From the IMG/VR virus record IMGVR_UViG_3300018432_000007, positions 1 to 55,697 of that record: a DNA stretch of 55,697 nucleotides; one strand, 5' to 3'. The notes beneath the pieces are model-generated. The model saw only the letters and a list, made by a program, of their open reading frames with translations, did not search any database and was not told the origin of the DNA. The position numbers and the translations under genes were made by a program. How positions within the stretch are numbered: the first letter of the stretch is position 1; the number at the start of each line of letters is the position of its first letter. Below, one piece after another: positions 1-55,697 of the stretch. This stretch comes from a virus.

Positions 1-123
1 CGGCGCGGTTCGGGATGGCCGGGTCTTCCAGGATCACCTCGACCAGGACGTCAGCCTGCTCGGCGAGCTTCTTCTGCTCGCTGGTGAGCGGCGAGTTGAA
101 GATCCGCCACTCGGTGCCGCCGC
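1..123. repeat. Direct terminal repeat, left copy
   Basis: These 123 bases are identical to 55575-55697 in the same orientation. They lie in the middle of the portal gene, and joining the contig through them restores one open reading frame of 662 codons. That fits an assembly overlap of a circular or circularly permuted genome better than a true physical end, because defined phage ends usually lie near the terminase genes and not inside the portal gene. Confidence 0.9.
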
Positions 124-454
124 ACTGTGCGGGGACTCGCACGAGCCAGAACCGGCCGACCACCTGCAGGTGAATCGCCGCAGTGACCGCGCAGCCGCGC
201 AGGTTGCTGCCGAACGCGGTGCGCAGGATCTCGTCACCCTGCTCGGCTTCCTCGCCGTCTACCTCTACGCGCCAGTCCAGCCGGCCGACGAGCCTCGCCT
301 GCTGGTTGACCGCGTAGTGCACCTCGGGGACGCAGCGGTAGATGCGCCACAGGTCGCCGTCCCGCAGAACATCCACCACAGGACGGTCGGGGATTCGGTC
401 GAATGCTCGGACAGTGGCTGCCGCCAGTGGTTCATCTTTCGCGAACAGTCCCAT
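1..454 (-). CDS. Portal protein, N-terminal part (gene split by contig ends)
   Basis: This is the start of the portal gene, read leftward off the window edge. It begins with MGLFAKDEP at 454, ten bases after the stop of the preceding gene. Because 1-123 equals 55575-55697, the frame continues into the piece at the right end without a break, giving one protein of 662 residues; this fragment supplies about residues 1-151. The portal is the dodecameric ring at the capsid vertex through which DNA is packaged and to which the tail binds. Its place directly after the terminase genes and the readable N-terminal portal region support the call. Confidence 0.85.
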   Translation of the reverse strand, partial: MGLFAKDEPLAAATVRAFDRIPDRPVVDVLRDGDLWRIYRCVPEVHYAVNQQARLVGRLDWRVEVDGEEAEQGDEILRTAFGSNLRGCAVTAAIHLQVVGRFWLVRVPAQCGGTEWRIFNSPLTSEQKKLAEQADVLVEVILEDPAIPNRA

Positions 455-464
455 GGGCCGAATC

Positions 465-869
465 CTAGGCGTCCGTGGTTTGACCATCACCGAGCGCGAT
501 CAGTTCCCCCTTGGTGTGTCTTCCCCAGGAATTGGCACATCCACACCCAGACCAGGAGAAAGGGCCCCATGAGCCCTTTTTGGCCTGGACCTGTGTGCGC
601 CCCCCAGCGGGCAGCGGGTACTTGCTGACGCTGGTGACGTGCAGCCCTCGGTCGTTGGAGCGGGCGATGTACAGGGCGTCCGCTGTGATGATCAGCCGCG
701 ACCACCGCCATAGGGACCCGCCCGGGCGGTCGCCGCCGTTGTACCGGACGTCTACGGGGTAGATGTCGGCGGGTCCGTCGACGGGCTTGTTGCCGACGCG
801 CTGCCGGGTGGCGGAGCGGTCAGCGGAAGGGGTCAGGGTGTTCTTGGTCCCGATGGGGCGTGAGCGCAT
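465..869 (-). CDS. Hypothetical protein between terminase and portal
   Basis: A 134-residue protein. The second half reads like a compact beta-rich fold (WRWSRLIITADALYIAR) and ends in a Trp/Cys-containing stretch (WSGCGCANSWG). It lies 9 bases downstream of the pyruvyl transferase gene and 10 bases upstream of the portal start, so it is co-transcribed with the packaging genes. No signal peptide or membrane segment is visible and I do not recognise the family. The ATG at 869 is the first in frame, but its ribosome site is weak. Confidence 0.7.
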   Translation of the reverse strand: MRSRPIGTKNTLTPSADRSATRQRVGNKPVDGPADIYPVDVRYNGGDRPGGSLWRWSRLIITADALYIARSNDRGLHVTSVSKYPLPAGGRTQVQAKKGSWGPFSWSGCGCANSWGRHTKGELIALGDGQTTDA

Positions 870-878
870 ATCGGGATG

Positions 879-1586
879 CTACGTCGGCAGAGATGTTGCA
901 GCCCTGCGCAGCTGCTCGCATAGGTGGCGCCACACGTCGCGGTCGAGCGGCGGTACCGGGCCCGGGGTGAGGCATGGCCGGCCGGTGCCCAGGTAGTAGT
1001 CCTGGAACTTGAGATTGGTGCTGATCAGGCCGTCCGTGTACGAGCCGTGCCAGGTCACGGGGATGCCGTAGGCATCGGCGGCGATCACGCCGTGCAGGCT
1101 CGTGGTGATGATGCGTTCGCATGCTTTCATCTGCCGGATGACGCGACGCCACCCGCCGCGCGCATCGATGTACAGGGCGTCCGGGTACCGAGCGCGGGCC
1201 GGGGTGGCGTCCACGAAATGCGGCATGATCCCGACCCGGTTGGCCACCTCGATCTCGGGGTTGTACACCTCGGGGAGCAGCAGCGCCGGATCGCCGTATA
1301 CCTGCGGGACGGACACCCCATCGATGCACGACCGGGTGATGGGCCCGCGCACCGCGAGGAACGTCGCCGTCTCCGCCTGGTAGCGGCGGTCATGCTGCAC
1401 CCCGGTCCCCCACACGACGTCGCCGGGGCGTAGGGCGTTCATCACCGAGCCGACGGCGAGCACCTTCCCGTGCTCGCCGCGGTCCACGCGTTCGAGCTCG
1501 TGGCCCAGGTGGCGGAGGATCACGGGCGTCAGGACGTCGCCAAAGTTCTTCGTGTCGGGGTCCCAGTAGGTGCGCATGCGCCCCAT
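879..1586 (-). CDS. Polysaccharide pyruvyl transferase family protein
   Basis: 235 residues resembling the polysaccharide pyruvyl transferase family (CsaB/WcaK type), which moves pyruvate from phosphoenolpyruvate onto sugars of cell-wall or capsule polymers. Visible landmarks are the N-terminal YWDPDTKNFGD segment, a central VWGTGVQHD block, VRGPITR, the YGDPALLLP segment and the late TTSLHGVIAADAYGIP block, all typical of this fold. It is rather short for the family (often 300 or more residues). It is wedged between the large terminase (stop 9 bases upstream) and the small gene before the portal, an odd place for a sugar-modifying enzyme. An alternative start at 1577 removes three residues. 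Confidence 0.82.
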   Translation of the reverse strand: MGRMRTYWDPDTKNFGDVLTPVILRHLGHELERVDRGEHGKVLAVGSVMNALRPGDVVWGTGVQHDRRYQAETATFLAVRGPITRSCIDGVSVPQVYGDPALLLPEVYNPEIEVANRVGIMPHFVDATPARARYPDALYIDARGGWRRVIRQMKACERIITTSLHGVIAADAYGIPVTWHGSYTDGLISTNLKFQDYYLGTGRPCLTPGPVPPLDRDVWRHLCEQLRRAATSLPT

Positions 1587-1594
1587 GATCGCGG

Positions 1595-3085
1595 CTACCA
1601 GCCCGGCAGCGACCGCGCAGCACGCTCGGTGTCCACGACGGTCTCGCCGACGTCGGAGTGCCGCATACGCCGTAGGGCGTGCGCGAGCGTGTCGGGGATG
1701 TCGTCGTGCGCGGCCGTCGGGAACGCGGTGCACTCGGTCAGGAAGTCGTCGAGCCATGACCGGCCAGACGGGAGCTTCACCTGGTGGGCCTCGACGAGCG
1801 GGGACACCGACTGGACGCGCACGATCTTGGGCCCGGACGGCTTGACCGGCACGATCCCGTCGAGCTCCTTCTGCAGGGTCTCGATCGCGGCGGCGCCGTT
1901 CGCCGCTTCCTCGACCACGTGAGCGATCGCGTCCGGGTACCGCTTGATGAATCCGCGCATCTTCGCGAGCTGCACGGTAAACCCGCCGCGGAACCGGATC
2001 TGGTCGAGCAGGTAGTACGAGCTGCCGGTGCGTTGCCACGCCTGCCCCACCACCCAGTCGCCCGACGTCTCCCCCGCCGTGCCGAAAGACAGGTCCCATG
2101 CGGTGATGATCTGGTCCGCCGGCGGCAGCTCGTCGTCGGTGTAGAACCGCCACCACTCCAGCTTGAAGATCGTGCCATCGAGCTCGCCCGGGTGCTGCTG
2201 ATACAGGGCGTTGAAGATCGCGGACCCAACCTCGATCTTGACCGTCTCCCAGCGGGCCAACGCGTCGTCGCGGTCCTCTTCCTGCTGCACGGACAGCAGC
2301 GGTTCGCCGATCTCGCGGCCGAGCGCGTCGTTGGCCTCGGCCAGTGCGGGGATGACGAGCGTTTCCCATCCGGCCTGTTTCAGCAGCCGGCCGTTCAGGT
2401 CGTCGTCGTGCCACCTGGTGGCGATCGAGAGGATGATCGCGCCCGGCCGCATGCGCGGCTTGATGACGGACTGCCAGACCGTCCACGCCGTGTCCCGGGT
2501 CTTCTGGCTATAGGCGTCCTCCATGTGCTTGATCGGGTCATCGATGATCGCGACGCGTAGACGCCGCCCGGACATCGAGCCCTTGATGCCTCGCGCGATG
2601 ATGCCGCCGCGCTCCGTGGTGGGCACGCCCCAGTCGGTGACACCACCAGTACCCGGGAGCGGGGCGCGCTCGTCGTAGTGGCGCTTCACGTCGCTGGAGA
2701 ACTTCGTGGCCAGCGACGCCTCGGCGCTGACCAGGCCGATCTCCCAGTCCGGGCGGTTCAGGAGCAGCCATAGCGGGAACACCACGCTCGCGGTCTGCGA
2801 CTTACCCGAGCCCGGCGGCATCGAGATGATCAGCTTGGTGTCCTCGCCGCGGTCAGCCCGCTCTACGGCGCGTTCCAGCGCGGCGAGCAGAGCATCCGTG
2901 TGCGGGCGGGCGATGTACTCGTCACCGATGATGTCCCGCGCGAGATCGGGCAGGGACAGTGGCGGCTTGAGGCACTTTTCTAGCCGGTCGAGCAGCCGCA
3001 GCCGGTCTTGCGGCTGCGCGGCGGCGTAGATCTCCCGCACCTCGTCATCGGTGCACCCGCACAGCGGGTCAGTCTCCACGGCCAT
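1595..3085 (-). CDS. Terminase large subunit
   Basis: 496 residues. This is the ATP-driven DNA packaging motor and nuclease. The Walker A loop SMPPGSGKSQ is near residue 90, Walker B (RVAIIDDP) near 180 and an ATPase coupling segment (SIATRWHDDD) follows. The C-terminal RNase H-like nuclease has its first aspartate in AWDLSFG near residue 330 and a late acidic pair in HDDIPDTLAHAL. The length is normal for the family. The start overlaps the end of the small subunit gene. I prefer ATG 3085; a GTG at 3097 would add four residues and neither has a strong ribosome site. Confidence 0.95.
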   Translation of the reverse strand: MAVETDPLCGCTDDEVREIYAAAQPQDRLRLLDRLEKCLKPPLSLPDLARDIIGDEYIARPHTDALLAALERAVERADRGEDTKLIISMPPGSGKSQTASVVFPLWLLLNRPDWEIGLVSAEASLATKFSSDVKRHYDERAPLPGTGGVTDWGVPTTERGGIIARGIKGSMSGRRLRVAIIDDPIKHMEDAYSQKTRDTAWTVWQSVIKPRMRPGAIILSIATRWHDDDLNGRLLKQAGWETLVIPALAEANDALGREIGEPLLSVQQEEDRDDALARWETVKIEVGSAIFNALYQQHPGELDGTIFKLEWWRFYTDDELPPADQIITAWDLSFGTAGETSGDWVVGQAWQRTGSSYYLLDQIRFRGGFTVQLAKMRGFIKRYPDAIAHVVEEAANGAAAIETLQKELDGIVPVKPSGPKIVRVQSVSPLVEAHQVKLPSGRSWLDDFLTECTAFPTAAHDDIPDTLAHALRRMRHSDVGETVVDTERAARSLPGW

Positions 3086-3452
3086 CCTGTGCGCCACGTC
3101 GCGCGTTGATGATGGCGTTCAGACGTGCGTCGCTGTCCTGCACGGTGACCGTGCTCGACGGGCCGTTGCCGGTGCGGTCCAGGATCGCGATCGCGGCCTT
3201 GATCACGTCGCTGTCCTTGGACATGGACAGTCCGAACTCGTCGCTCGCGCCGCGCTCGACGATCCGGCCCAGGCTGCGGATCGCCGACTCGACGTAATCG
3301 TTCAGGCTCTTCTTGCTCTGCTCGATGCGGCGCTGTGGGTGGTCGACGTGACGTGTGCAGTAGATGCTGTCCGCTTTGGCGCGGTTCTTGCACTGACGGA
3401 GCGGCCCTACCGATCCACCCTTCACCATGTGCTTGCAGTACGGCCTGACCAT
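3069..3452 (-). CDS. Putative terminase small subunit
   Basis: 127 residues. The N-terminus has a Cys/His cluster (YCKHMVKGG, then RQCKNRAKADSIYCTRH) like the small zinc-binding element at the head of several actinophage small terminases. A predicted helical region follows, with a C-terminal segment (VIKAAIAILDRTGNGPSS) also seen in such proteins. It lies directly before the large terminase and overlaps it by 17 bases, the usual order. The small subunit recognises the packaging site on phage DNA. The assignment rests on position and weak motif likeness. GGGGGAGGA immediately precedes the ATG. Confidence 0.65.
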   Translation of the reverse strand: MVRPYCKHMVKGGSVGPLRQCKNRAKADSIYCTRHVDHPQRRIEQSKKSLNDYVESAIRSLGRIVERGASDEFGLSMSKDSDVIKAAIAILDRTGNGPSSTVTVQDSDARLNAIINARRGAQDGRGD

Positions 3453-3476
3453 TCCTCCCCCTCGGTTGTGCTCACT

Positions 3477-3779
3477 TCACCGCTGTAGACGGTTGTCTAC
3501 GCTCCCGGTGACCCCGCATACGGTCGACGCGGCGAGAGCGATCGCGACAGCCTCACGGCGCGTGCAGAGCCCTGCACGCCACAGCGCGGCCGTCAGTGCG
3601 ACAGATGCCCAGAACCCGATGCACCACGGGCAGGACACGAGATCTGACACCCACTGGGCCACGGGATGCTGCGACGCCATCAGCCGGCCGTGGAACGGTT
3701 CGGTGATGGCGTCCACGCCAGCGATGCGGTAGATCCGGAACGCGGCCAGGCCGATGACTATCGCCCACACGAGAGGCAT
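3477..3779 (-). CDS. DUF1360-like membrane protein
   Basis: 100 residues. The protein opens with a hydrophobic segment ([19 protein letters not shown]), has the [11 protein letters not shown] region and the signature CPWCIGFW, followed by a second hydrophobic stretch and a third near the end. This matches DUF1360, a family of small membrane proteins common in actinophages with unknown role. The start at 3779 is chosen for a well-spaced AAAGG site. Its 5' end overlaps the upstream Stealth-like gene by 22 bases, so translation is probably coupled. Confidence 0.8.
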
Positions 3780-4732
3780 TTGGTTTTCGCCTTTCTGGCT
3801 ATCTGGACATGGCGCGCGGTCGCGGCCATGCGTCGCTCTTGCGGTGTCGGGTCCGGGTGGCCGGCGGGCGCCAGAGCTGTCTCCGGGACCACGCGGGTAC
3901 CGGTCTCGGTCTTGAGTACCCGGTACCGCATGCGTGCCTTGCGGGCCGTGCGCGGGTCGGGCATCGCGGGCGCCGGAGCGTGCATGTTGCGGTCCGGGAT
4001 CCCGGGCAGCTCGAACGGCGACGAGGTCCCCAGGCCACGGCGTAGCAGGTGCGGCTCGACCGCGTTGCGGAACGTGCCCTCGACCGACGAGAGCCACGCG
4101 TGCGGCGTCGGGCCACGGTTCGCGGTGTAGATCTTGGGGTCACGCATCACGGTCCCGCCCAGGCCCTGCAGGTTGCCGTACAGGGTGCGGACGTGGGGCG
4201 CCTGGGAGCGCATCCCCGCCGCGAGATCGAGCGCCCGGAGCATCGCGGCCTTGTGGATCAGGAGCGGCGTGTGAACGTCGTAGTTGTACAGCCGCTGCCC
4301 GGGCAGGAGCTTCCCCATCAGCTGGTCCGTCTCGCGCAGCCCGACTGCCCATTTCGATGTCCATGTGGCGAACAACGGGGTGACCTTCCGCGACTCGCCG
4401 CGGTGGATCGGCAGCAGGTCCCGCACGGGCGCCAGGCAATAGAAATCGTCGTTCCACAGCACCCACGGGTCCGACACGTCCGGGGACTCGCACGCCCACC
4501 GGTAGTGAGCCCTGGTGGTGGCGTACTTCATCATCAGCGTGGGCCGCTTCACTGCGGTCAGCCGGTCGTGATCGAGCCGCAGCCACCGGGGCCAGGAGCC
4601 CACGATCCAGATGTGCCGGTAGTCGAAATTTCGTTCGATCGACCGCAGCGCGAACCGTAGTTCTCGGTTGTCCCCGGGTCGGCAGGGAATCACGACGTCG
4701 GGAGCATCCTCACGGTGCGGCATGTTGCGCAT
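3758..4732 (-). CDS. Stealth-like sugar-phosphate transferase / glycosyltransferase
   Basis: 324 residues. The arrangement resembles the Stealth family (hexose-1-phosphoryl transferases building phosphodiester-linked glycans): [10 protein letters not shown] at the N-terminus, [16 protein letters not shown] about 45 residues in, and a WNDDFYCL block near residue 105, the equivalent of the conserved NDD motif. The C-terminal 100 residues are rich in Arg and Pro and end in KCLSCGR. The ATG at 4732 follows the upstream stop by one base, suggesting translational reinitiation; 4723 is an alternative. It sits among terminase and DUF1360 genes, so it belongs to the late transcript. Confidence 0.7.
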
Positions 4733-4733
4733 A

Positions 4734-5021
4734 CTAGCCAGGCACTGACCCCCCATCCGGGGTCGACTCGGCAACCGACTCGGTGAACGACACGCCAGGC
4801 TGTGTGGCGACCGGGAGCCGCGCCGACGCGGGCAGCCCGGGGCGCTGAGCAGGAGCGGCGCCGATCGCCGCCGCAGCCGCTGCAGCGGACCCAGGCCGGG
4901 GCGTGGCGGGTGCGGGGCGGTGCCCGGCGCTCGGTGCCTGGTCGCCCAGGAGAGCGGCCAGCAGGGCCCGGTCACGGTCGTTCAGGGGGTGCGTCGTATC
5001 GATGGTGAGGATCACGCCCAT
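4734..5021 (-). CDS. Hypothetical protein with Ala/Pro-rich tail
   Basis: 95 residues. The first third ([20 protein letters not shown]) looks folded. The rest is low-complexity Ala/Pro/Gly, including a run of seven alanines, and is probably disordered. It follows a hairpin at 5037-5066 and ends one base before the Stealth-like gene. I do not recognise the family. Its reality is supported by the tight junction with the next gene and the GC-rich third positions. Confidence 0.6.
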
Positions 5022-5036
5022 ACGGTGACATGCCAA

Positions 5037-5066
5037 CGCCCCGCACGCTGTAGGGCGTGCGGGGCG
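5037..5066 (-). terminator. Hairpin terminator between 5087 and 5021 genes
   Basis: A perfect 12-bp stem (CGCCCCGCACGC with its complement) around a 6-base loop. There is no clear U-run, as is common for high-GC actinobacterial terminators. It may only attenuate, because the leftward terminase genes presumably use the promoter upstream of 5410. Confidence 0.65.
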
Positions 5067-5086
5067 CTGATGCGCTCGCTGGAGTG

Positions 5087-5410
5087 CTAGAACAGGATGC
5101 CCTGCGTATCGCGCTCCGTCCAGCGCTGCAGCATCGTCTCGATACGGTCGTCGCGCCCGAGCAGGCTCCCGAGCAGGATCGCCGCGGTGTCGGCCGGCGG
5201 CTCGACGACCGGGGCCCGCAGCTCGTCGTCCTCGTGGGTGTCGTCGCCAGCAGCGAGCGCCATCCAGTCGGGCGTGTCGGGATCGATGTGGGTGCGGCGT
5301 GCGTCGGCGATGCGGCAAAGGGGGCAGAGGGGGGTGCCCTCGCTGGTCGTCTTGTCGGTGCGCTCGCCGTGGGGGCAGGGGGCAAGCGGCGTGTAGGGGG
5401 TGGTACGCAT
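5087..5410 (-). CDS. Hypothetical protein with CxxC motif
   Basis: 107 residues. The N-terminus has CPHGERTDKT followed by PLCPLCRIADA, a possible zinc-binding knuckle. The centre is acidic and the C-terminal helix (LLGRDDRIETMLQRWTERD) is amphipathic. The ATG at 5410 has an excellent GGGAGGG site, which fixes the start. It is the first gene of the leftward terminase transcript. Function unknown. Confidence 0.75.
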   Translation of the reverse strand: MRTTPYTPLAPCPHGERTDKTTSEGTPLCPLCRIADARRTHIDPDTPDWMALAAGDDTHEDDELRAPVVEPPADTAAILLGSLLGRDDRIETMLQRWTERDTQGILF

Positions 5411-5497
5411 CGTTTCCCTCCCGATCTGTTCTAGCCGTCCGTGTGGTCCCATTATCGAATGGAAACGCCGTAATCGCTAGCACAAATCGAAATGCAT
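5411..5497 (-). promoter_or_regulatory. Probable promoter of the leftward terminase/head transcript
   Basis: This is an AT-richer gap between the operon that ends at 5498 and the gene that starts at 5410. On the minus strand it holds a GATAAT-like -10 element at about 5455 with AT-rich DNA upstream. No palindrome of the repeated operator type is present, so these genes are probably controlled differently from the accessory units. Confidence 0.45.
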
Positions 5498-5785
5498 CTA
5501 TGCGTCACCGGCGCCGCTGGGAAGCGTCTCCGTCCGGTGGCAGTTCCCGCAGGTCCGCTCATGCCGGAACGGCTCGGGATCACCGAAGTACCCGAACGTG
5601 ATGGTGATCCACCCGTGCCCACGGATCCGGCACTGCAGCGCACGGAACACGCGGCGCCGCTCCACCCATCCCGCGAGCTCGTCGAGCATCCTGAACACGA
5701 TCACCACGACGCACGTGGCGCAGAACACCGTGGCCACCACGGCGATCCCCACGGCCACCTGCTGGACGAACTCGGGGAACGTCAT
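5498..5785 (-). CDS. Small membrane protein with C-terminal zinc knuckle
   Basis: 95 residues. One strong transmembrane segment near residues 8-32 (VGIAVVATVFCATCVVVIVF) is followed by a basic region and a CxxC pair (TCGNCHRTETLP) near the end. It is the last gene of the overlapping operon that starts at 10469. The ATG at 5785 overlaps the upstream stop (ATGA). Function unknown. Confidence 0.7.
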   Translation of the reverse strand: MTFPEFVQQVAVGIAVVATVFCATCVVVIVFRMLDELAGWVERRRVFRALQCRIRGHGWITITFGYFGDPEPFRHERTCGNCHRTETLPSGAGDA

Positions 5786-6027
5786 GGCCGCGCCACCCCG
5801 CAGCGCGTGCACCGCACCATGGCGATAGCCGGCCACCAACCCGGCGCGCCGTCGTCGCGATCCCACACGGTCACGTACCGGTGGCGCCCGAACGCGCACA
5901 GGATGGGCCGCTGCGCGTAGGGCAGCGGTGGGCGCGGCATCGCCTCGGTCAGGCGGGCGGACATGCTGCCGTCATCGTCGGCGGAGATCTCGACGACGAG
6001 GCCGCGCCGCGAGCGCCGCCGGGTCAT
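5782..6027 (-). CDS. Hypothetical protein, C-terminal CxxC
   Basis: 81 residues. A basic N-terminus (MTRRRSRRG) is followed by an acidic DDDGS stretch and a C-terminal half with FGRHRYVTVWDRDDG and MVRCTRCGVARP. It has four-base ATGA overlaps with both neighbours, so it is translationally coupled. The HRY and RCTRCG elements recall the small zinc-ribbon-like proteins common in actinophages. No function assigned. Confidence 0.7.
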   Translation of the reverse strand: MTRRRSRRGLVVEISADDDGSMSARLTEAMPRPPLPYAQRPILCAFGRHRYVTVWDRDDGAPGWWPAIAMVRCTRCGVARP

Positions 6028-6437
6028 GAGTTCGCTCTCTGGGCCATGGCCGCGATGTCGGCGCGGCCCCAGAGGATGGCGAGGCGCCGACGTTCCGCCG
6101 GGGTGAGGAGGATGGCGCGGTCCAGTACCGCGATGATCCGCGCGGCGGGTGCGGCCCAGCTCTCGACGTTGTCCTCTGTGGAGCGTTCGAGATCTCCGAT
6201 CGCCTCGACCTGGTAGAGGTCACCTCGGCCGTACAGCGAGGCGTAATAGCGGGCATACCACCGCTCGGGCGTGAGGTAGACGCGGTCCGGGTGCCGCGGC
6301 AGTCCGTCGCGCTCGGGTGGGAGCTCGGCGCGCGCGGCACACCAGGTGCACCCGTCGTGTACCTTCCGGCCGTGGCCCGGCTCGATCAGGTCTCCTACCC
6401 GCAGGCTCGGGGCGCCACCGTGGAACAGGCGCATCAT
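6024..6437 (-). CDS. Arr-like (ADP-ribosyltransferase fold) protein, putative
   Basis: 137 residues. The layout resembles Arr/RNA 2'-phosphotransferase-type ADP-ribosyltransferase folds: FHGG with a histidine at the N-terminus, LRVGDLIEPG, VYLTPERWYARYYA with a tyrosine in the second motif, DLYQVEAIGDLE, then a Trp/Ala-rich C-terminal part. Arr enzymes use NAD to modify rifampicin, and related folds modify nucleic acids or proteins. An inserted CTWCA motif may bind zinc. The start at 6437 has a GGAGGAA site. Substrate cannot be predicted. The sequence could also be a family known only from phages. Confidence 0.5.
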   Translation of the reverse strand: MMRLFHGGAPSLRVGDLIEPGHGRKVHDGCTWCAARAELPPERDGLPRHPDRVYLTPERWYARYYASLYGRGDLYQVEAIGDLERSTEDNVESWAAPAARIIAVLDRAILLTPAERRRLAILWGRADIAAMAQRANS

Positions 6438-6586
6438 CGGTTCCTCCGCATCTTCCGTCCGAGCCACCGCACGGGCCGCTCGACCTGTCGCAGCACGGCG
6501 ACGAGCCACCGGGGCCGGGACGCTGCGTACAGGATCGCCATGGCGTACGCGAACATCAGCAGCAGGAGCACGATCCAGTCGTTCAT
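6434..6586 (-). CDS. Small membrane protein
   Basis: 50 residues with one N-terminal transmembrane helix (IVLLLLMFAYAMAILYA) and a very basic C-terminus ending KMRRNR, predicted to lie in the cytoplasm. The ATG at 6586 is preceded by GGAGAG, and four-base overlaps tie it to both neighbours. Confidence 0.65.
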   Translation of the reverse strand: MNDWIVLLLLMFAYAMAILYAASRPRWLVAVLRQVERPVRWLGRKMRRNR

Positions 6587-6996
6587 GCGTCTCTCCATGC
6601 GGGGTCGAAGTCGTGCCGGTAGGTGTAGACCTGCAGCAGGGCCCGGATGATGGGCGACGTCGGCGGGTCGTCCCCGAACCGGGCCCGGTACTGCTGCGTG
6701 GTCACCCAGTCGATCTGTTGCGTGAAGTGCGCCACCCACTGCTCGCCCGGCATGTGCGGCTGCATCTCCACGGCCGGCGGTGTCTCCAGCAGGAGCGGCC
6801 ACTGCTCGTGCAGGTCCAGGATCTTCATCTTGGCGACCACCTCGGCGCACTGCTGTTCACCAGGGCCGATGTGGATGCGGCGCCCACACCGGCACTGGAT
6901 GGTCGGCAGGTAGTCGAGCTCGGGCACGCGGCTACGTCGACAGGTCTCGGCTTCCTCCTCGTACCGGGCCCGCAGGTACGCCACCTCGGGGCTCAC
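6583..6996 (-). CDS. DUF6221-like protein, copy 3 (C-terminal of tandem set)
   Basis: 137 residues. It opens with a helix (VAYLRARYEEEAETCR), has a CxC pair (IQCRCGRR) and a central histidine helix (KMKILDLHEQWPLL), and ends with the family-type tail (ALLQVYTYRHDFDPAWRDA). The tail pattern of a leucine-rich helix followed by a His-Asp and PAW motif is shared with the two genes upstream. DUF6221 proteins are widespread in actinobacteria and phages without known function. The GTG at 6996 overlaps the upstream stop (GTGA). Confidence 0.65.
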   Translation of the reverse strand: MSPEVAYLRARYEEEAETCRRSRVPELDYLPTIQCRCGRRIHIGPGEQQCAEVVAKMKILDLHEQWPLLLETPPAVEMQPHMPGEQWVAHFTQQIDWVTTQQYRARFGDDPPTSPIIRALLQVYTYRHDFDPAWRDA

Positions 6997-7322
6997 AGCT
7001 TCCACCTGGGGTCGAAGTCCGCCCGGGCCGCGTACGGCTGCAGCAGCACGCGGACGATGATTTCCGTGTGCGGCGCGGCGCCGAGACGCTTCCTGTAGGC
7101 GTCCGTGGTCAGGGCCTGCTCGTGCATCGCCAAGATCGCGCGCTTGGCCGCGATGTCCGCGAGCACGTGCGCCGGCGAGACCCACAGCACCCGGGTCTGG
7201 TCGTGGTAGTCGTACTGGGGATCGAGCACCCACTGCTCGTCCCCGTTGTACTGGGGCACCGACTGGGCGTCTACTTCCTCCTCCGCGTAGCGGTCACGGA
7301 GGTACCTCAGTTCGGCGCTCAT
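6993..7322 (-). CDS. DUF6221-like protein, copy 2
   Basis: 109 residues. The same plan as its neighbours: N-terminal helix (LRYLRDRYAEEEV), a central IAAKRAILAMHEQAL helix matching the family segment AEIEARR...LH, and a terminal LLQPYAARADFDPRWKL. ATGA overlaps on both sides show that all three copies are translated as a unit. Divergence between copies is high, so the duplication is old or the copies were acquired separately. Confidence 0.68.
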   Translation of the reverse strand: MSAELRYLRDRYAEEEVDAQSVPQYNGDEQWVLDPQYDYHDQTRVLWVSPAHVLADIAAKRAILAMHEQALTTDAYRKRLGAAPHTEIIVRVLLQPYAARADFDPRWKL

Positions 7323-7738
7323 AGTTCCCACGCCGGGTCGTAGTCGCGGTGGTCACTGTCGAGCGCGGCGAACCGCTGCAGCATGAGCACGGCGAGTTGC
7401 GCGACGAGCTCGCGGGCTTCCTCCCCGAACTCCCAGGCGCGCACGGTCGCGGCGTGCAGCCCGGTGACCATCTCGCGCCGCGCCTCGATCTCGGCCAGGA
7501 CCTGCACAGGGCCATTGGCGGCGATGTGCATCGCGTTGAACGTCCGCGGCTTGCCATCCTCGTCCACCATCACGGTGTGGGCGACGTCGGTGCAGTTCTC
7601 GACCAGACTCCGGCCGTCCGGGTCGGCCATCACCGACATGCCCCACACCTTCCACCTCCCGGGTGTGCACTTGAGCGCTCGCTGCTGCCGCTCGTCGAGC
7701 CGGGCAAGGATGAACTTCACCATCTCGTCAACAGCCAC
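7319..7738 (-). CDS. DUF6221 family protein, copy 1
   Basis: 139 residues and the most canonical of the three. It has VKFILARLDERQQRAL at the N-terminus, a CTPGRWKVWG segment, HIAANGPVQVLAEIEARR in the middle and MLQRFAALDSDHRDYDPAW at the end, which is the recognisable DUF6221 tail. GTG 7738 is preceded by AAGGG at good spacing; an ATG at 7723 is possible. It overlaps the upstream gene by 11 bases. Confidence 0.75.
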   Translation of the reverse strand: MAVDEMVKFILARLDERQQRALKCTPGRWKVWGMSVMADPDGRSLVENCTDVAHTVMVDEDGKPRTFNAMHIAANGPVQVLAEIEARREMVTGLHAATVRAWEFGEEARELVAQLAVLMLQRFAALDSDHRDYDPAWEL

Positions 7739-8279
7739 CGGGGCACGTCCCTTCTGTCGGTGTGGTCGTGGTGTCTACCTCTGGCGCGCGCAGCTGCTCG
7801 ACCTCGTCCGCGAACTGCCGCAGGATCGCCGCAGTGAACGGGGTGTCACGCTGCATGTCGTCAGCGAGCGCCCGCAAGCGACGCTCGACGGGCCCGGAAC
7901 CGGGCGGTGCACTCCACGGCTCGGGGAACACCTTGTGGACGTACGGGATCACGTCGATCTGAGGGCGCGTGTTCAGCCTCGGACGGGCGCTGGGCTGTTC
8001 GATGTACCCGTTGACGAGCGGGATCCCAGCGCGCTCGATCAGGACGTGTGTCGGTCCCCCGAGGCTCGCGGTCACCCGCACCTTGGACAGGCCGTAGTCA
8101 TCCTCGGTGTCCCGGCGGAGCAGCCCGGCCTCGTGCAGTGCGTGCACCTGGTGCTCTTCCCGGCTGTGTATGTCGTGCGCATCGCCGCTCGGGCAGCACA
8201 GCCCGTCATGGTCCATGCACGCCATGCGGTCGGTGTCGTGGTCGATCAGGATGCGTACGGCCTCGGTGATCGTGCTCAT
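7728..8279 (-). CDS. Hypothetical protein
   Basis: 183 residues. A His/Asp/Cys-rich N-terminal third (IDHDTDRMACMDHDGLCCPS) contains HDIHSREEHQVHALHEAG, suggesting metal binding. The C-terminal third is a predicted long helix (AAILRQFADEVEQLRAPEV) ending in a Thr/Gly/Cys tail. It overlaps the HIT gene by four bases. Family not recognised. Confidence 0.7.
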   Translation of the reverse strand: MSTITEAVRILIDHDTDRMACMDHDGLCCPSGDAHDIHSREEHQVHALHEAGLLRRDTEDDYGLSKVRVTASLGGPTHVLIERAGIPLVNGYIEQPSARPRLNTRPQIDVIPYVHKVFPEPWSAPPGSGPVERRLRALADDMQRDTPFTAAILRQFADEVEQLRAPEVDTTTTPTEGTCPGGC

Positions 8280-8635
8280 GCCACAGCCCCCTCGACTGTC
8301 CAGGGCAGCGCGAGCCCGTCGCCCTCACGACGCGGAATCAGGTGCAGATGGAGGTGGAACACGGTCTGCGTTGCGGCAGGGCCGCGGGAGGTGATCAGGT
8401 TCATGTCGCCGCCCATCTCCCGGGCGAGCTGCGCGGCGCTCATCATGGCCCACAGCAAGGTCTCGGAACCGCTCGTGAAGTCGGGCGCGTGGTCCTTGGG
8501 GATCACGAGCGTGTGGCCCTCGGTCACGGGCTCCAGAGGAACGATCGCCAGGGCGTTCGGCCAGTCGCGGACGACGGTGGCCGGTGCTCGGCCGGCGATG
8601 ATCTCGCAGAACACGCAGAAGTCGTCAAGGTCCAT
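8276..8635 (-). CDS. HIT family (histidine triad) nucleotide-binding protein
   Basis: 119 residues. HIT proteins hydrolyse or transfer nucleotidyl groups on small nucleotide substrates such as dinucleoside polyphosphates or AMP-lysine. The N-terminal CVFCEII motif (zinc-type HIT), VIPKDHAPDF and the catalytic triad FHLHLHLIP near residue 95 are all present, so the enzyme should be active. The start at 8635 has an AAAGGAA site inside the previous gene. A role in degrading stress or defence-signal nucleotides during infection is possible but is inference. Confidence 0.9.
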   Translation of the reverse strand: MDLDDFCVFCEIIAGRAPATVVRDWPNALAIVPLEPVTEGHTLVIPKDHAPDFTSGSETLLWAMMSAAQLAREMGGDMNLITSRGPAATQTVFHLHLHLIPRREGDGLALPWTVEGAVA

Positions 8636-8843
8636 CGGTAGTTCCTTTCGGTGGGGCCCATCCGTGCGTGTCGCAGTCCGGGCACCGGCGGTTGCTCCAG
8701 CCCTGGGATATGCGGCGCGCGGCGACGTTCGAGGCGTCCACATACCCATCGGGCAGGGGGTGGTCGTGCAGGGGGTTGGGGCAGTCGGTGCCGCGAGCGC
8801 CGGGGCGCTCGTCACCACCACAGATGTACGTCGCGCCGGTCAT
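8625..8843 (-). CDS. Hypothetical zinc-ribbon-like protein
   Basis: 72 residues. Cys pairs are in ICGGDERP, DCPNPLHDH and CPDCDTHGW. This spaced Cys/His pattern suggests a single zinc site. It overlaps HIT by 11 bases and the upstream gene by four. The similar HGW.P ending is common in small actinophage proteins. Confidence 0.65.
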   Translation of the reverse strand: MTGATYICGGDERPGARGTDCPNPLHDHPLPDGYVDASNVAARRISQGWSNRRCPDCDTHGWAPPKGTTDGP

Positions 8844-9529
8844 GGGCGGTCGTCCCAGTCCTTGCGCAGGTCGTCCAGGTAGTTCTCGGGGTAGTCGACG
8901 CTGAGCCGGGCCGCATCATCCAGGGCCGCGATCTCGGGATGGTTGGGACGGGCCCGGACGATGTAGTCCTCGCGGTACCGGGTGCCCGCGTCGCCGGGGC
9001 GTAGCCAAGGGTGGTTCGCACGGAGCCCGTCGATCGGTGACCACCACGCGGTGAACTTGACACCGTCCTGGGTGGTCACGTCGTACAGGGCGCCCTCGAT
9101 CAGGTCGGGCATGAGCGGGGTGTGCTTGTCGAGCGTCCATGACGCGTGCTGCGGGCCGATCCACAGCGGGTATGGCGGGTAGCCCTCGATGTGCACCCCG
9201 ATGCCCTTGGCCGGGTTGCGGTCGATCCGGGTCACGGGGCCGATGGCGCGGGCCATCTTGAGCGTGAGTTCTACGGTGTCGCCTACCTCGATCAGTTCGG
9301 GGTCGGGCATGGGGTTCTCCTCGGGGTAAGGGGTCAGGGCGTAGTCGTTCTTCGCGGACTCGCGGGCGATCCGGCCGAGCTCGCGGAACGCCTCGGCTAT
9401 CGGCGTGACGACGTCGGCGTGCCACATCCGACCGGCGGCGTGGAATGCGCGGTGCATGTCTCGGACCTGCTGGACTCCGTCAGGCAGTGGGCCGATGAAC
9501 TCGCAGGCGTCGCACACGTCGTTGATCAT
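8840..9529 (-). CDS. Hypothetical protein, apparent fusion of two small genes
   Basis: 229 residues in one frame that look like two proteins. Residues 1-73 start with DVCDACEFIGPLPDG and contain a helical region ending SAKNDYALTP. Residue 74 is an internal methionine (9310) with its own strong GAGGAG ribosome site, and from there a second unit starts (MPDPELIEVGDTVELTL) with a beta-rich, KOW/Tudor-like beginning. The ATG at 9529 also has GAGGAG. So the second part may be made both as a fusion and alone. Function of either half unknown. Confidence 0.7.
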   Translation of the reverse strand: MINDVCDACEFIGPLPDGVQQVRDMHRAFHAAGRMWHADVVTPIAEAFRELGRIARESAKNDYALTPYPEENPMPDPELIEVGDTVELTLKMARAIGPVTRIDRNPAKGIGVHIEGYPPYPLWIGPQHASWTLDKHTPLMPDLIEGALYDVTTQDGVKFTAWWSPIDGLRANHPWLRPGDAGTRYREDYIVRARPNHPEIAALDDAARLSVDYPENYLDDLRKDWDDRP

Positions 9530-9951
9530 GGGGTCTCTTCTCCTCGGGCGCGGCGTCGCGCCAGGATCTTCTCGGATGCGCGCAGCGCGAACGGGCTCGG
9601 GGCCTCGACGTCGGCCAGGCCGTGCTCGGCAGCCGCGCGGCCGGACTCGAACAGGGGTATGAGGGTGGTGTATTCGTGCAGGGCGTCCACCTGCTCGGGG
9701 GTGAGCCGGCCGGTGGACTCGGCCAGGCGCACACCGAGGGACTGCGTCATGTCGTGGCAGCCCACCCACCCGGCACACATCCGGCCGTCCACCTGGTGGC
9801 ACATGAACACCCCGAGCGGCTGCAGCGCGGTGTCCTCGTCGTACGCGGGCAACTTCTCGTACTCGACGCGTTCCCAGACCCCTGACGGGACGTCGGTGCG
9901 GTATGGGCACGAGCCGCATGGCGCAGCAGCCGGGGGCAGTATCTCGGTCAT
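9526..9951 (-). CDS. DUF6283-like protein
   Basis: 141 residues. The conserved core is easily read: CGSCPYRTDVPSGVW, YEKLPAYDEDTALQP, GVFMCHQ and CAGWVGCHD. The five spaced Cys and His residues probably bind metal, perhaps an iron-sulfur cluster or zinc. DUF6283 proteins occur in many actinobacteria and their phages and have no known role. ATG 9951 has a GGGAAGGG site, and the gene overlaps both neighbours by four bases. Confidence 0.82.
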   Translation of the reverse strand: MTEILPPAAAPCGSCPYRTDVPSGVWERVEYEKLPAYDEDTALQPLGVFMCHQVDGRMCAGWVGCHDMTQSLGVRLAESTGRLTPEQVDALHEYTTLIPLFESGRAAAEHGLADVEAPSPFALRASEKILARRRARGEETP

Positions 9952-10121
9952 CGGGTCATCCCTTCCCAGTTCGCGGGGTCGAGCGTCCCGCCCATCAGCA
10001 TCGCGAGCAGCAGCGACAGGAACGCCGTGGCCAGCGTCGCGACGGCCCAGAGCACGATCTGACCCAGGATCCACAGCACGGCCACGAGGATCCCGCCGTG
10101 CAGCGGGGTGCGGCTACCCAT
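9948..10121 (-). CDS. Small two-helix membrane protein
   Basis: 57 residues. Two hydrophobic stretches are visible: GILVAVLWILGQIVLWAVA, then TAFLSLLLAMLMGG. It ends with an ATGA overlap with the DUF6283-like gene and its start overlaps the upstream gene by eight bases. The position in a chain of coupled genes supports it. A membrane role such as a lysis or exclusion factor cannot be decided. Confidence 0.65.
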   Translation of the reverse strand: MGSRTPLHGGILVAVLWILGQIVLWAVATLATAFLSLLLAMLMGGTLDPANWEGMTR

Positions 10122-10320
10122 CTACGGTCTTCCGGTAGTCGTCCGGGCTGAGGTACGTGACGCAGACCTCGCCCGGAACCGACCAGTCGACATCCACGAT
10201 CTGCTGGTTGTCGTCGAGCATGAAAGCGCCCGAGTACGCGCCGACGTACTCGGGGTCCTCCTCGGCGTTGTAGTCGGTGCTGAACCACGCCCGGTGCAGG
10301 CGCATACGTCGGCGGGTCAC
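10114..10320 (-). CDS. Hypothetical protein
   Basis: 68 residues from GTG 10320, whose GTGA overlaps the stop of the upstream gene; an ATG at 10305 is possible but has no ribosome site. The sequence has aromatic and acidic residues (YNAEEDPEYVGAYSGAF) and DWSVPGEVCVTYLSPDDY and looks like a small globular protein. Family not recognised. Confidence 0.6.
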   Translation of the reverse strand: MTRRRMRLHRAWFSTDYNAEEDPEYVGAYSGAFMLDDNQQIVDVDWSVPGEVCVTYLSPDDYRKTVDG

Positions 10321-10469
10321 TGCGGGCCCAGGGGCCGCACGAGCCACAGCGCGACGTCGCTCGCGGCGACGACGGCGTCAGCGACGATCTGCCCGTGGCC
10401 GGTCGCGATCGCGATCGCGACGGCGCTCGATCCGATGGTCAGGGCCCAGTTCTTCCAGCTGGTGTCCAC
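10317..10469 (-). CDS. Small membrane protein, first gene of operon 10469-5498
   Basis: 50 residues starting at GTG 10469 behind a strong GAGGAGG site. A hydrophobic core (ALTIGSSAVAIAIATG and VADAVVAASDVALWLV) suggests one or two membrane helices. It opens the long chain of overlapping genes that runs to 5498, just downstream of an operator-type palindrome at 10519-10532. Confidence 0.65.
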   Translation of the reverse strand: MDTSWKNWALTIGSSAVAIAIATGHGQIVADAVVAASDVALWLVRPLGPQ

Positions 10470-10512
10470 GGTGGGGACCTCCTCGGGTTCGTGTGCGTGT
10501 GGTGCACCCCAT

Positions 10513-10532
10513 AGTTTGCCACATCCATGTGG
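10513..10532 (-). promoter_or_regulatory. Operator palindrome and weak extended -10, operon 10469-5498
   Basis: CCACATCCATGTGG at 10519-10532 matches the phage-wide 14-bp palindrome. On the minus strand it runs into TGG followed by CAAACT, the place where other copies have a better -10. The bulged-A hairpin of the other copies is absent here. The site lies between divergent genes, so it could also influence the HTH gene at 10583. Confidence 0.6.
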
Positions 10533-10582
10533 GGCGTGCGACCATTGGTGTGGAACTGCACCACTATTGAGAGGGGCCTGGC

Positions 10583-10828
10583 ATGGATGCGCTCACCAAG
10601 GTCACAGAGCTGTCAGAGGAAGCCGAACTAGCTGAGGAGCGGTACAAGGCCGCGCTGGCTGCTCGGGATGACGCGATCTGGCGAGCACGGACCACGCGCT
10701 ACGAGCCTGATGGCCCGGCCAAGTACGGGCCCGGTGTCATCGCCAAGGCCGCGAACCTGACCCCCGAGCATGTCCGCCGGATCTGCAACGCAGAGGGCCG
10801 CAAGCACGTCGGCGAGAGCACGGACTGA
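10583..10828 (+). CDS. Small helix-turn-helix protein, candidate regulator
   Basis: 81 residues. The N-terminal half is a charged helix (LSEEAELAEERYKAALAARD). The C-terminal part has GVIAKAANLTPEHVRRICN, a good helix-turn-helix pattern, followed by a basic end. GAGAGG precedes the ATG. It is divergent from the 10469 operon and shares the operator-bearing intergenic region, so it is the best candidate visible for the protein that binds the repeated CCACAtgcaTGTGG palindromes. That link is inference. Confidence 0.7.
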   Translation: MDALTKVTELSEEAELAEERYKAALAARDDAIWRARTTRYEPDGPAKYGPGVIAKAANLTPEHVRRICNAEGRKHVGESTD

Positions 10829-10835
10829 GAACTAG

Positions 10836-10872
10836 CGCGACCCCCACGGATGCCGATCACGTGAGGGTCGCG
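10836..10872 (+). terminator. Hairpin after the HTH gene
   Basis: CGCGACCC and GGGTCGCG form an 8-bp stem, extended inward by CACG/CGTG with one unpaired base on each side. It follows the HTH stop by 7 bases. Confidence 0.55.
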
Positions 10873-10888
10873 AGCCTGATGGCGACAG

Positions 10889-10908
10889 GCGTCTACAACT
10901 GTAGGCGC
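10889..10908 (+). promoter_or_regulatory. Palindrome upstream of the FtsK-module membrane gene
   Basis: CTACA and TGTAG flank a 2-base centre at 10893-10904, extended by GCG/CGC. It lies 30-45 bases before the ATG at 10937 and differs from the repeated operator. It may be a separate regulator site for the 10937-13644 unit. Confidence 0.4.
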
Positions 10909-10936
10909 CACCAATCCGTTATGAGAGGTGGAGCCC

Positions 10937-11305
10937 ATGCTCTATGACATCACCGCGATCGCGGTCTGCGTGGTCGCGCTCGTGTTCATCCTGTGGGACG
11001 GGCACATCAGCAAGGTGGAGTCCTACGTACTGGCGGTGTGCTGCCTGGTCCTGGGCGCCACGTCCTGGGTCGTGGACCTCCTGCAGGGGACGGTGTTCGC
11101 GGCCGAGTGGAACGCCTACGTCGTCGCTGCGGTGCTCGCGCTGCTCGTGATCTGGAAAGGCCCCGCCGGGAAGGTGAAGGGCTTCCTCCTGATGCTGTGC
11201 GCGCTCGTGCTCGGCTCCACGGCGGTCGTGACCACCATCCTGCCCCCGATCGTGAACATGATCATCGGCGCGATCGGCGCGTTCTTCGTCGGCATGTTCA
11301 GTTGA
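10937..11305 (+). CDS. Polytopic membrane protein upstream of the translocase
   Basis: 122 residues with four predicted membrane helices: ITAIAVCVVALVFILW, YVLAVCCLVLGATSWVV, YVVAAVLALLVIW and a long C-terminal hydrophobic segment. The order of a small polytopic membrane protein followed by an FtsK/TraB-type translocase recalls the spd-tra gene neighbourhoods of actinobacterial conjugative plasmids. GAGGTGGAG supports the ATG at 10937. Its function is unknown, and a simple holin-like role is not excluded. Confidence 0.7.
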   Translation: MLYDITAIAVCVVALVFILWDGHISKVESYVLAVCCLVLGATSWVVDLLQGTVFAAEWNAYVVAAVLALLVIWKGPAGKVKGFLLMLCALVLGSTAVVTTILPPIVNMIIGAIGAFFVGMFS

Positions 11306-11321
11306 CCCGCAGGGCGTAGTA

Positions 11322-11394
11322 CCGAAAGTCAGGGGCCCCGCGCGGGTGTGGACCGGCAGGAATCACACACCGCACGGGGCCCTAGCCCTTTCGG
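11322..11394 (+). ncRNA. Long structured hairpin before the FtsK-like gene (terminator or leader)
   Basis: Nested inverted repeats: CCGAAAG (11322-11328) pairs with CTTTCGG (11388-11394), GGGGCCCCG pairs with the CGGGGCCC region, and GCGG plus TGTG pair with matching bases near 11365-11374. The 73-base structure sits between the membrane gene stop and the translocase ribosome site. It may be a terminator that reduces read-through or a structured 5' leader. Confidence 0.5.
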
Positions 11395-11439
11395 AAGAAA
11401 CAACCCCCACACGCACATGTGAGAAAGGACGTTCCACCG

Positions 11440-13644
11440 ATGGCTAACGATGCTGTGTCGACTGGAGACACGCAAGACGGACCCGACGAGGACGCGCGAG
11501 CGCTGCAGACCGCTGCGGACGCGCTCGCGGAGATCGGCACGGACCTGTTCATCAGCGACGACGGCGCCGTGACCGTGCAGGACCCGAACGAGGTGGCCTA
11601 CCTCGGCACCCTGACGGGCCCTGGGACGTGGGACTGGGAGGAGGATCGCCCGGACGCGCAGCGGATCGAGCCGCAGCACGCCGCGCAGATCGGCGCCGAG
11701 CTCGCGGTGGTCGACGAGCGCGTCGAGCCGCCCATCCCCGAGCGCGCGCAGGTCGTGCCCGCGTGGGCGACGGACGGGCGGGTGCTGCTGCCCTGGATCG
11801 GGGGTCGCACGGTCGACGGAGCGGCCCTTGCGGCGTTCCACGTCATCCGGGCGCCCTGGTACGCGCTGCGTGGCCTGACGGGCGTTGTACGCGGTGTGGG
11901 CCGGTGGATCGCCCGCACCGAGGACGACGAGCAGCACAAGGCAGACCTCGCCGCTGCCGGGTCGCTCAAGGCACGTGGCCGGCTGCGCGCCGTGCGCACC
12001 CGGGGCCGTGCCGTGCGGTTCGTCGCCTCGATGCTCCCGGTAGGTGCGATCGCCGCATGGCTGGAGTTCGGCCAGTGGGGCATCGTCCCGGCCGTGACGT
12101 GCACCGCGGCGTTCCTCGGGCTGGCGATCGGCGGGTGGCGTGCGTCGCACGTCGAGCGCACGCCGCGCGAGGCTGCGGCGATGCGCCGCAAGGTCCCCGC
12201 GCTGAGCCGCCCGTTCGTGTCCGAGGCGCTGGCGATCGTCGGCTGCGGCCCAGTGCCGATGCCGTCCGGCGGCATGGCGGGTCCTGTGGTGGTGTCGTCC
12301 TCCCCCGCGCGTGGCGGTGAGGTGATGGTGATCGACCTTCCCCCGGGCGTCGCCGTCTCGCGGCTGCTCAAGAAGCACGAGGAGTTCGCGCACGCGCTCG
12401 GGCGCCCCGCTGAGTGCGTCGTGATCGAGCCCCTGCCGCGCGTGTCCCCCGGCCGGTTCGAGCTGTTCGTGGCGTCCAAGCGCCTCGACGAGAAGGACCC
12501 ACCGCGGTGGGCGTGGCGCGACGGCAAGCGGCGTTCGTTCTTCGACGGTGTCCCCGTCGGTGTCGACGCACGCGGCCGGGAGGTGATCGTGCCGCTGTTC
12601 GAGGCCAACGGGCTGATCGCCGGTGCGACCGGCATGGGCAAGTCGTACACGGCGCGGCTGCTGCTCATGGGCGCCGCTCTGGACCCGACGGTTCGCCTGA
12701 TGATCCACAACCTGCGCGGCGGTCCCGACTACCGGGCGTTCGCGTCGGTCGCGCACACCCTGCGCGCCGGGTCGTCCGCTGCGGATCTCGATGCGCTGGC
12801 GGCTGACCTGGCGTGGATGCAGGCCGAGATCGAGCGTCGTGGCCGGGTGCTGGCGTCCCTGCCGGCGTCCGAGGTGCCCGAGTCCAAGCTCACGCCGGAG
12901 ATCGCCGCGCGCGAGGGCATGGGCCCGGTGATCCTGCTGGTGGACGAGGCACAGCGGGCGTTCATCTCCCGCATCGGGAAGCAGCTCGCCGTCCAGTTCG
13001 AGGACGTGGTGCGCACGGGCCGCGCCGTCGGGATGGACGTGCAGCTGGTCACGCAGGGCACCAAGGACGGGGCGATCCCGTCCGGGATCATGGACCAGCT
13101 GGTGCGCCGGATCGGGCACGGCGTGACGACGATCTCGGACGCGAACCTGATCCTCGGGTCCGACGCGCACGGGCGCACCCACCGCGCTGTCGACATCGAG
13201 GCGCCGGGCATCGCGTACGTGGGCACCGCCGGCGGGCAGATGGTCAAGGCCGCGATCGCCAAGGTGGACCTGCCCGACGTCGAGCGGATCGTGGCGCACG
13301 CCCACAAGCTGCGCAGCGCGGCCGGGACGCTGTCCGGGATGGCTGCGGGCGACGTCGCGCCGGACGAGCACGACGGCAGCGCGGCCTCGTTCCTGCACGA
13401 CGTGCTCGGGGTGTGGCCCACCGAGGGAGGCAAGCCGCGGCGTAACGCGCTGTCGGCCGAGCTCGCCGGGTACCTGATCGAGTGCGACGCGGACGAGTAC
13501 GGCGCGATCGATGGCCCGGACGTGTCGCGGCGCATGACCGATGCCGGGGTCAAGGTGTCCTCTCAGCGCACGCCAGCGGGCGACGGGCGGGGCGTGAAGC
13601 ACGCGGACGTCTCCCAGGCAGCGAGCGCCCTCGACGGGCCCTAG
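11440..13644 (+). CDS. FtsK/TraB-like DNA translocase
   Basis: 734 residues. Two hydrophobic helices near residues 195-235 anchor it in the membrane. The motor domain has Walker A (GATGMGKSYTA) near residue 398 and Walker B (VILLVDEAQRAF) near 496. The C-terminal 80 residues (ELAGYLIECDADEYGAIDG) look like a winged-helix domain such as the FtsK gamma or the TraB DNA-recognition domain. This layout matches translocases of Streptomyces-type plasmids (TraB/TraSA) that move double-stranded DNA, more than virion genes. ATG 11440 is behind AAAGGAC; a GTG at 11419 is less likely. Confidence 0.85.
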   Translation: MANDAVSTGDTQDGPDEDARALQTAADALAEIGTDLFISDDGAVTVQDPNEVAYLGTLTGPGTWDWEEDRPDAQRIEPQHAAQIGAELAVVDERVEPPIPERAQVVPAWATDGRVLLPWIGGRTVDGAALAAFHVIRAPWYALRGLTGVVRGVGRWIARTEDDEQHKADLAAAGSLKARGRLRAVRTRGRAVRFVASMLPVGAIAAWLEFGQWGIVPAVTCTAAFLGLAIGGWRASHVERTPREAAAMRRKVPALSRPFVSEALAIVGCGPVPMPSGGMAGPVVVSSSPARGGEVMVIDLPPGVAVSRLLKKHEEFAHALGRPAECVVIEPLPRVSPGRFELFVASKRLDEKDPPRWAWRDGKRRSFFDGVPVGVDARGREVIVPLFEANGLIAGATGMGKSYTARLLLMGAALDPTVRLMIHNLRGGPDYRAFASVAHTLRAGSSAADLDALAADLAWMQAEIERRGRVLASLPASEVPESKLTPEIAAREGMGPVILLVDEAQRAFISRIGKQLAVQFEDVVRTGRAVGMDVQLVTQGTKDGAIPSGIMDQLVRRIGHGVTTISDANLILGSDAHGRTHRAVDIEAPGIAYVGTAGGQMVKAAIAKVDLPDVERIVAHAHKLRSAAGTLSGMAAGDVAPDEHDGSAASFLHDVLGVWPTEGGKPRRNALSAELAGYLIECDADEYGAIDGPDVSRRMTDAGVKVSSQRTPAGDGRGVKHADVSQAASALDGP

Positions 13645-13681
13645 GATCGCCGCAGGGTCGTTCCTCACGAGCGCCCAACTC

Positions 13682-13724
13682 AGCAGAGAACCCCCCGTGC
13701 CTGGTGCACGGGGGGTTCTCTGCT
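13682..13724. terminator. Bidirectional terminator between convergent genes
   Basis: A perfect 19-bp stem (AGCAGAGAACCCCCCGTGC with its complement) around a 5-base loop, between the FtsK-like gene and the leftward gene at 13734. It can serve both strands. Confidence 0.85.
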
Positions 13725-13733
13725 GCTCGGGGC

Positions 13734-13901
13734 CTACTCGTCGTCTGCTTCCTCGACGTCGTATCCGGGGCCGGTGACGGTCACGCTCTTGATGCCGGGA
13801 TCGGTGTCGACGTAGCCCTGGTAGCGGGCGATCGTGGCCGGGTCGAACGACTCGAACGACCGTTCGCCGCCGTTGCGCCACTTCACAGTGACAGTTGCCA
13901 T
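13734..13901 (-). CDS. Hypothetical protein
   Basis: 55 residues. It begins MATVTVKWRNGGERSFESF, a beta-hairpin-like region, and ends with an acidic tail (YDVEEADDE). It is the last gene of the leftward unit that follows 16212. Small, compact and soluble. Family not recognised. Confidence 0.6.
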   Translation of the reverse strand: MATVTVKWRNGGERSFESFDPATIARYQGYVDTDPGIKSVTVTGPGYDVEEADDE

Positions 13902-13963
13902 GGTGTTCCTCGTCTCTGGTGGGGGTCCTTCCTCAGTGTCGCCGGGGTGCCACGGGTCACCGG

Positions 13964-14419
13964 TCACTTGGCCACGAGCGGCATGTACGCGCTGATCTCG
14001 CCGCGCAGGGCGTCCTCGGCGATGAGCCGGGCCTGGATGGCCTGCAGTCCACCACCGCGCGTGGACTCGGCACGCATCGCGTTCTCCCAGTTCATGGCGG
14101 CGTTCAGGACCCGGGCAACAGCGTGGTTGGCGTCGCTGGGCTCGCGCGTCTCGGCGTCGGGCAGTGACGGTGGGGTGCACGGCGTGCCGGGCTCCAGCTC
14201 GTGCAGGAGCCACCAGCCCATCTCTACGCACTGGTACGTGTGCGCCATAGCCGGCAGCGTCTGCCCGAGGTCGCGGCGCCAGTCGGGGCCCACGTGATCC
14301 TCGAACGCGGCCTGCACGTTCGCGAGCGGCGTCCCCGCCTGTACTCCGTTGATCCGGCGCACGGCGGCGTGCACGTCGGTGACCAGGTGCCTGATGGCCT
14401 CGGGGTTGGTGTTCGTCAT
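13964..14419 (-). CDS. Hypothetical protein
   Basis: 151 residues, mostly helical, with Trp-rich WRRDLGQTLPAMAHTYQCVEMGWWLLHEL in the middle. A GGAGGAA site precedes the ATG at 14419. No membrane helix or known domain is visible. The 77-base gap upstream holds TTCCGGAA-centred symmetry that could be a weak operator or terminator. Confidence 0.68.
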   Translation of the reverse strand: MTNTNPEAIRHLVTDVHAAVRRINGVQAGTPLANVQAAFEDHVGPDWRRDLGQTLPAMAHTYQCVEMGWWLLHELEPGTPCTPPSLPDAETREPSDANHAVARVLNAAMNWENAMRAESTRGGGLQAIQARLIAEDALRGEISAYMPLVAK

Positions 14420-14496
14420 GGTTCCTCCGGTGGGTGTGGTGGTGCGGGGTTGGGGTGGGTGATTCGGGATTCCGGAATCGGGAGCAGCCGTCCATG

Positions 14497-14634
14497 TCAG
14501 AGATCCGACGCGACGATGAGCCCTATCCATACGAGGAACACGAGGGCGACAGTCAGCCTGCCCTTGAAGGTGCTGGAGCGGCGCATGAGCTCGTACCCCA
14601 CGAGACCGACCAGGATTACCACCACGGTGGTCAT
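14497..14634 (-). CDS. Small two-helix membrane protein
   Basis: 45 residues: VVVILVGLVGYELM, a basic loop, and LTVALVFLVWIGLIVA. This hairpin topology is common in small phage membrane proteins. ATGA overlap with the upstream gene. Confidence 0.62.
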   Translation of the reverse strand: MTTVVVILVGLVGYELMRRSSTFKGRLTVALVFLVWIGLIVASDL

Positions 14635-15032
14635 GGGACCTGCACCATGGTCGCGATGACGCGGGCGGCGAACCGCTCGCGCAGCCGCCGGGGCAGGTAC
14701 GGGACCATGGATGCGATGTGCTCGACGTCGAGCCGCTTGAGCATCGCGACGTGCGCCTGCCAGAGCTTGGCGACGTCGGACGGCGCTGGTACGAACCAGG
14801 TGCAGCCGCAGTCCGGCTGCCCGACGTAGGACATGCACCGAACGTCCTCCGGGGTGCTGCCGACGTGCCGGTTGTGGGCGCATCCGCACGTGCAGTTCAT
14901 GGTGGACGGGTAGCCGTCCAGGTGACAGATCCGGCCAAGATCGCGCTCATCGGTGAGCATGACGTGCGCGCGCAGTCCCTCGACGACGCGGGCCAGGGTC
15001 TCGATGTCCGGTGGTCGTGGTGTGGTGGTCAT
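14631..15032 (-). CDS. Hypothetical protein with Cys-rich centre
   Basis: 133 residues. The centre has CHLDGYPSTMNCTCGCAHNRH, then RCMSYVGQPDCGCTWF, with about eight Cys/His residues that could bind two metals. The C-terminal part is helical and basic (YLPRRLRERFAARVIATM). The ATG at 15032 has a GGAGGAA site. Confidence 0.68.
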   Translation of the reverse strand: MTTTPRPPDIETLARVVEGLRAHVMLTDERDLGRICHLDGYPSTMNCTCGCAHNRHVGSTPEDVRCMSYVGQPDCGCTWFVPAPSDVAKLWQAHVAMLKRLDVEHIASMVPYLPRRLRERFAARVIATMVQVP

Positions 15033-15052
15033 GGTTCCTCCGTGGTGTGTGG

Positions 15053-15214
15053 TCAGTGCAGGGTGCGGGTCAGCACGAACAGTGCGTAGCTCGCGACGAT
15101 CAGGTAGCCACTCCCGGGGGTGCGGAGCGACCAGCGAGCGATGTGGTGACAGATCCAGATGAGCACGTACAGCAGTCCCAGGAACGCGATCAGGACAGAC
15201 AGGCGCTCGATCAC
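15053..15214 (-). CDS. Small membrane protein
   Basis: 53 residues. One clear helix (LSVLIAFLGLLYVLIWICHHIA) and a second weaker one (YLIVASYALFVLT). GTG 15214 overlaps the upstream stop as GTGA. Confidence 0.62.
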   Translation of the reverse strand: MIERLSVLIAFLGLLYVLIWICHHIARWSLRTPGSGYLIVASYALFVLTRTLH

Positions 15215-15678
15215 GGCGTGGTGTCGGTGGCGGCAGTGAGCGCCGCGAGCATGGCGCGCTTCTCGGCCTCGATCTTGTCCAGGTCGATCTCGAAATACTC
15301 CGCGAGGACCTGCTGCGTGCTCTTGGTGATCGGGACCATGCGCGGCTCGGCCCAGTCGTGGAACTGCTTGTACTCGCCCAGGATGTAGGGCGTCCCGTCC
15401 AGGAACGCACCGATCGTCTCGGCGTCGGCTATGACGGCTTCCTGCTTCGCGTGCTCGGGGTAATCGCCCGGGCGGATGCTGCTGGTCATGGTGGCGTGCT
15501 CCTCGTCTGCTGGTTCGGGTATGTGCCGCAGGGCCCGGACGAGCCCTGCGGCAGCGTCCTGGTCCATCTCGATGTGAAAGTGATCAGTGTGCGGGTAGCG
15601 GTTCGTCCAGATCCTGCCGCCGGTGTGTTCCGCGAGCAGGTTGCGGAGCACGATCGCGGCCTCGTGGCTGGTCTGCAC
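15211..15678 (-). CDS. Hypothetical protein, apparent fusion of two small genes
   Basis: 155 residues in one frame. Residues 1-63 (SHEAAIVLRNLLAEHTGGR, then HTDHFHIEMDQDAA) form one unit. An internal ATG at 15489 with a strong GAGGAG site opens a second unit (TSSIRPGDYPEHAKQEAV) of 92 residues. The start of the first part is uncertain: GTG 15678 is the first usable codon, but coding-like sequence extends about 57 bases further upstream to a GGGGAGG site followed by ATC. Functions unknown. Confidence 0.6.
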   Translation of the reverse strand: MQTSHEAAIVLRNLLAEHTGGRIWTNRYPHTDHFHIEMDQDAAAGLVRALRHIPEPADEEHATMTSSIRPGDYPEHAKQEAVIADAETIGAFLDGTPYILGEYKQFHDWAEPRMVPITKSTQQVLAEYFEIDLDKIEAEKRAMLAALTAATDTTP

Positions 15679-15770
15679 ACGGGACAGGCGTTCCTGTAGT
15701 TGCTCGCGTGTCGGGCGTTCGTCGTCGCTGATTGGGTCCTCCCCGGGGTGGTGGGCCTGCCATGCACTAC

Positions 15771-15800
15771 GGCCCGGGACCCTGGTGGGGGTCGCGGGCC
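15771..15800 (-). terminator. Hairpin terminator after 15811 gene
   Basis: GGCCCGGGACCC pairs with GGGTCGCGGGCC with one central mismatch. It lies 10 bases past the stop of the gene at 15811-16212. Confidence 0.6.
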
Positions 15801-15810
15801 GGGGAGCGTG

Positions 15811-16212
15811 TCAGGAGCCGTAGTAGGCGCGGATGATCTCGAACATCTCGGCCGGGCTGACGGGCTCGTCGTGGCAGTCGGCGGGGTCGTCAGCATCGAT
15901 GTGCAGGGTGACGGACGTGGTCCGGTCGAAGAAGTACAGGGCGATGTGGTCCTCGTCGTCCTGGTGCAGGAACACGCCGCGCGCCTTGCCGTCCCGGCCG
16001 CAGTTGATCTCCTCGATCGCGACCCCGGCGGGGATGATCCGCTCGATGGCCTGGGCGGCGATGATGCCCCGCTCCCTACCGGACGCGATCGCCTTGTTGT
16101 TCAGGATCGCGAGCAGGTCGGTGGACGGCGTCTGGAAGGGGAGCAGCCCGGCATCGAGCGCGGTGACCAGGTCTACGTCGTGGGTGACCGGGGCGGTGGT
16201 GGTGATCGTCAT
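15811..16212 (-). CDS. Hypothetical protein (operator-controlled unit)
   Basis: 133 residues. A helical N-terminal half (DLLAILNNKAIASGRERG) is followed by a beta-rich region (GVFLHQDDEDHIALYFF) and an acidic C-terminus (EPVSPAEMFEIIRAYYG). It is a single-gene unit with its own operator, extended -10 and bulged-A hairpin upstream and a hairpin downstream. I do not recognise the family. Confidence 0.7.
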   Translation of the reverse strand: MTITTTAPVTHDVDLVTALDAGLLPFQTPSTDLLAILNNKAIASGRERGIIAAQAIERIIPAGVAIEEINCGRDGKARGVFLHQDDEDHIALYFFDRTTSVTLHIDADDPADCHDEPVSPAEMFEIIRAYYGS

Positions 16213-16305
16213 GGTGACTCCCGTGGTGTCCGGACCGGGCCCGTTGCCCTGATCTCGTACCCTCAATCTACCACATCCGTGTCTCATGCGTACACATACG
16301 TGTGG
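16213..16305 (-). promoter_or_regulatory. Operator/promoter/hairpin leader for 15811-16212
   Basis: Two palindromic sites: an imperfect one at 16271-16284 and a better one at 16292-16305 (CACATACGTGTGG core). The first abuts TGG TAGATT (16265-16270) as extended -10. The leader hairpin at 16233-16254 reads GATC, A, GGGC, 5-base loop, GCCC, GGTC, keeping the bulged A. A GGGAG ribosome site follows. Confidence 0.75.
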
Positions 16306-16351
16306 CGCCCGCAGCGGGAGCCGCGAGCGCCACAGTGGGCCATCGGGTCGG

Positions 16352-16906
16352 TCAGTAGCGGGCGCCGGGCTGCTCGACCAGCGTCACGGCGTCAACGGCC
16401 CGCAGTTCCGTGCGGTGGTCGGCGAACTGGATCACCAGGTAGGCACCGAACATGTCCACCTGCACACCCTCACGTCCGGTCATGTTGTCGCGGACGTGGG
16501 TCGCTGTCGGGCTGGTGACCCGCTGGGCGTACGCAGTGGCGCGGCGCGCGGCCGGGGCGCCGGTGACGGACCAGAACTGCACGGTTGCCCGCTCGATCGC
16601 GGCAGCCTCGGGGACGCAGGTGTGCAGGCTGGGAGCGTCGTGCACGCCGCACTTCTCGCAGGGTCGCGGCGAGTCGTCGAACTCGGTCACGATGATGTGG
16701 ACCGGCGAGCCGGTGGACGGCTTGAACGTCCACACCCCGTCCTCGTTGTACGACACGGACGCGGTCCGCTGCTCGTCGCGGGTGAGCGCGACGGATGCAG
16801 CCAGTTCAGCGGCGGTGACAGCGTCGGGTGCGGCGTACCGGCGCTCGGGCGTTCCCTGCAGGCGCTTGCCGTTGGTGCCGACCTGGACCGTGGTGTAGAT
16901 GCTCAT
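16352..16906 (-). CDS. Hypothetical protein (operator-controlled unit)
   Basis: 184 residues. The start (MSIYTTVQVGTNGKRLQGTP) resembles that of the protein at 19237 (MKTYTATQTDRHGNALDGAP): both keep a Y-T-T/A-x-Q-x-x-x-x-G-x-x-L-x-G-x-P pattern and then RRYAAPDAV or RKYRVGLPAV, so the two are distant paralogues. A central CEKCGVHDAP could bind zinc. The start is set by alignment of the leader (ATG at 16906; 16909 is also ATG). Function unknown. Confidence 0.7.
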   Translation of the reverse strand: MSIYTTVQVGTNGKRLQGTPERRYAAPDAVTAAELAASVALTRDEQRTASVSYNEDGVWTFKPSTGSPVHIIVTEFDDSPRPCEKCGVHDAPSLHTCVPEAAAIERATVQFWSVTGAPAARRATAYAQRVTSPTATHVRDNMTGREGVQVDMFGAYLVIQFADHRTELRAVDAVTLVEQPGARY

Positions 16907-16909
16907 CAT

Positions 16910-16977
16910 GTCTCCCGTGGTGACCGGGTCGGGACCGTCTCCCTGACCTCTGAAAGAACAGTACCACATGCATGTGG
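16910..16977 (-). promoter_or_regulatory. Operator/promoter/hairpin leader for 16352-16906
   Basis: Perfect palindrome CCACATGCATGTGG at 16964-16977, then TGG TACTGT (16958-16963), then the hairpin at 16927-16948 (GGTC, bulged A, GGGA, loop GACGG, TCCC, GACC) and a GGGAG ribosome site. Confidence 0.8.
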
Positions 16978-16979
16978 GG

Positions 16980-18335
16980 TCATGCGGCCATGCCGTTCCT
17001 GACCTGCTCGCGCAGCGCCAGGAGATGACGCACAGCTGCAGCAGCCTGGTGCGGAACGACGCCGTTGCCGAGCGCTTTCAGCGCATCGTTCCGCGAGATC
17101 GGCATCGTCCGGCGTGCGACCGAACCGCGGTGACCGACCGGCCGCGTGTCCCCGCCGGCTCGACGCTGCTGCAGCCGGGCACGCCACGCCTCGACGCTCT
17201 CACCTGTCACCCATCCGTCTGGGAGGCCCATCATCCACTCGACGAATCGCGGCGACAGGCGCGCAGCTCCCCCCTTCCCCGTTGCCTCGGTGGGGTCAGG
17301 TGCGGGACGCCCCAGGATCGACTCCCAGCGGGCCACGGCTGGGGCGTACTGGCGGAACCGGTGCGTCACCGCGCTGGGCAGCATCCGGTCGCCGGACGAG
17401 CCGCGCTGGTTCGGTCCCCCCTTGGTCCCGTCCGTAGCCCGGGGTGTGGGGAGCATGCGCAGCGCCTCGATCGCGAGGGACTTCCCGTGCCCGTTGCCGT
17501 TGCCGTGCGCCGACTTCATGCGTGCTGTCCAGGCGTCCCAGTCCGCGACCGCCTTGCCCGCTCCCATGTCGTTCACCGCCGGCGTCGGGAGCAGGGTCAC
17601 GGCTTCCGTACGAGCCGACCCACTGCCTCGTGCAGCGAGTCCCCGCCCGTCCCAGGCCGGTTCATCCGTGCGTAGTCCGGGCCACTGCTGCCCAGTTTCG
17701 CCTCGGGAGTCGGCAGCAGGCCAGGCAAGGACGAAGACTCGGAACCGCCCGTGAGGGGCGCCGACGTCGGAAGCGCGTACGCCCGTCCACCCAGCGTCAT
17801 ACCCGAGCTCGGCCAGGTCTCCGAGTACACGACCGAGTGCCCGCATAGGGTCTCCTCCGGCCTCTCCCATGCAGAAGTCGCAGCGTTCCAGGTGGCCAGT
17901 AGTTGCGGGGGCGTTGAGTGCTCCACGGACGTTCTCCCATACGACGAGTTGCGGGCGGATGATGTCTACGGCGTCACACATCGAGGCCCAGAGCCCCGAG
18001 CGGGTCCCTGGGCGCATCCCGGCGCGGTGACCGGCGTTGCTGAGGTCCTGGCACGGTGAGCCGCCCGAGACGACGTCTACGGGCTCGACCGCTGACCAGT
18101 CCACCTGGGTGACGTCACCGAGGTTCGGCACGCCGGGGAACCTGGTGGCGAGCACGTGGGACGGGGCGCGGTCTACCTCGGCAACCCAGGACGTCTCGAC
18201 GTCGAGCACCTGGGCCAGGCCCAGTTCCAAGCCGCCGTACCCCGCGAACAGGGCACCGGCCTTGAGGCGTCGCGGATATGGGCGAGCCCCCGTCCGGCTC
18301 TGGATGAGCCGGACGGGGGCGTGCCTGCTGATCAC
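16980..18335 (-). CDS. DNA (cytosine-5) methyltransferase
   Basis: 451 residues. Motif I is AGALFAGYGGLELGL, the catalytic PCQ loop is GGSPCQDLSNAG near residue 92, the ENV motif is VWENVRG near 135, and motif VIII-like VGAPHGRFRVFVLAWP follows. The C-terminal half holds two LLPTP/LPTPRATDG blocks and ends with the family's FVEWMMGLPDGW and NALKALGNGVVP. It methylates cytosine in an unknown site, most simply to protect phage DNA. GTG 18335 overlaps the upstream stop. A strong hairpin at 18286-18320 lies within its first codons, and a second coding-quality frame overlaps 17597-17926. Confidence 0.92.
   Translation of the reverse strand: MISRHAPVRLIQSRTGARPYPRRLKAGALFAGYGGLELGLAQVLDVETSWVAEVDRAPSHVLATRFPGVPNLGDVTQVDWSAVEPVDVVSGGSPCQDLSNAGHRAGMRPGTRSGLWASMCDAVDIIRPQLVVWENVRGALNAPATTGHLERCDFCMGEAGGDPMRALGRVLGDLAELGYDAGWTGVRASDVGAPHGRFRVFVLAWPAADSRGETGQQWPGLRTDEPAWDGRGLAARGSGSARTEAVTLLPTPAVNDMGAGKAVADWDAWTARMKSAHGNGNGHGKSLAIEALRMLPTPRATDGTKGGPNQRGSSGDRMLPSAVTHRFRQYAPAVARWESILGRPAPDPTEATGKGGAARLSPRFVEWMMGLPDGWVTGESVEAWRARLQQRRAGGDTRPVGHRGSVARRTMPISRNDALKALGNGVVPHQAAAAVRHLLALREQVRNGMAA
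17597..17926 (-). CDS. Alternative-frame ORF within the methyltransferase gene
   Basis: 109 residues in another frame of the same strand. It is not a random shadow: its third positions are mostly G/C, and it reads like the linker of phage cytosine methylases (SETWPSSGMTLGGRAYALP, APLTGGSESSS, then GLLPTPEAKLGSSGPDYARM). The LPTP block is the same kind found downstream in the main frame. It may be an overlapping gene, or the upstream part of a second protein that once joined the downstream frame near 17600. I cannot tell whether it is translated. Confidence 0.4.
   Translation of the reverse strand: MEHSTPPQLLATWNAATSAWERPEETLCGHSVVYSETWPSSGMTLGGRAYALPTSAPLTGGSESSSLPGLLPTPEAKLGSSGPDYARMNRPGTGGDSLHEAVGRLVRKP
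18286..18320 (-). terminator. Strong hairpin at the 18332/18335 gene junction
   Basis: A perfect 15-bp stem (GCCCCCGTCCGGCTC with its complement) around a 5-base loop. It lies just past the stop of 18332-19237 and therefore also in the 5' coding part of the methyltransferase. It may terminate or strongly attenuate transcription into that gene. Confidence 0.6.
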
Positions 18336-19237
18336 CGCACCATTTCGAGGTCAGCGGGCGAGAACGCGCCCAGAACACCGCTCGCGGTGCGGGCGTACAC
18401 GGGCTTGGCGAGCGGGTGATTGGCAACGATCTGCTCGACGGTCATGGGCTCGGACCACTCGCTGCCCGCGAACTCCGGCAGGGTGCAGCGGACGGTGTCG
18501 CCCAGCGCGAATGTGTTCTGCGCGGACAGGAGCACCTTGCAGCGCGCCTCGGCTGCGGTGATCGCGTCCCGCCGGTCGTCGCGCGGCGCCGGGGTCACCG
18601 TGCGCAGCGCGGTGACATAGCCCGTGCGGCGGCGCTGGCGTGACGGCGAGTTGCCGATCGTGTCCTCGGTGACGAGCCACACGTATGTACGGCCCTCGGC
18701 GTCACGGCTCTCGGAACCGCCCAGGGGAGCCTCGACAACCACGTAGCGAACGCCCTGGTTCTTCGCGTACTGCGGGCTGTCCTCACGGAACTCGACGACG
18801 GCGCCGACCGCCGGGGCGGTGGTGGGGCTGGCGATCTCGGTGCTCATGGTGTCTCCCTCGGTGACGGGGTCGGCACTAGTTTCGCTGGTCACCTCGGAAA
18901 AGACCGGGTCGAAGTCGGACAGCACGGCGCACGCGCGGTCTGCCAGCGCCGAGTCGAAGTTGTCGCGCTTCATCTCGCGGATCACCTTGCGAGCCTGCTC
19001 CACGGTCATCTCGGGCTCATCCTCGACGACGCGCACGAAGACCACGGAGCCCAGCGCGGTGGGGTTGAACGTGTACACGCCATCCTTGCTGCCACCGTGC
19101 ACGTACCCCTTGCCCGCGATCGCCATCACGTGGAACTTGGCCGCGACAGCGGGGAGACCTACGCGGTACTTCCGGCTCGGCGCGCCATCGAGGGCGTTGC
19201 CGTGGCGGTCGGTCTGAGTAGCGGTGTACGTCTTCAT
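18332..19237 (-). CDS. Hypothetical protein, fusion across a decayed leader
   Basis: 301 residues. Residues 1-130 resemble the protein at 16352 at the N-terminus. Residues 131-301 start at an internal ATG (18847) with GAGGGAG before it. The DNA between the parts (18848-18905) still resembles the repeated leader, and the protein there reads DPVTEGDTM, as the leaders would if translated. The fusion thus likely arose when an intergenic promoter lost its palindrome, hairpin and stop codons. The second part (VGAVVEFREDSPQYAKNQG) looks globular. Function unknown. Confidence 0.7.
   Translation of the reverse strand: MKTYTATQTDRHGNALDGAPSRKYRVGLPAVAAKFHVMAIAGKGYVHGGSKDGVYTFNPTALGSVVFVRVVEDEPEMTVEQARKVIREMKRDNFDSALADRACAVLSDFDPVFSEVTSETSADPVTEGDTMSTEIASPTTAPAVGAVVEFREDSPQYAKNQGVRYVVVEAPLGGSESRDAEGRTYVWLVTEDTIGNSPSRQRRRTGYVTALRTVTPAPRDDRRDAITAAEARCKVLLSAQNTFALGDTVRCTLPEFAGSEWSEPMTVEQIVANHPLAKPVYARTASGVLGAFSPADLEMVR
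18848..18905 (-). promoter_or_regulatory. Decayed copy of the repeated leader inside a gene
   Basis: On the minus strand this stretch aligns with the leaders: GAGGTGACC where others have GAGGTCAGG, GCCGACCCCGTCACC where others have CCCGACC-CAGTCACC, then GGGAGACACC before ATG. The palindrome and hairpin pairing are lost. See the fused gene 18332-19237. Confidence 0.6.
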
Positions 19238-19309
19238 GATGTCTCCCTGGGTGACTCTGGTCGGGACTCGCTCCCTGACCTCTGACAGAACAGTACCACA
19301 TGCATGTGG
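19238..19309 (-). promoter_or_regulatory. Operator/promoter/hairpin leader for 18332-19237
   Basis: Perfect palindrome at 19296-19309, TGG TACTGT at the -10 (19290-19295), hairpin at 19259-19280 (GGTC, A, GGGA, loop GCGAG, TCCC, GACC) and a GGGAG ribosome site. Confidence 0.8.
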
Positions 19310-19346
19310 GGTCACGCGCGGGTGGCGCATGACCCCACGGTGCGGA

Positions 19347-19679
19347 TCAGCGAGGACGATTGCCCACCATGTGGTCGGCGGCGAGCGGGACGATCGAGTA
19401 GCGGCCGATCGCGGCGGCGAGGCCAGCGTGGGTCAGGCTGCCCTTGGACTTGCCCGGCGTCGGGATCATCGCGTCACCCTCGGTGGGGCGCCCGACCTCC
19501 TCAAGCACCTCACGCACCACGTAGCGGATGCCGACGCTGTCCACCTCGGTGACCTCGCAGAGCGTGGTGAAAGAGTGGATGTGCTTCGACCCGTCGGTGG
19601 CGGTCCAGAAATGTCCCTCGTTCTTCTGGAACTGGGCGCCGACCGTGACGGTGGTCTGCTGGCGGGTGCTGCGGCTCAT
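19347..19679 (-). CDS. Hypothetical protein (operator-controlled unit)
   Basis: 110 residues, largely beta (VTVGAQFQKNEGHFWTATD) with HIHSFTTLCEVTEVDSVGIR in the middle and a basic helical C-terminus ending in GNRPR. A single-gene unit with its own leader. Family not recognised. Confidence 0.68.
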   Translation of the reverse strand: MSRSTRQQTTVTVGAQFQKNEGHFWTATDGSKHIHSFTTLCEVTEVDSVGIRYVVREVLEEVGRPTEGDAMIPTPGKSKGSLTHAGLAAAIGRYSIVPLAADHMVGNRPR

Positions 19680-19750
19680 GGTGTCTCCCGTGTGACTGGG
19701 TCGGGACTCTCTCCCTGACCTCGTGACAGAACAGTACCACATTCATGTGG
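19680..19750 (-). promoter_or_regulatory. Operator/promoter/hairpin leader for 19347-19679
   Basis: Near-perfect palindrome CCACATTCATGTGG at 19737-19750, TGG TACTGT (19731-19736), hairpin at 19699-19720 with loop GAGAG, and a GGGAG ribosome site. Confidence 0.8.
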
Positions 19751-19757
19751 GGTGCCG

Positions 19758-20354
19758 TCACGTGGTGGCCACCTTTTCCAGCCAGCGGTGCAGTTCCCGT
19801 ACGTGGCGCGCGTCCGCGAGCGCATGATGCGCGGCGCGCTCCTGGGTGGGCGGGTTCCCGTCGAACGCCCACACGCGCGCCCCGACCAGCCGGCTCGCTT
19901 CCTGCTGGATGTCGTTGGTGTACATCGGGATCCCTGCGGGGAGCTCGACCATCGAGCCGAACAACTGCGCGAGCAGCACGTGGTCATACGCCGCGTAGTC
20001 GGCCCAGAGCTCGACGGGTCCGCCGGCGGCCAGGATGAACTCGCGCACCTCGCGGGCGATCGTCTCGCGGCGCTTCACGACCGGGTCCCCGTAGTGGAAC
20101 AGCCACCGCTTGCCCATGCTGTTGCGCATGTCGCCCGAGCCCTTGGGGAGCTGCGGCACAACGTGGTCCATCAGCCACCGGTGGCGCTTGATACGGCGGA
20201 CGGGCATGTCCCGGTTGACCGCGTAATACTCGCGCCCGTCCTCGCTGACCATGCCGATCGAGATCGGCTCGATGGTGCGTCCGTCCTCGATAAATTCGGT
20301 GTCGTACCAGATGCGGGTCACGGGGTTCTGCTCGGTGGTGGCCATGGCGGTCAT
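19758..20354 (-). CDS. DEDDh-type 3'-5' exonuclease (exoribonuclease AS-like)
   Basis: 198 residues. The acidic residues of the DnaQ-like fold are readable: RIWYDTEFIEDG (D and E of motif I), WADYAAYDHVLL (motif II) and HHALADARHVRELHRWL (motif III H and D). The IEPISIGMV and GREYYAVN segments match the single-domain actinobacterial 3'-exoribonuclease AS family, which trims RNA. The true start is uncertain: 20354, 20345 and GTG 20375 are possible and none has a clear ribosome site. Its upstream region carries a cluster of TGTCA sites and no repeated leader. Confidence 0.82.
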   Translation of the reverse strand: MTAMATTEQNPVTRIWYDTEFIEDGRTIEPISIGMVSEDGREYYAVNRDMPVRRIKRHRWLMDHVVPQLPKGSGDMRNSMGKRWLFHYGDPVVKRRETIAREVREFILAAGGPVELWADYAAYDHVLLAQLFGSMVELPAGIPMYTNDIQQEASRLVGARVWAFDGNPPTQERAAHHALADARHVRELHRWLEKVATT

Positions 20355-20369
20355 GGTGTCAGACCAAGC

Positions 20370-20545
20370 CGTCACAGCGGTGACACGGGGTGTTGTGCTG
20401 GTGCTGTGTCACCGGGCTGTGTCAGTGCCGCAGCCGCGCGTTTCCGGGGCTGTAAGGGCGTGTCAGGCCGGGAACGCCCGTAGGGCCCCCGCGCACGCGC
20501 GCGGGGGCCCTACGGGGTCTGTGGCGATCTGCTGACACGTGACAC
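20370..20545 (-). promoter_or_regulatory. Cluster of TGTCA/TGACA sites upstream of the exonuclease gene
   Basis: Seven copies of GTGTCA or its complement occur in about 170 bases, including a TGACACGTGACAC pair near 20533-20545 and a GTCACAGCGGTGACA dyad near 20373-20387. The spacing is irregular. It looks like an operator array for a second regulator. Confidence 0.45.
20479..20514. terminator. Strong GC-rich hairpin
   Basis: A stem of at least 15 bp (CGTAGGGCCCCCGCG with its complement) with a very small GC-rich loop, between the zinc-finger gene and the exonuclease gene. It probably ends the leftward transcript of the zinc-finger gene. Confidence 0.7.
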
Positions 20546-20582
20546 AGGTGGAGCGGCGCCCGTGGGCGCCGCTCCGGTCGTG

Positions 20583-20741
20583 CTAGCCCTGCGGGCGTGG
20601 ATCCCCGTTGCCGGGGTGCTCGTCCTTGAGGTGCTGCACCAGCGCTGAGAAGTTCCTGCACCTCTCGCCGCACTGGTCGCACTTGGGCTTGCCCAGCATC
20701 CCGTCGGCGATCTTGTCCAGTTCGTCACCCGTGGGTGGCAT
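20583..20741 (-). CDS. Single C2H2-type zinc-finger protein
   Basis: 52 residues. CDQCGERCRNFSALVQHLKDEH has two cysteines, a 12-residue spacer with an aromatic and leucine, and two histidines, the classic C2H2 finger spacing apart from a slightly longer His-His gap. It is preceded by its own operator, hairpin and an AGGAGG site, so it is a deliberately regulated unit. A DNA- or RNA-binding role is plausible; it is another candidate for recognising the repeated elements. Confidence 0.72.
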   Translation of the reverse strand: MPPTGDELDKIADGMLGKPKCDQCGERCRNFSALVQHLKDEHPGNGDPRPQG

Positions 20742-20812
20742 GTTGACCTCCTGGTCTCCGGGCCGGGGCGGTTCCCCTGACCTCGTACCCTCAGATTACC
20801 ACATGCATGTGG
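20742..20812 (-). promoter_or_regulatory. Operator/promoter/hairpin leader for 20583-20741
   Basis: Perfect palindrome at 20799-20812, TGG TAATCT (20793-20798), hairpin at 20761-20782 written GGTC, A, GGGG, loop AACCG, CCCC, GGCC. The inner closing pair differs from other copies but still pairs. Confidence 0.8.
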
Positions 20813-20814
20813 GG

Positions 20815-21009
20815 TCAGGTGTACGCCTTGCCGCTCTCGCGGACGACGTCGCCCGCGAACTCGGAGATCTGCCCCTCGTCGCTCGTGGTGAGCGTCCCCG
20901 TCTGCTGCCCGGCTGCGTTGCACACCACGATGTGCAACGCGCCGTCCCTGTGCACCACGTGCACTGTGCAAGGTGCGCCGGTGTTGCCGATCGTCCACTT
21001 GGTGGCCAT
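20815..21009 (-). CDS. Hypothetical protein
   Basis: 64 residues with alternating beta pattern (CTVHVVHRDGALHIVVCN) and an acidic helix near the end (SEFAGDVVRESGKAY). An AGAGGAA site precedes the ATG. Its stop lies three bases from the palindrome of the next unit. Family not recognised. Confidence 0.65.
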   Translation of the reverse strand: MATKWTIGNTGAPCTVHVVHRDGALHIVVCNAAGQQTGTLTTSDEGQISEFAGDVVRESGKAYT

Positions 21010-21039
21010 CGTCGTTCCTCTCGGTCGGTGAGTTGCAGG

Positions 21040-22203
21040 TCAGCCCATGGCCGCGATGACCACGTCACGGTCGTTGTATGCAGTGCGCAGGCTCGCCTTG
21101 AAACCTGCAGCGAGCAGGGCCTTGTGCACCATGTCCCCGGTTGCATCGCGGTGCTGCTGCAAGAACTCGCGGACCACCTCGCGCCGGTCGGTCACCGTGG
21201 CGTTCTTGGGGGTCTCGACGGGCCGACGCGCAGTGGGCAGGTCGGCCAGGATTGCAGACGCCTCCCGCTGCACAGCGGCTGCAGCCCGGGCGGCGTACTC
21301 GTGCACATCTGCAGTTGCAGGCCCTGCAGTTGCAGGCTCGGGCTGCAGGTCTGCAGGTGCAGATGCAACTGCAACGGGGTGTGCAACTGCAGGTGCAGAC
21401 TGCAGAACCTGCACGTGTGCAGCATCTGCAGGTGCAGGCTGCACGTGGTCTGCAACTGCAATCAGGTCGCCCTGCATCTTGTGTGCAGTGCTGGCCGCGA
21501 TCGCTGCAACCGAGACGCGGACCTGCTCGGCGTACTGCGCAGACCGCAGCCACGCGCCCAGTTCGGCGTCCCGCTCCTCGCGGGGCACGTGCTTGGCGAT
21601 CCGGCGCGCAGCGGCACGGGCCCGCGCAGCGGCCAGAGGAGCGCGCCAGGAGCCGTGTGCCAGCCCCTCGGCCTCTCCGGCCTTGAAGAACCGGTACAGG
21701 AGCGTGTGGCGGCTCTCCTGGGCCCGGTGGGCACGGTGCCGTGCACCACAGAACAGGTGGATCACCAGTTCCCAGAGCCCGGCGGCGAGGAACGGCGCGA
21801 ACATGCGCCACCCGGCAGCCGACGCAGCGGCGGACAGGGTCAGGTTCCCGGCCAGGTACTCCATGATCTCGAACAGGGCACCGAACAGCCCCGAGACGCC
21901 GGACAGCGCCCACGTCGCGGTGCGGAACACTGCGGTCGGCTGGAGCCGGTACGCCTCGATGAACGTGGCCCCGGCGACCACGGCCAGGGCCAGTTCGATG
22001 ACGCCGCCGAACAGGTAGGACGTGATCTCGGGCAGTTGCATGACGTTCTGCGCGAACGCCACGCCACCCAGGTAGGCCGCGCCGTTGGCGACGACGGCGA
22101 CGAGCAGCACGGCAAACGTGAGCGCGATCAGCAGCCGGCGGATGAATGCAGGCTCGGCCATGTGTGCAGGAGCTGCAGGCGTGGTGGTGTGGTCGGTGTG
22201 CAC
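21040..22203 (-). CDS. Spd/DUF2637-like membrane protein with DNA-binding-like C-terminus
   Basis: 387 residues. Four or more membrane helices occupy about residues 20-150 (LLIALTFAVLLVAVVANGAA, YLFGGVIELALAVVAGATF and others). A basic region, an Ala/Pro/Val/Gln low-complexity linker, and a C-terminal winged-helix-like part (VVREFLQQHRDATGDMVHKA) follow. This layout recalls Spd-type proteins of actinobacterial conjugative plasmids, which also carry a TraB/FtsK-like translocase, as here at 11440. The linker DNA is packed with TGCA, using otherwise rare codons. GTG 22203 has an AGAGGAA site. Confidence 0.6.
   Translation of the reverse strand: MHTDHTTTPAAPAHMAEPAFIRRLLIALTFAVLLVAVVANGAAYLGGVAFAQNVMQLPEITSYLFGGVIELALAVVAGATFIEAYRLQPTAVFRTATWALSGVSGLFGALFEIMEYLAGNLTLSAAASAAGWRMFAPFLAAGLWELVIHLFCGARHRAHRAQESRHTLLYRFFKAGEAEGLAHGSWRAPLAAARARAAARRIAKHVPREERDAELGAWLRSAQYAEQVRVSVAAIAASTAHKMQGDLIAVADHVQPAPADAAHVQVLQSAPAVAHPVAVASAPADLQPEPATAGPATADVHEYAARAAAAVQREASAILADLPTARRPVETPKNATVTDRREVVREFLQQHRDATGDMVHKALLAAGFKASLRTAYNDRDVVIAAMG
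21253..21487. repeat. TGCA-dense tract inside the Spd-like gene
   Basis: 26 copies of the self-complementary tetramer TGCA in 235 bases; about one would be expected by chance. Many arise from codon pairs such as ACT GCA and CCT GCA, unusual in this GC-rich genome, so selection seems to act on DNA. Confidence 0.85.
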
Positions 22204-22294
22204 TGGGATTCCTCTCTGTGCAGGCGGTCGGGACTCGTTCCCTGACCTGGTCCGCAGACCGTACCACATGCATGTGGGATTGCACATGCATGTG
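22204..22294 (-). promoter_or_regulatory. Double operator/promoter/hairpin leader for 21040-22203
   Basis: Perfect palindrome at 22264-22277 plus a second CACATGCATGTG at 22283-22294. The first abuts TGG TACGGT (22258-22263). Hairpin at 22226-22247 (GGTC, A, GGGA, loop ACGAG, TCCC, GACC), then an AGAGGAA ribosome site. Confidence 0.8.
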
Positions 22295-22430
22295 TGCAGA
22301 CGCTGTTACGGATGCATGCTTGTGACCTGCACAGTTGCAGTTGCACACCGGGATTGCAGATCACCTGCAGAGACCTGTTGCATGGCTTCTGCACATGCAA
22401 GAGGGCCCGTTGCACACCTGGTGTGCAACG
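22281..22430. repeat. TGCA-dense noncoding tract upstream of the Spd-like gene
   Basis: 14 TGCA copies in 150 noncoding bases, continuing the enrichment seen inside the gene. It overlaps the second operator and the terminator at 22405-22432. Candidate cis-acting site for partition, transfer or replication. Confidence 0.7.
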
Positions 22431-22432
22431 GG
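22405..22432 (-). terminator. Terminator of the 27697-22453 operon
   Basis: GCCCGTTGCACACC is followed by its complement with almost no loop (effective stem about 12 bp). It lies 20 bases past the stop of 22453-22632. Confidence 0.7.
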
Positions 22433-22452
22433 CTCTCGGTTCTGCAGACGGG

Positions 22453-22632
22453 CTACCAGTCGTCTGCGGACTGGATGATCAGCACGCCGCCGAACACGAC
22501 CACACAGCCGATCGCCGCGCACACCCACCACGGGACGGAGACGTCGAACAGTGGCCCGTCGAGCAGCCGGATCGCGAGCGCGATCACTGCGGCGACGAGC
22601 AGCTTCACGACAAACTCAGTGACCGGGTGCAT
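22453..22632 (-). CDS. Small two-helix membrane protein
   Basis: 59 residues: FVVKLLVAAVIALAIRLL, a short loop, then WWVCAAIGCVVVFGGVLII. It is the last gene of the leftward initiator operon and overlaps the previous gene by 17 bases. Confidence 0.65.
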   Translation of the reverse strand: MHPVTEFVVKLLVAAVIALAIRLLDGPLFDVSVPWWVCAAIGCVVVFGGVLIIQSADDW

Positions 22633-22900
22633 GCCGTGGTCCTGGCTCGGGTATGAAGGTGACGAACGACTCCGCACGGGTACCGGCTTCCATGGCCTGG
22701 TGGTTCGCGAGCTGGCGGTAGATCCCGGGCCCGAACGTGCCGATCGAGGCGCCGCAGCCGCAGATGGATCCGCCGGCGTACCCGACGCGGGGCGGGTCGC
22801 TCTTGTCCGGCTCGACGTGGACGTGGTCGAACAGGATGTTCCCCAGCACTTCCAGGTCCACCACGACGCGGAACAGCGGCACGGTGGGATCGTCTGTCAC
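22616..22900 (-). CDS. Hypothetical protein
   Basis: 94 residues. An acidic beta N-terminus (FRVVVDLEVLGNILFDHVHV) is followed by CGCGASIG and a Pro/His-rich tail. GTG 22900 overlaps the lipoprotein stop by four bases. The family is not recognised. Confidence 0.65.
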   Translation of the reverse strand: MTDDPTVPLFRVVVDLEVLGNILFDHVHVEPDKSDPPRVGYAGGSICGCGASIGTFGPGIYRQLANHQAMEAGTRAESFVTFIPEPGPRHAPGH

Positions 22901-23559
22901 TGGGGTACCTCCGGCGGACCGATCAGTGCCGTGGGAGTGGCGAGGTAGTTGGTGCGGTACACCCAGCAGTAAGCGGACACGTCCCCGTCCTGCACCTTGA
23001 ACCAGGTCGTGTTCTTGATCTCGTCGTTCCCCGAGATCATGCTCACGGAGTCAGCTGTGAACGCGGCCACGGGGACGTCGTTCTGGGTCTTGATCACCAC
23101 GAGCATGTCGCGGCCGGTGAACAACCCGCGGGCCCGGGTCTGCAGCACGTTCAACCACGGCACGCCGGGCTCGGTGGACGTCGCGGCGACCTCGATGTCT
23201 GCGCGGTCGAGCATGGTCACGCCGGTGTCGCAGATCATCGCGGACGAGCCGACCAGGTCCACGACGTGCTTCCCGACAGACACCGACACCACGGCGCCCT
23301 TCTCGGTCGAGCCGTCGTCAGTCGACGTGTCGTGCTCGGGGTTGTGGAACGGGTAGATCGACTTTCCGGTGATGACCGTGGTGGTCTGGCCGGTGTTGTT
23401 GTCGTACGTGTACAGGGTGGCCTCGCGGCCCTGCCACCGGGCTTTGGCGTCGTCCACGCTGAACTCGGCGCCCTCGCAGCCAGAGAGCGCGGTCAGTGGT
23501 GCGATGACGAGGGCAGCGAGCGCCATGGTGATGCGGTGTGCTCGGGGTGTGATTCTCAT
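22897..23559 (-). CDS. Lipoprotein, DUF5052-like
   Basis: 220 residues. The basic N-terminus, hydrophobic stretch (ALAALVIAPLTALSGC) and lipobox LSGC predict export and lipid attachment at Cys near residue 28. The exported part has ARWQGREATLYTYD and a GKHVVDLVGSSAM segment, resembling DUF5052, an actinobacterial lipoprotein family of unknown role. A phage lipoprotein on the outer face of the host membrane is typical of superinfection exclusion; no direct evidence here. It lies mid-operon with GTGA and ATGA overlaps. Confidence 0.72.
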   Translation of the reverse strand: MRITPRAHRITMALAALVIAPLTALSGCEGAEFSVDDAKARWQGREATLYTYDNNTGQTTTVITGKSIYPFHNPEHDTSTDDGSTEKGAVVSVSVGKHVVDLVGSSAMICDTGVTMLDRADIEVAATSTEPGVPWLNVLQTRARGLFTGRDMLVVIKTQNDVPVAAFTADSVSMISGNDEIKNTTWFKVQDGDVSAYCWVYRTNYLATPTALIGPPEVPQ

Positions 23560-23945
23560 GCGGGCTTGGTCTCCGTCGGGGTGTCGTCGGTGGGCGGGGT
23601 GGCCGGTTCGGGTGCGGTGAAGATCTTCACGAACTGTCGGAAGCCGTCATCCTGGACGACGTCCTGCACCATGGCGTGCGTGGCGCGGAGTTCGTACAGC
23701 CGCTCGAACCTTGGGCGCATGCGCGAGGCGCCGATACCCCAGGGGATCGTGATCAGGACGCCGAACGTGATCACCCACCACGGTGCGTCGTCCTGGATCA
23801 GTTTCGCTGTGCTCGCGGTCATGATCACACCGCCCGTCAGCCATGCGGCGAGCTGGGCACGCAGGATCCAGTGGGCGCGCCGCAGGCCCTTCTCGATCTG
23901 TTCGGCGTGCTCGGGGAACGCGTCTAGTGCCTCGGTGAAGTTCAC
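23556..23945 (-). CDS. Membrane protein with two helices
   Basis: 129 residues. An acidic N-terminal region (DAFPEHAEQIEKGLRRAHW) is followed by ILRAQLAAWLTGGVIMTAS and WWVITFGVLITIPWGIG helices. A soluble C-terminal tail is rich in Pro/Thr. It is directly upstream of and coupled to the lipoprotein gene, so they may act together. GTG 23945. Confidence 0.68.
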   Translation of the reverse strand: MNFTEALDAFPEHAEQIEKGLRRAHWILRAQLAAWLTGGVIMTASTAKLIQDDAPWWVITFGVLITIPWGIGASRMRPRFERLYELRATHAMVQDVVQDDGFRQFVKIFTAPEPATPPTDDTPTETKPA

Positions 23946-24475
23946 GTGTGCCTCTCGGTGATCTGGTCCCCACCGGCGCGTCGCAGGCCGGTGAAGATGT
24001 CGTCTATGTCGGTGCGGGTGAGTTGGGGGTACTCGCCCAGGACGTACCGCAGTCGAGCGTCCATGTGCGCGGCCACGGCTGTCTGATGCCAGTTGGTGGC
24101 CATCTGCCGGGCCTCGTCCGGGCTCAGAGATCCACCCATGGATCCCCGGCCGATGTGCACGTACGGCTCGCCGGTGTGGGCGCCGGCTACAGCCTCGATC
24201 CGCAGCGCCGATTTGCCGCGGCCCATCGGCCGGTGGTCGCGGACGTCGCGCAGGAACGCGCCGATCGTCTGGACGTTGGCGCCGAGACGGCGTTCCATCA
24301 CGCGGATCAGCGCTATGTCCGTCTCGGCGCGCGATGCCGCGTCGGTCAGGTCCTGGGCGGTCGTGGTCACGATGGTGGGCGTGAGGACGGTGCGGATTGG
24401 GCCCCATTCCAGGGTGCACACCGCGGTGCCGGTGTCGTCTACGCCGGAGTAGATGTTCACGTTGTCGTCGGTCAT
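23942..24475 (-). CDS. Hypothetical protein
   Basis: 177 residues. Mixed beta N-terminus (CTLEWGPIRTVLTPTIVTTT), then helices, a glycine-rich GRGSMGGSLSPDEARQMA loop and a C-terminal LTRTDIDDIFTGLRRAGG. It overlaps both neighbours by four bases. I do not recognise a domain. Confidence 0.68.
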   Translation of the reverse strand: MTDDNVNIYSGVDDTGTAVCTLEWGPIRTVLTPTIVTTTAQDLTDAASRAETDIALIRVMERRLGANVQTIGAFLRDVRDHRPMGRGKSALRIEAVAGAHTGEPYVHIGRGSMGGSLSPDEARQMATNWHQTAVAAHMDARLRYVLGEYPQLTRTDIDDIFTGLRRAGGDQITERHT

Positions 24476-24882
24476 GCGGGGCCCTCGCCGCGCGCCTTGT
24501 GTCGCAGGTGCCCGGCGTGCGCCGCGGCGTAGATCATGCCGACGCCCCACCCGAGTGCTCCGATCAGCGCGAACCAGGTGTGCCACGTCGGGTCAGGGTT
24601 CACGGCGAGCGTGGCGCCCATGGCACTCACACATCCAGCGAACGCGCCCAGGCACGCGAACGCGACGGCGAGGTAGGCGGTCGCGAGCGATCGCAGATAC
24701 CCGGCCTGCGGGTCCAGGTCGGCGACGGCGCGCAGCGAGCGCCGGGGCTTGGCCGGCGGGTCGGGGTGCAGCGGCACGGGCAGTTCGGCCGGATCGGCCC
24801 CGGCGGCGATCAGGTCCTCGCGCTTGGACGCGAGACGGCGCCCGCGCTCGGCGAGGCGTCGGTGCTGTCGTGGTGTGGTCAT
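24472..24882 (-). CDS. Membrane protein with basic N-terminus
   Basis: 136 residues. A strongly basic N-terminus (RQHRRLAERGRRLASKRE) and a Pro-rich linker are followed by three hydrophobic stretches (TAYLAVAFACLGAFAGCV and others). It is preceded by GAGGAGAAC and belongs to the coupled initiator operon. Function unknown. Confidence 0.68.
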   Translation of the reverse strand: MTTPRQHRRLAERGRRLASKREDLIAAGADPAELPVPLHPDPPAKPRRSLRAVADLDPQAGYLRSLATAYLAVAFACLGAFAGCVSAMGATLAVNPDPTWHTWFALIGALGWGVGMIYAAAHAGHLRHKARGEGPA

Positions 24883-25127
24883 GGTCGTTCTCCTCGCATC
24901 GTCGCGGTCAGGCACTCGCCGCACATCTGCTCACCGTCGCCGTTGAACCATCCCAGCTTGCGGCCGGTGAACACCTGCATCGGCGTGTAGTCGTAGTCAT
25001 CGGCCATCGTCCGTTCGCGCCCGCAGTCGGCGCAGACCGGGACTGGGGAAGGGGCGGCGATCACCTCGGCCTGCTCGTCCGCCACCTGCTCCTCGCTGAT
25101 CGGCTCGGTGGCCGGCTGCTCGCTCAC
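24879..25127 (-). CDS. Zinc-ribbon-like protein
   Basis: 82 residues. A disordered acidic N-terminus is followed by CADCGRERTMADD and, 35 residues on, CGECLTATMRG: two CxxC pairs forming a probable zinc ribbon. GTG 25127 overlaps the upstream stop. Confidence 0.66.
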   Translation of the reverse strand: MSEQPATEPISEEQVADEQAEVIAAPSPVPVCADCGRERTMADDYDYTPMQVFTGRKLGWFNGDGEQMCGECLTATMRGERP

Positions 25128-25522
25128 GCGCCGTCCGGGATGACCACGAGACCGACGCCGAGCAGCGCGTCAGCGTTCCGGTAGTACCGGGACTGACGCT
25201 CGATGTTCATCAGGCGCCATTCGTGACCGTCCGATTCCGCGAGTGTCCGGGCAACGTTCTCGCGTTCTTCTGGTGATCGCCAGGAGCGCCGTTCGGGCGC
25301 GACACCCCACACGCTGGGGTCGGACTCGATGCGGTCCCGGATGTACGTCAGCGCCCGCACACGGGTCTCGTACGGCAGGTTCTGCAGCAGGACCAGCACA
25401 CCCTCGATGGTGCTCAGCTCGGGGTCTGTCTGCGTCGTCGTGTAGTTGAACGTCAGCGGGTCCGGGCCCGGCTCGGGCATGGGCTCGGGGTCGCGGCGGG
25501 GATCTTCGTTCTCGGGTCCCAC
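25124..25522 (-). CDS. Hypothetical protein
   Basis: 132 residues from GTG 25522, fixed by an AGGAGGAAC site. The start is acidic and Pro-rich (DPEPMPEPGPDP). The middle is helical (LVLLQNLPYETRVRALTYIR). The region SWRSPEERENVARTLAESDG suggests a soluble regulatory or nucleic-acid-associated protein. Family not recognised. Confidence 0.66.
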   Translation of the reverse strand: MGPENEDPRRDPEPMPEPGPDPLTFNYTTTQTDPELSTIEGVLVLLQNLPYETRVRALTYIRDRIESDPSVWGVAPERRSWRSPEERENVARTLAESDGHEWRLMNIERQSRYYRNADALLGVGLVVIPDGA

Positions 25523-25565
25523 GGGGTTCCTCCTGTGTGTGGTGTGGTGCAACACGGTAGCGGTG

Positions 25566-25943
25566 TCAGAACAGGGTGTCCTGCACGGGCAGATCGTCGG
25601 GCCACGAACCAGCGTCGCCATAGTCGGTGTCGTCAAGGTCCCAGACCTCGCCGGTGTCCAGGTCGCTGACCTGGTCCAGGTGGCAGCCGGGACAGCGCCG
25701 CACGACGAGCCGCACGTGCGGGTACAGGTCCGCTACGCCGTTGCCGGGCAAGAGCGTCCCGACGGCGCGCAGGTCGGTGTCACGGATCCACCCGCAGCCG
25801 GTGCAGGCCCAGTGGTCGGACGGGACGTGGAACACGAGCGTCGTGCGGCCGGCTAGGCCACCCTCGTCGGTCCAGTCCGACCACTGGACCGGGCGCCCGT
25901 CCCACAGTGGCGGCAGGTCGTGGGGACGGGCGTTCGTGGTCAT
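25566..25943 (-). CDS. Hypothetical zinc-binding protein
   Basis: 125 residues. CTGCGWIRDTD and RRCPGCHLDQ make a four-cysteine zinc site. Tryptophan-rich N-terminus (PVQWSDWTDEGG) and a very acidic C-terminus (DLDDTDYGDAGSWPDD). ATG 25943; GTG 25946 is an alternative. It begins five bases from the upstream stop. Confidence 0.66.
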   Translation of the reverse strand: MTTNARPHDLPPLWDGRPVQWSDWTDEGGLAGRTTLVFHVPSDHWACTGCGWIRDTDLRAVGTLLPGNGVADLYPHVRLVVRRCPGCHLDQVSDLDTGEVWDLDDTDYGDAGSWPDDLPVQDTLF

Positions 25944-25947
25944 CACG

Positions 25948-26109
25948 TCAGGATGCCTTGGCCTCTCGCGCCGCGACGGCGAGCTGCCGCGCGGCGTCGT
26001 CCCAGCGGATGCCCTGCGTCCGGGCGTGGTCAGACACCAGCTCGACGATCTCGTCCCACTCCATCGGCGCGAGTTCGCGCCGCAGCGTGGTGAAGGTCCC
26101 GGGGTTCAT
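25948..26109 (-). CDS. Hypothetical protein
   Basis: 53 residues, almost all helical, with FTTLRRELAPMEWDEIVELV and a C-terminal ARQLAVAAREAKAS. The ATG overlaps the upstream stop as ATGA. It resembles small helix-bundle proteins; no function can be given. Confidence 0.6.
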   Translation of the reverse strand: MNPGTFTTLRRELAPMEWDEIVELVSDHARTQGIRWDDAARQLAVAAREAKAS

Positions 26110-26477
26110 CCGCGGCCCTCACGGTGGGCACGGGCGCGCAGGACCTTGGCTGCGGCACGGTTCGCCGCAGTGTCGATCCCGGCGTTCGCGTCGCGCTCGG
26201 CGTCCGCGGCGACCTTGAGGAGCAGCGACGCCCCGTAGACGCGCGTGGTCAGGGAGTTGGCGCGCTCCTCGCGGCGGGCATAGTCGGCGCCGAACGTGCG
26301 CACCTGGACCATGGCGCCGTAGACCGGCAGTACCTCGGCGAGCGCCTGGACCAGGATGCTCTCGGGGATCTCGCGCAGCTCGGGGTGCCGCTCGCGCATC
26401 ACCTTGACCATCTCGGGAGCGGCGAGGTAGTCGGCGGGCGCTGCCTCGCCGCCGGTGGGGGTCAGGTCGGCGCTCAT
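26106..26477 (-). CDS. Hypothetical helical protein
   Basis: 123 residues. MVKVMRERHPELREIPESIL then a long helical C-terminus (AAADAERD-type, NRAAAKVLRARAHREG). It follows the initiator with an ATGA overlap, a place where helicase loaders or replication partners are often found in phages, but no loader motif (Walker A) is present. Confidence 0.62.
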   Translation of the reverse strand: MSADLTPTGGEAAPADYLAAPEMVKVMRERHPELREIPESILVQALAEVLPVYGAMVQVRTFGADYARREERANSLTTRVYGASLLLKVAADAERDANAGIDTAANRAAAKVLRARAHREGRG

Positions 26478-27697
26478 GCGTTCTGCTCGCTCTCTGCCCG
26501 CAGGCGGCTCGGGGGGATGACGTCACCGATCGTGGTGGTCCGGCGTGGCGCGCCCTGGGAGAGCGCGGCGCGGGCTGCCTCGAACGCGGCCCGGCCGCGC
26601 CCGTTTGCGTCGTTCGCTGCGGCCACGGCAGCCTCGAACGCGATCGCCTGGGCCGCGCCGGATCCGGGTGCAGCCTGCCCGGCGTTGATGTTGCAGTCCG
26701 GGCAGCGGCGCACGTACTCGCGGCCCTCGGGGTCGGTGGCCATGGCCATGCGGGTGCGGTGGTCGCACCGGCCGCACCACGCCAGGTGCACAGGACGTTC
26801 CTGTGCGGGCTGCATCGGCGCCGGTGCGATCTCGAACCCACGCCACTGCATGATCCGCTCGGAGAGCCGCCCAGCGTTGTGCAGGGACACCACCAGGCCC
26901 TCGGGGTTCGTGGCGCCGGTGGCCTCGATCAGCCACGTGCGGAACCGGGTCTGCTCGTCGGGGTTGAGCATCATGGCGTCCAGGATCGAGGACGGGCTGC
27001 CGACGGCGCGCGGAGCGTCGCCGTGATCCCCCTCGGGCTCGTCCGCAGCAGCGTCCGCGTTACGAGACTGGACGTTGCTGCTCGATGTCTCCACGGGTCC
27101 AGCAGTAGGCGCGCGGAGCGCGCCACTGCTCCGAGGGTCCTGGGGAGGGTTATGGAGAGGGTTGGGTGTCCCGGGGACACCCCTGGGGGTGTCTGTGTGA
27201 AACCCCTGGGGGTGTCCCTCTGACACCCCAGGCTTGGGGTGTCTCTCTGACACCCCAGGATCTGGTGCCTTGTCGGCCCTCGGCTTGCGCTCCGGAGCAG
27301 GCGCGAGCTCGGGCCGATCCTGCGGGGTCAGCGGCGGGCGCCCACGGCCCGCACGCCAGATGTTCACCGACAGTTCGGCCTCGGCGCCGTCGTACCGCTT
27401 CTCGGCCCGGAAGTACGACAGGGGCACCTGCAGGTCGTACACGACGGGGCGCCGGTTGGCGGGGATCATGAGCGCCGAGCGCTGGTCACCCTGCCGGATC
27501 AGGCCACGGTCTTCCAGGTCACCCATCCGACGGCGCACCGTCGACTCAGCGAGCCGGGTGCGGGCGCTGATCGTCATGATCGACAGGAACGAGTTACACC
27601 CGTCCTGGTCAGCGGCCTCGGACATCGCCACGAGCACGGCCCACTCCTGGGCGTCTGCGACGGGTGCGGCCTTGACGGCCCACAGGATCTGTTCCAC
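26474..27697 (-). CDS. Putative replication initiator (winged helix)
   Basis: 407 residues. The N-terminal domain has WAVLVAMSEAADQDGCN and a winged-helix part (ARTRLAESTVRRRMGDLEDR), typical of actinophage helix-turn-helix initiators. The central linker contains repeated GVSxxHP-type units encoded by iteron-like DNA. A CxxC pair (CGRCDHRT ... CPDCNIN) near residue 310 forms a zinc site. Placing origin repeats in the initiator gene recalls lambda O. GTG 27697 has a strong AGAGGGAG site; it heads the operon down to 22453. Confidence 0.7.
   Translation of the reverse strand: MEQILWAVKAAPVADAQEWAVLVAMSEAADQDGCNSFLSIMTISARTRLAESTVRRRMGDLEDRGLIRQGDQRSALMIPANRRPVVYDLQVPLSYFRAEKRYDGAEAELSVNIWRAGRGRPPLTPQDRPELAPAPERKPRADKAPDPGVSERHPKPGVSEGHPQGFHTDTPRGVPGTPNPLHNPPQDPRSSGALRAPTAGPVETSSSNVQSRNADAAADEPEGDHGDAPRAVGSPSSILDAMMLNPDEQTRFRTWLIEATGATNPEGLVVSLHNAGRLSERIMQWRGFEIAPAPMQPAQERPVHLAWCGRCDHRTRMAMATDPEGREYVRRCPDCNINAGQAAPGSGAAQAIAFEAAVAAANDANGRGRAAFEAARAALSQGAPRRTTTIGDVIPPSRLRAESEQNA
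27162..27257. repeat. Iteron-like repeats in the initiator gene, candidate origin
   Basis: Six or seven copies of TGGGGGTGTC or its complement within 96 bases: forward at about 27184, 27207 and 27235, degenerate at 27162, inverted at about 27173, 27222 and 27249. Pairs such as 27222-27243 form a dyad. They encode the repeated linker of the initiator. Confidence 0.6.
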
Positions 27698-27903
27698 GTA
27701 TCTCCCTCTCACTGGGTGAGCGGAAGCCGGAACGCCCCAAATGCCTGGTAGCATCGTGGGCGAGACGTAGCCGGGTGCTTCCGGCTTCCTGCCTCCGGGG
27801 CCCTGCACAGGTCCCGGGGGCATTTCTCTTGTTCCGGACACCATACATGCCTAAGGCACCGTTTCAGCGCTGCTCAAGGGTGATGCCCCCGTGTCTGTCA
27901 ATC

Positions 27904-27975
27904 CCACACCCGTGTGGTACTGTTCTGATGCAAGGTCAGGGAGCGAGTCCCGACCCAGTCACCCAGGGAGACACC
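27904..27975 (+). promoter_or_regulatory. Operator/promoter/hairpin leader for 27976-28308 (plus strand)
   Basis: Palindrome CCACACCCGTGTGG at 27904-27917, TGG TACTGT (27918-27923), hairpin at 27934-27955 (GGTC, A, GGGA, loop GCGAG, TCCC, GACC), GGGAG ribosome site. Same module as the minus-strand units but in the opposite orientation. Confidence 0.8.
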
Positions 27976-28308
27976 ATGAACACCCGCCGGCCCAACTCTG
28001 CGGGGCGCCCCTTCCAGCCCGGCGACCACGTCCGCATCACGGACCACACGCGCCAGCTCGTAGCGCCCGCTGAGCAGTACGTGTATGAGGGCATCGTTTC
28101 GAGGATTGATCCCGGAGCAGATCCCGACAGCGGGCACGACTACGGCCCATACCTGTGGATCGACACAGAGCCGTTCGACAACGGATCCGGGAAGACGTAC
28201 ACCGCGACGTTCTGCCCTCTCACGGAGGACCTGACCAAGGGCTCGGACGTGTTCGGTCGGACGATCGAACTGCTGGAGCCCGTGATAACCGACGGCGCGT
28301 CCAACTGA
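27976..28308 (+). CDS. Hypothetical protein, first gene of the rightward block
   Basis: 110 residues. The start FQPGDHVRITDHTRQLVAP is beta-barrel-like (SH3/KOW pattern) and continues GIVSRIDPGADPDSGHDYG, LWIDTEPFDNGSGKTYT. No catalytic motif is visible. A hairpin follows four bases after the stop. Family not recognised. Confidence 0.7.
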   Translation: MNTRRPNSAGRPFQPGDHVRITDHTRQLVAPAEQYVYEGIVSRIDPGADPDSGHDYGPYLWIDTEPFDNGSGKTYTATFCPLTEDLTKGSDVFGRTIELLEPVITDGASN

Positions 28309-28311
28309 ACT

Positions 28312-28349
28312 ACCGGGTGCGGCCCGGCTTCCCCCGGGCCGCACCCGGT
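28312..28349 (+). terminator. Terminator after 28308
   Basis: A 16-bp stem (ACCGGGTGCGGCCCGG with its complement) and a 6-base loop followed by TCTC. Confidence 0.75.
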
Positions 28350-28382
28350 TCTCATCCCACCACCGCGAGGAACGAGGACACC

Positions 28383-29039
28383 ATGGCCACGAGCATCACG
28401 ATCAGCATCAGCGGGGACGGCGACGCGCACGTCTGCGGTCCCATGTGCGACTGCCCCACCGCGCTCTACCAGACACAGGTCGCGATCGACACCGACCGCC
28501 GCGAGCAGGGCATGCAGCCCCGGGGCCTCAGCGAGCGCCTGCAGGCGATGCGGTACGCCGCACCGACGACGGCATGGTTCGAGGAGATGTCCCTGGAAGC
28601 CGTCCGGCTGGAGACCATGGCCGCGACAAGCCGGGTTCGGGACTGGATCATCCGCGACCACCCCGACAGCGACGCCGCCGTCTGGGCTGCTGAGTGCGAC
28701 GCTGCCGACGCCGCCACACCGGAAGCGCGGTACATCACGCTGCGCACCGCGATCGAGCCGCTGGTGCCGCTCCTGGTCCGCGCTGACCTGTTGCCAGCCG
28801 ATCACGAATACGTGTGGCGCGACGACATCGGGGAAGCAGTCGTGCACGCGGGCCATTACCGGTTCGCCGTCAGCGCGGCTGCCACGAGCGCGGCACGGAA
28901 CGGGGCATGGCTCGTCACGACGTCGGATGAGCGCTCCGGCGACAACACGGACGGCACGTTCAGCGAGCGCGTGAGCGTCGATCGGCAGGAGATCCGCGCG
29001 TGGCTCGTCGCCTGGGCTGCCGCGAACACCTACGCCTGA
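28383..29039 (+). CDS. Hypothetical protein
   Basis: 218 residues. It has an N-terminal CGPMCDCPTALYQTQVAID segment, a long helical middle region and an acidic/aromatic part (ADHEYVWRDDIGEAVVH). GAGGAACGAGGA precedes the ATG. No domain recognised. It is separated from the previous gene by a terminator-like hairpin, so either read-through or an unseen promoter serves it. Confidence 0.68.
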   Translation: MATSITISISGDGDAHVCGPMCDCPTALYQTQVAIDTDRREQGMQPRGLSERLQAMRYAAPTTAWFEEMSLEAVRLETMAATSRVRDWIIRDHPDSDAAVWAAECDAADAATPEARYITLRTAIEPLVPLLVRADLLPADHEYVWRDDIGEAVVHAGHYRFAVSAAATSAARNGAWLVTTSDERSGDNTDGTFSERVSVDRQEIRAWLVAWAAANTYA

Positions 29040-29084
29040 CCAGCACCACCCACCACACACCCACCACCACAAGAGAGGCCCACC

Positions 29085-29258
29085 ATGGGACTTTTCAGCC
29101 GCGACACCGAGGACACGTCCACGCCTGCGGAGCGCAAGGCGTGGAAGCGCCGCGCCGAGCAGCAGATAGCCGAGCAGCGCCGCGAGCAGCAGGGCATCCC
29201 CCGTACGCCGCCACCGGCGCCAGGATCGCAGCACCGCCGCGCACGCCGCCCCGAGTAG
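29085..29258 (+). CDS. Small basic coiled-coil-like protein
   Basis: 57 residues with MGLFSRDTEDTSTPAERKAW, then a helix of Arg/Glu/Gln (EQQIAEQRREQQG) and an Arg/Pro tail. AAGAGAGG precedes the ATG. The charge pattern suggests a short coiled coil or nucleic-acid contact. Confidence 0.58.
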   Translation: MGLFSRDTEDTSTPAERKAWKRRAEQQIAEQRREQQGIPRTPPPAPGSQHRRARRPE

Positions 29259-29277
29259 CGTTCTGACGCACTCCCCG

Positions 29278-29312
29278 GCCCACCAGCGCCCCATCACGGG
29301 GCGTTGGTGGGC
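29278..29312 (+). terminator. Terminator after 29258
   Basis: CCACCAGCGCCCC and its near-complement (one G-U pair) form a 13-bp stem around a 5-base loop; G/C runs beyond the stem may lengthen it. Confidence 0.7.
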
Positions 29313-29365
29313 GGGGGGAGTACGGCAGGCCACCAACCCCTCACGACGCCACGAAAGGCACCCTG

Positions 29366-29884
29366 ATGACCGAGCCCACCACCCCCACCACCGACGAGCC
29401 CGAGGAGGTCACCGCCGGTTGGCTGTTCATGACCGCGAACGCCCTCGGCCTGTCAGAGGCCGATCTCGCGTTCGTGCTCGGCGTCCGCCAGGACACCATC
29501 CGGAAGAACTGGAAGTACGGCACCGCCGCGATCGCCGACGGCGTCCGCACCGACCTGCAGAAGTTCGTCAAGTTCACCGACGAATGCGTGAACCTGCTCG
29601 TCGATCGCGCGGAAGGGATGACCGATCCCGCGATCGTCGTCTACGCGAACCTCCGCGACGTCCCCGAGCGCCACGTGGCTGCCGAGTACGGCATCACCTG
29701 GTGGGACCACGTCGCGTTCTCCGTGCACAAGCAGCTCCCCGAGGTGTACGTGGGCAACCTGATGGAGATCGGCGCCGCATACGACTACGACCACGTCCGG
29801 GGCCTGTCCAGCGTCCACGATGACCCGTCCATGCTCGCGATCTGGGTAACCCCGCAGCGCACCCGCGCCGGGCGCACCGTCTGA
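29366..29884 (+). CDS. Helix-turn-helix protein (DUF1870-like N-terminus)
   Basis: 172 residues. Residues 22-55 (MTANALGLSEADLAFVLGVR then DTIRKNWKYG) form a Cro/YdiL-type helix-turn-helix. The remainder (VNLLVDRAEGMTDPAIVVYAN) is mixed alpha/beta and of unknown role. It may be a regulator of the rightward block. ATG 29366 follows GAAAGG. Confidence 0.65.
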   Translation: MTEPTTPTTDEPEEVTAGWLFMTANALGLSEADLAFVLGVRQDTIRKNWKYGTAAIADGVRTDLQKFVKFTDECVNLLVDRAEGMTDPAIVVYANLRDVPERHVAAEYGITWWDHVAFSVHKQLPEVYVGNLMEIGAAYDYDHVRGLSSVHDDPSMLAIWVTPQRTRAGRTV

Positions 29885-29914
29885 CCCCTGCTCGACCACA
29901 CGAGAGGAACCACC

Positions 29915-30100
29915 ATGGCCTGGCTAGCCCCGATGAACAGATGGCGTCTGCTGACCGCATCAGACCCCGCGTACGACGGCATCCGCTACGCGGCCCTCGC
30001 GCCGGGCTGCACCAACGAGCCCCACGACGGCACCGAGTGCGGCTGCCGCATGTTCCTCGACCAGAGCGAGGGGGACAAGTACATCCGCAGCGTGATGTAG
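29915..30100 (+). CDS. Hypothetical protein
   Basis: 61 residues. MAWLAPMNRWRLLTASDPAY is followed by CTNEPHDGTECGCRMFLDQ, a possible metal site. GAGAGGAA precedes the ATG. Part of the rightward block. Confidence 0.6.
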   Translation: MAWLAPMNRWRLLTASDPAYDGIRYAALAPGCTNEPHDGTECGCRMFLDQSEGDKYIRSVM

Positions 30101-30137
30101 CCGGCTGACCAACCCCGCTCGACGAGAGGAACCACCC

Positions 30138-30569
30138 ATGGAAGAGATCCAGATCAACGCAGGGCCCCTGCGCGTTCCCACCGAGGAGAACGCCCAGGCC
30201 AACATGGACGCGTTCGCGTCAGACCTGGTCCTGCTCGACATCACCACCACGGCGATCACCCGCAACCCCGGCGCCGACGCAGACGGCCGGTACGGCTACC
30301 AGCTCGGGTTCGAGGACGGGCGCGTGCTCGACGTCGAGATGCCCGGGCTCCCGCTCGCGGAGGTCCGCTACCTCGACGAGGACGGGCAGGACATCTGGAC
30401 GTTCCCCAAGGTGTCGATCGGCGGCGAGCCGTGGGTGTGGATGTTCGCCCTCAAGGCGTGCCAGCAGCCCGGGCTCACCGCGACCCAGCAGCCCGTGCCC
30501 ACGCCGTACGAGCAGCAGGACGACAACCCCGACCCCACCAAGTGCGGGGACCCGGACTGCGACTGCTGA
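30138..30569 (+). CDS. Hypothetical protein
   Basis: 143 residues, beta-rich (YGYQLGFEDGRVLDVEMPGL, DGQDIWTFPKVSIGGEPW), ending with a Pro/Gln linker and a KCGDPDCDC tail. GAGAGGAA precedes the ATG, and a strong terminator follows. Confidence 0.66.
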   Translation: MEEIQINAGPLRVPTEENAQANMDAFASDLVLLDITTTAITRNPGADADGRYGYQLGFEDGRVLDVEMPGLPLAEVRYLDEDGQDIWTFPKVSIGGEPWVWMFALKACQQPGLTATQQPVPTPYEQQDDNPDPTKCGDPDCDC

Positions 30570-30574
30570 GACGA

Positions 30575-30610
30575 CGAGATCCCCCAGCCCGGACAGGCTG
30601 GGGGATCTCG
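30575..30610 (+). terminator. Terminator after 30569
   Basis: A perfect 15-bp stem (CGAGATCCCCCAGCC with its complement) around a 6-base loop, five bases past the stop. Confidence 0.8.
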
Positions 30611-30718
30611 CCATGGCCCCGAGGGGGAAACCTCTGGGGGGTGTCGCCCCGACGTCGTCACAGCGTCGAGATCGTCAGGATAGCCCCCACCACCGACACG
30701 GCGCTGGTGAGTTGGTGA

Positions 30719-30982
30719 TCAGCGGCCAGGACGTGACTGCTGAACCAGGTAGGTCGCGGCCTCGAACCCCAGGATCTCGTCCACCTGCCCGGGGAAGTCA
30801 GCTAGCCGTGCCACGGCCCGCATCATCGCGGCCCACTGGGACGGATGCACGGTACGAGCGATCGGCGGAAGCCGCGGGAACTGGTCCACCGGACCGGCGA
30901 GCGGCGGACGATGACTGTCACCGAACGGCGTCGAGCGGGCATACCGTGCGAGCGCGTCGGCTATCTCGTCAGCCATCAGCAT
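30719..30982 (-). CDS. Hypothetical protein on the opposite strand
   Basis: 87 residues, the only leftward gene in the rightward block. It has ADEIADALARYARSTPFGDS and HPSQWAAMMRAVARLADFPG with GC-rich third positions, so it is probably real. It is divergent from the gene at 31062 across an AT-rich region with dyad symmetry. A single divergent gene with an operator-like gap is the layout of a repressor switch, but no clear helix-turn-helix is visible. Confidence 0.58.
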   Translation of the reverse strand: MLMADEIADALARYARSTPFGDSHRPPLAGPVDQFPRLPPIARTVHPSQWAAMMRAVARLADFPGQVDEILGFEAATYLVQQSRPGR

Positions 30983-31061
30983 TACCCACCCGTCATCGTT
31001 ATGGCATTACCAGAAATGCCAGCATAATTCTCGAAACGATAACAATCTACAGGTGAGGTAA
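30983..31061. promoter_or_regulatory. AT-rich divergent control region
   Basis: The most AT-rich stretch of the window. TGGCATT and AATGCCA flank a 5-base centre near 31011-31028 with extended TTATG/CATAA arms. Near-symmetric ATCGTTAT and ACGATAAC motifs lie either side. Likely two promoters and an operator. Confidence 0.5.
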
Positions 31062-31418
31062 ATGCATATCGACGGAACCGGCCCCGTGCTTTCCTGCGAT
31101 CACAGCGCCCATACGGACACGCAGCTGATCGAATGCCTCGCGCAGTCGTGGGGCGTGACGGTGCCCCAGCTGATCGCGATCATGGCCGCGCTCGTCCTGT
31201 CCCACACCGAACGCGCGGCGATCGCGGACACCACCCCGATCGGGGTGATCAGCCTGTTGCCCGAGCTGCCCGGCCGCGAGTGCGACTGGTGTCACCGCCA
31301 GCTGCCGCCCGGCATCCACCACTCCCGGAAGTACTGCCCAGACACCGACTGCCGACGCCACGCGTACAACGCTTGGCAGCGAGCCGGCCGACCCACCAAC
31401 AGGAAGAGCACCGCATGA
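31062..31418 (+). CDS. Zinc-finger-like protein
   Basis: 118 residues. The N-terminal half is helical and partly hydrophobic (VPQLIAIMAALVLSHTERAA). The C-terminal part CDWCHRQLPP, KYCPDTDCRRHAYNAWQRAG is a clear four-cysteine zinc finger with a basic helix, as in DNA-binding or CGNR-like fingers. ATG 31062 is preceded by AGGTGAGG. Confidence 0.66.
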   Translation: MHIDGTGPVLSCDHSAHTDTQLIECLAQSWGVTVPQLIAIMAALVLSHTERAAIADTTPIGVISLLPELPGRECDWCHRQLPPGIHHSRKYCPDTDCRRHAYNAWQRAGRPTNRKSTA

Positions 31419-31654
31419 ACTGGCCCGTCATCACCCTGATCGCGCTCACCCTCGGCGTCGCCGCCGCAGCACTGTGGCTCGCCGTCGTCGACATCCGCGC
31501 CGACCGAGCTCACAACCGGTGGATGCGCCGCAACGACGTTCGCCGGCGCCGTACCCGCATCGAGGTGTCCGGCATCAGCCGCGGCTACCGAGGCATGGGC
31601 CTCGACGGTCGCGCCGACCACCCCGGCGCCCTGCGCAAGCGCACCGGCCCCTGA
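31415..31654 (+). CDS. Small membrane protein
   Basis: 79 residues with one N-terminal helix (VITLIALTLGVAAAALWLAV) and a very basic cytoplasmic tail (RRNDVRRRRTR). ATGA overlap with the previous gene. Confidence 0.64.
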   Translation: MNWPVITLIALTLGVAAAALWLAVVDIRADRAHNRWMRRNDVRRRRTRIEVSGISRGYRGMGLDGRADHPGALRKRTGP

Positions 31655-31667
31655 CCCCAGACACGTG

Positions 31668-31706
31668 AATGCCCCCGCCCCGATGGCCCATCGGAGCGGG
31701 GGCATT
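31668..31706 (+). terminator. Terminator after 31654
   Basis: AATGCCCCCGC pairs with GCGGGGGCATT (11 bp), and the interior has a further CGATGG/CCATCG stem. Confidence 0.75.
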
Positions 31707-31808
31707 CCCCCGTGAAACACGCCCTGTGATCGCGACGACGAACACCAAGCACCCGCAGCGTAACCGACCCCAGACCGACACGGGGCCCCACCCACAGGTC
31801 GAGCCGCC

Positions 31809-31878
31809 CCACACGCGTGTGGTATATTGAGCGTGCGAGACCAGGGGAACCGCCCCGGTCCAGAGCCACGGAGGCACC
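31809..31878 (+). promoter_or_regulatory. Operator/promoter/hairpin leader for the recombination genes
   Basis: Perfect palindrome CCACACGCGTGTGG at 31809-31822 abuts TGG TATATT (31823-31828), the best -10 of the set. Hairpin at 31839-31860 (GACC, A, GGGG, loop AACCG, CCCC, GGTC) with compensatory changes. A GGAGG site precedes ATG 31879. Confidence 0.82.
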
Positions 31879-32088
31879 ATGACCGACACCCCCAAGCACC
31901 CCGACGTCCAGGTGCACCTCAGCACCGGCCACGACGCGAACGCATTCATGCTGATCAGCACCGTGCGCCGCGCCCTGCGCAAGGCCGGGGTGCCCCTCGA
32001 CGAGATCGAGCAGTTCGCCAGCGACGCCATGTCCGGGGACTACGACCACGCCCTGACGACGATCCGGGCCTGGGTCCAGGTCTCCTGA
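31879..32088 (+). CDS. Hypothetical protein
   Basis: 69 residues. VHLSTGHDANAFMLISTVRR and a helical rest ending in IRAWVQVS. The pattern V-x-L-x-G-x-D-x-N-A resembles a family of small phage proteins found beside recombinase genes. It is the first gene after the operator at 31809. No function assigned. Confidence 0.66.
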   Translation: MTDTPKHPDVQVHLSTGHDANAFMLISTVRRALRKAGVPLDEIEQFASDAMSGDYDHALTTIRAWVQVS

Positions 32089-32122
32089 CCCCCACCAGCA
32101 GCACCCCCGCGAGAGGAACACC

Positions 32123-32917
32123 ATGCCCATCCACCAGAAGATCACCGAGGCCGAGTACAACGCGCTCCCCGGCCTACGGAACTCCGCCATCAAGGGCGTA
32201 CTGGAGAGCCCGGCCCTGTACAAGCACGGCCTGGACAACCCCAGCACGGCCAAGCACTTCACCATCGGGTCAGCCGTCCACTCCCTGCTGCTGGAGGAGG
32301 GCAAGACCGTCGTGCACGTCCCGGTCGACAACTGGAAGACCAAGGACGCCCAGGAGCGGCGCGACGCCGCGCTGGCCGATGGCAAGTACCCGCTGAACAA
32401 CGCCGAGCACGAGCAGGCCCAGGCCATGGCCGCACGCCTGCGCACCGACCCCGACGTGGCCAAGCACCTGCGCGCCGGGCAGACCGAGGTCACCCTCACC
32501 GGCCACCACGAGCAGACGTTCACGCCGATCAAGGCACGCCTGGACATCCTCGACGTGGAAGCCCGCGTGATCATGGACCCCAAGACCACGGCCACCGCCG
32601 ACCGTGACGCGTTCGGCACCACGGCCTACCGTCACGGGTACTACATGCAGGCCCCGCACTACATCGATCTCGCAGCCCAGGCCACAGACACCGACCCGGC
32701 CGAGTGGCGGTTCCTGTTCGCGGTCATCAGCAAGAGCGCCCCGTACCAGATGTTCGTCACCGAACTCGACGAGGACTCCCTCGCGCTCGGGCGCCGCGAC
32801 CGGGACCGGGGCATCGATCTCTACCTGGAGTGCCAGCGCACCGGGAAGTGGCCCGACTTCCCCGGCCAGGTCGGTGTCACCACCACCCGCCTGCCCCGCT
32901 GGGCCCTGCTGTCCTGA
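32123..32917 (+). CDS. RecE-like exonuclease (PD-(D/E)XK)
   Basis: 264 residues. N-terminal YNALPGLRNSAIKGVLESPA and HFTIGSAVHSLLLEEG are typical of RecE/exonuclease VIII-like phage nucleases. The catalytic core is KARLDILDVEARVIMDPKTT (D near residue 138 and DxK near 152). The motif QAPHYIDLAA is the QxxxY box. The enzyme resects double-stranded ends 5' to 3', providing single strands for the ERF protein encoded next. GAGAGGAA precedes the ATG. Confidence 0.85.
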   Translation: MPIHQKITEAEYNALPGLRNSAIKGVLESPALYKHGLDNPSTAKHFTIGSAVHSLLLEEGKTVVHVPVDNWKTKDAQERRDAALADGKYPLNNAEHEQAQAMAARLRTDPDVAKHLRAGQTEVTLTGHHEQTFTPIKARLDILDVEARVIMDPKTTATADRDAFGTTAYRHGYYMQAPHYIDLAAQATDTDPAEWRFLFAVISKSAPYQMFVTELDEDSLALGRRDRDRGIDLYLECQRTGKWPDFPGQVGVTTTRLPRWALLS

Positions 32918-32968
32918 CCCGCCCCTGCCCGACCACACACACCACAGACCCACCGGGGGAGCCCCACC

Positions 32969-33604
32969 ATGAACGACACCCTGAACGACCGCATCGAGGC
33001 TGTGAAGCGGAACCAGGACCTCTACAAGGCGCTGCTCGCGGCTGACCTGCCCGTCGTCGAGAAGACCAAGACCGCGCGGATCCAGACGAACAACGGCCCC
33101 GCCTACTCGTACACCTATGCGGACCTCGCGGCGATCGACCAGCAGGTAACGCCCGTCCTGCGGGAGAACCACCTGCTGATGGATTTCGAGATGCACGACG
33201 CGCCCGACGGAACACCGATCCTTACCGGGATGCTGATCCACCCCGAGTCCGGCGGATTCAAGACGTCCGAGTGGAAGGTCACCGGCCGCACCCCGCAGGA
33301 CCAGGGAGGCTCGATCACCTACGGGCGCCGGTACCTGACCGGCATCCTCACCGGCGTCATCACCGACGAGGACACCGACGGTCGCCAGGCCAACCCCGGC
33401 GCCCCGGCCGCACCAGCCAAGCGGCAGGCCAAGCCCAGCAACCCCGCAACGCCCGCCCAGCTGGAACGCCTCGGGCAGGCCAGTGCCGCCGGGATCGACC
33501 TGGGCGCCGTGATGCAGCAGACCATCGGCCGTGTGGCCGGGCAGCGCAGCATCACCGAGGACGAGGCCACGAAGGTTCTGCAGGCAGTGGACGCTCAGTC
33601 CTAA
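32969..33604 (+). CDS. ERF family single-strand annealing protein
   Basis: 211 residues. The conserved ERF features are GPAYSYTYADLAAIDQQVTP, LRENHLLM, HPESGGF, and DQGGSITYGRRYLTG followed by TDEDTDG. It coats and anneals single-stranded DNA for recombination-dependent repair, replication or circularisation. The disordered middle linker is followed by a small helical C-terminal domain (TPAQLERLGQASAAGID). It pairs with the RecE-like nuclease upstream. Confidence 0.88.
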   Translation: MNDTLNDRIEAVKRNQDLYKALLAADLPVVEKTKTARIQTNNGPAYSYTYADLAAIDQQVTPVLRENHLLMDFEMHDAPDGTPILTGMLIHPESGGFKTSEWKVTGRTPQDQGGSITYGRRYLTGILTGVITDEDTDGRQANPGAPAAPAKRQAKPSNPATPAQLERLGQASAAGIDLGAVMQQTIGRVAGQRSITEDEATKVLQAVDAQS

Positions 33605-33622
33605 CCTGGGCTCGGAAACGAC

Positions 33623-33659
33623 GAGGCCGGACGCGTCCACCACGAACGCGTCCGGCCTC
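33623..33659 (+). terminator. Terminator after the ERF gene
   Basis: A 14-bp stem (GAGGCCGGACGCGT with its complement) around a 9-base loop, 19 bases past the stop. Confidence 0.75.
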
Positions 33660-33699
33660 TGGCACGTAACCCCAACCACACAGAAGAGGTAGGCCCATC

Positions 33700-34101
33700 A
33701 TGGCAGAACCGCACCCCACCGACGACGAACTGCAAGCGTTCGCCGCCGACCCCACCCAGTGGGGCGAACCCACCGAGATCCTGACCGGACCCGCCGCAGC
33801 AGCAGCCGGCCGGGCCACGCTCGTCGCGGCCGGAGTCGACGTCGCCGAGCTCGAACGCCGCCACGTCATCGGCCTCGCGCGGGAAGCCGTCGAGAACGTC
33901 GGCAAGCCCGGCGCGGGGACGCGGTTCTACGCCCTGCAGCAGGGCATCGGGAAGATGGCCCAGAACGATCCGGCCATGGCGGTCATCGTCGCCGCAGCAC
34001 GCTGGACCGACCGCACCCGCAGCGGGGGAGCACCAGCCCGGCTCGCGGACCTCACGGACACCGTCGAGCACCTACGCGACGTGTACGGCGAGTGCCCGTA
34101 G
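33700..34101 (+). CDS. Hypothetical protein
   Basis: 133 residues, helical. DDELQAFAADPTQWGEPTEI at the N-terminus and RHVIGLAREAVENVGKPG, AARWTDRTRSGG later. It is the last gene of the rightward block. AGAAGAGG precedes the ATG. The family is not recognised. Confidence 0.66.
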   Translation: MAEPHPTDDELQAFAADPTQWGEPTEILTGPAAAAAGRATLVAAGVDVAELERRHVIGLAREAVENVGKPGAGTRFYALQQGIGKMAQNDPAMAVIVAAARWTDRTRSGGAPARLADLTDTVEHLRDVYGECP

Positions 34102-34115
34102 CCGAGCCGGAAACA

Positions 34116-34157
34116 ACGGAAGCCGCATCCCCCGGGCGAGGGGGATGCGGCTTCCGT
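34116..34157. terminator. Bidirectional terminator between convergent blocks
   Basis: An 18-bp perfect stem (ACGGAAGCCGCATCCCCC with its complement) around a 6-base loop. It separates the rightward block from the leftward tail genes. The rest of the gap (34158-34312) shows no gene I can support. Confidence 0.85.
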
Positions 34158-34312
34158 CTGACAAGGGTTCTACATGGAGAGTCACAACTGGGGGTGCATC
34201 CCCTGCGAGGAGGGGACCGGCTCAAGTGGATCAGGGTGTAACCGCTGCTGTACCGACATGAGCCGTGATCGATCTCGCACACCGTAGCACCACTCGACCC
34301 AAACCGGGCAGG

Positions 34313-34774
34313 TCACGAGTCGAAGTACCCCACGCTGATGCTTGCCGCACTCACGAATGTAGCCGTGTCACAGCGGACCGACACGCCGCCGTTCGACTGG
34401 ATCACGACGCGGAAGATCGTCGCTGCGGTGCCCGCGGTCGTCGGGCAGATGAAATTCAGGTTCGTAGCCGGCCGCGACCCCGCCGGGATACCACCGGCTG
34501 CCACCGGCGTCTGCATGCTGTTCGCCGCGCCCCAGTTCACCGTCGGTGTCAGCGCGCCTCGCGTCTGTACCGAGCGTCCGATACGCCGAACCTCCAGCGA
34601 CGACGTGAATCCAGCCGCAGCCGGTACCGCCACCCACCCCGTGTCGTACACCACGCCGGGAGTGAAGATGATCCGCAGCTGCAAGATCAGCCGCTCCAGC
34701 ACGGTGATACGCCGGCCGTAGTCCTTGAGCATCCGGCCGATGTCGTAGTCACGCGCGAGCGTCGAACGGGCCAT
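34313..34774 (-). CDS. Putative tail-tip / receptor-binding end protein
   Basis: 153 residues. A short helical N-terminus (MLKDYGRRITVLERLILQL) is followed by a beta-rich domain (GWVAVPAAAGFTSSLEVRRI, RVVIQSNGGVSVRC) ending in GYFDS. This plan is that of actinophage minor tail proteins with a C-terminal jelly-roll-like tip. It is the last gene of the tail operon; its ATG overlaps the upstream stop by one base. Confidence 0.65.
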   Translation of the reverse strand: MARSTLARDYDIGRMLKDYGRRITVLERLILQLRIIFTPGVVYDTGWVAVPAAAGFTSSLEVRRIGRSVQTRGALTPTVNWGAANSMQTPVAAGGIPAGSRPATNLNFICPTTAGTAATIFRVVIQSNGGVSVRCDTATFVSAASISVGYFDS

Positions 34775-36042
34775 CAGAAGCAGTCCCAGCAGATCTCGTT
34801 GTCAGCCTCGCCCGCGATGACCAGCTCGTTCATCTCCTCCTCCATGATCTGCACGGTGACCTTCTCCGGGCCCTCCAGCCCGACGGCGACCGACAGGCGC
34901 CCGATCCTCGGTTGCGCGTCAGAGAACTCGATCGTGTAGCCACCCCGGATCGCCCAGTGCGGCGAGATGATATCCAGGCTCACCTCATTGCCTGGCGTCA
35001 GGTCATCGATGCTCAGCGTGCTGTCGCCCTCGGCTGTGCCGTAGTCGAGACCCGAGAAGAAGAGCTGCAAGTTGCCCGCCAGGTCGAAGTGGTCATTTTG
35101 GTAACCGTGCGCGTGGTCGAACAAGGTAGACGAACTAGTCACCCCGTCGAACGTCGGCGCCGCGTCGTATCGGGGCATGTCAGCGATAGTGCCGCCGGTC
35201 CAGAACGTCGAGATCAGCGGCGTACCGTCCGCGTCCGGTTCACCAAAGGCGTCCACCAGGTTCGCGAGCTCGTTTCCATCCATGTCGAATTTCAGGTCAG
35301 TCAGGTGATGCCACGCGATGACCGGGAAAGGCGACGTCTGGAACCAGGTGTTACGGAACAGCAGCTCACTGGTCCACACGTTGGAGATCGTCTGCCGGAA
35401 GTGCTCCAACGAGTACACCGGCCCGTCGATGATGGCCACGAACTCGCGCAGAGCGTCACCCAACGTCTTGCGATCAACACCCAGGTAGGTCCGGTCACGG
35501 TTGATGCCACCAGCGCCACCCTGACCACCGATCAGCTGGATCCCCGGTCCCGCGATCGGGTCGACGCTCCCGCCGTCCACGTTGGTTCCGCTCGCGTAGT
35601 TCACCAGGGCTTGCGCAATGGCGCGCTGGTCCACCCCAGTGAAGACCAGATCAGAACGAATCATCCGGTAGTCCAGGTAGGACTGGATTTCATCGAAACC
35701 AAGCGTGACCATTCCGTCACTGCTGCCATTGAAGGAATTCAAGATCCCTCCGAACATCGGCGTCGGCTCGTCGGGTGTTGCCGTGCCGCCCGCCGTCCGG
35801 GAGAAGTAGATCCCCACGGCGCGCGGGTACATCTGAGCCATTTTGACAAATGAAGGTTCGGTGCGGCCACTGAATGCCTCGACACCATGGCGATTAAAGG
35901 AAATGGTTCCTCGACCGGCCTCCATAAAGACCATCTCAAACTCGAACGACGTCGGGACGATCACCTTCAACACCTCGCCCGTCGTGAGTAGAACCATCTC
36001 GATGCGCCAGTTCGCGGCGCACTCGCACACCTGCGCTGGCAT
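34774..36042 (-). CDS. Minor tail protein (baseplate hub-like)
   Basis: 422 residues. It follows the distal tail protein gene (TGATG overlap). The content (FMEAGRGTISFNRHGVEAFS, PMFGGILNSF, the long IDRD-type loop GGINRDRTYLGVDRKTLGDA and ALREFVAIIDG) fits the tail hub or Tal/gp27-type proteins found at this position. It ends in an acidic Cys-containing tail (DNEICWDCF). Probably forms the tail tip that contacts the cell surface. No peptidase motif is visible. Confidence 0.72.
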   Translation of the reverse strand: MPAQVCECAANWRIEMVLLTTGEVLKVIVPTSFEFEMVFMEAGRGTISFNRHGVEAFSGRTEPSFVKMAQMYPRAVGIYFSRTAGGTATPDEPTPMFGGILNSFNGSSDGMVTLGFDEIQSYLDYRMIRSDLVFTGVDQRAIAQALVNYASGTNVDGGSVDPIAGPGIQLIGGQGGAGGINRDRTYLGVDRKTLGDALREFVAIIDGPVYSLEHFRQTISNVWTSELLFRNTWFQTSPFPVIAWHHLTDLKFDMDGNELANLVDAFGEPDADGTPLISTFWTGGTIADMPRYDAAPTFDGVTSSSTLFDHAHGYQNDHFDLAGNLQLFFSGLDYGTAEGDSTLSIDDLTPGNEVSLDIISPHWAIRGGYTIEFSDAQPRIGRLSVAVGLEGPEKVTVQIMEEEMNELVIAGEADNEICWDCF

Positions 36043-37460
36043 CAGCCACTCACCACCGCATTGGTCCACGCTGCCCGGACCGATCCCGTGTCAGCAGGGT
36101 CACCAGTCGTCACCGACAGGTCATGCGTTCCAGGGCTCAGCGGGGTGGTGTAGTCCCCAGACACGTTCTGTGTCGTGTCCACCGTGATCAACGAAGCGCG
36201 GCCCCACCGCGTGTCCACCGTGACGGACTCTCCCGGTCCGATGTCGTCGTTGTACGTGAACGAATTCGGCCCGTAGTACACCGTGATCGGTGCCGTCAAC
36301 GGACCAAACAACTGGAACGTCACGAACGCGCACAACGTGCCAACGATCTCGATCTCTGACGGCCCCGTCGCAACGATGCCCTCGTTGACCCAGATCTGCG
36401 CAAAGTTGAGCGCCTGCCCGACAAGCGCCGTGCCGGACCACGCAAGAATCGGCATCAGGAACGCGGCGCCGACCGGCGCGACGAACGTCTCAGAGTGCCG
36501 GGACCACGCTGTAGCGGCCGACATGTTCGTACCACCGGTCGTGGAGATCGTCGCGCCGCCCGCATCGAACCAGCGCATGTTCACGCGCGTCTGTGGGCCA
36601 CCTACGACGTTCTTCTCTGCCCACCACGACGCCGTGTAACTCGTCCCAGCGACCACCGGGATAGCGCCAGTTCCCGAAGCGGTGGTTTCCATCGTCATCG
36701 GTGAAGTGGTGTTCGCGACCAGGGTGTTCCGACTGAAGTACGAGCCGCCGTCAGGGCCGCCAGCGGAGGAATAGAAGTCGTTGAACGTTCCACCGTTGAG
36801 GGTCATCGTCAGACCCTCAAGGCGGTAGTTCGGGTGCATGTTGCCGCCACCGGCCGCGCCCGCTTCCGCGTCCACGGTATGGGTGGAGTGCCAGATGTCA
36901 CCGGGGTCTGTGCTCGCGAGCTCCAGCCGTGCGTCCTCGGCGTCGAACCGCAGCGTGACCCGGGCCGCGCCGCGGTTCGAGCGCATCCACTCGATGTCCG
37001 CGACGCGCGGCCGGCCGTGCACCATGTACGGGCCTAGGTAGATCTTCTCGGCCTCGGTCGCATCCGGGTCGTGGCAGTCCGAGAAGATCACCAGGGTGGC
37101 GCCGTCACAGTTCCTGGACCACTCCTCGGCGAGCCGGGACACCCGCTGCCGTACCCCGGGGCAGCCCGGGCACCCGGTGTTCTGCACGATCACCTGGAAC
37201 GTCAGCACCCGCGGCTCGTAGTAGTCACCGAACTGGACGACGCCGTCCCGCTGCGCGAACGCGACATCACCGTTGCGCACCGGCGGAACACCCATGCCAG
37301 CCGGCGGGACGGTGAGACACCCGAGCGGGTCCGTCGGCAGGAACTGCACGACCGGGTCCCCACCTTCCAGGCTGATCCCGTCCTCCTGCGGCAGCAGCAG
37401 GTCGGTACCGCGCCCGTCCTTCCACATCGCGATACCCCACGCACCCGAGTTGCCACTCAC
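36042..37460 (-). CDS. Distal tail-like protein with inserted beta-sandwich domain
   Basis: 472 residues. The N-terminal region (VVQFGDYYEPRVLTFQVIVQ) and RVSRLAEEWSRNCDGATLVI are typical of the distal tail protein that follows the tape measure. A central insertion of about 150 residues (from FNDFYSSAGGPDGGSYFSRN through LIP-like SGTALVGQALNFAQIWVNEG) has a carbohydrate-binding-module look with beta pattern and aromatics. The C-terminus returns to the tail fold (VYYGPNSFTYNDDIGPGESV). The insertion may bind wall glycans. GTG 37460 overlaps the tape measure stop. Confidence 0.72.
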   Translation of the reverse strand: MSGNSGAWGIAMWKDGRGTDLLLPQEDGISLEGGDPVVQFLPTDPLGCLTVPPAGMGVPPVRNGDVAFAQRDGVVQFGDYYEPRVLTFQVIVQNTGCPGCPGVRQRVSRLAEEWSRNCDGATLVIFSDCHDPDATEAEKIYLGPYMVHGRPRVADIEWMRSNRGAARVTLRFDAEDARLELASTDPGDIWHSTHTVDAEAGAAGGGNMHPNYRLEGLTMTLNGGTFNDFYSSAGGPDGGSYFSRNTLVANTTSPMTMETTASGTGAIPVVAGTSYTASWWAEKNVVGGPQTRVNMRWFDAGGATISTTGGTNMSAATAWSRHSETFVAPVGAAFLMPILAWSGTALVGQALNFAQIWVNEGIVATGPSEIEIVGTLCAFVTFQLFGPLTAPITVYYGPNSFTYNDDIGPGESVTVDTRWGRASLITVDTTQNVSGDYTTPLSPGTHDLSVTTGDPADTGSVRAAWTNAVVSG

Positions 37461-40105
37461 GTCGCCACACCTCCGATTACCTCTTGCCTCGACTGCGTCG
37501 CGTACCTGACGTTCCAGTTGATCTCGCGCAGGCGACCGCCGGACGTCGTCGGCCCGGTGAACACCTGCGTCACGTTCACGCTGGAGCCGACCGAAACACC
37601 CTCAGCAGCGGTCGCCTGTGCCCCCTGACGGGCCGCAGACTGCGTCACGGCCCCAGTGGGCGCCAGAGGCGCCAGAGCCCGCTGCATGGCCCGTGCAGGG
37701 AGGTTGACGTTCGTCATGAGCCCGTCGGCGATCATCTGCGCGATCACCTCGCCCGAGTGCTCCGGGCTGCCCTGCCCGGACAGCGGCCCGAGCTTGGCGG
37801 GGGAGAACGGGAGGTAGTTTCGGATCGTGCCCGCGACCGACGACGCCGCGTTGCCCAGCGCGCCGAGCATGGCGTATATGCCGTTGATCAGGCCCTGGAC
37901 GATGTCCCGCCCCGAGTTGTAGAGCATGGACCCGAGGTTGCCGAGCGTCCGGCCGATCTGCCCCGGCAGGTTTCCGAAGTACGTGAGCACTGCACTCAGG
38001 CCGCTGCGCACCGCGTTTCCGATGGTCCTGGCCCCCAGGCTGAACAGGCTCTGCGCGATGCTCCACAGCCCGCGCACGTTGGCGATCACCTCGTTGCGCA
38101 GCCTGATGAATCGGACTATCAGGCTGATGATCCAGTTCGCGATGCCCTGGATGATCCGGACCTGGAACTGGGTGAACGACGCGGTCACACCGTTCCACCA
38201 GTCGCGCACCGCAGTGAGCACCTGCTGGCCGCCGTTGCGGAAATAGTTCTGCACCGTGCGCCACAGGAACCCCACGATCCCGGTCAAGATCGACACGACA
38301 CCGTCCGCGATCTGCGTCAGGCCATCCCACGCCTTTTCCCAATCGCCGGTGAACACCCCGGTCAGGAATGTGATCAGGCCACCGAGGATGTCGAATACCC
38401 CGCCGAGCACGTCGACAACCAGGTTGATCGCGTTCACCACCTGGGCGCCGAAGATCGTCAGCAGGATGCCGAGCAGCGGCTGCAGGAGATCGAATATCCC
38501 CGTGATCGCCGGGCCAAGGTTCGCTGTGAATAGTTCCCCGATCTGCGCGATAGCGGGCCCCAGGGCGCCCACGATCATGGTCACCACGGGCGCGAGCGCC
38601 TGCACGAGGCCCACGATCAGCGACGCGACCAGGCCGAGCAGCGGCGCCAGGCCAGACAGCGCCGTGCCCAGCGTCTCACCGAGCACCGTCGCGACCGGCA
38701 GCAGCGCGTCGCGCAGCAGGTTGATCTGCGGGATCAGCACCCCGATCACGGCGAACAGGCCAGTGAAGATCGGACCGATGACCGCGCCGAGCTGCGAGAT
38801 CGCGTCCCCGGTCTGCGTCACCAGGCCGAAAAAGTCAGCGAGCCCGGCCTGCGCGCCCGCAGTCTGCACGAACGCGGCGAGCTGCCCGGTCATGTCGCTG
38901 AACACCGAGATGAGCTCGCCACCGATGCCCGCGCCCTGACCGAGCACGGACACCAGGATCGAGCCCAGGTTCCCCACGATGGCGATCAGGTCCCCGGCCA
39001 CCACGTTCGCCTGTTCGAGGAACGCGGTCAGCTGCCCCGACTCCGCGATGCCCTGGGCCCAGGTCCCGAACGAGAGACCGACATCGGATATCGCCTGGGC
39101 GACGTCGAGCGCTGGCCCACCAGCGGCGGTGAAGATCGCGAGCAGCCCGGCTCCTGCGGCGCCCGCGCCGGGCAGCAGCGCGGCGAGGGTCGCGTTCAGG
39201 TCACCCAGGATGGTGTCCAGCTGGGCCACGAACCGGTCGGACTGCGCGAACTCAGCGAACCCGAGCGCGGCCTGGTTCAGCGTGCCGGCTGTCGCCTGCA
39301 GCTGCGTCTGCAGCACGGGCAGGATCGCCCCGGAGATTCCCGAGAGCTGGGACGCGACACCGGCGAACACGGTCTGCTGGATGCTGTCCTGGAACGATGA
39401 CCACGCCGGGCCGAGCGCACCTACCTCGGTCACGACGTCCCGAGCCGCGGGTGCGAGCCCTTCCAGGGCCGCAGTGAGCTGGTCCTGCGTGGCCGCGCTG
39501 ATGGCCCCTGTGGCGGCGAGTTCCTGCTGCGCGGTCGCCTGGGCCGCGAACGCATCCGATAGGCCCTTGCTGGCCACCGTGGCGGTTACCTGGGCCAGCC
39601 CCAGGGACGCGAGCACCCCGCCCGCGCTGATCGCCGCACCGGATGCCTGCGCGAGTGCACCGGCCACGGCCACCGCACCGGCCACGACGCCACCGAGCCC
39701 GGCGCCGAGCGGCGAGATCGCGGACAGTGCGCTCACGCTCGCGGCGCCCACCCGCGCGATCGAGAACGCCAGCTGGCCGAACGTCGACACACCCGGCTCG
39801 GCCGAACTCACCCCCCGGGAGAATCCGTCACCGAACCCGCGCCCGGCGTTGTCACCTTCCTGCGTCGCCGATGCGACGACGCCGCGCAGCATGCCGGACA
39901 GATCGATGCCGGACGTACCGCGAGCGATCCCCGACCGGATCCCAGAGGAGATCCCCGCACCGATGCCCGCGGAGATCCCCCGGCCGATGGTGTTCCCCGC
40001 AGCGCTCGCGCGGGCGCCGCGCGCACCGCGGTCTACCTCGTCCTCGATCGAGTCGGCTATGTCGTTGTCGGTGACATCGAGGTTGACCGGTACCCGGATG
40101 ACCAT
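37457..40105 (-). CDS. Tape measure protein
   Basis: 882 residues, the longest gene. It has an Ala/Gly-rich N-terminus (GNTIGRGISAGIGAGISSGI), several hydrophobic segments (LVASLIVGLVQALAPVVTMI), and repeating helical regions toward the C-terminus, as in siphovirus tape measures. Assuming about 0.15 nm per residue it predicts a tail of roughly 130 nm. It follows the frameshifted chaperone genes, the standard order. ATG 40105 is two bases upstream of the chaperone's stop codon. Confidence 0.9.
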   Translation of the reverse strand: MVIRVPVNLDVTDNDIADSIEDEVDRGARGARASAAGNTIGRGISAGIGAGISSGIRSGIARGTSGIDLSGMLRGVVASATQEGDNAGRGFGDGFSRGVSSAEPGVSTFGQLAFSIARVGAASVSALSAISPLGAGLGGVVAGAVAVAGALAQASGAAISAGGVLASLGLAQVTATVASKGLSDAFAAQATAQQELAATGAISAATQDQLTAALEGLAPAARDVVTEVGALGPAWSSFQDSIQQTVFAGVASQLSGISGAILPVLQTQLQATAGTLNQAALGFAEFAQSDRFVAQLDTILGDLNATLAALLPGAGAAGAGLLAIFTAAGGPALDVAQAISDVGLSFGTWAQGIAESGQLTAFLEQANVVAGDLIAIVGNLGSILVSVLGQGAGIGGELISVFSDMTGQLAAFVQTAGAQAGLADFFGLVTQTGDAISQLGAVIGPIFTGLFAVIGVLIPQINLLRDALLPVATVLGETLGTALSGLAPLLGLVASLIVGLVQALAPVVTMIVGALGPAIAQIGELFTANLGPAITGIFDLLQPLLGILLTIFGAQVVNAINLVVDVLGGVFDILGGLITFLTGVFTGDWEKAWDGLTQIADGVVSILTGIVGFLWRTVQNYFRNGGQQVLTAVRDWWNGVTASFTQFQVRIIQGIANWIISLIVRFIRLRNEVIANVRGLWSIAQSLFSLGARTIGNAVRSGLSAVLTYFGNLPGQIGRTLGNLGSMLYNSGRDIVQGLINGIYAMLGALGNAASSVAGTIRNYLPFSPAKLGPLSGQGSPEHSGEVIAQMIADGLMTNVNLPARAMQRALAPLAPTGAVTQSAARQGAQATAAEGVSVGSSVNVTQVFTGPTTSGGRLREINWNVRYATQSRQEVIGGVAT

Positions 40106-40106
40106 C

Positions 40107-40792
40107 TCAGTCCACCGCCCCGACCTTGACCGTGGTCGGCGCCGAGAAGTACGCATCGTTCATCTCGTCCACGTCCCACGACGTGCCGCGCAGAGACCCC
40201 TTGTACCCCTTGGGCGGGACCTCGAACACACCCCGGTCCTTCATCGCCTGTGCCTCGTCTTTCCCCTCGGTGATCCAGTAAAAGATCAGGTCACACAGCT
40301 CTCTCCCGTCTAGGTCGCCGAGACGGAAGCCAGCGGCGAGGGCGCGGCCGGCGGGTTGTTCTTCCAGGGCTGCCGCGACGCACCGCTGGAAGACGTAGTA
40401 GGGCGTCCCGTGTGGCCCTCGTTCAGCAGCTCGAACAGCTTCGCCATGTGCTCGTCGTCGAGCAGGTCGTACTTGGCGACCTCCTCGGGGTCGCCCGTGT
40501 ACAGCAGCGCAACGTCATCGGACCTCTCCAGCCGCGCATTGATGTGCGCCCACGCGTCGGGCCCGAACCCAGCGGCGAGCCACTGCCGCATCCCGTCCAG
40601 CTGCTCGGCGGTCGCCGCAGCCATGTCGAGCCCCTTGAGCCGACGCTGCATGCTGATGAGCTTCCCGATCCGCGGGTACACGAACGGGAACGGGCCCTCG
40701 TCGTCGTCCCCAGGCCGTGGCCCGGGCAGGTACACCTCCTCGTCGGGTAGTGCTTCGCTGACCCGGTCGTCTGCCTTGATAGTGATCGCCAT
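40107..40792 (-). CDS. Tail assembly chaperone, -1 frameshift product
   Basis: This is the long product made by a -1 shift from the 160-codon chaperone gene into the frame that ends at 40107, about 228 residues. The -1 frame is open and coding-like beyond the first stop: GTPYYVFQRCVAAALEEQPA, then LGDLDGRELCDLIFYWITEG. The span (686 bases plus one re-read) is divisible by three. A likely shift point is G GGC CAC at about 40412-40418, but it is not a perfect heptamer. Such G and G-T products chaperone the tape measure in siphophages. Confidence 0.8.
40310..40792 (-). CDS. Tail assembly chaperone, short product
   Basis: 160 residues. It begins MAITIKADDRVSEALPDEEV and has a helical centre with GMRQWLAAGFGPDAWAHINA and LLDDEHMAKLFELLNEG, typical of gpG-type chaperones. 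After the frameshift site the zero frame degrades into a Ser/Pro/Ala-rich tail that ends at 40310. It lies directly before the tape measure. Confidence 0.85.
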   Translation of the reverse strand: MAITIKADDRVSEALPDEEVYLPGPRPGDDDEGPFPFVYPRIGKLISMQRRLKGLDMAAATAEQLDGMRQWLAAGFGPDAWAHINARLERSDDVALLYTGDPEEVAKYDLLDDEHMAKLFELLNEGHTGRPTTSSSGASRQPWKNNPPAAPSPLASVSAT

Positions 40793-40807
40793 CTCAAGCC
40801 CTCTCTC

Positions 40808-41230
40808 TCATCGAATCGTGACGTCGATATCGCCGAGATCCCGGGTATCCACCCGGGACATCTCGGCTTCCAGAAGGGGACGCAGCCCCCTGTAGTTGCG
40901 GACCCAGCGCACGGGGTGCCGAGCCCCGGGCCACCACATGAACCGCTTCCCCCACCGCGAATAGCCCTGGTCGTCGCGGTAGGCGGGGATGACCCCGGGG
41001 TTGCCCATGGGTGAGACGACCGTGGCCATACCGGCCCCGGCCTCGACGCTCATCTGGGCTGCCGCCATGCGCCCGGCGGGATGCTGGGCCAGGCGCGGCG
41101 TAACACGCCGAATGGTCGCGCGCCCTACCTCGGCGGCGACCTCTTGGCGGATCTGTTGCAGTGCGTCACCAAGACCGGTGACGGGACCACTACTGCGTAC
41201 GCGAATCCTCGTCATCGGTAACCGACCCAT
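40808..41230 (-). CDS. Putative tail completion / head-tail connector protein
   Basis: 140 residues. The pattern (VTGLGDALQQIRQEVAAEVG, then WGKRFMWWPGARHPVRWVRN) resembles HK97 gp10-like connectors, and the gene sits between the head-tail genes and the chaperones. The start at 41230 overlaps the previous gene by 41 bases; ATG 41215 is an alternative. It probably joins the tail terminator to the tail tube. Confidence 0.62.
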   Translation of the reverse strand: MGRLPMTRIRVRSSGPVTGLGDALQQIRQEVAAEVGRATIRRVTPRLAQHPAGRMAAAQMSVEAGAGMATVVSPMGNPGVIPAYRDDQGYSRWGKRFMWWPGARHPVRWVRNYRGLRPLLEAEMSRVDTRDLGDIDVTIR

Positions 41231-41819
41231 CGGTTACCGGCTCGTCCTCCGGCGTCTCCAGTCGTCCACCCGTGAGGGCAGGCTGGGGCAAGTTGGACAG
41301 GGACTGGGCCGCTTCCTCGGCAGCCTGCTGGATCTCGCGCTTGGTCATGGTGCTGGTGACCTCGACACCGAGGCTGTCGGCGTACTCGGCCCACACGCCA
41401 CGCAGCGCCGACGGCTTGGGCTCGGGCGGCAGCGGGACAGCCTCGACCGTCGGCACGTCAACGTCCGGGGTTCCGGTCACTGGCTCCAGCGTCGGGTACT
41501 TGATCCCGCCACGCTCGGCCATCCACTCACCGGGCTTGAGCCCGAGCGCACGGCGGCGCTCGTCCAGCTCGGGGTTGTGCTCGTCGGGCGGTGTCGGGGT
41601 GTCGTTCGCGTCGTCGGCGTCGAGCTCGTCGGCCTCTGCGGCGATCGCGCCGAGATCGTACGGGTTGGGTGTCGGTGTTGGCTCGGGCGGCGCGGCCAGT
41701 CGCGAGCGGCGCTCTGCCTCGGCTCGGCCGGCGGCGATCAGCGCGAGCGCCTGACGCCGCGGCATGCTCCGGACCTCGCCGCTGCGCGTCCGGACGACCA
41801 TGCGGTCAACAGCAGACAT
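41190..41819 (-). CDS. Head-to-tail region protein of unknown role
   Basis: 209 residues. N-terminus MSAVDRMVVRTRSGEVRSMP then a long disordered, acidic, Pro-rich middle and a helical C-terminus ending in an acidic tail (TDDEDSRTQ). No fold is recognised. Its place between the connectors suggests a virion or assembly role. Confidence 0.62.
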   Translation of the reverse strand: MSAVDRMVVRTRSGEVRSMPRRQALALIAAGRAEAERRSRLAAPPEPTPTPNPYDLGAIAAEADELDADDANDTPTPPDEHNPELDERRRALGLKPGEWMAERGGIKYPTLEPVTGTPDVDVPTVEAVPLPPEPKPSALRGVWAEYADSLGVEVTSTMTKREIQQAAEEAAQSLSNLPQPALTGGRLETPEDEPVTDGSVTDDEDSRTQ

Positions 41820-42396
41820 CGATCCTCCCCCTGATCGTCCAGGCCCCGCCAACACAGTCGTTGGGGCCCAGTGGTACCCAACTGTCCAGCACGATACCCG
41901 CATCGATCAACCGTCGCGGTCGCTCGGGGCAACAGGTGATCGCGTAGCGGATCCCGTCAGCGTCCCGGGCCTGCCGGATCGCGTCCTGCTGGATCTCATC
42001 CACGGGTGGCGGGTTGCCGTCCTCGTCCATCTTGGACGCGCAGCGGACAGCGCCGATCTGCGCGGTGAACTGCCAGACCTGGCAGTTGCCCGCCCCGGCG
42101 TCACTGCTCGGTATGCGGGTGATGCTCTGGATGGCAGCCCACAGCTGCCCGTCGCTCTCGTCGCAGGGCCCAGTGCCGCACGAGTCCCACGGGACGTCGA
42201 GCCCGGGGTACACGGCGACCCTGCAGAACGGAGGCAGCAGGCACAGACCGCCCGGGGACTCGTCGGACCCGGGCGAGTCGTCCCCGCCTGCGAGCAGTTC
42301 GAGGATGTCGGCCAACAGCTCCAGCACCTTCATCGCGCCCTTGCTGGAGTAGTGGCCCGGGCTGTCGCTCGGTGACCCCCAGATCTGTTCCGTCAT
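41806..42396 (-). CDS. Head-to-tail connector protein, Cys-rich
   Basis: 196 residues with 11 cysteines. Near the N-terminus is a SPGGDDSPGSDESPGG-type segment. A helical ELLADILELLAGG region precedes the SPG stretch, and PFCRVAVYPGLDVPWDSCG and GNCQVWQFTAQIG follow; the strands fit a head-completion or tail-terminator protein. ATG 42396 overlaps the upstream stop. The exact role is not certain. Confidence 0.62.
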   Translation of the reverse strand: MTEQIWGSPSDSPGHYSSKGAMKVLELLADILELLAGGDDSPGSDESPGGLCLLPPFCRVAVYPGLDVPWDSCGTGPCDESDGQLWAAIQSITRIPSSDAGAGNCQVWQFTAQIGAVRCASKMDEDGNPPPVDEIQQDAIRQARDADGIRYAITCCPERPRRLIDAGIVLDSWVPLGPNDCVGGAWTIRGRIDVCC

Positions 42397-43292
42397 GACG
42401 TGCACGCCCCTGCTGTGGGCCAGGTCAGCTCGGTCTGCTGCACGAGCTCGGGCGACAGGATCGAGGGCGTAGCCGCGCCCACATAGCGAGACTGTTCGAT
42501 CCACGCATCGATCTCCCAGATGCCGGTGCGCATGCTGGCCAGGTTCTCGAACCGGTCATTGAACCCCATCGTGATGTTGTTCCGGGTGATCGTCTGGATG
42601 CGCTTGGGCAGCTGGCAGTCGGCCCGCTTGAGGCACGACTTGAGGAATTCGCACATCAGGGTGCCGGTCACCCAGTCGCCGCCGTCGGGCACGCACTGCC
42701 CTTCCAGCACCGTGATCGACCACGTCCCGGGCCCGTCGGTCTTCCCGAGCTCCTGGCACACGGGCCACTGCCCGCCGTCGGTCCGCACGATCCGGTTCCG
42801 GTCGTACACCGCGACCATCCCGCACGGGTCGTAGTCGACGCCATCGAGACGCACGTTCAGGACCTGGTCGACGTCGGACAGGTAGATCTCGGATACCGCC
42901 GAGCACTGGCACCCCTTCCTGCAGGTGCCGCACGGGACGTTCACCCAGTCGAACGAGCCAGGCACCCGCCATGGCACGGAAGCGATCGCCGGACCCGAGT
43001 ACCCACCGCAGCAGTTCGGGCCCGGGCTGCAGTTCTCCCGGCATGGCCGGTACGTCTTGGGGCACCCGCCGTACTGCTTCCCAGTCGCGGTCCACAGGAA
43101 CCTCGCCGCCCAGTTCCGCGCGATCAGCGCGAGCGCGGGGGGCACCTCCTGCGGGTCGCTCAGCTTGAGCGAGCAGCACTCCTCGCACACGTACGGCTCC
43201 ACCCAGCAGATGTCACCGCAGGTGATCAGCCCAGGGCCCGGCGACGGGCCCGGGGAAGGGCCAGGAGACACCCCAGGGGACTCGACAGTCAT
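42393..43292 (-). CDS. Head-to-tail adaptor-like protein, very Cys-rich
   Basis: 299 residues with 21 cysteines. It starts with repeated SPG units (VESPGVSPGPSPGPSPGPG), then CGDICWVEPYVCEECC and later CGTCRKGCQCSAV. The C-terminal half (NITMGFNDRFENLASMRTG) resembles adaptor proteins with a WEIDAWI helix. Many of the cysteines are near each other and could form disulfides or metal sites. It lies next to the tail tube gene; a terminator-like hairpin separates them. Confidence 0.62.
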   Translation of the reverse strand: MTVESPGVSPGPSPGPSPGPGLITCGDICWVEPYVCEECCSLKLSDPQEVPPALALIARNWAARFLWTATGKQYGGCPKTYRPCRENCSPGPNCCGGYSGPAIASVPWRVPGSFDWVNVPCGTCRKGCQCSAVSEIYLSDVDQVLNVRLDGVDYDPCGMVAVYDRNRIVRTDGGQWPVCQELGKTDGPGTWSITVLEGQCVPDGGDWVTGTLMCEFLKSCLKRADCQLPKRIQTITRNNITMGFNDRFENLASMRTGIWEIDAWIEQSRYVGAATPSILSPELVQQTELTWPTAGACTS

Positions 43293-43326
43293 GCGCTCAG
43301 CTCCTCCGCTTCACGGGGCGTACAGG

Positions 43327-43366
43327 CCAGCGGGCGCCGAGAGGAACATGCCTCGGCGCCCGCTGG
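43327..43366 (-). terminator. Hairpin between tail tube and adaptor genes
   Basis: A perfect 15-bp stem (CCAGCGGGCGCCGAG with its complement) around a 10-base loop. It may reduce transcription downstream of the abundant capsid and tube proteins. Confidence 0.75.
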
Positions 43367-43376
43367 ATCAGGTTGG

Positions 43377-44156
43377 TCAGGCCGGGACCAGGCAGGGGTC
43401 CACAGGGGACTCCAGCGAGATCCCGCCGTACCCGAACTCGGCCGTCGGCGGGAGGCAGTCCACGCACGTCGCGATGTACGCCGGCGGGGGGACGTCCGTG
43501 GCCATGAGCCGCATGAGCGAGCCCGGACCCATCGGGTCCACCAGACGGCCGTCGGACGACTGCTGCACGTCCGTGTACGGGCCGCGGCCCCACGCGTGAT
43601 TGCCGATCGCGAACCCCTGCAGTGTGATCGAGAACAGGGTGTCCGAACCGGCCCACTCCAGCGACCCATCGAGCTGCCAGTTCGTGATGCGCGGGAACAC
43701 CGCGTAGCCGTACCTGGCACCGGCGCCGCAGTCGATCCCCGACACCCCGGACCACAGTTCCAGGGCTGTCTCTGTGGTGTTGATGCCGTCGATGATGTCG
43801 AACCCGACGGCGTTGCAGTCCTGGTCCATCGCGACCGGCCAGCCGGTCAGCTTGCTGATGAACCAGGGGGTGACCTGGCACAGCGTCACGGCCACGTTCA
43901 GGCCGGTCAGCACGTCGGGATCGCGTTCGTTCAGGCAGACGTCGCCGTTTGCCTTGCGCTCCAGGATGGCCTCGCCCTCGTCCACCTCGGCCTCACCCGT
44001 GACGCTGGTGAACGAGTCGGTGACGGCGATCGAGCATGTGGCCCCCGGCGACTCGCCGGGGGAGTCGTCGGCGGGGTCCGGCGGGATACCGCAGTCCCCG
44101 AGCTCTGTGGCCCGGAGCGACTGCGCACGGAACGGCTTGAAACACTGCTGTGGCAT
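43377..44156 (-). CDS. Major tail (tube) protein
   Basis: 259 residues. The features of actinophage tube proteins are present: GEAILERKANGDVCLNERD, LTGLNVAVTLCQVTPWFISK, LTGWPVAMDQDCNAVGFDI and TDTLFSITLQGFA-like segments. Ten cysteines and a DDSPGESPG element near the N-terminus are unusual. It lies two genes after the major capsid gene, earlier than usual relative to the connectors. ATG 44156. Confidence 0.78.
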   Translation of the reverse strand: MPQQCFKPFRAQSLRATELGDCGIPPDPADDSPGESPGATCSIAVTDSFTSVTGEAEVDEGEAILERKANGDVCLNERDPDVLTGLNVAVTLCQVTPWFISKLTGWPVAMDQDCNAVGFDIIDGINTTETALELWSGVSGIDCGAGARYGYAVFPRITNWQLDGSLEWAGSDTLFSITLQGFAIGNHAWGRGPYTDVQQSSDGRLVDPMGPGSLMRLMATDVPPPAYIATCVDCLPPTAEFGYGGISLESPVDPCLVPA

Positions 44157-44172
44157 CGCTACTTTCCTTTCG

Positions 44173-45042
44173 TCAGCAAGCCTTGGCGACGCCGCTGCCG
44201 GCGGCGAACGTGGCGCACGTCGTGAACGCGGTCAGCGCGCCGCGCTCCTCGCGAGCCGCGGCGGTGTTGTTGGCCCGGTTGACGTCCGAGCGCATGACGC
44301 CGGGCCCGACACCAGCCCACACAGACGCCGTGGCGTACATGTACAGCTCGTCACCCAGCTCGGGGGCACCGGTGCTGTTCCACGGCTCGCACGGGTCCGC
44401 AGGGGACTCGTCCTCGGGGGAGTCGATCGGCGCGCGGCCGTCGAACCCGCCGGTGACGATCACGCGCGTTCCGGTGATCGTGATCAGCCGGCCACCCTCA
44501 CGGATGAGCAGGCTCAGCTCGGACAGCGCCAGCGCGATCTCGGGACCGATCAGCAGGTACCCGTTCCGTCCGCCGGTCGCGTCGGCCAGCGTCTGCTCCA
44601 GACAGCCGAGAGCCGCCACGGGGCTCGTGAACGCCGTACCGAGATCCGTTGCGTGAGTCTGCAGGGACGGGTTCCCCTCGTGATCAGGGGACGCGTCGCG
44701 GAGCGCTGCCTGGCCAGTCAGCATCTCGCGGGCCAGCGCGTAGTCGGCCGTCTCGTCCAGGGTTTCCACGGCCACCTGCTGGACGTCGATACCGCCGAAC
44801 GTCGAGCACGCGAACGCGGTGATCAGCGACACCGGGTGGAACGTCTCCGTGCTGGCGCGCTGTGTTGGCTTGAGGTCCGAACAGGTAGGGCACTCGCCCA
44901 TCACGGTGGGCAGCAGGCACGCGGTGTCCTGGAAGCTGATGCCGCGTTCCCACCCCTGGGGCAGTGGGCAGGCTCCCTGCAGGAGCCCACCCACTACCGC
45001 CGGAGTGCACCTATCCAGCTCGACCGGGATAGGAGTGGCCAT
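44173..45042 (-). CDS. Virion structural protein next to the capsid gene
   Basis: 289 residues. SLITAFACSTFGGIDVQQVA, then a ring of ALAREMLTG, GRNGYLLIGPEIALALSELS and ITITGTRVIVTGGFDGRAP, LGDELYMYATASVWAGVGPG and NNTAAAREERGALTAF. Similar proteins follow the capsid gene in other actinophages and belong to the virion. The SPEDESP motif and cysteines are also here. A capsid decoration, stopper or tail role cannot be separated from the sequence alone. Confidence 0.65.
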   Translation of the reverse strand: MATPIPVELDRCTPAVVGGLLQGACPLPQGWERGISFQDTACLLPTVMGECPTCSDLKPTQRASTETFHPVSLITAFACSTFGGIDVQQVAVETLDETADYALAREMLTGQAALRDASPDHEGNPSLQTHATDLGTAFTSPVAALGCLEQTLADATGGRNGYLLIGPEIALALSELSLLIREGGRLITITGTRVIVTGGFDGRAPIDSPEDESPADPCEPWNSTGAPELGDELYMYATASVWAGVGPGVMRSDVNRANNTAAAREERGALTAFTTCATFAAGSGVAKAC

Positions 45043-45045
45043 GTG

Positions 45046-46725
45046 CTAGCTCGGCGAGCCCGTGGACGTGCAGGCGACCGAGCCGCAGCCGCAGCCCGAG
45101 TGCACCGGGATGTCGAAGTAGTACGCGCTGCAGCCGCGGAAGCAGGTCTTCTCGAACGTCTCCGCGAACGCCTGCCTGTCGTTTGTGCTGTTCAGCATGC
45201 TGTCGTGGATGTCGGTGCCCAGGTCGAGCGTGCCGCCATCGAGGAACACGAAGCTGTCTTCCGGGTGGATGTACACACCGGCGTCGTCCGGGACCTGGCC
45301 CGGCACGAGGATGCGGTGCTCGTTCTCTTCCTCGCCGGCGCCGAACGTCCCATCGAACGTCCATACGACGCTGGCGCCGATGTCGGAGAGCCACCCGTTG
45401 ATCGTGGCGTCCGCGAGCTGCAGGGCCTCGATGTTGTTGGCGACCCCCAAGTTCGCGATCACCTGGTTGCGCATGTAGTCGCGGATGTACGCGTCCGCGA
45501 TGACGCGGTAGCGGCGCGTCATGTTCCGCTGTGCGGAGCGGTCTGCGGCGATGACCGAGTTGATGCCCATCAGGAACGAGTTCAGGGTGTTGCACTCGTC
45601 CACCGTGCCCAGGTTCACGGACGCGGCGTGGATCTCCTCGATGGACTTCTGCTCGGCAACGCGGTCGAACTCCGCGAGGAGCAGCGCGAGCCGCGAGGCC
45701 CAGAACTCCGGGGAAAACTGTGCCTGGAAGTTACCGACGGTGATGCAGCGGACGACGGCGTCCGTTGCGCAGGTCAGCTCCTCGGGGCACGCGATCGGCG
45801 GGCACGGCTTGGTCGGGGTGTCACCGGGCGAGCCCGGTGAGCCGACGGCGCACGCCGCGATGTCCATGGCCTCGGTCCAGATCGAGACGTTGCCCGACAG
45901 GTCGCCGATGCTCGCGGCCGGGGCAAAAGTGATCTTTCCCCTGGTCGCCTGGAACTGGGGGAGAGCGTCCCGGATCGGGCGCCCGTCCTCGGAGCAGATC
46001 GGGTGCGTGTGGTCGACGTCGCCGGGACCACACATGCCACACGCTGCGGCCAGCGGGGACTCGTGGTTCTGCCCGACGCCGAACACGCCCATCATGCGCT
46101 GGTTGTTCAGATCGACGTTGAACCCGAGCTGGCGGGACGGCTCGAAGTCCCGGTGCATGCGGAACATGTGCCCGGTCTGACCCGGGTTGGTGACTGCCTT
46201 GGCGTGGGTCGAGAAAAGCTGGCCCAGGTCGTTGAAATCGCCCTGTTCCAGCTCGAACCCGGCCGCGACGCCGATGGCGCGCGAGCGGGTGCCGTTCACG
46301 GTCTTGGGCGCCGGGGTCGCGGGGGCCTTGGCGGTGGCGTGCGCCGTCAGGCGCGCGATGATGTCCGCCGACGCGGTCACCGGCTCCTCAACCTTCTCCG
46401 GCTCGGCCGGGGCAGGCGCGGGGTCCTTGGGGTCCGTGGCCGGGTCCGGCTCGGGGGCCTTGTCGTCGAACAGACCTTCGCGGAGCTTCATCAGCTCCTC
46501 ACGGTCCTTGGCCTCGGCCTTGGCGCGCTCCTCCAGCTCGCCGTCCAGCTTCTTGACCCCGGCGTGCAGGTCGCGGGCCAGATCCAGGTCGGGCTTGTCG
46601 GCCGTGGTCGCGGCGTCGAGCGCCGTCTTGAGCTCGTCGCGGGCTGCCTGCAGTTCGTCGGTCAGCGGCGGGGTGTCCCCGTCCAGCTGCGCGAGGATCG
46701 CAAGTGCATCGATCTTCTTCGCCAT
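45046..46725 (-). CDS. Major capsid protein with N-terminal scaffold domain
   Basis: 559 residues. The N-terminal 150 residues are a charged coiled coil (KTALDAATTADKPDLDLARD, ERAKAEAKDREELMKL) plus an acidic Pro/Ala linker, the delta or scaffold part removed during maturation. The capsid domain follows, with ENHR-type segments (MLVF-like NHESPLAAACGMCGPGDVDH, MTRRYRVIADAYIRDYM) and ends with Cys-rich SGCGCGSVACTS. A SPGSPGDTP insertion sits in the middle. ATG 46725 has an AGGA site. It heads the leftward head-tail operon. Confidence 0.85.
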   Translation of the reverse strand: MAKKIDALAILAQLDGDTPPLTDELQAARDELKTALDAATTADKPDLDLARDLHAGVKKLDGELEERAKAEAKDREELMKLREGLFDDKAPEPDPATDPKDPAPAPAEPEKVEEPVTASADIIARLTAHATAKAPATPAPKTVNGTRSRAIGVAAGFELEQGDFNDLGQLFSTHAKAVTNPGQTGHMFRMHRDFEPSRQLGFNVDLNNQRMMGVFGVGQNHESPLAAACGMCGPGDVDHTHPICSEDGRPIRDALPQFQATRGKITFAPAASIGDLSGNVSIWTEAMDIAACAVGSPGSPGDTPTKPCPPIACPEELTCATDAVVRCITVGNFQAQFSPEFWASRLALLLAEFDRVAEQKSIEEIHAASVNLGTVDECNTLNSFLMGINSVIAADRSAQRNMTRRYRVIADAYIRDYMRNQVIANLGVANNIEALQLADATINGWLSDIGASVVWTFDGTFGAGEEENEHRILVPGQVPDDAGVYIHPEDSFVFLDGGTLDLGTDIHDSMLNSTNDRQAFAETFEKTCFRGCSAYYFDIPVHSGCGCGSVACTSTGSPS

Positions 46726-46861
46726 GTCCAGTGTCCTATCTGTCCGGACTCGTATGGGTGGAGACCGTGCCTTACAGACATGGTGAATGGTCGTAGCATA
46801 ACTACGCCCGTTCGCGAACTGCGCGGTGCGGCGCGCCGCGACTCCGGAGAGGCCCCACCGA
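46726..46861. promoter_or_regulatory. Divergent promoter region, capsid versus methyltransferase genes
   Basis: 136 bases between divergently transcribed genes. AT-richer stretches (TAGCATAACTACG) could hold a -10 for either direction. No copy of the repeated palindrome is seen. Confidence 0.4.
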
Positions 46862-47383
46862 ATGCCGTTCTCAGCCCGTGAAAACCGCACCTGGGCGCGT
46901 GCGCAGGTGGTCGCCGCCAAGCCGCGCCTGATCCTCGACATCGGCCCCGGAGAGGGCGCCTACGCGATGCTGCTGCGGCCGGTGCTGCCGACCACGGCGT
47001 TCTACGGGATCGAGGCGTGGGAGCCGTACGTGGACAAGTACGCGCTGCTCACGAAGTACGACGCGATCACCGTCGCGGACGTGCGGAACTTCTGGTTCCC
47101 GGCCGGTGACTACACGGTGATCATGGGCGACGTCCTCGAACACATGCCCGATCAGGACGGGCGGGATCTCGTGGCCACGATCAAGGAACGCGCCAAGCAC
47201 CTTCTGCTGAGCGTCCCGATCCGGCACAAAGAGCAGGGGGCGACGTTCGGCAATCCGTACGAGCGGCACGTGCGCCACTGGCACTACGACGAGCTGCAGG
47301 AACTGATGGGGCCGTGCCCGCAGGTGAAGGGGCACACCCTGGCCCGCTTCTGGTGGACCCGACCGACCGAGCGACGGGAGTAA
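46862..47383 (+). CDS. Class I SAM-dependent methyltransferase
   Basis: 173 residues. LILDIGPGEGAYAMLL is motif I, FYGIEAWEPYV motif II, and YTVIMGDVLEHMPDQDG the motif IV region, followed by HLLLSVPIRHKEQG. The whole is a compact Rossmann methyltransferase of the type often found with glycan-modifying genes. The substrate could be a sugar, small molecule or protein. It lies on the plus strand, opposite to its capsid neighbours. GGAGAGG precedes ATG 46862. Confidence 0.82.
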   Translation: MPFSARENRTWARAQVVAAKPRLILDIGPGEGAYAMLLRPVLPTTAFYGIEAWEPYVDKYALLTKYDAITVADVRNFWFPAGDYTVIMGDVLEHMPDQDGRDLVATIKERAKHLLLSVPIRHKEQGATFGNPYERHVRHWHYDELQELMGPCPQVKGHTLARFWWTRPTERRE

Positions 47384-47388
47384 GTGAC

Positions 47389-47856
47389 ATGGCAGCAACC
47401 CCAGGATGGCCACCGAAACGATCCGGATTCCCCGGGATCTGGCTCGACCGCATGCGCGCGTACGTCGATCGCGCAGGCTCCACCGCACCAGGTGCGCACG
47501 TGCCCATCGCTCCTGTGTCGCCGGCGGTCGCGCTGGAGGCGTACCCCACAGCGATCGTGCCGAACGGCGGAGGCTCGGTCAGCCTGACCGGCGGCATCCG
47601 GATCAACGGGCTCGACGTCGGCGGCGAGCGCCGCATCTTCACCCCACCGGACCGGTACCTGCCGACCAAGAACGAGACGCACCCGATCGCCGCGAGCGTC
47701 ATCGGCGGACCGGCGCCGGGCATCGTGCCCATGTCGCTGAACGCGCTGCCGCTGTCCGACGGCGGTGGCCTGTTCCTGATCTATCCCGAGATCCCGGCTG
47801 ACGCGTTCGCGCTGGTCTGGCTCGACGCCGTGACGTACTGGCCAGCGGGTACCTGA
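47389..47856 (+). CDS. Putative virion tip / minor tail protein
   Basis: 155 residues. The middle and C-terminus (AVALEAYPTAIVPNGGGSVS, RRIFTPPDRYLPTKNE, LSDGGGLFLIYPEIPADAFA) resemble the beta-sandwich end domains of actinophage tail-tip proteins, like the gene at 34313. It is co-transcribed with the methyltransferase, five bases apart with GGGAG overlapping the stop. An attractive idea is that the methyltransferase modifies this protein or a glycan on it. Confidence 0.55.
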   Translation: MAATPGWPPKRSGFPGIWLDRMRAYVDRAGSTAPGAHVPIAPVSPAVALEAYPTAIVPNGGGSVSLTGGIRINGLDVGGERRIFTPPDRYLPTKNETHPIAASVIGGPAPGIVPMSLNALPLSDGGGLFLIYPEIPADAFALVWLDAVTYWPAGT

Positions 47857-47903
47857 CGCGTCCGCTATGGTCCGGCGTGGGGGTTAGCCCCTGAAAGGTA
47901 GTT

Positions 47904-47934
47904 AGGTCCGGGATCGCTGGGGGATCCCGGACCT
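47904..47934 (+). terminator. Terminator of the methyltransferase unit
   Basis: 12-bp stem (AGGTCCGGGATC with its complement), 7-base loop, then TCCCTTTTG. Confidence 0.85.
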
Positions 47935-48037
47935 TCCCTTTTGCCCCTTGGCGCTCACCATCTGCTCACTGCCCACCTACTGGAAAGCCGGTTCACAGGG
48001 CATCAGTGCAGGTCAGCCACCGGATCCGCCCGGTCAA

Positions 48038-48064
48038 CGCACCCGCTCATGTAAAGCGGGTGCG
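48038..48064 (+). terminator. Second hairpin in the convergent gap
   Basis: 10-bp stem (CGCACCCGCT with its complement) around a 7-base loop CATGTAA, followed by TACTTTG. A tRNA anticodon arm was considered and rejected. Confidence 0.65.
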
Positions 48065-48249
48065 TACTTTGTGGGGCCCCGACGGGTGCCTAATGCCCGG
48101 TTCGAGTGGTTCAATGGATGCGTTCCTGAGCCGATCCGGGGCAGCGAGTTTTCTGGGTGTCTCGCTCCGGTAGCCCCTCGGGGTGGTCCATTCGACATCC
48201 GGCGGGAGTGCAGTCGCTCCGTGTGGCGCTGCTGGTGGAGAGCACGGGC

Positions 48250-48287
48250 ACAGGGCCCCGGCCATCCTCGGATGGTCGGGGCCCTGT
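48250..48287 (-). terminator. Terminator of the leftward lysis-side operon
   Basis: A 17-bp stem (ACAGGGCCCCGGCCATC with its complement, one G-U pair) and a 4-base loop, just past the stop of 48301-48645. Confidence 0.85.
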
Positions 48288-48300
48288 CGCGTCCCGGTGG

Positions 48301-48645
48301 TCACAGGTCACGTTGCCCACTCAGCGCAGCCACCTCGGCGTCGAACCGCCCGAGCATGTCGCGCACGACGGCGCACGCCTGGTCGTGCATCGCGAGAGCA
48401 GCGGCGCGGGTAGAGGTGCGCTCGCACGAGAGGTCACCGTGACCATCCACGAACGTCATGGTCTCGAAGATCAGCGGGGGACCGACCAACGGCCAGTTGT
48501 GATCCACGACGAGCAGCACGGTGGACACCTGGGCTCGATCGCCAAAGTCGGTCAGCGCCACGCGGCGAGCGGTGATGTCACCCAGCAGCGCCTCGACGTC
48601 GTTCAGGTCGTGCAGCTGGTTGCCGTCCATGTCGTAGAACCTCAC
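48301..48645 (-). CDS. Hypothetical protein
   Basis: 114 residues starting at GTG 48645 (RFYDMDGNQLHDLNDVEALL). A mixed fold with ARRVALTDFGDRAQVSTVLL and a helical C-terminus. The GTG overlaps the stop of the shifted frame upstream (GTGA). The family is not recognised. Confidence 0.65.
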   Translation of the reverse strand: MRFYDMDGNQLHDLNDVEALLGDITARRVALTDFGDRAQVSTVLLVVDHNWPLVGPPLIFETMTFVDGHGDLSCERTSTRAAALAMHDQACAVVRDMLGRFDAEVAALSGQRDL

Positions 48646-48910
48646 AGGTCCTCCCGGAACAGGTCTCGGTAGCGATCTCCCACGGGGACGTCGGGCGTTG
48701 CCCCGAGATCGATGGTGCCGACTGCAGCCAATACCAGCCGCACCCGCAGCCGCACGGGTCGCTCGTGAACGGGCCCAACTTGGTGGGGTCGACGCGGTCC
48801 AGCGTTGCGCAGTCCACGCACGCGAACACCTGGGCTACGCCGGGCTTCACGGGCGGGAGATCGATCGGACCATCCCCAGGCGTGACCATCTCGGCGGGGA
48901 ACTCGCTCAC
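48642..48910 (-). pseudogene. Zinc-ribbon-like gene with a -1 frame change
   Basis: The zero frame starts at ATG 48910 (MSEFPAEMVTPGDGPIDLPP) and has FACVDCATLDRVD and SDPCGCGCGWYWLQ, then loses coding character. The -1 frame has good codon use from about 48720 (GTIDLGATPDVPVGDRYRDL) and ends at 48642 exactly overlapping the next start. The natural protein is about 89 residues. The cause may be one missing base (real or assembly) near 48715-48722, or a programmed shift; a G GGC CCG heptamer lies upstream near 48765-48775. A zero-frame product would run on to 48578. Confidence 0.6.
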
Positions 48911-49110
48911 GCGCGCTGCCGCATCTGTTGGGCACGGAACGCGACTAACGGGGCGTCGCGGACGATCAACGCGTCAGCCTCGGCCCGGGCCCAGTACGCG
49001 CCGTTCAGCCACCACTGCACCCCATCCCCGAGAGTCACCAGGTCGCCCTCATGGCGCGCGATGCCACCGTGTGCCAACTCCTCGGCGCGCTCGCGATCGG
49101 CGGTGCTCAC
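48907..49110 (-). CDS. Hypothetical protein
   Basis: 67 residues, with HEGDLVTLGDGVQWWLNGAY and a basic C-terminus. ATGA overlaps with both neighbours. No domain recognised. Confidence 0.64.
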   Translation of the reverse strand: MSTADRERAEELAHGGIARHEGDLVTLGDGVQWWLNGAYWARAEADALIVRDAPLVAFRAQQMRQRA

Positions 49111-49352
49111 GAGTGCATCTCGTAGTACGTGTAGCCGCGCTCGGCCTCGGGCACCGTCTCGTCGTCGGGCAGGTCGAGCCGCGTGAACGAGCCGGGGTCT
49201 GCATCCAGGTTGAACTCGTTCGGCATGAACTCCTCGATCGTGCGCCGGTACACGGCGTCAAGCTGCTCCGTCAGCGGCTCTGTCAGCGTGCGCACGCGGA
49301 CGATGAAGTGCCCCGCGTCGGGGACGTACCAGCCCCATACCTTGTACGTCAT
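49107..49352 (-). CDS. Hypothetical protein
   Basis: 81 residues. MTYKVWGWYVPDAGHFIVRV then an acidic C-terminus (LDLPDDETVPEAERGYTYYE). Mixed alpha/beta. Its ATG is 2 bases from the upstream stop. Confidence 0.64.
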   Translation of the reverse strand: MTYKVWGWYVPDAGHFIVRVRTLTEPLTEQLDAVYRRTIEEFMPNEFNLDADPGSFTRLDLPDDETVPEAERGYTYYEMHS

Positions 49353-49354
49353 GT

Positions 49355-49630
49355 CTAGCCCTTCTCGTCGCGGGGGTTCGGCCGGCCGAACAGTTCCTTG
49401 TGCAGGTTCTGGCAGTAGCCCCAGGCGTCGAACGTCGCCGCGTCGGTGCCCGCTTCCTGCGTGACTAGACGCTGGCATCTGGTCAGGTCGCCCTCTGTGC
49501 CCCAGCGGATCCGGGCGGCGCCCTCGCCGGTCTTCCAATACGCCTTGAGCTGCTGTGTCGCCGCGGTGTTGGGCTCGTCGAGCCCGAGCCGCTGCCGGAT
49601 GCCATCCCATGCCGTTCCTGATTCGCTCAC
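49355..49630 (-). CDS. Conserved actinophage hypothetical (ARIRWG motif)
   Basis: 91 residues from GTG 49630 behind AAGGGGAT. It has LKAYWKTGEGAARIRWGTEG, DLTRCQRL and a C-terminal ATFDAWGYCQNLHKELFG. The IRWGTxGDxxRC and GYCxNLH signature is common in actinophage head-region proteins and recognisable, though its role is unknown. It is the first gene after the hairpin at 49673. Confidence 0.72.
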   Translation of the reverse strand: MSESGTAWDGIRQRLGLDEPNTAATQQLKAYWKTGEGAARIRWGTEGDLTRCQRLVTQEAGTDAATFDAWGYCQNLHKELFGRPNPRDEKG

Positions 49631-49672
49631 CTGATCCCCTTGGTCCAATCTGCCGTTAATTGCCGTTATGTC

Positions 49673-49697
49673 AGGGGAGCGATAATATCGCTCCCCT
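49673..49697 (-). terminator. Terminator after the lysis genes
   Basis: A perfect 12-bp stem (AGGGGAGCGATA with its complement) around one base, with T-rich sequence on the right side (CCTTCTTAAGG), so it could act in both directions. Confidence 0.8.
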
Positions 49698-49699
49698 TC

Positions 49700-49837
49700 T
49701 TAAGGTTGTCGCAACCGTTGATCGGCCCTCCCCCGTAGGCTCCATCCGAGCCACATCCCGGCGCCGACGAGCGGGATAGCGTCCCCCAGGAACTCGAACG
49801 TAACCCGGAGGAACGCGTCCCACGCCTCGGCGCTCAT
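49700..49837 (-). CDS. Small protein of the lysis region, one membrane helix
   Basis: 45 residues. AWDAFLRVTFEFLGDAIPLV and GAGMWLGWSL form one hydrophobic segment; RGRADQRLRQ is the basic tail. ATGA overlap with the next gene. Perhaps a second holin or antiholin. Confidence 0.6.
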   Translation of the reverse strand: MSAEAWDAFLRVTFEFLGDAIPLVGAGMWLGWSLRGRADQRLRQP

Positions 49838-49989
49838 GGGAAGTAGCCCGGCGCGAGCTCGACCGCCTTGCAGTCCGGGCACACGCGCTTGGTGAACCCC
49901 CAGGTGCGATCTTCCGGCCGGTTCCCGTCGAGCCAGGTCACCCACTCGTGGCGCCCGAGCCAGCACCGCAGCCACACGTACATGCGCAT
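49834..49989 (-). CDS. Small Cys-containing protein of the lysis region
   Basis: 51 residues. MRMYVWLRCWLGRHEWVTWL, then FTKRVCPDCKAVELAPG. The CPDC element with the earlier CW and H could bind one zinc. Its start lies three bases past the holin stop. Confidence 0.58.
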   Translation of the reverse strand: MRMYVWLRCWLGRHEWVTWLDGNRPEDRTWGFTKRVCPDCKAVELAPGYFP

Positions 49990-49991
49990 CA

Positions 49992-50459
49992 CTACGGCGC
50001 GCCCTGCGCGCCGCCGGCGTCCTTCTGTGCGCCCGGGCTCTCCACGGTCGGCAGGAGCTGCTGCTGCTGCACCGCGAGCAGCGCCTCGTCCTTGTTCCAC
50101 CCGTTGGCGGACAGCATGGCGATCGTGCTCGCGGACGACTCCTGCGCGCGAGCGAGATCGAGCGGCGTGGGTACGACGGGCTGCGGCTCGACAGTCGCGT
50201 ACTCGTTGCGCGTCGGCCGGTACGCGGCGCCGACCACACCACCGACGAACAGCAGCCACGGCACCACCTCGGCCACGGTCGCCTCGACCTGCTCGCGGCC
50301 CTCGGGCCACCAGATCGACACGATCCGCATGGACCCGAGCGCGGCGATCGCCACCACGACCGAGCCCACCGAGATCCCCGTACGCACCTTGGGCGGGATC
50401 AGGTCCACCACTTCCGCGAACGCGGTCCGGACCTGCACTGTCAGCTCTGCATTTGCCAT
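49992..50459 (-). CDS. Putative holin
   Basis: 155 residues. Two membrane helices (VGSVVVAIAALGSM and VVPWLLFVGGVVGAAY) and a soluble charged C-terminal tail (LAVQQQQLLPTVESPGAQK). It is directly after the endolysin gene (gap 3), the usual place for a holin, which would form membrane holes to let the endolysin reach the wall. The C-terminal soluble helix (STIAMLSANGWNKDEALLAV) is common in actinophage holins. Confidence 0.72.
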   Translation of the reverse strand: MANAELTVQVRTAFAEVVDLIPPKVRTGISVGSVVVAIAALGSMRIVSIWWPEGREQVEATVAEVVPWLLFVGGVVGAAYRPTRNEYATVEPQPVVPTPLDLARAQESSASTIAMLSANGWNKDEALLAVQQQQLLPTVESPGAQKDAGGAQGAP

Positions 50460-50462
50460 GGG

Positions 50463-51422
50463 TCAGATCTTGCCCGCGTTGAGCCGCTTCTGGAACTGGC
50501 GCACCGTGGCGGACGGGTTCCAGATCTCGCCGTCCCGCACGTCCATGCGGAGATCTGCCTGCAGGGCCGTGAAGTACATCGGGCCCACGAGCCCGTCGAG
50601 CTTGCCCAGGTAGCGGCCTCGGCTCTGGAGAATCACCTGGTGTTCGAGGATCATGCGCGAGCCGCGAGCGTCCTCGGGGTCTACCCACTGCCAGCCGCGC
50701 GTGAGCCCGGGGTTGTCGGCGACGTGAGTCCGGGACTGGGACGACACGATGCCGTCCACCGTGGTGCCGAGCTCGTGCTGTGCCTTGCGGGTCGTGTCCG
50801 ATCCCCACCGGCCGTCCACGTCGATCTGGTCCGGGACGTGGCCCGACGTCGGCGGGCGTACGGGGTTGTCGACGTAGATGGGCCCGTCAGCGTGATAGAC
50901 GCCGCGGTTGAGCTGGCCCAGCAGCGACTCCGCGAACCGACCAGGGCACGCGGTCTGCGCGCCGGGTGCGTCCTGGTGGCCACCGGCGACCTGCGGGTTG
51001 CGCCACCACTTCTGAGCCACGCCGTGGTGCAGCAGCCAGTCCGTGGCTTCCAGCATCGGGCGCGGCGGTTTGTTGATGTCGTAGTTCCCCACCCACACGA
51101 TGTTCGCGGTCGGGGTGTTGTACTTCGCGATCGCGGCGCCGACGCGGTCCACGCTCACGCCCTCGAAGATCAACCCGGCTGGCGTGATCGGGAACTGGTA
51201 GCTGATGCCGTGCCGGAACCGCTCCTGGCCGATCGCTTCCAGCTTGCGCACTGCGGCGAAATCGTCGTCGAACGGTGGGAGGAGGTTCGGCGCGATCGTG
51301 ACGCTGTGGTGCACGTACACGAGCAGGTTCCCGACCGCCCGGGGCCCGAACCCGTCGGGGAACCGGGCGCCCCACTGCGGGCGCTGGATGACTCTCTGCT
51401 CTTGGATGACGCTCTGGGCCAT
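50463..51422 (-). CDS. Endolysin: N-acetylmuramoyl-L-alanine amidase with peptidoglycan-binding domain
   Basis: 319 residues. The amidase_2/PGRP-like domain includes VYVHHSVT near residue 35 (zinc histidine), VGNYDIN, a GGHQDAPG near 149 and TACPGRF near 157. The C-terminal 120 residues (DVDGRWGSDTTRKAQHELGT, and GKLDGLVGPMYFTALQADLR) form a peptidoglycan-binding domain. It cleaves the link between muramic acid and the stem peptide. ATG 51422 has a GGAGGAA site. No signal peptide, so it needs the holin. Confidence 0.9.
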   Translation of the reverse strand: MAQSVIQEQRVIQRPQWGARFPDGFGPRAVGNLLVYVHHSVTIAPNLLPPFDDDFAAVRKLEAIGQERFRHGISYQFPITPAGLIFEGVSVDRVGAAIAKYNTPTANIVWVGNYDINKPPRPMLEATDWLLHHGVAQKWWRNPQVAGGHQDAPGAQTACPGRFAESLLGQLNRGVYHADGPIYVDNPVRPPTSGHVPDQIDVDGRWGSDTTRKAQHELGTTVDGIVSSQSRTHVADNPGLTRGWQWVDPEDARGSRMILEHQVILQSRGRYLGKLDGLVGPMYFTALQADLRMDVRDGEIWNPSATVRQFQKRLNAGKI

Positions 51423-51460
51423 GGGTTCCTCCGTGGTGTGGTGGTGGTCTGATCCTGCCG

Positions 51461-51655
51461 TCAGATCGAGGGCAGTCGCCTGCCGGCCAGGGTCCGGCCG
51501 GGGACGGGGAACATGCGCTGCCCACGGCACCCTGGGCAGCGGATCGGGATCGGGTGCGACATCATCCGCGTGGGGTTGCGGCGGAACGCGACCCCGGCAC
51601 GGAGCGTGATCAGGATCCGGCCACCCTCGCACCTCTGGCAGAGGGAGCTATGCAT
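51461..51655 (-). CDS. Zinc-ribbon-like protein
   Basis: 64 residues. SLCQRCEGGRILITLR and IRCPGCRGQRMFPVPGR form two CxxC pairs. The basic sequence between them suggests nucleic-acid contact. It overlaps the upstream gene by eight bases and is next to the endolysin gene. Confidence 0.64.
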   Translation of the reverse strand: MHSSLCQRCEGGRILITLRAGVAFRRNPTRMMSHPIPIRCPGCRGQRMFPVPGRTLAGRRLPSI

Positions 51656-51893
51656 GCGCGGCCACCACGCGCCCAGTTGCGGTGAAGCTGCTCAGCTCGT
51701 CCGTGTAGTCCTCGCGCCGGATGGTGAGGTTCACGGTCACCTGCGGTTCGGTCGTCTCCTGCAGCAGTTGCTCCAGCACGACGAACGCGACGTGCCGCTG
51801 CACCCCCTGCGCGATGAACCGGCCAGCAGGCAGGCCCAGTTCCCATCTCTCGACGGTCTCGGTGTATGTGTGGTCTATCGCCATTGTCGCCAT
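51648..51893 (-). CDS. Hypothetical protein
   Basis: 81 residues. DHTYTETVERWELGLPAGRF, then FVVLEQLLQETTEPQVTVNL and a beta end. It appears to be the first gene of the lysis transcript. No domain recognised. Confidence 0.62.
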   Translation of the reverse strand: MATMAIDHTYTETVERWELGLPAGRFIAQGVQRHVAFVVLEQLLQETTEPQVTVNLTIRREDYTDELSSFTATGRVVAAHA

Positions 51894-51928
51894 TGCAGGA
51901 GTATGGCCCCCTCACCAGGCATGACGGA

Positions 51929-51967
51929 AGGGCCGCGAGCGCACCCCACCGGTACGCCCGCGGCCCT
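51929..51967 (-). terminator. Hairpin after the GT4 gene
   Basis: AGGGCCGCG and its complement form a 9-bp stem with inner partial pairing, 13 bases past the stop of 51980-52915. It separates head-side from lysis-side genes. Confidence 0.65.
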
Positions 51968-51979
51968 CTGCGTTCGAGG

Positions 51980-52915
51980 CTATCCCCGAGCGGCCAGAGC
52001 CTCGACCTGGGTCACGAACGCGGCCTGGTCATCGCGGTACCGGATGGCGTTCCCGCGCTGCGCGACGTCGCTCGATGCGACGTGCCAGGCGTCCTCGTCG
52101 GTCATGAGCCGGCTGACGGTCTTCACCCACGCGCGCAGGTCGTTGCGGTCCAGGTAGATGCCGTGACCGTCCATCGCCTCGCGGATGCCGGGGTCTGGGG
52201 AGGCGACGAGCGGGATCCCCGAGATCGAGCCCTCGACACCGACACGGCCGTACGTCTCGGACTTGGACGGGAACACCTGCACGCGGGTGCGCGAGTAGAA
52301 GTCGCGCGGGTCCATGAAGTCGACGAGCTCGACGTTGTTGATCCCCCGGAACGCGGAGACGCCGCTGCCGCGCCCGTCCTTCACGACCAGGAACCGGTGA
52401 TTGGTCATCGCGCGGGCCATGCTCGCGACGAGCAGCCCGCCTTTCCACGGCGACGACAGGGACAGGCCGATCTTGGCGCCCGGCGTCGTGCGATACCTGT
52501 CCGGGTCGATCGGTGGTGGGGTGCTGAACAGCAGTTTGCGGGGCAGTGCGAGCGTGTGGGCGCGCATCGCCGCATACGACGGAAACCACACCTTCTCAGC
52601 GAACCGCAGCCCCGGGTCCTGGGTTTGGTAGGAGTGCTGGCACATCAGCTTCCGGCCGGGCATCCGCTTGATGGTCTCCAGCGCGTCCGTAGGCAGCCCC
52701 GAGTTGTACACGATGACGTCGTAGCGGGCGCTGCTGTCCAGGGCCCGGATACGCCGCACGTTGATCGGCAGGTCACCGGTGTACGGCGACAGGACAGCGG
52801 TCACGCACACGTCAACGGCGTGGCCGGCGGCAGCGAGCGGAGTCAGGAGCTCCACCATCGTCGTTGCCCGGCCACGCCCGTACCCGAACCCCTGGACTAC
52901 CCCGAGGATCCTCAC
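51980..52915 (-). CDS. Glycosyltransferase family 4-like (GT-B)
   Basis: 311 residues. N-terminal GFGYGRGRATTMVELLTPLA matches the glycine-rich loop of GT4 enzymes. The C-terminal Rossmann half has LSLSSPWKGGLL, VVKDGRG, NVELVDFMDPRDFYS and FPSKSETYGRVGVEGSISGI, the EX7E-type donor-site motif. It transfers a sugar from a nucleotide donor, probably in the cytoplasm. GTG 52915 overlaps the Acb2-like stop. Inserted between capsid protease and lysis genes, it may decorate a virion protein or wall polymer. Confidence 0.85.
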   Translation of the reverse strand: MRILGVVQGFGYGRGRATTMVELLTPLAAAGHAVDVCVTAVLSPYTGDLPINVRRIRALDSSARYDVIVYNSGLPTDALETIKRMPGRKLMCQHSYQTQDPGLRFAEKVWFPSYAAMRAHTLALPRKLLFSTPPPIDPDRYRTTPGAKIGLSLSSPWKGGLLVASMARAMTNHRFLVVKDGRGSGVSAFRGINNVELVDFMDPRDFYSRTRVQVFPSKSETYGRVGVEGSISGIPLVASPDPGIREAMDGHGIYLDRNDLRAWVKTVSRLMTDEDAWHVASSDVAQRGNAIRYRDDQAAFVTQVEALAARG

Positions 52916-53262
52916 GGCTGCGTGTGCCGCACCTGGGCTGCAACGTCCATCGCGAGCAGCTTGATCGGGCCCGGCTCGGCGTAGTCCGTGGTCACGAGCG
53001 GCGCCGTCTCTGCGGTGGCCCAGTGGAACCACATGGACGCCTGCTGCAGCTGCGTGAACGCCGTGGCCTTGCCCCGACCAGCGGGCACCAGGTGGTCCAG
53101 GTGCTCGGCGATCTCGATGAACAGTGCGCGGATCTCCTCGTGGATGGGGGCTGTGGCGTTCGCCCCCTCGATGGTCGCGGCGTGGTACCCGAACCGGTGC
53201 AGGATCTCGTCCCGGCCGATGCTCGCGTTGGTCTCGGGGATCTCGTTGGTGGTGTCGCTCAT
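52912..53262 (-). CDS. Acb2/Tad1-like hairpin protein, candidate anti-CBASS/anti-Thoeris sponge
   Basis: 116 residues. The core ILHRFGYHAATIEGANATAP, HEEIRALFIEIAEHLDHLVP, AGRGKATAFTQLQQASMWFH closely follows the pattern of the Acb2/Tad1 hairpin domain (RFxYH, HEExR, LxxLxPxGRxKxxAxTxLxxAxxW). Such proteins bind cyclic di- and trinucleotide or other signals made by CBASS or Thoeris systems and so block immune signalling. The C-terminal 40 residues (TDYAEPGPIKLLAMDVAAQV) extend it. It sits between the protease and GT4 genes. ATG 53262 has an AGGAG site. Confidence 0.75.
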   Translation of the reverse strand: MSDTTNEIPETNASIGRDEILHRFGYHAATIEGANATAPIHEEIRALFIEIAEHLDHLVPAGRGKATAFTQLQQASMWFHWATAETAPLVTTDYAEPGPIKLLAMDVAAQVRHTQP

Positions 53263-53273
53263 GGTGCTCCTGT

Positions 53274-54029
53274 TCAGGCGGTGATGACGGGCCATGCGGG
53301 ATCGACGACCAGGTGAGCGGCCGTCAGGGTGTTGCGCCCACCGGTCTCCATGGTGGGCCACTGCTCGATCGAGACCGGCGCTCCGGCGACCTGGCCCAGC
53401 ACGGCATCCGGCAGGCCAGGCACGACGGATCCGGCCACGGCGAGGCGTCCGCGCGAGTCCTCCCAGGCGCGGACCCGGGCGACGACCGTGGACGTGTTCT
53501 CGTGGTACGCGCGGGCCACTTCCAGGGGCTGCCGGACATCGGCGTGCAGTGCTGCGGCGGTGAGCGCGCCGGTGCGGATCACGCGGCCGTCGTCGAGCGT
53601 CGTGGTCCACGTGTGGAAGTTGCGCAGCTTGGGGTCTGGGTCGCGCTGGTACCGCTTGCATGCGGACATGTCGCCGTTCTTGTAGCAGACGGTGCCCGCG
53701 ATGTGCCCGTAGATCCGGCCGTCCGGCTCGAACGTGAGCGGGGTCTGGTCCTTCCCATCCGCTTCCCACGTATCGAAGTGCATCGATGGGAAGACGATGG
53801 CGTTGCGGACCATCGTCGCCGCTGCGGTGATCGGGCCGTCCACCACGGCCGGGTCGGGCGACTGCAGAACCTCGCCCTGCTCCTCGCACTCGGTGCAGGG
53901 CTCCTCCACGACGGGCTCGACGGTGACCGCTCCCCCAGCGCCACCAGCCGCTGCGGTCACGCTCGCGCGCTGCTGCCGGACACGCTCGATCATGCGTGCG
54001 GCCTTGACCCTGTCCAGGGCGTCATTCAT
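53274..54029 (-). CDS. Capsid maturation protease
   Basis: 251 residues. The N-terminal 75 residues are disordered and have CTECEEQGE. The protease region reads PLTFEPDGRIYGHIAGTVCY, LRNFHTWTTTLDD, ALHADVRQPLEVARAYHENT and AWEDSRGRLAVAGSVVPG, as in actinophage prohead proteases, with histidines in the expected AxHA and YHE positions. It cleaves scaffold and capsid precursors. It follows the portal by 10 bases. Confidence 0.8.
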   Translation of the reverse strand: MNDALDRVKAARMIERVRQQRASVTAAAGGAGGAVTVEPVVEEPCTECEEQGEVLQSPDPAVVDGPITAAATMVRNAIVFPSMHFDTWEADGKDQTPLTFEPDGRIYGHIAGTVCYKNGDMSACKRYQRDPDPKLRNFHTWTTTLDDGRVIRTGALTAAALHADVRQPLEVARAYHENTSTVVARVRAWEDSRGRLAVAGSVVPGLPDAVLGQVAGAPVSIEQWPTMETGGRNTLTAAHLVVDPAWPVITA

Positions 54030-54039
54030 GGGAGCCTCC

Positions 54040-55697
54040 TCAGCTCGCGGCCGGCTGCAGCTGCGACCAGCCCGTTCGTACGGTGGTCATCGCCGCGGGC
54101 GCCGCGATGCACTGACACCCGGCATGGTCACCGGGGAACGCCTCGTACCCGCCGGCGAACACGCTGACCCCGTTGAACAGCGCGTCCTTGAGCGAGAGGT
54201 GCACGGGGTGCGGGTCAGGACCCTGGTACAGGTGCAGCCACCGGTGTGACCCGGGCCCCGACGGGGGTGCTAGGCCGTGGTCCCGACGGATGATCGCCAG
54301 GGTGGCCGCTGCCAGCGCGATCCCGCTGGCGGCTTGCCGAAAATCCCCCGGTTCACCACCTCCCGCGATCGTCGCGACTTCTCGTGCGGCCTCCCACGCC
54401 TCGGCTATCCCGGTGCCACCTTCCTGCTGCACGGCGACCGTGGCAGCGACCGCGGACACGAACGCGGCCTGCGCGGCTGTCATGCCCTCCTGCTCGGGCT
54501 CGGGGGGCACCTCGATGCCCATGGCCCGCAGGCGACCCTGCGCGCGGGCGATGATCCGGGCGACCTTGGCGATCGCGGCCTCGGCCACCTGCTGGATGGT
54601 GGCGTCCCGGTTCGGTACCTCGCCGGTGTACGCCCGGGCGAGTTCCGCGTTGGGCACGTCCGGGAGATCGATGTTCCGGCCCTGCGCGATACTGCGGATC
54701 TTCGCGCCCAGCTTCTCCAGCGCCCGCTCCGCGATGTCCAGGATCAGGTCCTCAAGCGACGTGTACGCCTGCTCGTCGATCTCGGCCAGGCGCGTCCCGT
54801 CGATCGGCGGTGTGGTCGCCGCAGTGGTCGGCGCGCCGGTGATCTGCCGGGTCTCTTCCTGCTCGACCGGCTCGTTCCCGGTCGGCGTGTCGGGGTCCTC
54901 CTCGGGCGCCGGGTCCTCCTGTGCGATCCCGTCGCCTACGGCGTCGTCGGGGGCACCGAGCTGTTCGGCCACCCACCACAGCTTGACGATCCCGAGTTCG
55001 CCCGCGTGGATCACGTCGGCCAGTGGCGGGCGTCGTCGCAGCAGCGGCGCCGGGTCCGGGACGACGTCCAGGCGCCCCTCTGGGACGCTCGCGGCGATCG
55101 TCAGCCCCTCAGCGAACGCCTGCCCCACCGGAGCGGCCAGTGGCTCCACGTGACCCAACCAGTTGTCCTCAAGCGACGCGTACGCGCTCCACTGGTTCGA
55201 GTCCTCAAGGCCCAGCAGGATCGAGGGCGCGATGTCGAGCCCGATCGCGAGCTGGCGCACCAGGCGCTCGATGCGGTCGTGCAGCTTCTCGTCGATGGGG
55301 CCGGTCAGGTCGAGAACGCGCCACTTCTCGATGAACTCGGCGGGGAACCCCACGATGTTCGGGACTGCGACCGCCTCGGCCTTTTCGTCCGAGAGCGGCG
55401 CGGTGACCACCTTGGCCAGGTCGCTCTCGAACTTCTTGGGGTTCGGCCCGGCCCCCTCCTTGGGGTACAGGACCATCATGGTCTGCGCGGTCCGGGAGCG
55501 GGCCGTGGCGCGCGCCTGCGCACGCGTCAGGATCAGTTCTGTGGCGATGTCCCGGATAGCAGCCACCGGCGAGTCGGCGCGGTTCGGGATGGCCGGGTCT
55601 TCCAGGATCACCTCGACCAGGACGTCAGCCTGCTCGGCGAGCTTCTTCTGCTCGCTGGTGAGCGGCGAGTTGAAGATCCGCCACTCGGTGCCGCCGC
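54040..55697 (-). CDS. Portal protein, C-terminal part (with MuF-like end)
   Basis: The continuation of the gene at 1-454; this piece holds about residues 111-662. After the portal core (KVVTAPLSDEKAEAVAVPNI, LAIGLDIAPSILLGLEDSNQ) comes an Ala/Glu-rich helical region. The last 60 residues (GSHRWLHLYQGPDPHPVHLS and FAGGYEAFPGDHAGCQCIA) resemble the end of MuF-type minor capsid proteins. The total of 662 residues is longer than normal portals (about 450-550), consistent with a portal-MuF fusion. It runs off the right edge and re-enters at 1. Confidence 0.85.
   Translation of the reverse strand, partial: GGTEWRIFNSPLTSEQKKLAEQADVLVEVILEDPAIPNRADSPVAAIRDIATELILTRAQARATARSRTAQTMMVLYPKEGAGPNPKKFESDLAKVVTAPLSDEKAEAVAVPNIVGFPAEFIEKWRVLDLTGPIDEKLHDRIERLVRQLAIGLDIAPSILLGLEDSNQWSAYASLEDNWLGHVEPLAAPVGQAFAEGLTIAASVPEGRLDVVPDPAPLLRRRPPLADVIHAGELGIVKLWWVAEQLGAPDDAVGDGIAQEDPAPEEDPDTPTGNEPVEQEETRQITGAPTTAATTPPIDGTRLAEIDEQAYTSLEDLILDIAERALEKLGAKIRSIAQGRNIDLPDVPNAELARAYTGEVPNRDATIQQVAEAAIAKVARIIARAQGRLRAMGIEVPPEPEQEGMTAAQAAFVSAVAATVAVQQEGGTGIAEAWEAAREVATIAGGGEPGDFRQAASGIALAAATLAIIRRDHGLAPPSGPGSHRWLHLYQGPDPHPVHLSLKDALFNGVSVFAGGYEAFPGDHAGCQCIAAPAAMTTVRTGWSQLQPAAS
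55575..55697. repeat. Direct terminal repeat, right copy
   Basis: Identical to 1-123. Its presence shows the sequence closes into a circle of about 55,574 bp. Confidence 0.9.

Follow-up and report, generated by a model that had tools for sequence, protein, structure and literature searches.

Gene content of the window and assignment of the four transferases

The window analysed here is the whole viral contig of 55,697 nucleotides, which is circularly complete: both of its ends carry an exact 123-base repeat, and on the circular map positions 879 and 51980 are only ~4.6 kb apart. When the first 25 kb were compared with phage records at the nucleotide level, no match was returned, and a genome scan with alignment A1 recovered Streptomyces and Nonomuraea prophage-type loci and no close host for the lineage. 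The preliminary description had placed four transferase genes in the window, two of them flanking the terminase genes, and both claims were borne out. The pyruvyl transferase, glycosyltransferase and methyltransferase scored above their Pfam cut-offs, and the Stealth-like protein was recognised by profile and fold. The large terminase TerL (1595..3079, - strand), with both terminase domains (Terminase_6N and Terminase_6C), lies between the Stealth-like and pyruvyl transferase genes, and a putative small terminase (3069-3452) was assigned by position only.

The first gene (PyrT; 879..1586, - strand), starting a few bases past the TerL stop, encodes a predicted compact polysaccharide (ketal-)pyruvyl transferase of 235 aa, which matched PS_pyruv_trans (PF04230) at 41.8 bits, above the cut-off of 25.3. 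Its profile found no matches among PDB sequences, and fold comparison was therefore applied. The model (pLDDT 93.7) had yeast Pvg1p as its first-ranked Foldseek match (probability 0.99), with a Z score of 10.8 to Pvg1p that was equalled by UDP-GlcNAc epimerases. The likeness to the ketal-pyruvyl transferases CsaB and Pvg1p thus comprises PF04230, the best Foldseek match and a conserved SLHG histidine. H165, K193 and R80 were invariant in 16 sequences, and the match to the PEP-binding residues of CsaB (H308/K328/R148) was confident only for the histidine. CsaB and Pvg1p differ from the window protein in being ~400 aa long, and CsaB R306, two residues before the key histidine, is a serine in PyrT. 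Unlike both enzymes, PyrT is phage-borne and lies beside a Stealth-like gene.

With regard to that gene (3758..4732, - strand), its product of 324 aa is a predicted sugar-1-phosphate transferase with a core of ~240 aa and a C-terminal extension of ~80 aa. It scored 32.5 bits against Stealth_CR2 (PF11380), under the cut-off of 39.4, and we therefore call it Stealth-like rather than a Stealth protein proper. Searched against the PDB, its profile matched GNPTAB with an E value of 1e-11, and its model (pLDDT 87) gave VIA-align Z scores of 19.6 to GNPT and 17.7 to Mycobacterium tuberculosis CpsY, compared with 12.6 for the next fold. Judged from these profile and predicted-fold matches, the assignment is firm despite the CR2 score. 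Across 14 sequences, N94-D95-D96, H154 and R182 were invariant. The N-D-D motif aligns to the NDD of GNPT and agrees with the CR2 N-x-D pattern (CpsY N322, D324), and R182 is a candidate counterpart of the essential CR3 arginine of CpsY (R419). The window protein shares fold and N-D-D motif with GNPTAB and CpsY, together with a conserved H and a putatively corresponding R, but is compact, divergent, below the Pfam CR2 cut-off and encoded within virion gene blocks.

The third gene (51980..52915, - strand) encodes a GT4-type glycosyltransferase of 311 aa (Glyco_trans_1_4, PF13692; 43.1 bits, cut-off 27), in which the stretch SETYGRVGVEG contains an E-x7-E motif conserved in the homologues compared. 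Portal, protease and Acb2-like genes lie upstream of it, and its GTG start overlaps the stop of the Acb2-like gene. The fourth (46862..47383, + strand) encodes a class I SAM-dependent methyltransferase of 173 aa (Methyltransf_23, PF13489; 35.9 bits, cut-off 27; motif I DIGPGEG) and is transcribed divergently from the major capsid gene (45046..46725, - strand, phrog_777). In PHROGs, neither PyrT nor the methyltransferase matched a family, and the Stealth-like protein and GT4 fell into functionless ones. PyrT, the Stealth-like gene and GT4 are closely spaced and co-oriented with the virion genes on the - strand, among them the major tail gene (43377..44156, - strand, phrog_792); only the methyltransferase is on the + strand.

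Conservation in relatives and clustering in unrelated phages

All four genes are retained, with identities of 59-85%, in two full-length relatives, G004 and G013 (~56 kb each). Homologues of PyrT are also kept in G001 and further contigs, and those of GT4 in G001, G008 and G009. Between the window and G004, dN/dS was 0.20 for PyrT, 0.30 for the Stealth-like gene, 0.43 for GT4 and 0.27 for the methyltransferase, ratios that indicate that all four genes are under purifying selection. The corresponding value for TerL was discarded as an artefact, since the TerL gene of G004 has an in-frame stop. In G013, GT4 sits between the protease and capsid genes, and PyrT (there adjoining an amidase gene) and the methyltransferase are relocated outside the virion block. 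The earlier statement that all four genes lie within or beside virion genes thus holds for the window, but not for PyrT and the methyltransferase in this relative.

The same enzyme kinds recur together in unrelated viruses. Of nine contigs from unrelated phages that encode a PyrT homologue (at least 39% identity), seven have a Stealth homologue adjoining it and an eighth has one two genes off (8/9 in total). These loci often also have a glycosyltransferase (GT) and a methyltransferase (MT), which in several belong to one overlapping operon with the other two. L184 has GT-MT-PyrT-Stealth with every gene overlapping, and L179 and L181 have GT-MT-GT-PyrT-Stealth. Other arrangements are interleaved with virion genes, namely TerL-portal-Stealth-protease-GT-PyrT-capsid (L186), protease-GT-acyltransferase-GT-PyrT-capsid (L182), PyrT-Stealth-TerS-TerL-portal-protease-capsid (L183), MT-GT4-major tail protein-Stealth-adaptor (L122) and capsid-MT-GT4-connector (L134). 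Carin-5 gp97, also a PyrT neighbour, was rejected as a Stealth protein by Pfam and by the Stealth-like profile. Across 62 non-redundant Stealth loci, 34 have the order major tail protein-Stealth-head/tail adaptor, with the major tail homologue directly upstream.

It could be argued that the four are accessory genes with separate roles brought together by chance, given that they are dispersed in the window, with one on the opposite strand. We regard this as quite improbable, considering that two full-length relatives retain all four despite rearrangement and that unrelated phages have contiguous cassettes of the same enzyme kinds. Since these enzymes lie side by side in unrelated viruses, they probably work as one set, which supports the preliminary grouping of the four as a glycan-modifying set. 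As also proposed, the four might suffice for a decorated glycan, but no acceptor-priming enzyme was recognised.

Candidate acceptors of the proposed modification

The enzyme families, intact active-site motifs, purifying selection, co-conservation, recurrent clustering and recurrent placement in head/tail blocks together suggest that the phage probably makes and decorates its own virion glycan with this four-enzyme set. Transferases encoded within the virion block, as expected for virion glycosylation, were found both in the window and in unrelated phages, and the likely acceptor is a capsid or tail protein, with the major capsid and major tail proteins as candidates. Upon late expression, GT4 would add a host-derived nucleotide sugar onto a primed capsid or tail protein, and the methyltransferase would O-methylate a sugar with SAM as donor. 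PyrT would then attach a pyruvate ketal from phosphoenolpyruvate, and the Stealth-like enzyme may move sugar-1-phosphate from a UDP-sugar to form a phosphodiester. Ketal and phosphodiester would together give an anionic, methyl-capped coat. We infer the acceptor, this order of reactions, the sugars and a benefit in adsorption, stability or shielding.

A less probable variant is protein phosphoglycosylation, in which the phage Stealth enzyme attaches sugar-1-phosphate directly to a virion protein, likeliest the major tail protein, and the glycosyltransferase, methyltransferase and pyruvyl transferase then elaborate it. This would fit the position of Stealth genes directly after the major tail gene in the 34 loci, and the result that GT4 and GT2, the sole GT families searched, were not matched in 18 of the 26 phage records with this placement.

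Some observations count against a virion acceptor. Besides the relocated PyrT and methyltransferase of G013, Gordonia phage BrutonGaster has its Stealth homologue among replication genes, remote from the virion block, and 11 of the 62 Stealth loci have no recognised virion gene within 10 genes. Adjacency to late genes could merely reflect late expression of wall-modifying enzymes. Alternatively, the set might act during infection on a wall polymer or the capsule of the host (teichoic-acid-like or arabinogalactan-type), blocking superinfection or easing release. Pyruvyl transferases (CsaB) and Stealth proteins (CpsY) of known function do target wall or capsule polysaccharides (PMC10435577, PMC10668966), and PyrT adjoins an amidase gene in L176 and L177 as it does in G013. 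Moreover, the gene adjoining the Stealth-like one, whose stop it overlaps by 22 bases, encodes a membrane-type DUF1360 protein (3477..3779, - strand; PF07098, 35.6 bits) and has an identical position across all window-like relatives. However, none of the four enzymes has a clear membrane segment, and no flippase or polymerase was found among the genes scanned. The lysogeny functions of a wall-polymer conversion module were absent as well: neither an integrase (PF00589) nor a resolvase (PF00239) was detected in the window, G004 or G013, with positive controls, and there is thus no sign of lysogens. In unrelated phages these genes are repeatedly interspersed among those for portal, protease, capsid and tail, which also argues against a wall target; we consider such a target rather unlikely. 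Of the two acceptors originally offered, virion protein and wall polymer, the former is favoured, because the genes recur in head/tail blocks of unrelated phages, because integrase and resolvase were not detected in the window, G004 or G013, and because no flippase appeared among the genes scanned.

Phage glycosyltransferases frequently glycosylate modified bases, and the window has a C5-cytosine methylase gene (16980-18335), so that hypermodification of phage DNA (glycosylated bases) as an evasion of restriction also has to be weighed. Relatives in which the set is conserved, however, lack any homologue of this methylase, GNPT/CpsY-type and CsaB-type enzymes work on sugars, and no base-hydroxylating enzyme was seen, in a TET/JBP search that was silent for its controls too. 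A DNA target is accordingly very improbable.

Comparison with known systems

Among tailed phages, glycosylated virions are, to our knowledge, on record for only a few mycobacteriophages. Che8, Corndog and Myrna are reported to have such virions, with phage-encoded glycosyltransferases and the glycan on capsid and tail-tube proteins (Freeman et al. 2023 via PMC12363180, PMC11652166). In several phages, prophiGD91-2 and Phrappuccino among them, relatives of the window methyltransferase have glycosyltransferases as neighbours, and in prophiGD91-2 the homologue lies among GT genes just upstream of the terminase. This prophage belongs to Gracegardnervirinae, a subfamily that includes F1 phages. In comparison with the mycobacteriophage systems, the window would add pyruvyl transferase and Stealth phosphotransferase steps; window GT4 matched no mycobacteriophage by tblastn. 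In the literature covered, which included few subscription papers, we found no phage pyruvyl or Stealth gene reported in virion glycosylation.

If the virion reading is true, some phage particles would carry acidic, methyl-capped glycans, a chemistry familiar elsewhere from capsules, from walls and from lysosomal targeting, with a bearing on phage adsorption, particle stability and immune recognition. A related virion module is found in Streptomyces phage TurkishDelight, in which gp20 (the GT4 homologue) and gp22 (the Stealth homologue) flank the major tail protein. It differs in that no PyrT or MT homologue was found and in its GT, which has two GT domains in tandem. TurkishDelight gp22, annotated only as hypothetical, and gp6 of Fionnbharth-type mycobacteriophages, likewise a Stealth homologue currently listed as hypothetical, are testable candidates.

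Four transferase genes in the window and its relatives

The 55,697-base window, a single IMG/VR viral record (~68% GC; tRNA genes were sought and none found), is circularly complete, since both ends share an exact 123-base repeat and the portal gene spans their junction. Its virion block lies on the minus strand and wraps around the ends, with the large terminase (1595–3079), a pyruvyl transferase (879–1586), portal, protease (53274–54029), an Acb2-like gene, a GT4 glycosyltransferase (51980–52915), amidase, capsid (45046–46725), major tail protein (43377–44156), adaptor, and tape measure (37457–40105). Spacing to late genes is close or overlapping for the pyruvyl transferase and GT4. The Stealth-like gene (3758–4732, minus strand) is upstream of the DUF1360 and terminase genes, and the class I methyltransferase gene (46862–47383, plus strand) is divergent from the capsid gene.

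All four enzymes occur in two full-length relatives, G004 (56,130 bases; 68–85% identity) and G013 (56,772 bases; 59–75%). Most G013 virion proteins are ~45–75% identical to those of the window and the majority of non-virion genes are unshared; all four enzymes are retained, with the pyruvyl transferase relocated beside the amidase gene and the methyltransferase elsewhere. Estimated dN/dS (window vs. G004) was 0.20 for the pyruvyl transferase, 0.30 for Stealth, 0.43 for GT4, and 0.27 for the methyltransferase, near the virion-gene range. The assembled G004 large terminase (L048, about 9400–11020) has an in-frame stop codon, either an assembly error or real.

Among other minus-strand genes, one for a DUF1360 membrane-type protein (3477–3779) runs over the stop codon of the Stealth gene in phages resembling the window. 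An Acb2/Tad1 hairpin-domain gene (52912–53262; PF24729, 39.1 bits vs. cut-off 27; phrog_1454) overlaps the GT4 start codon, and its product is a possible anti-CBASS or anti-Thoeris protein. Of six related contigs compared, all keep a HIT-domain protein (8276–8635), five keep a small protein (6024–6437) whose similarity to Arr-type ADP-ribosyltransferases is weak and sub-threshold, and none has a homologue of the C5-cytosine DNA methylase (16980–18335).

Identity of the enzymes

The pyruvyl transferase, GT4, and methyltransferase calls of the preliminary description were borne out, all three exceeding Pfam cut-offs. The pyruvyl transferase retains the SLHG histidine, which in the ketal-pyruvyl transferase CsaB (H308) binds PEP (PMC10435577), and the first Foldseek match to its model was another such enzyme, Pvg1p (Z 10.8, tied with other GT-B folds). 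It differs from CsaB in a serine replacing R306, two residues before that histidine, and in its compact size; both are real differences. Elsewhere in phages, the methyltransferase family neighbours glycosyltransferase and sugar-nucleotide genes.

The Stealth-like call stands on fold and motif, but not on its Stealth_CR2 Pfam match, which is below cut-off. An alignment was made from 25 phage sequences, and a structural model was predicted with pLDDT 87; Foldseek matches 1–13 were all GlcNAc-1-phosphotransferase (GNPT) or M. tuberculosis CpsY, with DALI-scale Z of 19.6 for GNPT, 17.7 for CpsY, and 12.6 for the next fold. The N-D-D motif, invariant in 14 divergent phage sequences, aligned to that of GNPT, and CpsY activity requires N322 and D324 of the same motif as well as R419 (PMC10668966). 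The C-terminal extension (3758–4020, minus strand) includes a segment of the type [16 protein letters not shown], and several other phage Stealth proteins have loosely similar short tails (yxxxGxxxxPGDII); such tails could be a docking module.

Clustering in unrelated phages

A pyruvyl transferase alignment search gave nine loci outside the window lineage at at least 39% identity. In seven of these, the pyruvyl transferase gene directly adjoins a Stealth homologue, mostly with overlap, and in L186 the homologue lies beyond two intervening genes; the ninth, L182 (a 5-kb contig), is without one. A rhamnosyltransferase-type glycosyltransferase occurs in seven of the nine and a methyltransferase in three, and L184 has all four kinds in a single overlapping row. 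These Stealth proteins share only 23–29% identity with that of the window, and the pairing is therefore not from recent transfer. A pattern search, a method that overlooks distant members, found only 256 Stealth relatives among 2.9 million contigs; with that reservation, chance adjacency is very unlikely. The proposal that the four transferases form one set is thus upheld by their retention in G004 and G013 and by independent clustering of the same kinds in unrelated phages. The L182 cassette also encodes what is, by sequence, a hexapeptide-repeat (acetyltransferase-type) protein (1581–1949), which suggests O-acetylation as a further decoration.

Likely acceptor of the glycan

The preliminary description left the acceptor as capsid or tail, or host wall polymer. 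A virion gene lies within three genes of Stealth in 47 of 62 non-redundant loci, and 34 have the exact order major tail protein, Stealth, adaptor; in L122, methyltransferase, GT4, major tail protein, Stealth, and adaptor are contiguous. Gene orders at pyruvyl transferase loci are terminase, portal, Stealth, protease, glycosyltransferase, pyruvyl transferase, capsid (L186); protease, glycosyltransferase, acyltransferase, glycosyltransferase, pyruvyl transferase, capsid (L182); and pyruvyl transferase, Stealth, TerS, TerL, portal, protease, capsid (L183), with the L182 acyltransferase and the L183 functions read from sequence only. No clear membrane segment was seen in the four enzymes, and neither integrase nor resolvase was found in the window, G004, or G013. 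Together with the virion-block placement and late-gene spacing, these results favour a virion protein as acceptor; modification of a wall polymer by late-expressed enzymes is less likely. There are counter-examples to virion placement: the Stealth homologue of Gordonia phage BrutonGaster sits among replication genes.

Phage virion glycosylation is already known: in mycobacteriophages Che8, Corndog, and Myrna, phage-encoded glycosyltransferases modify the capsid and tail-tube proteins, and this shields the particles against antibodies (PMC12363180, citing Freeman et al. 2023; PMC11652166). In the literature searched, which covered few subscription papers, neither pyruvyl nor Stealth transferases were described as part of virion glycosylation. 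A less likely reading is that Stealth primes the glycan through phosphoglycosylation of a virion protein. In keeping with it, 18 of 26 records with a virion-region Stealth had neither a GT4 nor a GT2 match (the only families searched), though at least one of the 18 (L073) has a glycosyltransferase of another type nearby.

Cysteine is unusually abundant in the capsid (14/559 residues), major tail (10/259), adaptor (19/265), and neighbouring virion proteins (42393–46725, minus strand), and a distant relative, Streptomyces phage TurkishDelight, shows the same enrichment.

What the first reader, a model, noticed from the sequence alone, without database searches (positions are those of the whole stretch)
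16233..31860. Bulged-A hairpin with compensatory changes at the 5' end of the same transcripts
About 10 bases after each -10 lies a 22-base element: 4-bp stem, invariant bulged A, 4-bp stem, 5-base loop. Copies: 16233-16254, 16927-16948, 19259-19280, 19699-19720, 20761-20782, 22226-22247, 27934-27955, 31839-31860. Base pairs covary: inner stem GGGA/TCCC, GGGG/CCCC, GGGC/GCCC; outer stem GG(T)C/GACC, GACC/GGTC, GATC/GGTC. Given the -10, transcription would begin 3-4 bases before the hairpin, so it is a 5'-terminal RNA structure. Bulged-A hairpins are known binding sites of RNA phage coat proteins; here it may be a stability element, a translational operator, or the mark of a phage RNA-binding protein. 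I know of no description of this element.
Basis: seen in the sequence. Interest (0 to 1): 0.88.

Follow-up and report, generated by a model that had tools for sequence, protein, structure and literature searches.

The report
RNA operator hairpin of Aca2-like regulator
Eight small RNA hairpins at the starts of this phage's messages are real and belong to a family found on many actinobacterial phages and plasmids, where they travel with one Aca2-like regulator gene that probably grips both a DNA site in the promoter and this RNA hairpin, so switching genes off twice.

Summary
All eight 22-nt bulged-A hairpins exist, lie about 10 nt after a -10, and end about 20 nt before a start codon. They are not confined to this phage: two related phages carry 10 and at least 6 copies, and dozens of actinobacterial prophages, plasmids and phages carry one or two. 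Pairing is supported by compensatory change: the fourth inner pair is G-C, A-U or C-G in 71 of 72 listed copies. The key result is a partner. Among 20 elements collected by the hairpin alone, one protein family is shared by 19: an Aca2/YdiL-like helix-turn-helix regulator (window 29366-29884), usually in the operon behind the hairpin. Conversely, of 39 viral loci collected by the protein alone, 31 carry operator, promoter and hairpin upstream; opposite strands and shuffles gave none. A DNA palindrome in the promoter changes together with the protein's recognition helix, while the hairpin stays nearly fixed. Best explanation: a dual DNA-and-RNA operator system of the kind reported for phage ZF40 Aca2, here a divergent actinobacterial branch enlarged into a genome-wide regulon. 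RNA binding itself is inferred, not shown; the key 2024 paper could not be read.

The parts
16233..16254 (-). RNA hairpin copy 1 (GATC A GGGC AACGG GCCC GGTC), leader of gene 15811-16212
16927..16948 (-). RNA hairpin copy 2 (GGTC A GGGA GACGG TCCC GACC), leader of gene 16352-16906
19259..19280 (-). RNA hairpin copy 3 (GGTC A GGGA GCGAG TCCC GACC), leader of genes 18332-19237 and C5-cytosine methylase 16980-18335
19699..19720 (-). RNA hairpin copy 4 (GGTC A GGGA GAGAG TCCC GACC), leader of gene 19347-19679
20761..20782 (-). RNA hairpin copy 5 (GGTC A GGGG AACCG CCCC GGCC), leader of gene 20583-20741 (small zinc-finger-like protein)
22226..22247 (-). RNA hairpin copy 6 (GGTC A GGGA ACGAG TCCC GACC), leader of gene 21040-22203
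27934..27955 (+). RNA hairpin copy 7 (GGTC A GGGA GCGAG TCCC GACC), leader of the operon 27976-29884 that ends in the regulator gene
31839..31860 (+). RNA hairpin copy 8 (GACC A GGGG AACCG CCCC GGTC), leader of gene 31879-32088 and probably the exonuclease and Erf-like annealing genes behind it
29366..29884 (+). Aca2/YdiL-like helix-turn-helix regulator, 172 aa: the proposed DNA- and RNA-binding repressor
   Evidence: shared by 19 of 20 hairpin-bearing elements; fold match to SO3848, Aca2, YdiL
16271..16284 (-). degenerate DNA operator of copy 1 (AGACACGGATGTGG)
16964..16977 (-). DNA operator palindrome CCACATGCATGTGG, abutting and overlapping the extended -10
19296..19309 (-). DNA operator palindrome CCACATGCATGTGG
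19737..19750 (-). DNA operator palindrome CCACATGAATGTGG
20799..20812 (-). DNA operator palindrome CCACATGCATGTGG
22264..22295 (-). two adjacent DNA operator palindromes (22264-22277 and 22282-22295)
27904..27917 (+). DNA operator palindrome CCACACCCGTGTGG of the regulator's own operon
31809..31822 (+). DNA operator palindrome CCACACGCGTGTGG

Best explanation
The hairpin is the RNA half of a two-layer operator used by an Aca2/YdiL-like helix-turn-helix protein encoded by the same element. A dimer binds the palindrome that abuts or overlaps the -10 and blocks transcription. When message is made anyway (for example on fast-replicating phage DNA), the same protein binds the 5'-terminal hairpin through its unpaired A and purine-N3-G loop, 7-11 nt upstream of the ribosome site, and blocks the 30S subunit. 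The regulator lies in an operon led by such a leader, so it limits itself. In most elements it controls one operon; in this phage and two relatives it controls several leaders (8, 10 and at least 6), here including a DNA methylase and probably recombination genes. Shown here: hairpin, covariation, position, fixed spacing to the start codon, co-occurrence with the regulator, co-variation of recognition helix and DNA palindrome. Inferred: RNA binding by this protein, the translational block, and repression rather than activation.
For: Covariation: 99.4% of pair cells paired against 94.8% shuffled, 4 pairs changed on both sides, 0 of 500 shuffles on all measures, slid controls lose it; outer stems GGUC/GACC, GGCC/GGCC, GACC/GGUC, GAGC/GCUC, AGUC/GACU, and L289 with GGGC/GCCC and GGC/GCC yet A.A and loop AAACG kept. 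Partner: regulator family in 19 of 20 hairpin-selected elements, pairwise E as low as 2.6e-10 between the window protein and a copy above the Pfam Aca2_YdiL cut-off. Reciprocal test: 31 of 39 protein-selected loci carry the whole leader within 1.5 kb; 0 on the opposite strand, 0 in 50 shuffle sets. DNA operator: recognition-helix class and palindrome class share 1.39 bits against 0.45 shuffled, 0 of 10,000. Position: hairpin end to start codon 17-25 nt in 68 of 72. ZF40 acrIF8-aca2 has a palindrome over its -10 and a hairpin 9 nt after it. Fold: SO3848 6e-4, Aca2 7e-4, YdiL 1.9e-3; profile against Aca2 9e-13.
Against: No binding or expression data. The hairpin could ride with the promoter cassette and be read by something else, since co-occurrence does not prove contact. 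Unlike in ZF40, where the leader hairpin resembles the DNA site, here the hairpin does not resemble the DNA palindromes, so one protein would need two unrelated specificities. Some protein-bearing loci have no recognisable hairpin (Mycobacterium phages L243-L246; genomes G088, G228, G293). The window's own protein does not reach the Pfam Aca2_YdiL cut-off. No known anti-CRISPR gene was recognised.
Confidence: 0.77

Rival explanations
1. A 5'-end stability element: a hairpin 3-4 nt from the 5' end that protects messages from 5' pyrophosphate removal, RNase E or RNase J, with no dedicated protein; the regulator acts on DNA only.
For: Position at the extreme 5' end; stable fold in all leaders. 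A pure DNA regulator would also be co-inherited with its promoter cassette.
Against: A protector needs no fixed unpaired A, no fixed first purine and last G of the loop (63 of 67 end in G), and no fixed 17-25 nt to the start codon. It should appear on host and phage genes without the regulator; in 395 actinobacterial genomes it was detected only where the regulator gene is.
Confidence: 0.12
2. The hairpin is read by a conserved host factor or by RNA polymerase itself, as HK022 put RNA is, for example to promote antitermination or translation, independent of the regulator.
For: Hairpin sequence is almost constant across very different elements and hosts while DNA operators change, as a host-reader model predicts.
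Against: Tight linkage with one regulator family; rarity outside elements that carry it; most leaders head short operons.
Confidence: 0.07
3. The repeat works as DNA: a second, downstream binding site of the regulator or of another dimeric protein.
For: It is an inverted repeat just downstream of the start of transcription, like ZF40 IR2.
Against: The two arms differ by one base (unpaired A only in the 5' arm), which breaks two-fold symmetry; the arms do not resemble the promoter palindromes; G-U pairs are tolerated.
Confidence: 0.04

Closest known systems
[quoted passage not shown] Birkholz et al. 2024, Nature 631:670-677, title and citation seen in PMC12456014, paper not held)
   Same: Palindrome over the -10, then about 9 nt, then a hairpin near the predicted 5' end, then ribosome site, small gene, regulator gene; regulators share fold and HMM similarity.
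   Different: ZF40 hairpin is an unbulged 8-bp stem with a 4-nt loop that resembles its DNA site; here two 4-bp stems around an unpaired A, loop RNNNG, unlike the DNA site. Here 8 leaders in one phage, and no known anti-CRISPR gene.
Start-Associated Sequences and ESAS of Cluster K mycobacteriophages and Cluster EF Microbacterium phages (PMC3203893, PMC7302621)
   Same: Short repeats of actinophages placed before start codons, half of the Cluster K ones coupled to an upstream inverted repeat; function unknown.
   Different: SAS is a 13-bp sequence at the ribosome site; ours lies 7-11 nt upstream of it with another sequence. SAS matches in the window are at chance level.
17-18-bp inverted repeats of Cluster O and Cluster EG phages (PMC4351075, PMC7302621)
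   Same: Repeated palindromes in short intergenic regions of actinophages, like the DNA half here.
   Different: No linked 5'-terminal RNA hairpin is described in the passages read.
RNA-phage coat protein operator hairpin (MS2 type; from general knowledge)
   Same: Small hairpin with an unpaired A before the loop stem.
   Different: No coat protein of that kind was found; loop, context and partner protein differ.

Membership tests
Aca2/YdiL family (Pfam PF08965, formerly DUF1870) | Sequence match to the Pfam model above its cut-off | tested here: inconclusive
   Window protein: no match (best Xre-like HTH, E 0.06). Homologues pass: L237 35.7, L238 34.3, L240 26.9, L200 25.7 against 23.8 bits; G2 copy 16.3, below. 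Window protein is linked to L238's copy by blastp E 2.6e-10.
Aca2/YdiL family (Pfam PF08965, formerly DUF1870) | N-terminal helix-turn-helix plus C-terminal dimerisation domain of Aca2 fold | tested here: met
   AlphaFold model pLDDT 89; best PDB matches span both domains: SO3848, Aca2, YdiL.
Aca-type autorepressor locus | Inverted repeat overlapping the core promoter of the regulator's operon | tested here: met
   27904-27917 beside and over the extended -10 of the operon ending in the regulator; recognition helix and palindrome co-vary.
Aca-type autorepressor locus | Upstream anti-CRISPR gene in the same operon | tested here: inconclusive
   First genes give no Pfam hit; only 3% of Aca2-like genes have an upstream known acr (PMC9410906).
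Dual DNA/RNA Aca2 control | Conserved structured RNA element in the 5' leader with covariation | tested here: met
Dual DNA/RNA Aca2 control | Regulator binds the leader RNA and represses translation | not testable with these tools
   needs gel shift and reporters
Start-Associated Sequence (Cluster K) | 13-bp GGGATAGGAGCCC at the ribosome site | tested here: not met
   1 match with 2 mismatches, 1.6 expected; hairpin lies upstream of the ribosome site
Any Rfam family | Score above the gathering threshold | tested here: not met
   window: none; four loci at E up to 0.1: no match on the leaders

The most novel reading that the evidence does not exclude
A family of dual DNA/RNA regulators in which RNA specificity is frozen and decoupled from a fast-changing DNA specificity: every element has its own DNA operator, but all share one RNA operator with an unpaired A, so regulators could cross-silence each other's messages between co-resident elements; in one phage group this has grown into a genome-wide translational regulon.
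Probability: 0.45. Interest if true: 0.85.

Novelty: new variant of a known kind. Interest (0 to 1): 0.7.

Why it matters
Aca2 was reported in 2024 as a helix-turn-helix protein that binds both DNA and RNA. If the reading here is right, a large actinobacterial branch does so too, with a quite different RNA element that can be recognised by sequence, so targets and regulators can be listed genome by genome. It gives a natural experiment: one protein scaffold, many DNA sites, one RNA site. It also offers a marker for early, possibly anti-defence, genes of unknown function in Streptomyces and other actinobacterial phages and plasmids, and the first case I know of in which such a regulator runs eight or more leaders in one phage.

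Tried and rejected
BLAST of the window against named phages gave nothing. Relatives of the protein at 18332-19237: none. Vincenzo match: chance. Coat-protein reading: no supporting protein. SAS membership: not met. Free energy as proof: rejected, z-scores modest. A first opposite-strand control with a loose pattern gave 4 of 39; it was replaced by the strict detector. Prescottella equi virulence plasmids carry homologues but were not fetched. A sample of 395 genomes found the regulator in 6; a hairpin leader was seen in 3 of these, so the link is strong but not absolute.
Full report
WHAT WAS CHECKED. The window is a complete-looking phage record of 55,697 bp with a 123-bp direct end repeat. 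All eight hairpins are present as described. The composite of extended -10, spacer and hairpin occurs at exactly those eight places, 0.02 expected. All eight leaders fold into the hairpin. Fold alone is weak evidence: 9.5 such folds per shuffled window and z-scores of -0.3 to -2.4. What is unusual is the fixed sequence, the fixed place in the transcript and the recurrence.

RELATIVES. IMG/VR phage 3300019377_000001 (G001, 56 kb) has ten copies behind the same kind of promoter, including GGCC/GGCC outer stems, one 4-nt loop and one copy with C in place of the unpaired A. IMG/VR phage 3300037478_000223 (G002, 73 kb) has six or more copies behind a different promoter (TTGCGC-17-TAACGT), so the hairpin is not part of the promoter sequence. 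A pattern with the conserved CACGA before the hairpin then found it in Thermobifida phage P1312 and in Streptomyces, Streptosporangium, Microbispora, Cellulomonas, Galbitalea and Aeromicrobium genomes and further IMG/VR contigs. In these more distant copies an A usually faces the unpaired A, making an A.A mismatch: of 67 copies, 42 have A opposite, 20 nothing, 4 G.

COVARIATION. In 72 listed copies (a few double-parsed; 67 after removing these) anchored only on AGGG and CCC, the next inner pair is G-C 51, A-T 16, C-G 4, mismatch 1. Within the window alone it is A-U five times, G-C twice and C-G once, so the changes are repeated events. Pair counts on the model-fitted alignment A6 gave 99.4% paired cells and four pairs with two-sided changes; none of 500 shuffles reached this and slid registers fail. 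That alignment leans to its model, and related rows inflate shuffle tests, but the count of two-sided pairs is the robust measure. The most telling variants came from loci chosen by protein: GAGC A GGGC ATCAG GCCC A GCTC (L255) and GGGC A GGC AAACG GCC A GCCC (L289) keep architecture, unpaired A and loop ending while the stems are rewritten.

THE PARTNER. ORFs of 20 hairpin-bearing elements were compared all against all. One family is shared by 19 of 20 (all except the fragment L168): a helix-turn-helix protein, mostly about 120-170 aa. Several copies pass the Pfam Aca2_YdiL cut-off and a profile of 17 matches Aca2 structures at 9e-13. The window copy (29366-29884) is linked to them by blastp down to 2.6e-10 over about 148 residues, and its predicted structure (pLDDT 89) matches SO3848, Aca2 and YdiL above all else in the PDB. 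A profile from the three W-type copies alone finds the same genomic loci as the other profile. In the window the gene is the fourth of an operon that starts at hairpin copy 7, with no terminator-like site inside, so autoregulation is likely.

RECIPROCAL TEST. Loci were then collected by the protein only. Of 39 viral loci with upstream sequence, 31 have palindrome, -10, hairpin, ribosome site and start in order within 1.5 kb; the opposite strand gives 0 and 50 shuffle sets give 0. L266, L292, L297 and L289 have variants missed by the strict detector. Of 16 plasmid and phage loci, at least 8 carry close versions, and L254, L255, L256 diverged ones. A few loci overlap between the two collections (for example L274 and G013), so the two tests are not wholly independent. 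In 395 genomes of the class the regulator occurs in 6 and the hairpin was detected only among those (3 of 6); one of these genomes was the centre of the sample and was chosen because it carries the hairpin.

DNA HALF. The promoters carry palindromes that differ between elements: TTCCTAnnnTAGGAA, CACCCTnnnnnAGGGTG, CCCCACAnnnTGTGGGG, TGTCACCnnnGGTGACA, and CCACATGCATGTGG here. They follow the recognition helix: all but one of the RTVRHW-type helices go with TTCC arms (the exception, L248, has the TTCC site too, but a longer chance palindrome was picked), RTxRSW with CCCT arms, RxDT with CCACA arms; mutual information 1.39 bits against 0.45 shuffled, never reached in 10,000. Shared ancestry inflates this, but the same class recurs in distant sequences (W, G015, L302). 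Between elements of different operator class the hairpin 5' arm is 87% identical, the operator arm 51%. So the palindrome is very probably the regulator's DNA site, and RNA recognition, if by the same protein, does not follow the variable helix residues.

MECHANISM. The hairpin ends 17-25 nt before the start codon in 68 of 72 and mostly 7-11 nt before the ribosome site: close enough for a bound dimer to obstruct the 30S subunit. The ZF40 acrIF8-aca2 leader has the same order, with palindrome over TATAAT, nine bases, then hairpin GGUUCGAG-AUGG-CUCGAAUC. ZF40 Aca2 is the protein reported as RNA- and DNA-binding (Birkholz et al. 2024, cited in PMC12456014; from memory the abstract says it binds leader stem-loops, blocks translation and that the mode is widespread in the family; I could not read it). 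Steps shown: structure, place, partner, DNA site. Steps inferred: RNA contact, translational block, sign of regulation.

VERDICT. A real, conserved RNA element; most likely the RNA operator of an Aca2-like dual regulator; a new variant of a known kind, with an unusual multi-leader regulon in this phage. The main risk to novelty is that the 2024 paper may already list this motif.

Noticed in passing
window 1-123 and 55575-55697: Perfect 123-bp direct repeat at the two ends, so the record is probably a complete, terminally redundant or circular genome.
   Followed up: no
window 10519-10532: Perfect operator-like palindrome (CCACATGGATGTGG on the minus strand) between two divergent small genes without a bulged-A hairpin behind it: a possible DNA-only site of the same regulator.
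   Followed up: partly
window 27183-27259: Three tandem 27-nt units with internal dyad symmetry (CTGGGGGTGTC..GACACCCCAGG) inside the predicted replication initiation gene 26474-27697: iteron-like, possible origin of replication.
   Followed up: no
window 49674-49696: Perfect 21-bp palindrome GGGAGCGATATTATCGCTCCC in an intergenic region; terminator or operator not decided.
   Followed up: no
L150 9004 region (G002 69004 +), G002 4395 - and 325 -: Three promoters of the 73-kb relative have another leader (GTGGTTGTCAGGTCGGGAACACAACCACGGAGG and close variants) directly against the ribosome site instead of the bulged-A hairpin; may be a second RNA operator type.
   Followed up: partly
L162 2030-2060, L168, L195, L198, L240: In Thermobifida phage P1312 and relatives the leader has a second hairpin of similar inner sequence (GGGGAACAGCCCC) right behind the first, and the hairpin-to-start distance grows to about 47 nt.
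   Followed up: partly
31 of 72 listed leaders, e.g. L239, L264: The ribosome site sits in the loop of a second small hairpin (CCGG-AAGGAA-CCGG), reminiscent of the SAS of Cluster K phages.
   Followed up: partly
L252 2492-3582 (Gordonia plasmid pGOR1): Aca2-like gene directly followed by a gene annotated as type I-E Cas5, without other cas genes in the stretch shown.
   Followed up: no
window 16980-19237: A C5-cytosine DNA methylase lies in the operon of hairpin copy 3: a candidate counter-restriction gene under the regulator.
   Followed up: no
window 22264-22295: The promoter of copy 6 has two adjacent operator palindromes instead of one.
   Followed up: no

Follow-up and report, generated by a model that had tools for sequence, protein, structure and literature searches.

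The DNA analysed here, called the window throughout, is a single virus record, 55,697 bases long, from an actinobacterial phage; it has recognisable genes for terminase, portal, capsid, tape-measure protein and endolysin. The record is classed as linear, yet bases 1–123 are repeated without a mismatch at 55575–55697, so the genome is probably complete and circularly permuted, at ~55.57 kb. No integrase was found among the window genes searched, nor were ParA and ParB in the subset of ORFs covered; the absence of integrase and ParA among these genes would suit a plasmid-like prophage. The window also encodes a C5 cytosine methyltransferase (PF00145) at 16980–18335 and, at 32123–33604, a recombination pair made of an Exonuclease VIII-like and an Erf-like protein.

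The locus under study is built around the gene of an Spd-like protein. Its features, together with a presumed partner encoded elsewhere in the window, are as follows.

21040–22203, minus strand: gene of the Spd-like membrane/HTH protein, 387 aa, GTG start (ORF and GC3 call; start set by the ribosome-binding-like GAGAGGAAT; the sister-phage protein begins at the equivalent GTG)
21754–22149, minus strand: predicted membrane domain, residues about 19–150, four long helices (AlphaFold2 helices and hydropathy peaks)
21253–21508, minus strand: coding TGCA array, 27 sites, residues 232–317, mostly in the low-confidence (disordered) linker; kept in the sister phage
21043–21195, minus strand: predicted C-terminal HTH, residues 337–387 (three helices, block pLDDT 85–94; aligns to the HTH ends of relatives)
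20804–21037, no strand assigned: weaker TGCA-rich extension across the next gene (20815–21009), from TGCA positions; also downstream in the sister phage
22269–22446, no strand assigned: noncoding TGCA array, 16 sites, 5' of the Spd-like gene around its putative promoter, from TGCA positions
22264–22277, minus strand: CCACATGCATGTGG palindrome overlapping the extended −10-like TGTGGTANNNT (motif scan)
22283–22294: second palindrome copy, CACATGCATGTG, 5' of the Spd-like gene (motif scan)
22401–22437, minus strand: terminator-like hairpin with 18-nt arms and a 1-nt loop, two TGCA inside
11440–13644, plus strand: gene of an FtsK/SpoIIIE/TraB-like DNA translocase, the presumed partner, located apart from the Spd-like gene (phrog_1358, E 1.2e-24; PF01580, E 1e-9; 70% identical homologue in the sister phage)

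As for the protein, its predicted layout starts with four membrane helices; a helical stretch and a disordered linker follow, and three helices make up the C-terminal domain. AlphaFold2 places helices at residues 19–53, 59–85, 89–117 and 123–180, hydropathy peaks fall at 17–51, 59–85 and 134–152, and segments of low pLDDT span 249–305 and 317–334; the model has a mean pLDDT of 62.6 and is weak outside the HTH, and a single-sequence fold of the C-terminus gave two merged helices against the three of the AlphaFold2 model. The protein has no Pfam, PHROG or NCBIfam match (no Pfam family at E ≤ 1), and a Foldseek comparison of the whole model with the PDB returned nothing with E below 1.

Regarding the upstream region, the promoter-like block at 22264–22277 is one of five near-identical minus-strand blocks, the others lying at 16964–16977, 19296–19309, 19737–19750 (with one palindrome mismatch) and 20799–20812; each consists of CCCACATGCATGTGGTANNNT followed by the inverted repeat GGTCAGGGA...TCCCGACC, ~60 bp 5' of a start codon. 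The core of the palindrome is TGCA, and copies of ACATGCATGT occur in the sister phage too. A possible second site cluster, GTGTCA/TGACAC seven times within 250 bp (20356–20605), is mostly intergenic and lies 5' of an RNase H/DnaQ-like gene.

The TGCA array and its coding constraint

The initial annotation reported 26 TGCA in 235 bp of coding sequence and 14 in about 150 bp of noncoding sequence, and both counts hold: in a window scan, the densest 235-bp stretch starts at 21250 and contains 26 copies, the densest 150-bp stretch starts at 21302 and contains 20, and 14 noncoding copies fall between 22281 and 22424; the 193 bases from 22258 have 16, against 0.75 expected. Outside 20.7–22.7 kb the maxima are 6 per 235 bp and 4 per 150 bp, so that the clusters at 21253–21508 (27 sites) and 22269–22446 (16 sites) are unique in the window; a milder enrichment runs on through 20804–21158. 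The Markov-model check points the same way, since 60 sequences as long as the window, generated by an order-3 model fitted to its remainder, reached maxima of only 4–7 TGCA per 235 bp and 3–6 per 150 bp. Of the 271 TGCA in the window, 208 lie outside 20.7–22.7 kb, where 196 are expected from trinucleotides; there the word is neither enriched nor avoided.

Selection acts on the DNA of the linker, as the initial annotation had maintained. Synonymous coding of the linker peptide allows at most 30 TGCA, and 27 are present; simulation with the phage codon usage gave 4.4 ± 1.3 (maximum 10 in 5000 draws), and shuffling the linker's own synonymous codons gave 14.5 ± 2.0 (maximum 22 in 5000 draws). The rarity of the codons involved (ACT and CCT before GCA) was likewise correctly described: Thr is ACT in 3/3 linker codons vs 44/1095 in the other predicted genes, Pro is CCT in 6/8 vs 55/1040, and Ala is GCA in 20/30 vs 172/1871. 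The sites use two reading phases (20 NNT-GCA, 7 NTG-CAN) and are irregularly spaced; a helical phasing test detected no 10.5 bp period in the array, and short local tandem units are present in the low-complexity Ala/Pro linker.

Absence of the array from close relatives with the same protein, named at the outset as evidence against its significance, is not what was found. The sister phage L301 (a record of 56,130 bases) encodes the same Spd-like protein, with 81% identity to that of the window in the membrane part, 52% in the linker (64% at the nucleotide level) and 63% in the C-terminus, where the stretch LRTAYNDRD is unchanged. Its aligned linker has 25 TGCA, of a maximum of 28, and a further 18 occur upstream at −254 to −55; only 10 of its linker sites share an alignment column with the 27 of the window. 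Judged from this alignment, the sites have turned over between the two phages and the density has been kept. The FtsK-like proteins of the two phages are 70% identical, and no homologue of the window methyltransferase was found in the L301 record at E 1e-5.

Arrays of other words in the protein family

The first lead to relatives was plasmid pXCEL01 of Xylanimonas, a weak match (31.5% over ~120 aa, E 0.01), from which an alignment-based search led to 12 loci, nearly all in Micrococcales genomes. By sample, relatives occurred in 14 of 396 genomes of the order, 65 of 221 of the family and 2 of 296 of the phylum; the phylum-wide sample brought no new genome, as G001 and G037 had both been found before. 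Viral contigs contributed 16 and 24 overlapping loci, that is 25 genes analysed. As single queries, P0001 and the FtsK-like protein returned no viral relatives, a protein search of a phage collection gave nothing for P0001, the pXCEL01 protein or the L310 fragment, and the terminase relatives L123–L125 stop short of the Spd locus. An exact-pattern scan of viral contigs for TGCANN was set aside: among the matches listed, the densest loci were mostly simple tandem repeats in unrelated contigs. L225, which has masked bases, and the fragment L160 were left out, the former from the array counts. In the literature searched, which excluded most subscription papers, no published description of such arrays was found.

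Relatives carry arrays of other words at the same place in the gene, namely CGGACA, CCGGTCC, GGTCGC, GGTCACA, GGTTTCA, CCGTACG and GGGTACC. Among 15 integrative-element-like genes, picked for their position directly downstream of an FtsK/TraB-like gene, 13 have CGGACA (13–29 copies per gene, vs 0.35–1.5 per kb elsewhere in the locus), and L218 and L228 have CGGTCC/CCGGAC. The viral-contig genes are more varied: GGTCGC is found in L304, L334 and L333, GGTCACA in L310, a weaker GGTCAAC array in L308, GGTTTCA in L330 and L332, GGTTKCG in L305, GGGTACC in L311 and L335, GTGACAC in L327, and CCGTACG in L319/L307 and in L336 (53 copies vs 9.8 in shuffles). L336 is the extreme member, its 53 copies within one Spd-like gene arising partly via peptide repeats. 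Two elements with a CGGACA array also encode C5 methyltransferases, which share 55% (L161:11475–13079) and 46% (L216:9264–10664; both oriented loci) identity with that of the phage.

Enrichment of the best 6-mer reached z ≥ 5 in 13/15 integrative-element genes vs 4/58 other genes of the same loci, and in 17/25 viral-contig genes vs 3/41, under a codon-shuffle null that is loose (the median best z of ordinary genes is 3.8–3.9). At z ≥ 6 the counts were 10/15 and 13/25, vs 0/99 controls; a looser array criterion let 3/23 control genes pass. Spd-like genes without an FtsK-like neighbour resemble controls (z ≥ 5 in 2/28, median 3.75). The enrichment is not universal: z was below 5 in 8/25 viral-contig genes, the array is weak or absent in L316, L318, L322, L325, L328, L329 and L331 from viral contigs, and no clear array was seen in pXCEL01 (L126), L138, L164 and L226 despite an FtsK-like ORF. 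Shuffling the codons of the linker only left a small excess in L218 and L228 (11 vs 6.6 and 12 vs 8.1). Loci of the PF10935/DUF2637 type (n = 35) are mostly without arrays, with one present in L288, L289 and L293.

Two further observations concern individual relatives. A second, noncoding array of CTAG or GCTACC lies 3' of the Spd-like gene at L129:7128–7275 and similarly in L138, L217 and L220–L223, where it perhaps represents replication iterons. L165, likely a prophage, combines a terminase 34.6% identical to that of the window with an Spd-like gene that has little or no array.

Candidate readers of the array

Array motif similarity follows HTH similarity. In a partial Mantel test on 41 hand-chosen genes, controlling for membrane domain and linker and with HTH borders set by hand, the HTH had r 0.64 (p 0.0005), the membrane domain 0.09 (p 0.056) and the linker −0.03; linker similarity adds nothing in this full set once the HTH is included. 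The set leaves out the near duplicates L215 and L337, as well as L138, L164, L226 and the Spd-like genes without an FtsK neighbour. When motifs were counted in linker DNA only, so that HTH-coding DNA cannot contribute, the HTH kept a partial r of 0.51 (p 0.0005), with the membrane domain at 0.139 (p 0.013) in this unthinned set. Thinned sets gave an HTH term of 0.19 (p 0.0025, 30 genes) and 0.18 (p 0.002, 25 genes), and with 30 genes the linker kept a partial correlation of 0.134 (p 0.046). The HTH is encoded on the same piece of DNA as the array, so part of this covariation could also arise from their being inherited together. Genes sharing an HTH type also share a word, as in L304/L334 (HTHs 80% identical), L330/L332 (87%) and L336/L307 (52%).

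Other features of the arrays narrow down the nature of the reader. Genome G557 carries both L218 (CGGTCC) and L221 (CGGACA), two words in one host, which indicates that the reader is encoded by the element. CGGACA occurs in both orientations within arrays (e.g., 13 and 9 copies in L224), which points to DNA as the target and not mRNA. On the other hand, TGCA amounts to just 8 bits and is not avoided in the rest of the window, so a reader would have to gain its specificity from the clustering of sites. Of the binders named in the initial annotation, the Spd-like C-terminus is thus the best supported, since motif similarity tracks its HTH; on balance, this HTH probably binds the TGCA array in and upstream of the gene that encodes it, and the locus would form a self-encoded membrane address for maintenance or transfer.

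A different reader was also considered, namely the C-terminal winged helix of the phage's FtsK/TraB-like translocase, for which the array would be a clt-like loading site. This has a precedent in TraB and clt (available text of PMC12857230 and PMC3583192), and arrays are common beside an FtsK-like gene (13/15) and rare without one (2/28), but a natural experiment among the relatives makes it unlikely: the FtsK-like proteins of L219 and L228 are 84% identical overall and 97% in their last 100 residues, whereas their HTHs and words differ (14 vs 3 in-gene copies of CGGACA, 2 vs 17 of CGGTCC). Conversely, L218 and L228 have HTH type and word in common, with only 55% identity in the last 100 residues of FtsK. 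In addition, the FtsK gene of the window is 7.4 kb away from the array, and a sequence search did not find its homologue in 15/24 viral records, several with arrays, although these records may be partial. Finally, the palindromic TGCA and the mixed orientation of CGGACA provide no polarity, which argues against a polar translocase signal and also disfavours the earlier suggestion of a mark for strand or end recognition. A transcriptional or copy-control device, with a regulator acting on the TGCA clusters at the promoter and in the gene by autoregulation, looping or titration and no membrane tether, would account for the 16 sites around the promoter and for five exact ACATGCATGT palindromes centred on TGCA, of which four lie ~60 bp 5' of minus-strand starts; the link between motif and HTH fits autoregulation as well. 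It too is judged improbable, as most sites are 700–950 nt inside the gene and the integrative-element gene directly follows the FtsK gene and is preceded by few copies of its motif.

Another possibility dispenses with DNA binding altogether: selection at the level of the protein or of translation, or simple repeats leaving the array as a mutational by-product. The low-complexity Ala/Pro linker with its local tandem units and the peptide repeats of some relatives (L336) could be taken in its favour. It is nonetheless very unlikely: own-codon shuffles, which keep peptide and codons, yield about half the sites, part of the array is noncoding, two codon phases are used and relatives show both orientations, and the spacing is irregular, with site turnover in L301. 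Least probable is the proposal, made in the initial annotation, that the array is a target cluster of the phage cytosine methyltransferase. The enzyme is present, and elements L161 and L216 as well as record G891 encode homologues, but in the sister phage record the array is present and no homologue was found, L161 and L216 carry CGGACA and not TGCA, and 7/8 viral records searched lack the enzyme.

A putative membrane address and its precedents

If the Spd-like protein reads its own gene, the array would be a multi-copy target, placed in the linker-coding DNA and the promoter region, of the HTH encoded by that gene. The N-terminal helices would anchor the protein in the membrane, the disordered linker would be its flexible arm, and the HTH carried at the far end would dock by avidity on a dense cluster of weak sites. 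The locus may thereby serve as an element-specific centromere- or clt-like address tethering phage or element DNA at the membrane, with docking probably near the FtsK/TraB-like translocase; it would serve maintenance or cell-to-cell transfer, and the upstream part of the array may add autoregulation. A partition or transfer site, one of the meanings first put forward, is among the best-supported readings.

The closest precedent is SpdA2/sps of pIJ101. According to the available text of PMC4170104, SpdA2 recognises palindromic sites within its own coding sequence and contributes to segregational stability; in pIJ101 and other Streptomyces plasmids the sps sites lie in the spdA coding region or just upstream, loss lowers segregational stability, SpdA proteins have 117–163 aa and a conserved N-terminal DNA-binding region, and one conserved 12-bp palindrome is present in 2–3 copies. 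The window sites are also inside or just upstream of their own gene. However, the window protein has 387 aa, with predicted N-terminal membrane helices and C-terminal HTH, its sites are 27 coding and 16 upstream copies of the 4-bp TGCA, and the word varies between members of its family.

As for the clt system, Streptomyces TraB reads 8-bp repeats (PMC12857230 and PMC3583192, available text); clt repeats are described there as 5–9 bp long and low in number; most lie near tra, and TraB is their reader. The likeness lies in a mobile element combining an FtsK-like translocase, an Spd membrane protein and a cluster of short repeats, and the difference in that the motif here does not track the FtsK winged helix, as judged from one natural experiment in relatives (L219/L228) and not from the window itself. 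DUF2637 (PF10935) proteins share the N-terminal membrane helices and the HTH-like C-terminal end, and the C-terminus of the pXCEL01 relative can be aligned with the pCPRO01 member; the window protein, however, has no PF10935 match, and most of the 35 sampled DUF2637 genes have no arrays. In ParB/parS centromeres, clustered short palindromes are bound by an element-encoded HTH protein; the window protein differs in its predicted membrane anchor and in having sites inside its own gene, with no ParA/ParB among the genes searched.

In conclusion, the amino-acid content of protein-coding DNA here follows a DNA array. If the arrays are Spd binding sites, phages and integrative elements would share a single-gene anchor whose target word can be read, the specificity code could be derived from natural word–HTH pairs, and synonymous changes alone would suffice to tell what the DNA does from what the protein does. 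More tentatively, these genes may define an actinobacterial phage and mobile-element family in which linker-coding DNA is the binding array of its own protein and word and HTH co-diversify, so that a private membrane address would keep two elements in one cell unmixed; a single gene would then be centromere, anchor and incompatibility code.

Follow-up and report, generated by a model that had tools for sequence, protein, structure and literature searches.

The locus considered here raises the question of whether a small gene lying between a capsid protease gene and a glycosyltransferase gene encodes a sponge for the cyclic nucleotides of bacterial immunity, as a preliminary description had proposed, or a protein belonging to the phage head. 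The gene is carried by a 55,697-nt stretch of IMG/VR record IMGVR_UViG_3300018432_000007 (positions 1 to 55,697), hereafter the window, the relevant features of which are collected in Table 1. A search at the DNA level with 15.7 kb of the window matched no named phage.

Translation of the minus strand over the gene gives MSDTTNEIPETNASIGRDEILHRFGYHAATIEGANATAPIHEEIRALFIEIAEHLDHLVPAGRGKATAFTQLQQASMWFHWATAETAPLVTTDYAEPGPIKLLAMDVAAQVRHTQP, a 116-amino acid protein containing the motifs RFGYH, HEEIR and LVPAGRGKATAFTQL. The coordinates, strand and motifs given in the preliminary description were right, and the reading frame is a real one, with an ATG start and an AGGAG ribosome-binding site. A longer in-frame ORF reaching 53889 is mechanical only and overlaps the protease gene, which lies in another frame. 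The two neighbours, capsid protease and glycosyltransferase, are likewise as first described. Eleven bases separate the acb2-like gene from the stop codon of the upstream protease gene, and the likely GTG start of the glycosyltransferase shares the bases GTGA with the acb2-like stop codon, an arrangement which suggests co-transcription and coupled translation.

Table 1. Features of the acb2-like locus in the window.
Feature	Position	Strand	Details
Portal protein, open at window end	54040..55695	-	PHROG 776 portal, 1.8e-25, N-terminal part
Capsid maturation protease	53274..54029	-	PHROG 18402 head maturation protease, 3.8e-9; directly upstream of acb2-like gene
Ribosome-binding site AGGAG	53267..53271	-	Sequence; precedes acb2-like ATG
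acb2-like gene	52912..53262	-	116 aa; ATG at 53262, TGA at 52914-52912
Conserved core, residues 13-91	52990..53226	-	AlphaFold2, core-alone mean pLDDT 91.7
Y26 codon	53185..53187	-	Aligns with T4 Acb2 Y8 and PaP2 p26 Y11 (MAFFT); putative dinucleotide base stacking
R63 codon	53074..53076	-	Aligns with PaP2 p26 R67 (MAFFT)
C-terminal extension, residues 89-116 (28 aa)	52915..52998	-	Predicted disordered, sequence not conserved
GT4 glycosyltransferase	51980..52915	-	Pfam Glyco_trans_1_4, 5e-11; likely GTG start
Endolysin (amidase), downstream	50463..51632	-	PHROG 1493, 2.5e-14
Major capsid protein, further downstream	45046..46941	-	PHROG 777, 6.6e-37

The identity of the protein was addressed by profile searches. 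Residues 25-79 match the Pfam family PF24729, Acb2_Tad1_hairpin, with an E-value of 1.7e-10 and 41.4 bits (curated cut-off, 27 bits), and PHROG 1454 matches the protein with an E-value of 1e-17. Relatives are encoded in 39 annotated actinophage records, from phages of Streptomyces, Mycobacterium, Microbacterium and Corynebacterium. They are also encoded in 166 IMG/VR stretches. Each of the 62 representatives that were aligned matches Acb2_Tad1_hairpin and no other Pfam family. When the profile of the relatives was compared with PDB sequences, the significant match was Acb2 homolog 43 (9ptq, 3.2e-8), and the entries below significance were only Tad1 and T4 Vs.4. An HH comparison with an alignment of T4-type Acb2 proteins gave a probability of 94.8 and an E-value of 5e-8 over 31 columns, corresponding to the second helix. 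Profiles were required, as single-sequence searches of the PDB and of viral contigs returned nothing useful; PADLOC gave no match, and a scan of bacterial genomes yielded only two matches, short and distant. The gene is under purifying selection (pN/pS 0.21-0.79). Similar actinophage genes have already been published as putative Acb2 in Statler (PMC13348362) and in Xandras and BigBubba (PMC11953737), and the window gene is most suitably placed in that family as a new, otherwise unremarkable member whose product is expected from homology to bind ligands.

An AlphaFold2 model of the whole protein, built with 62 sequences, contains a short N-terminal helix (residues 16-24) and two long helices (38-58 and 63-84) forming an antiparallel hairpin; block means of pLDDT in the helices are mostly 88-98, and above 90 in the hairpin. 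The core was also modelled alone. Published Acb2 protomers consist of a short N-terminal helix and two long antiparallel helices (PMC12043709, PMC10419184), and the modelling proposed in the preliminary description thus yielded this same fold with high confidence. Fold searches against the PDB did not discriminate, because a hairpin of two helices alone has little to distinguish it: Foldseek found no significant match for the whole or the core model, and VIA-align placed T4 Vs.4 at Z 5.3, tied with unrelated helical hairpins, with CbTad1 likewise among unrelated hairpins. In a comparison with predicted viral structures, Acb2/Tad1 hairpin proteins supplied the best match and most of the named matches of high probability. 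Membership in the Acb2-type hairpin family is supported by the Pfam match, by PDB profile hits exclusively to Acb2, Tad1 or Vs.4, by the fold of the modelled protomer and by the aligned ligand residues described below.

The preliminary description had also evoked Thoeris. A sponge of the Tad1 type would bind glycocyclic ADP-ribose and block this system, and the window protein has in common with CbTad1 (PDB 7uav, 8kbe) the Pfam hairpin domain and a weak sequence match, with a shared motif, in the second helix. CbTad1, unlike the window protein, carries an N-terminal beta-sheet, which in Tad1 has four strands (PMC12043709). Neither the whole nor the core model contains an antiparallel sheet of this type, or indeed any strand, and only about 15 residues precede the first helix. 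Thoeris inhibition is unsupported for want of this sheet, and we regard a Tad1-type activity as highly improbable.

The residues expected to contact ligands were compared with those of known Acb2 proteins in a joint MAFFT alignment of the window protein, T4 Vs.4 with its relatives, and p26 of a Pseudomonas phage. In p26, we take Y11 to stack on the dinucleotide base through its aromatic ring, K26 to supply the basic side chain in the dinucleotide pocket and R67 to be the arginine of the cyclic-trinucleotide site; the p26 chain does have Y, K and R at positions 11, 26 and 67. The column of window residue Y26 is occupied by F or Y in 58 of the 62 relatives, and that of R63 by Arg in 59. At the position of K26, MAFFT places A38, which leaves no clear counterpart; the invariant residues R45 and H41 are close by, and an equivalence of R45 with K26 that had been read by eye was not upheld by the alignment. 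Window residues T70 and A84 align with T68 and F82 of T4 Acb2, respectively. In the T4 protein, Y8A disrupts dinucleotide binding and F82 stacks on the ligand (PMC12657218), while T68M lowers affinity (PMC12657230). With A84 in place of F82 and nothing that clearly corresponds to K26, the pocket differs from those of T4 Acb2 and p26. In one relative (L095, 2480-2734), GSTK replaces GRGK and Ser stands at the R63 position, which hints at variable, possibly lost, trinucleotide binding.

Comparison with individual proteins completes this picture. The closest actinophage proteins, from Bing and Rima (Streptomyces), NoodlelyBoi (Microbacterium) and PSonyx (Corynebacterium), have cores about 48-57% identical to that of the window protein and share its RFGFHKATIEG and GRxKS motifs as well as a late-gene neighbourhood, but they are about 80 aa long, lack the C-terminal extension and are mostly annotated as hypothetical. 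Acb2 homolog 43, the best PDB sequence match, has the motif GREKS...TKLEEA in common with the window protein and measures 76 aa versus 116 aa. T4 Acb2 (Vs.4, PDB 7uq2) shares the GY and TxLxxASMW motifs and a two-helix hairpin aligned by VIA-align, but the loop/helix region joining its hairpin arms is longer and it has no GRxK motif, and its gene, unlike that of the window, sits in the vs region between tk and denV. The similarity to p26 (PDB 8h2j/8ixz) resides in the residues corresponding to Y26 and R63, whereas overall identity is low.

The C-terminal region had been described as a 40-residue extension, unusual for canonical proteins of roughly 95 residues. The first figure took in the second hairpin helix, and just 28 residues lie beyond the shared core; as to the second, the closest relatives are shorter than stated. 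From residue 91 onward pLDDT falls to 52-59, a low confidence that covers residues 91-116. The number of residues after P88 has a median of 4 among the 62 relatives and reaches at least 20 in only six. The window protein (28) and one relative (L013; 26) are alike in extension length and not in sequence, and the extension is absent from three others (L014, L015 and L095). This variable extension is predicted to be disordered and offers no basis for proposing a new function. Long C-terminal regions occur in two further hairpin proteins (L076, 3797-4630, 277 aa in all; L073, 4004-4603, 199 aa in all). In the mycobacteriophages Nergal (L007, 522-1079) and MalagasyRose (L009, 922-1509), the hairpin lies inside a protein of 185-195 aa that has similar N- and C-terminal extensions (CPC...GGGLVIVHNAADGRP), a possible two-part sponge.

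The genes around acb2 belong to the head and lysis functions. The product of the protease gene also matches PHROG 859 portal (6e-19) and shares 31% identity over 158 aa with the protein annotated as capsid maturation protease in NoodlelyBoi, and the portal protein is probably fused to a MuF-type domain. Elsewhere in the window, a DNA methyltransferase gene (16980-18335; PHROG 363, 1.5e-63) is a possible second anti-defence gene of the same phage. A position among late genes had been considered unusual for a defence inhibitor; it proves to be common among the actinophage relatives, which neighbour holin, endolysin, terminase or capsid protease genes, and therefore carries no weight either way on defence inhibition. 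A survey of 95 ORFs flanking the relatives gave 17 matches to holin families, at least nine to terminase and several to endolysin families. The hairpin gene immediately follows the holin gene in Bing, PSonyx and Rima and is found just upstream of the terminase gene in MalagasyRose and Nergal; some other relatives lie near replication genes, with thymidylate synthase or DnaQ genes as neighbours.

This distribution bears on the idea that the hairpin fold was kept while the protein has a structural or morphogenetic role in the head. Both in the window and in NoodlelyBoi, the gene is located between those for the capsid protease and the major capsid protein, as such a role would predict, but the varied neighbours of the relatives speak against it. 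The gene order portal, protease, acb2, glycosyltransferase, small ORF and endolysin is common to the window and to L014, L015/L094 and L095, and is the same in L013/L096 as far as the fetched stretch extends. In L097, a related 56.8-kb contig whose portal, protease, glycosyltransferase and capsid proteins are 59-69% identical to those of the window, the glycosyltransferase gene directly follows the capsid protease gene (5001-6541), forming a natural empty site without acb2. No hairpin gene was found elsewhere in the L097 record, and the lysis genes lying between the glycosyltransferase and capsid genes of the window are also missing at the empty site. The presence of acb2 in one phage and its absence from the other could stem from gain of the gene or from its loss. 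The acb2-like gene is thus accessory cargo in this lineage and not a head component, a role to which we give very little credence.

The recurrent lysis-gene neighbourhood, together with the EGxNAT loop and the invariant residues F24, H27, H41 and R45 of the actinophage subfamily, could also be read as signs of a hairpin sponge retuned to housekeeping c-di-AMP or c-di-GMP and acting on the late lytic phase instead of immunity; accessory genes commonly insert in late cassettes, and we hold this to be very unlikely. Somewhat less remote, although still improbable, is that the subfamily consists of late-acting sponges with a ligand range of their own, perhaps directed at signals outside known CBASS.

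The encoded protein is very probably an Acb2-type sponge from an actinobacteriophage, and we infer its oligomeric state, ligands and effect on CBASS, and the co-transcription and timing of its gene, as follows. Carried as accessory cargo, the gene would be transcribed together with the head/lysis operon. Its product, a helical hairpin, would form a hexamer, as other Acb2 proteins do, in which cyclic dinucleotides would sit between the protomers and Y26 would stack on a base, while R63 at the three-fold site may bind cyclic trinucleotides. With the signals sequestered, CBASS-type effectors would stay inactive.

Acb2 proteins bear on how phages blunt nucleotide-based immunity and on what sets off guard systems such as Panoptes. 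Their role in mycobacteriophages has been stated to be untested (PMC11953737), and pairs of phages that differ in whether they carry the gene at one and the same position would offer convenient material for testing the role of Acb2 in actinobacteria.
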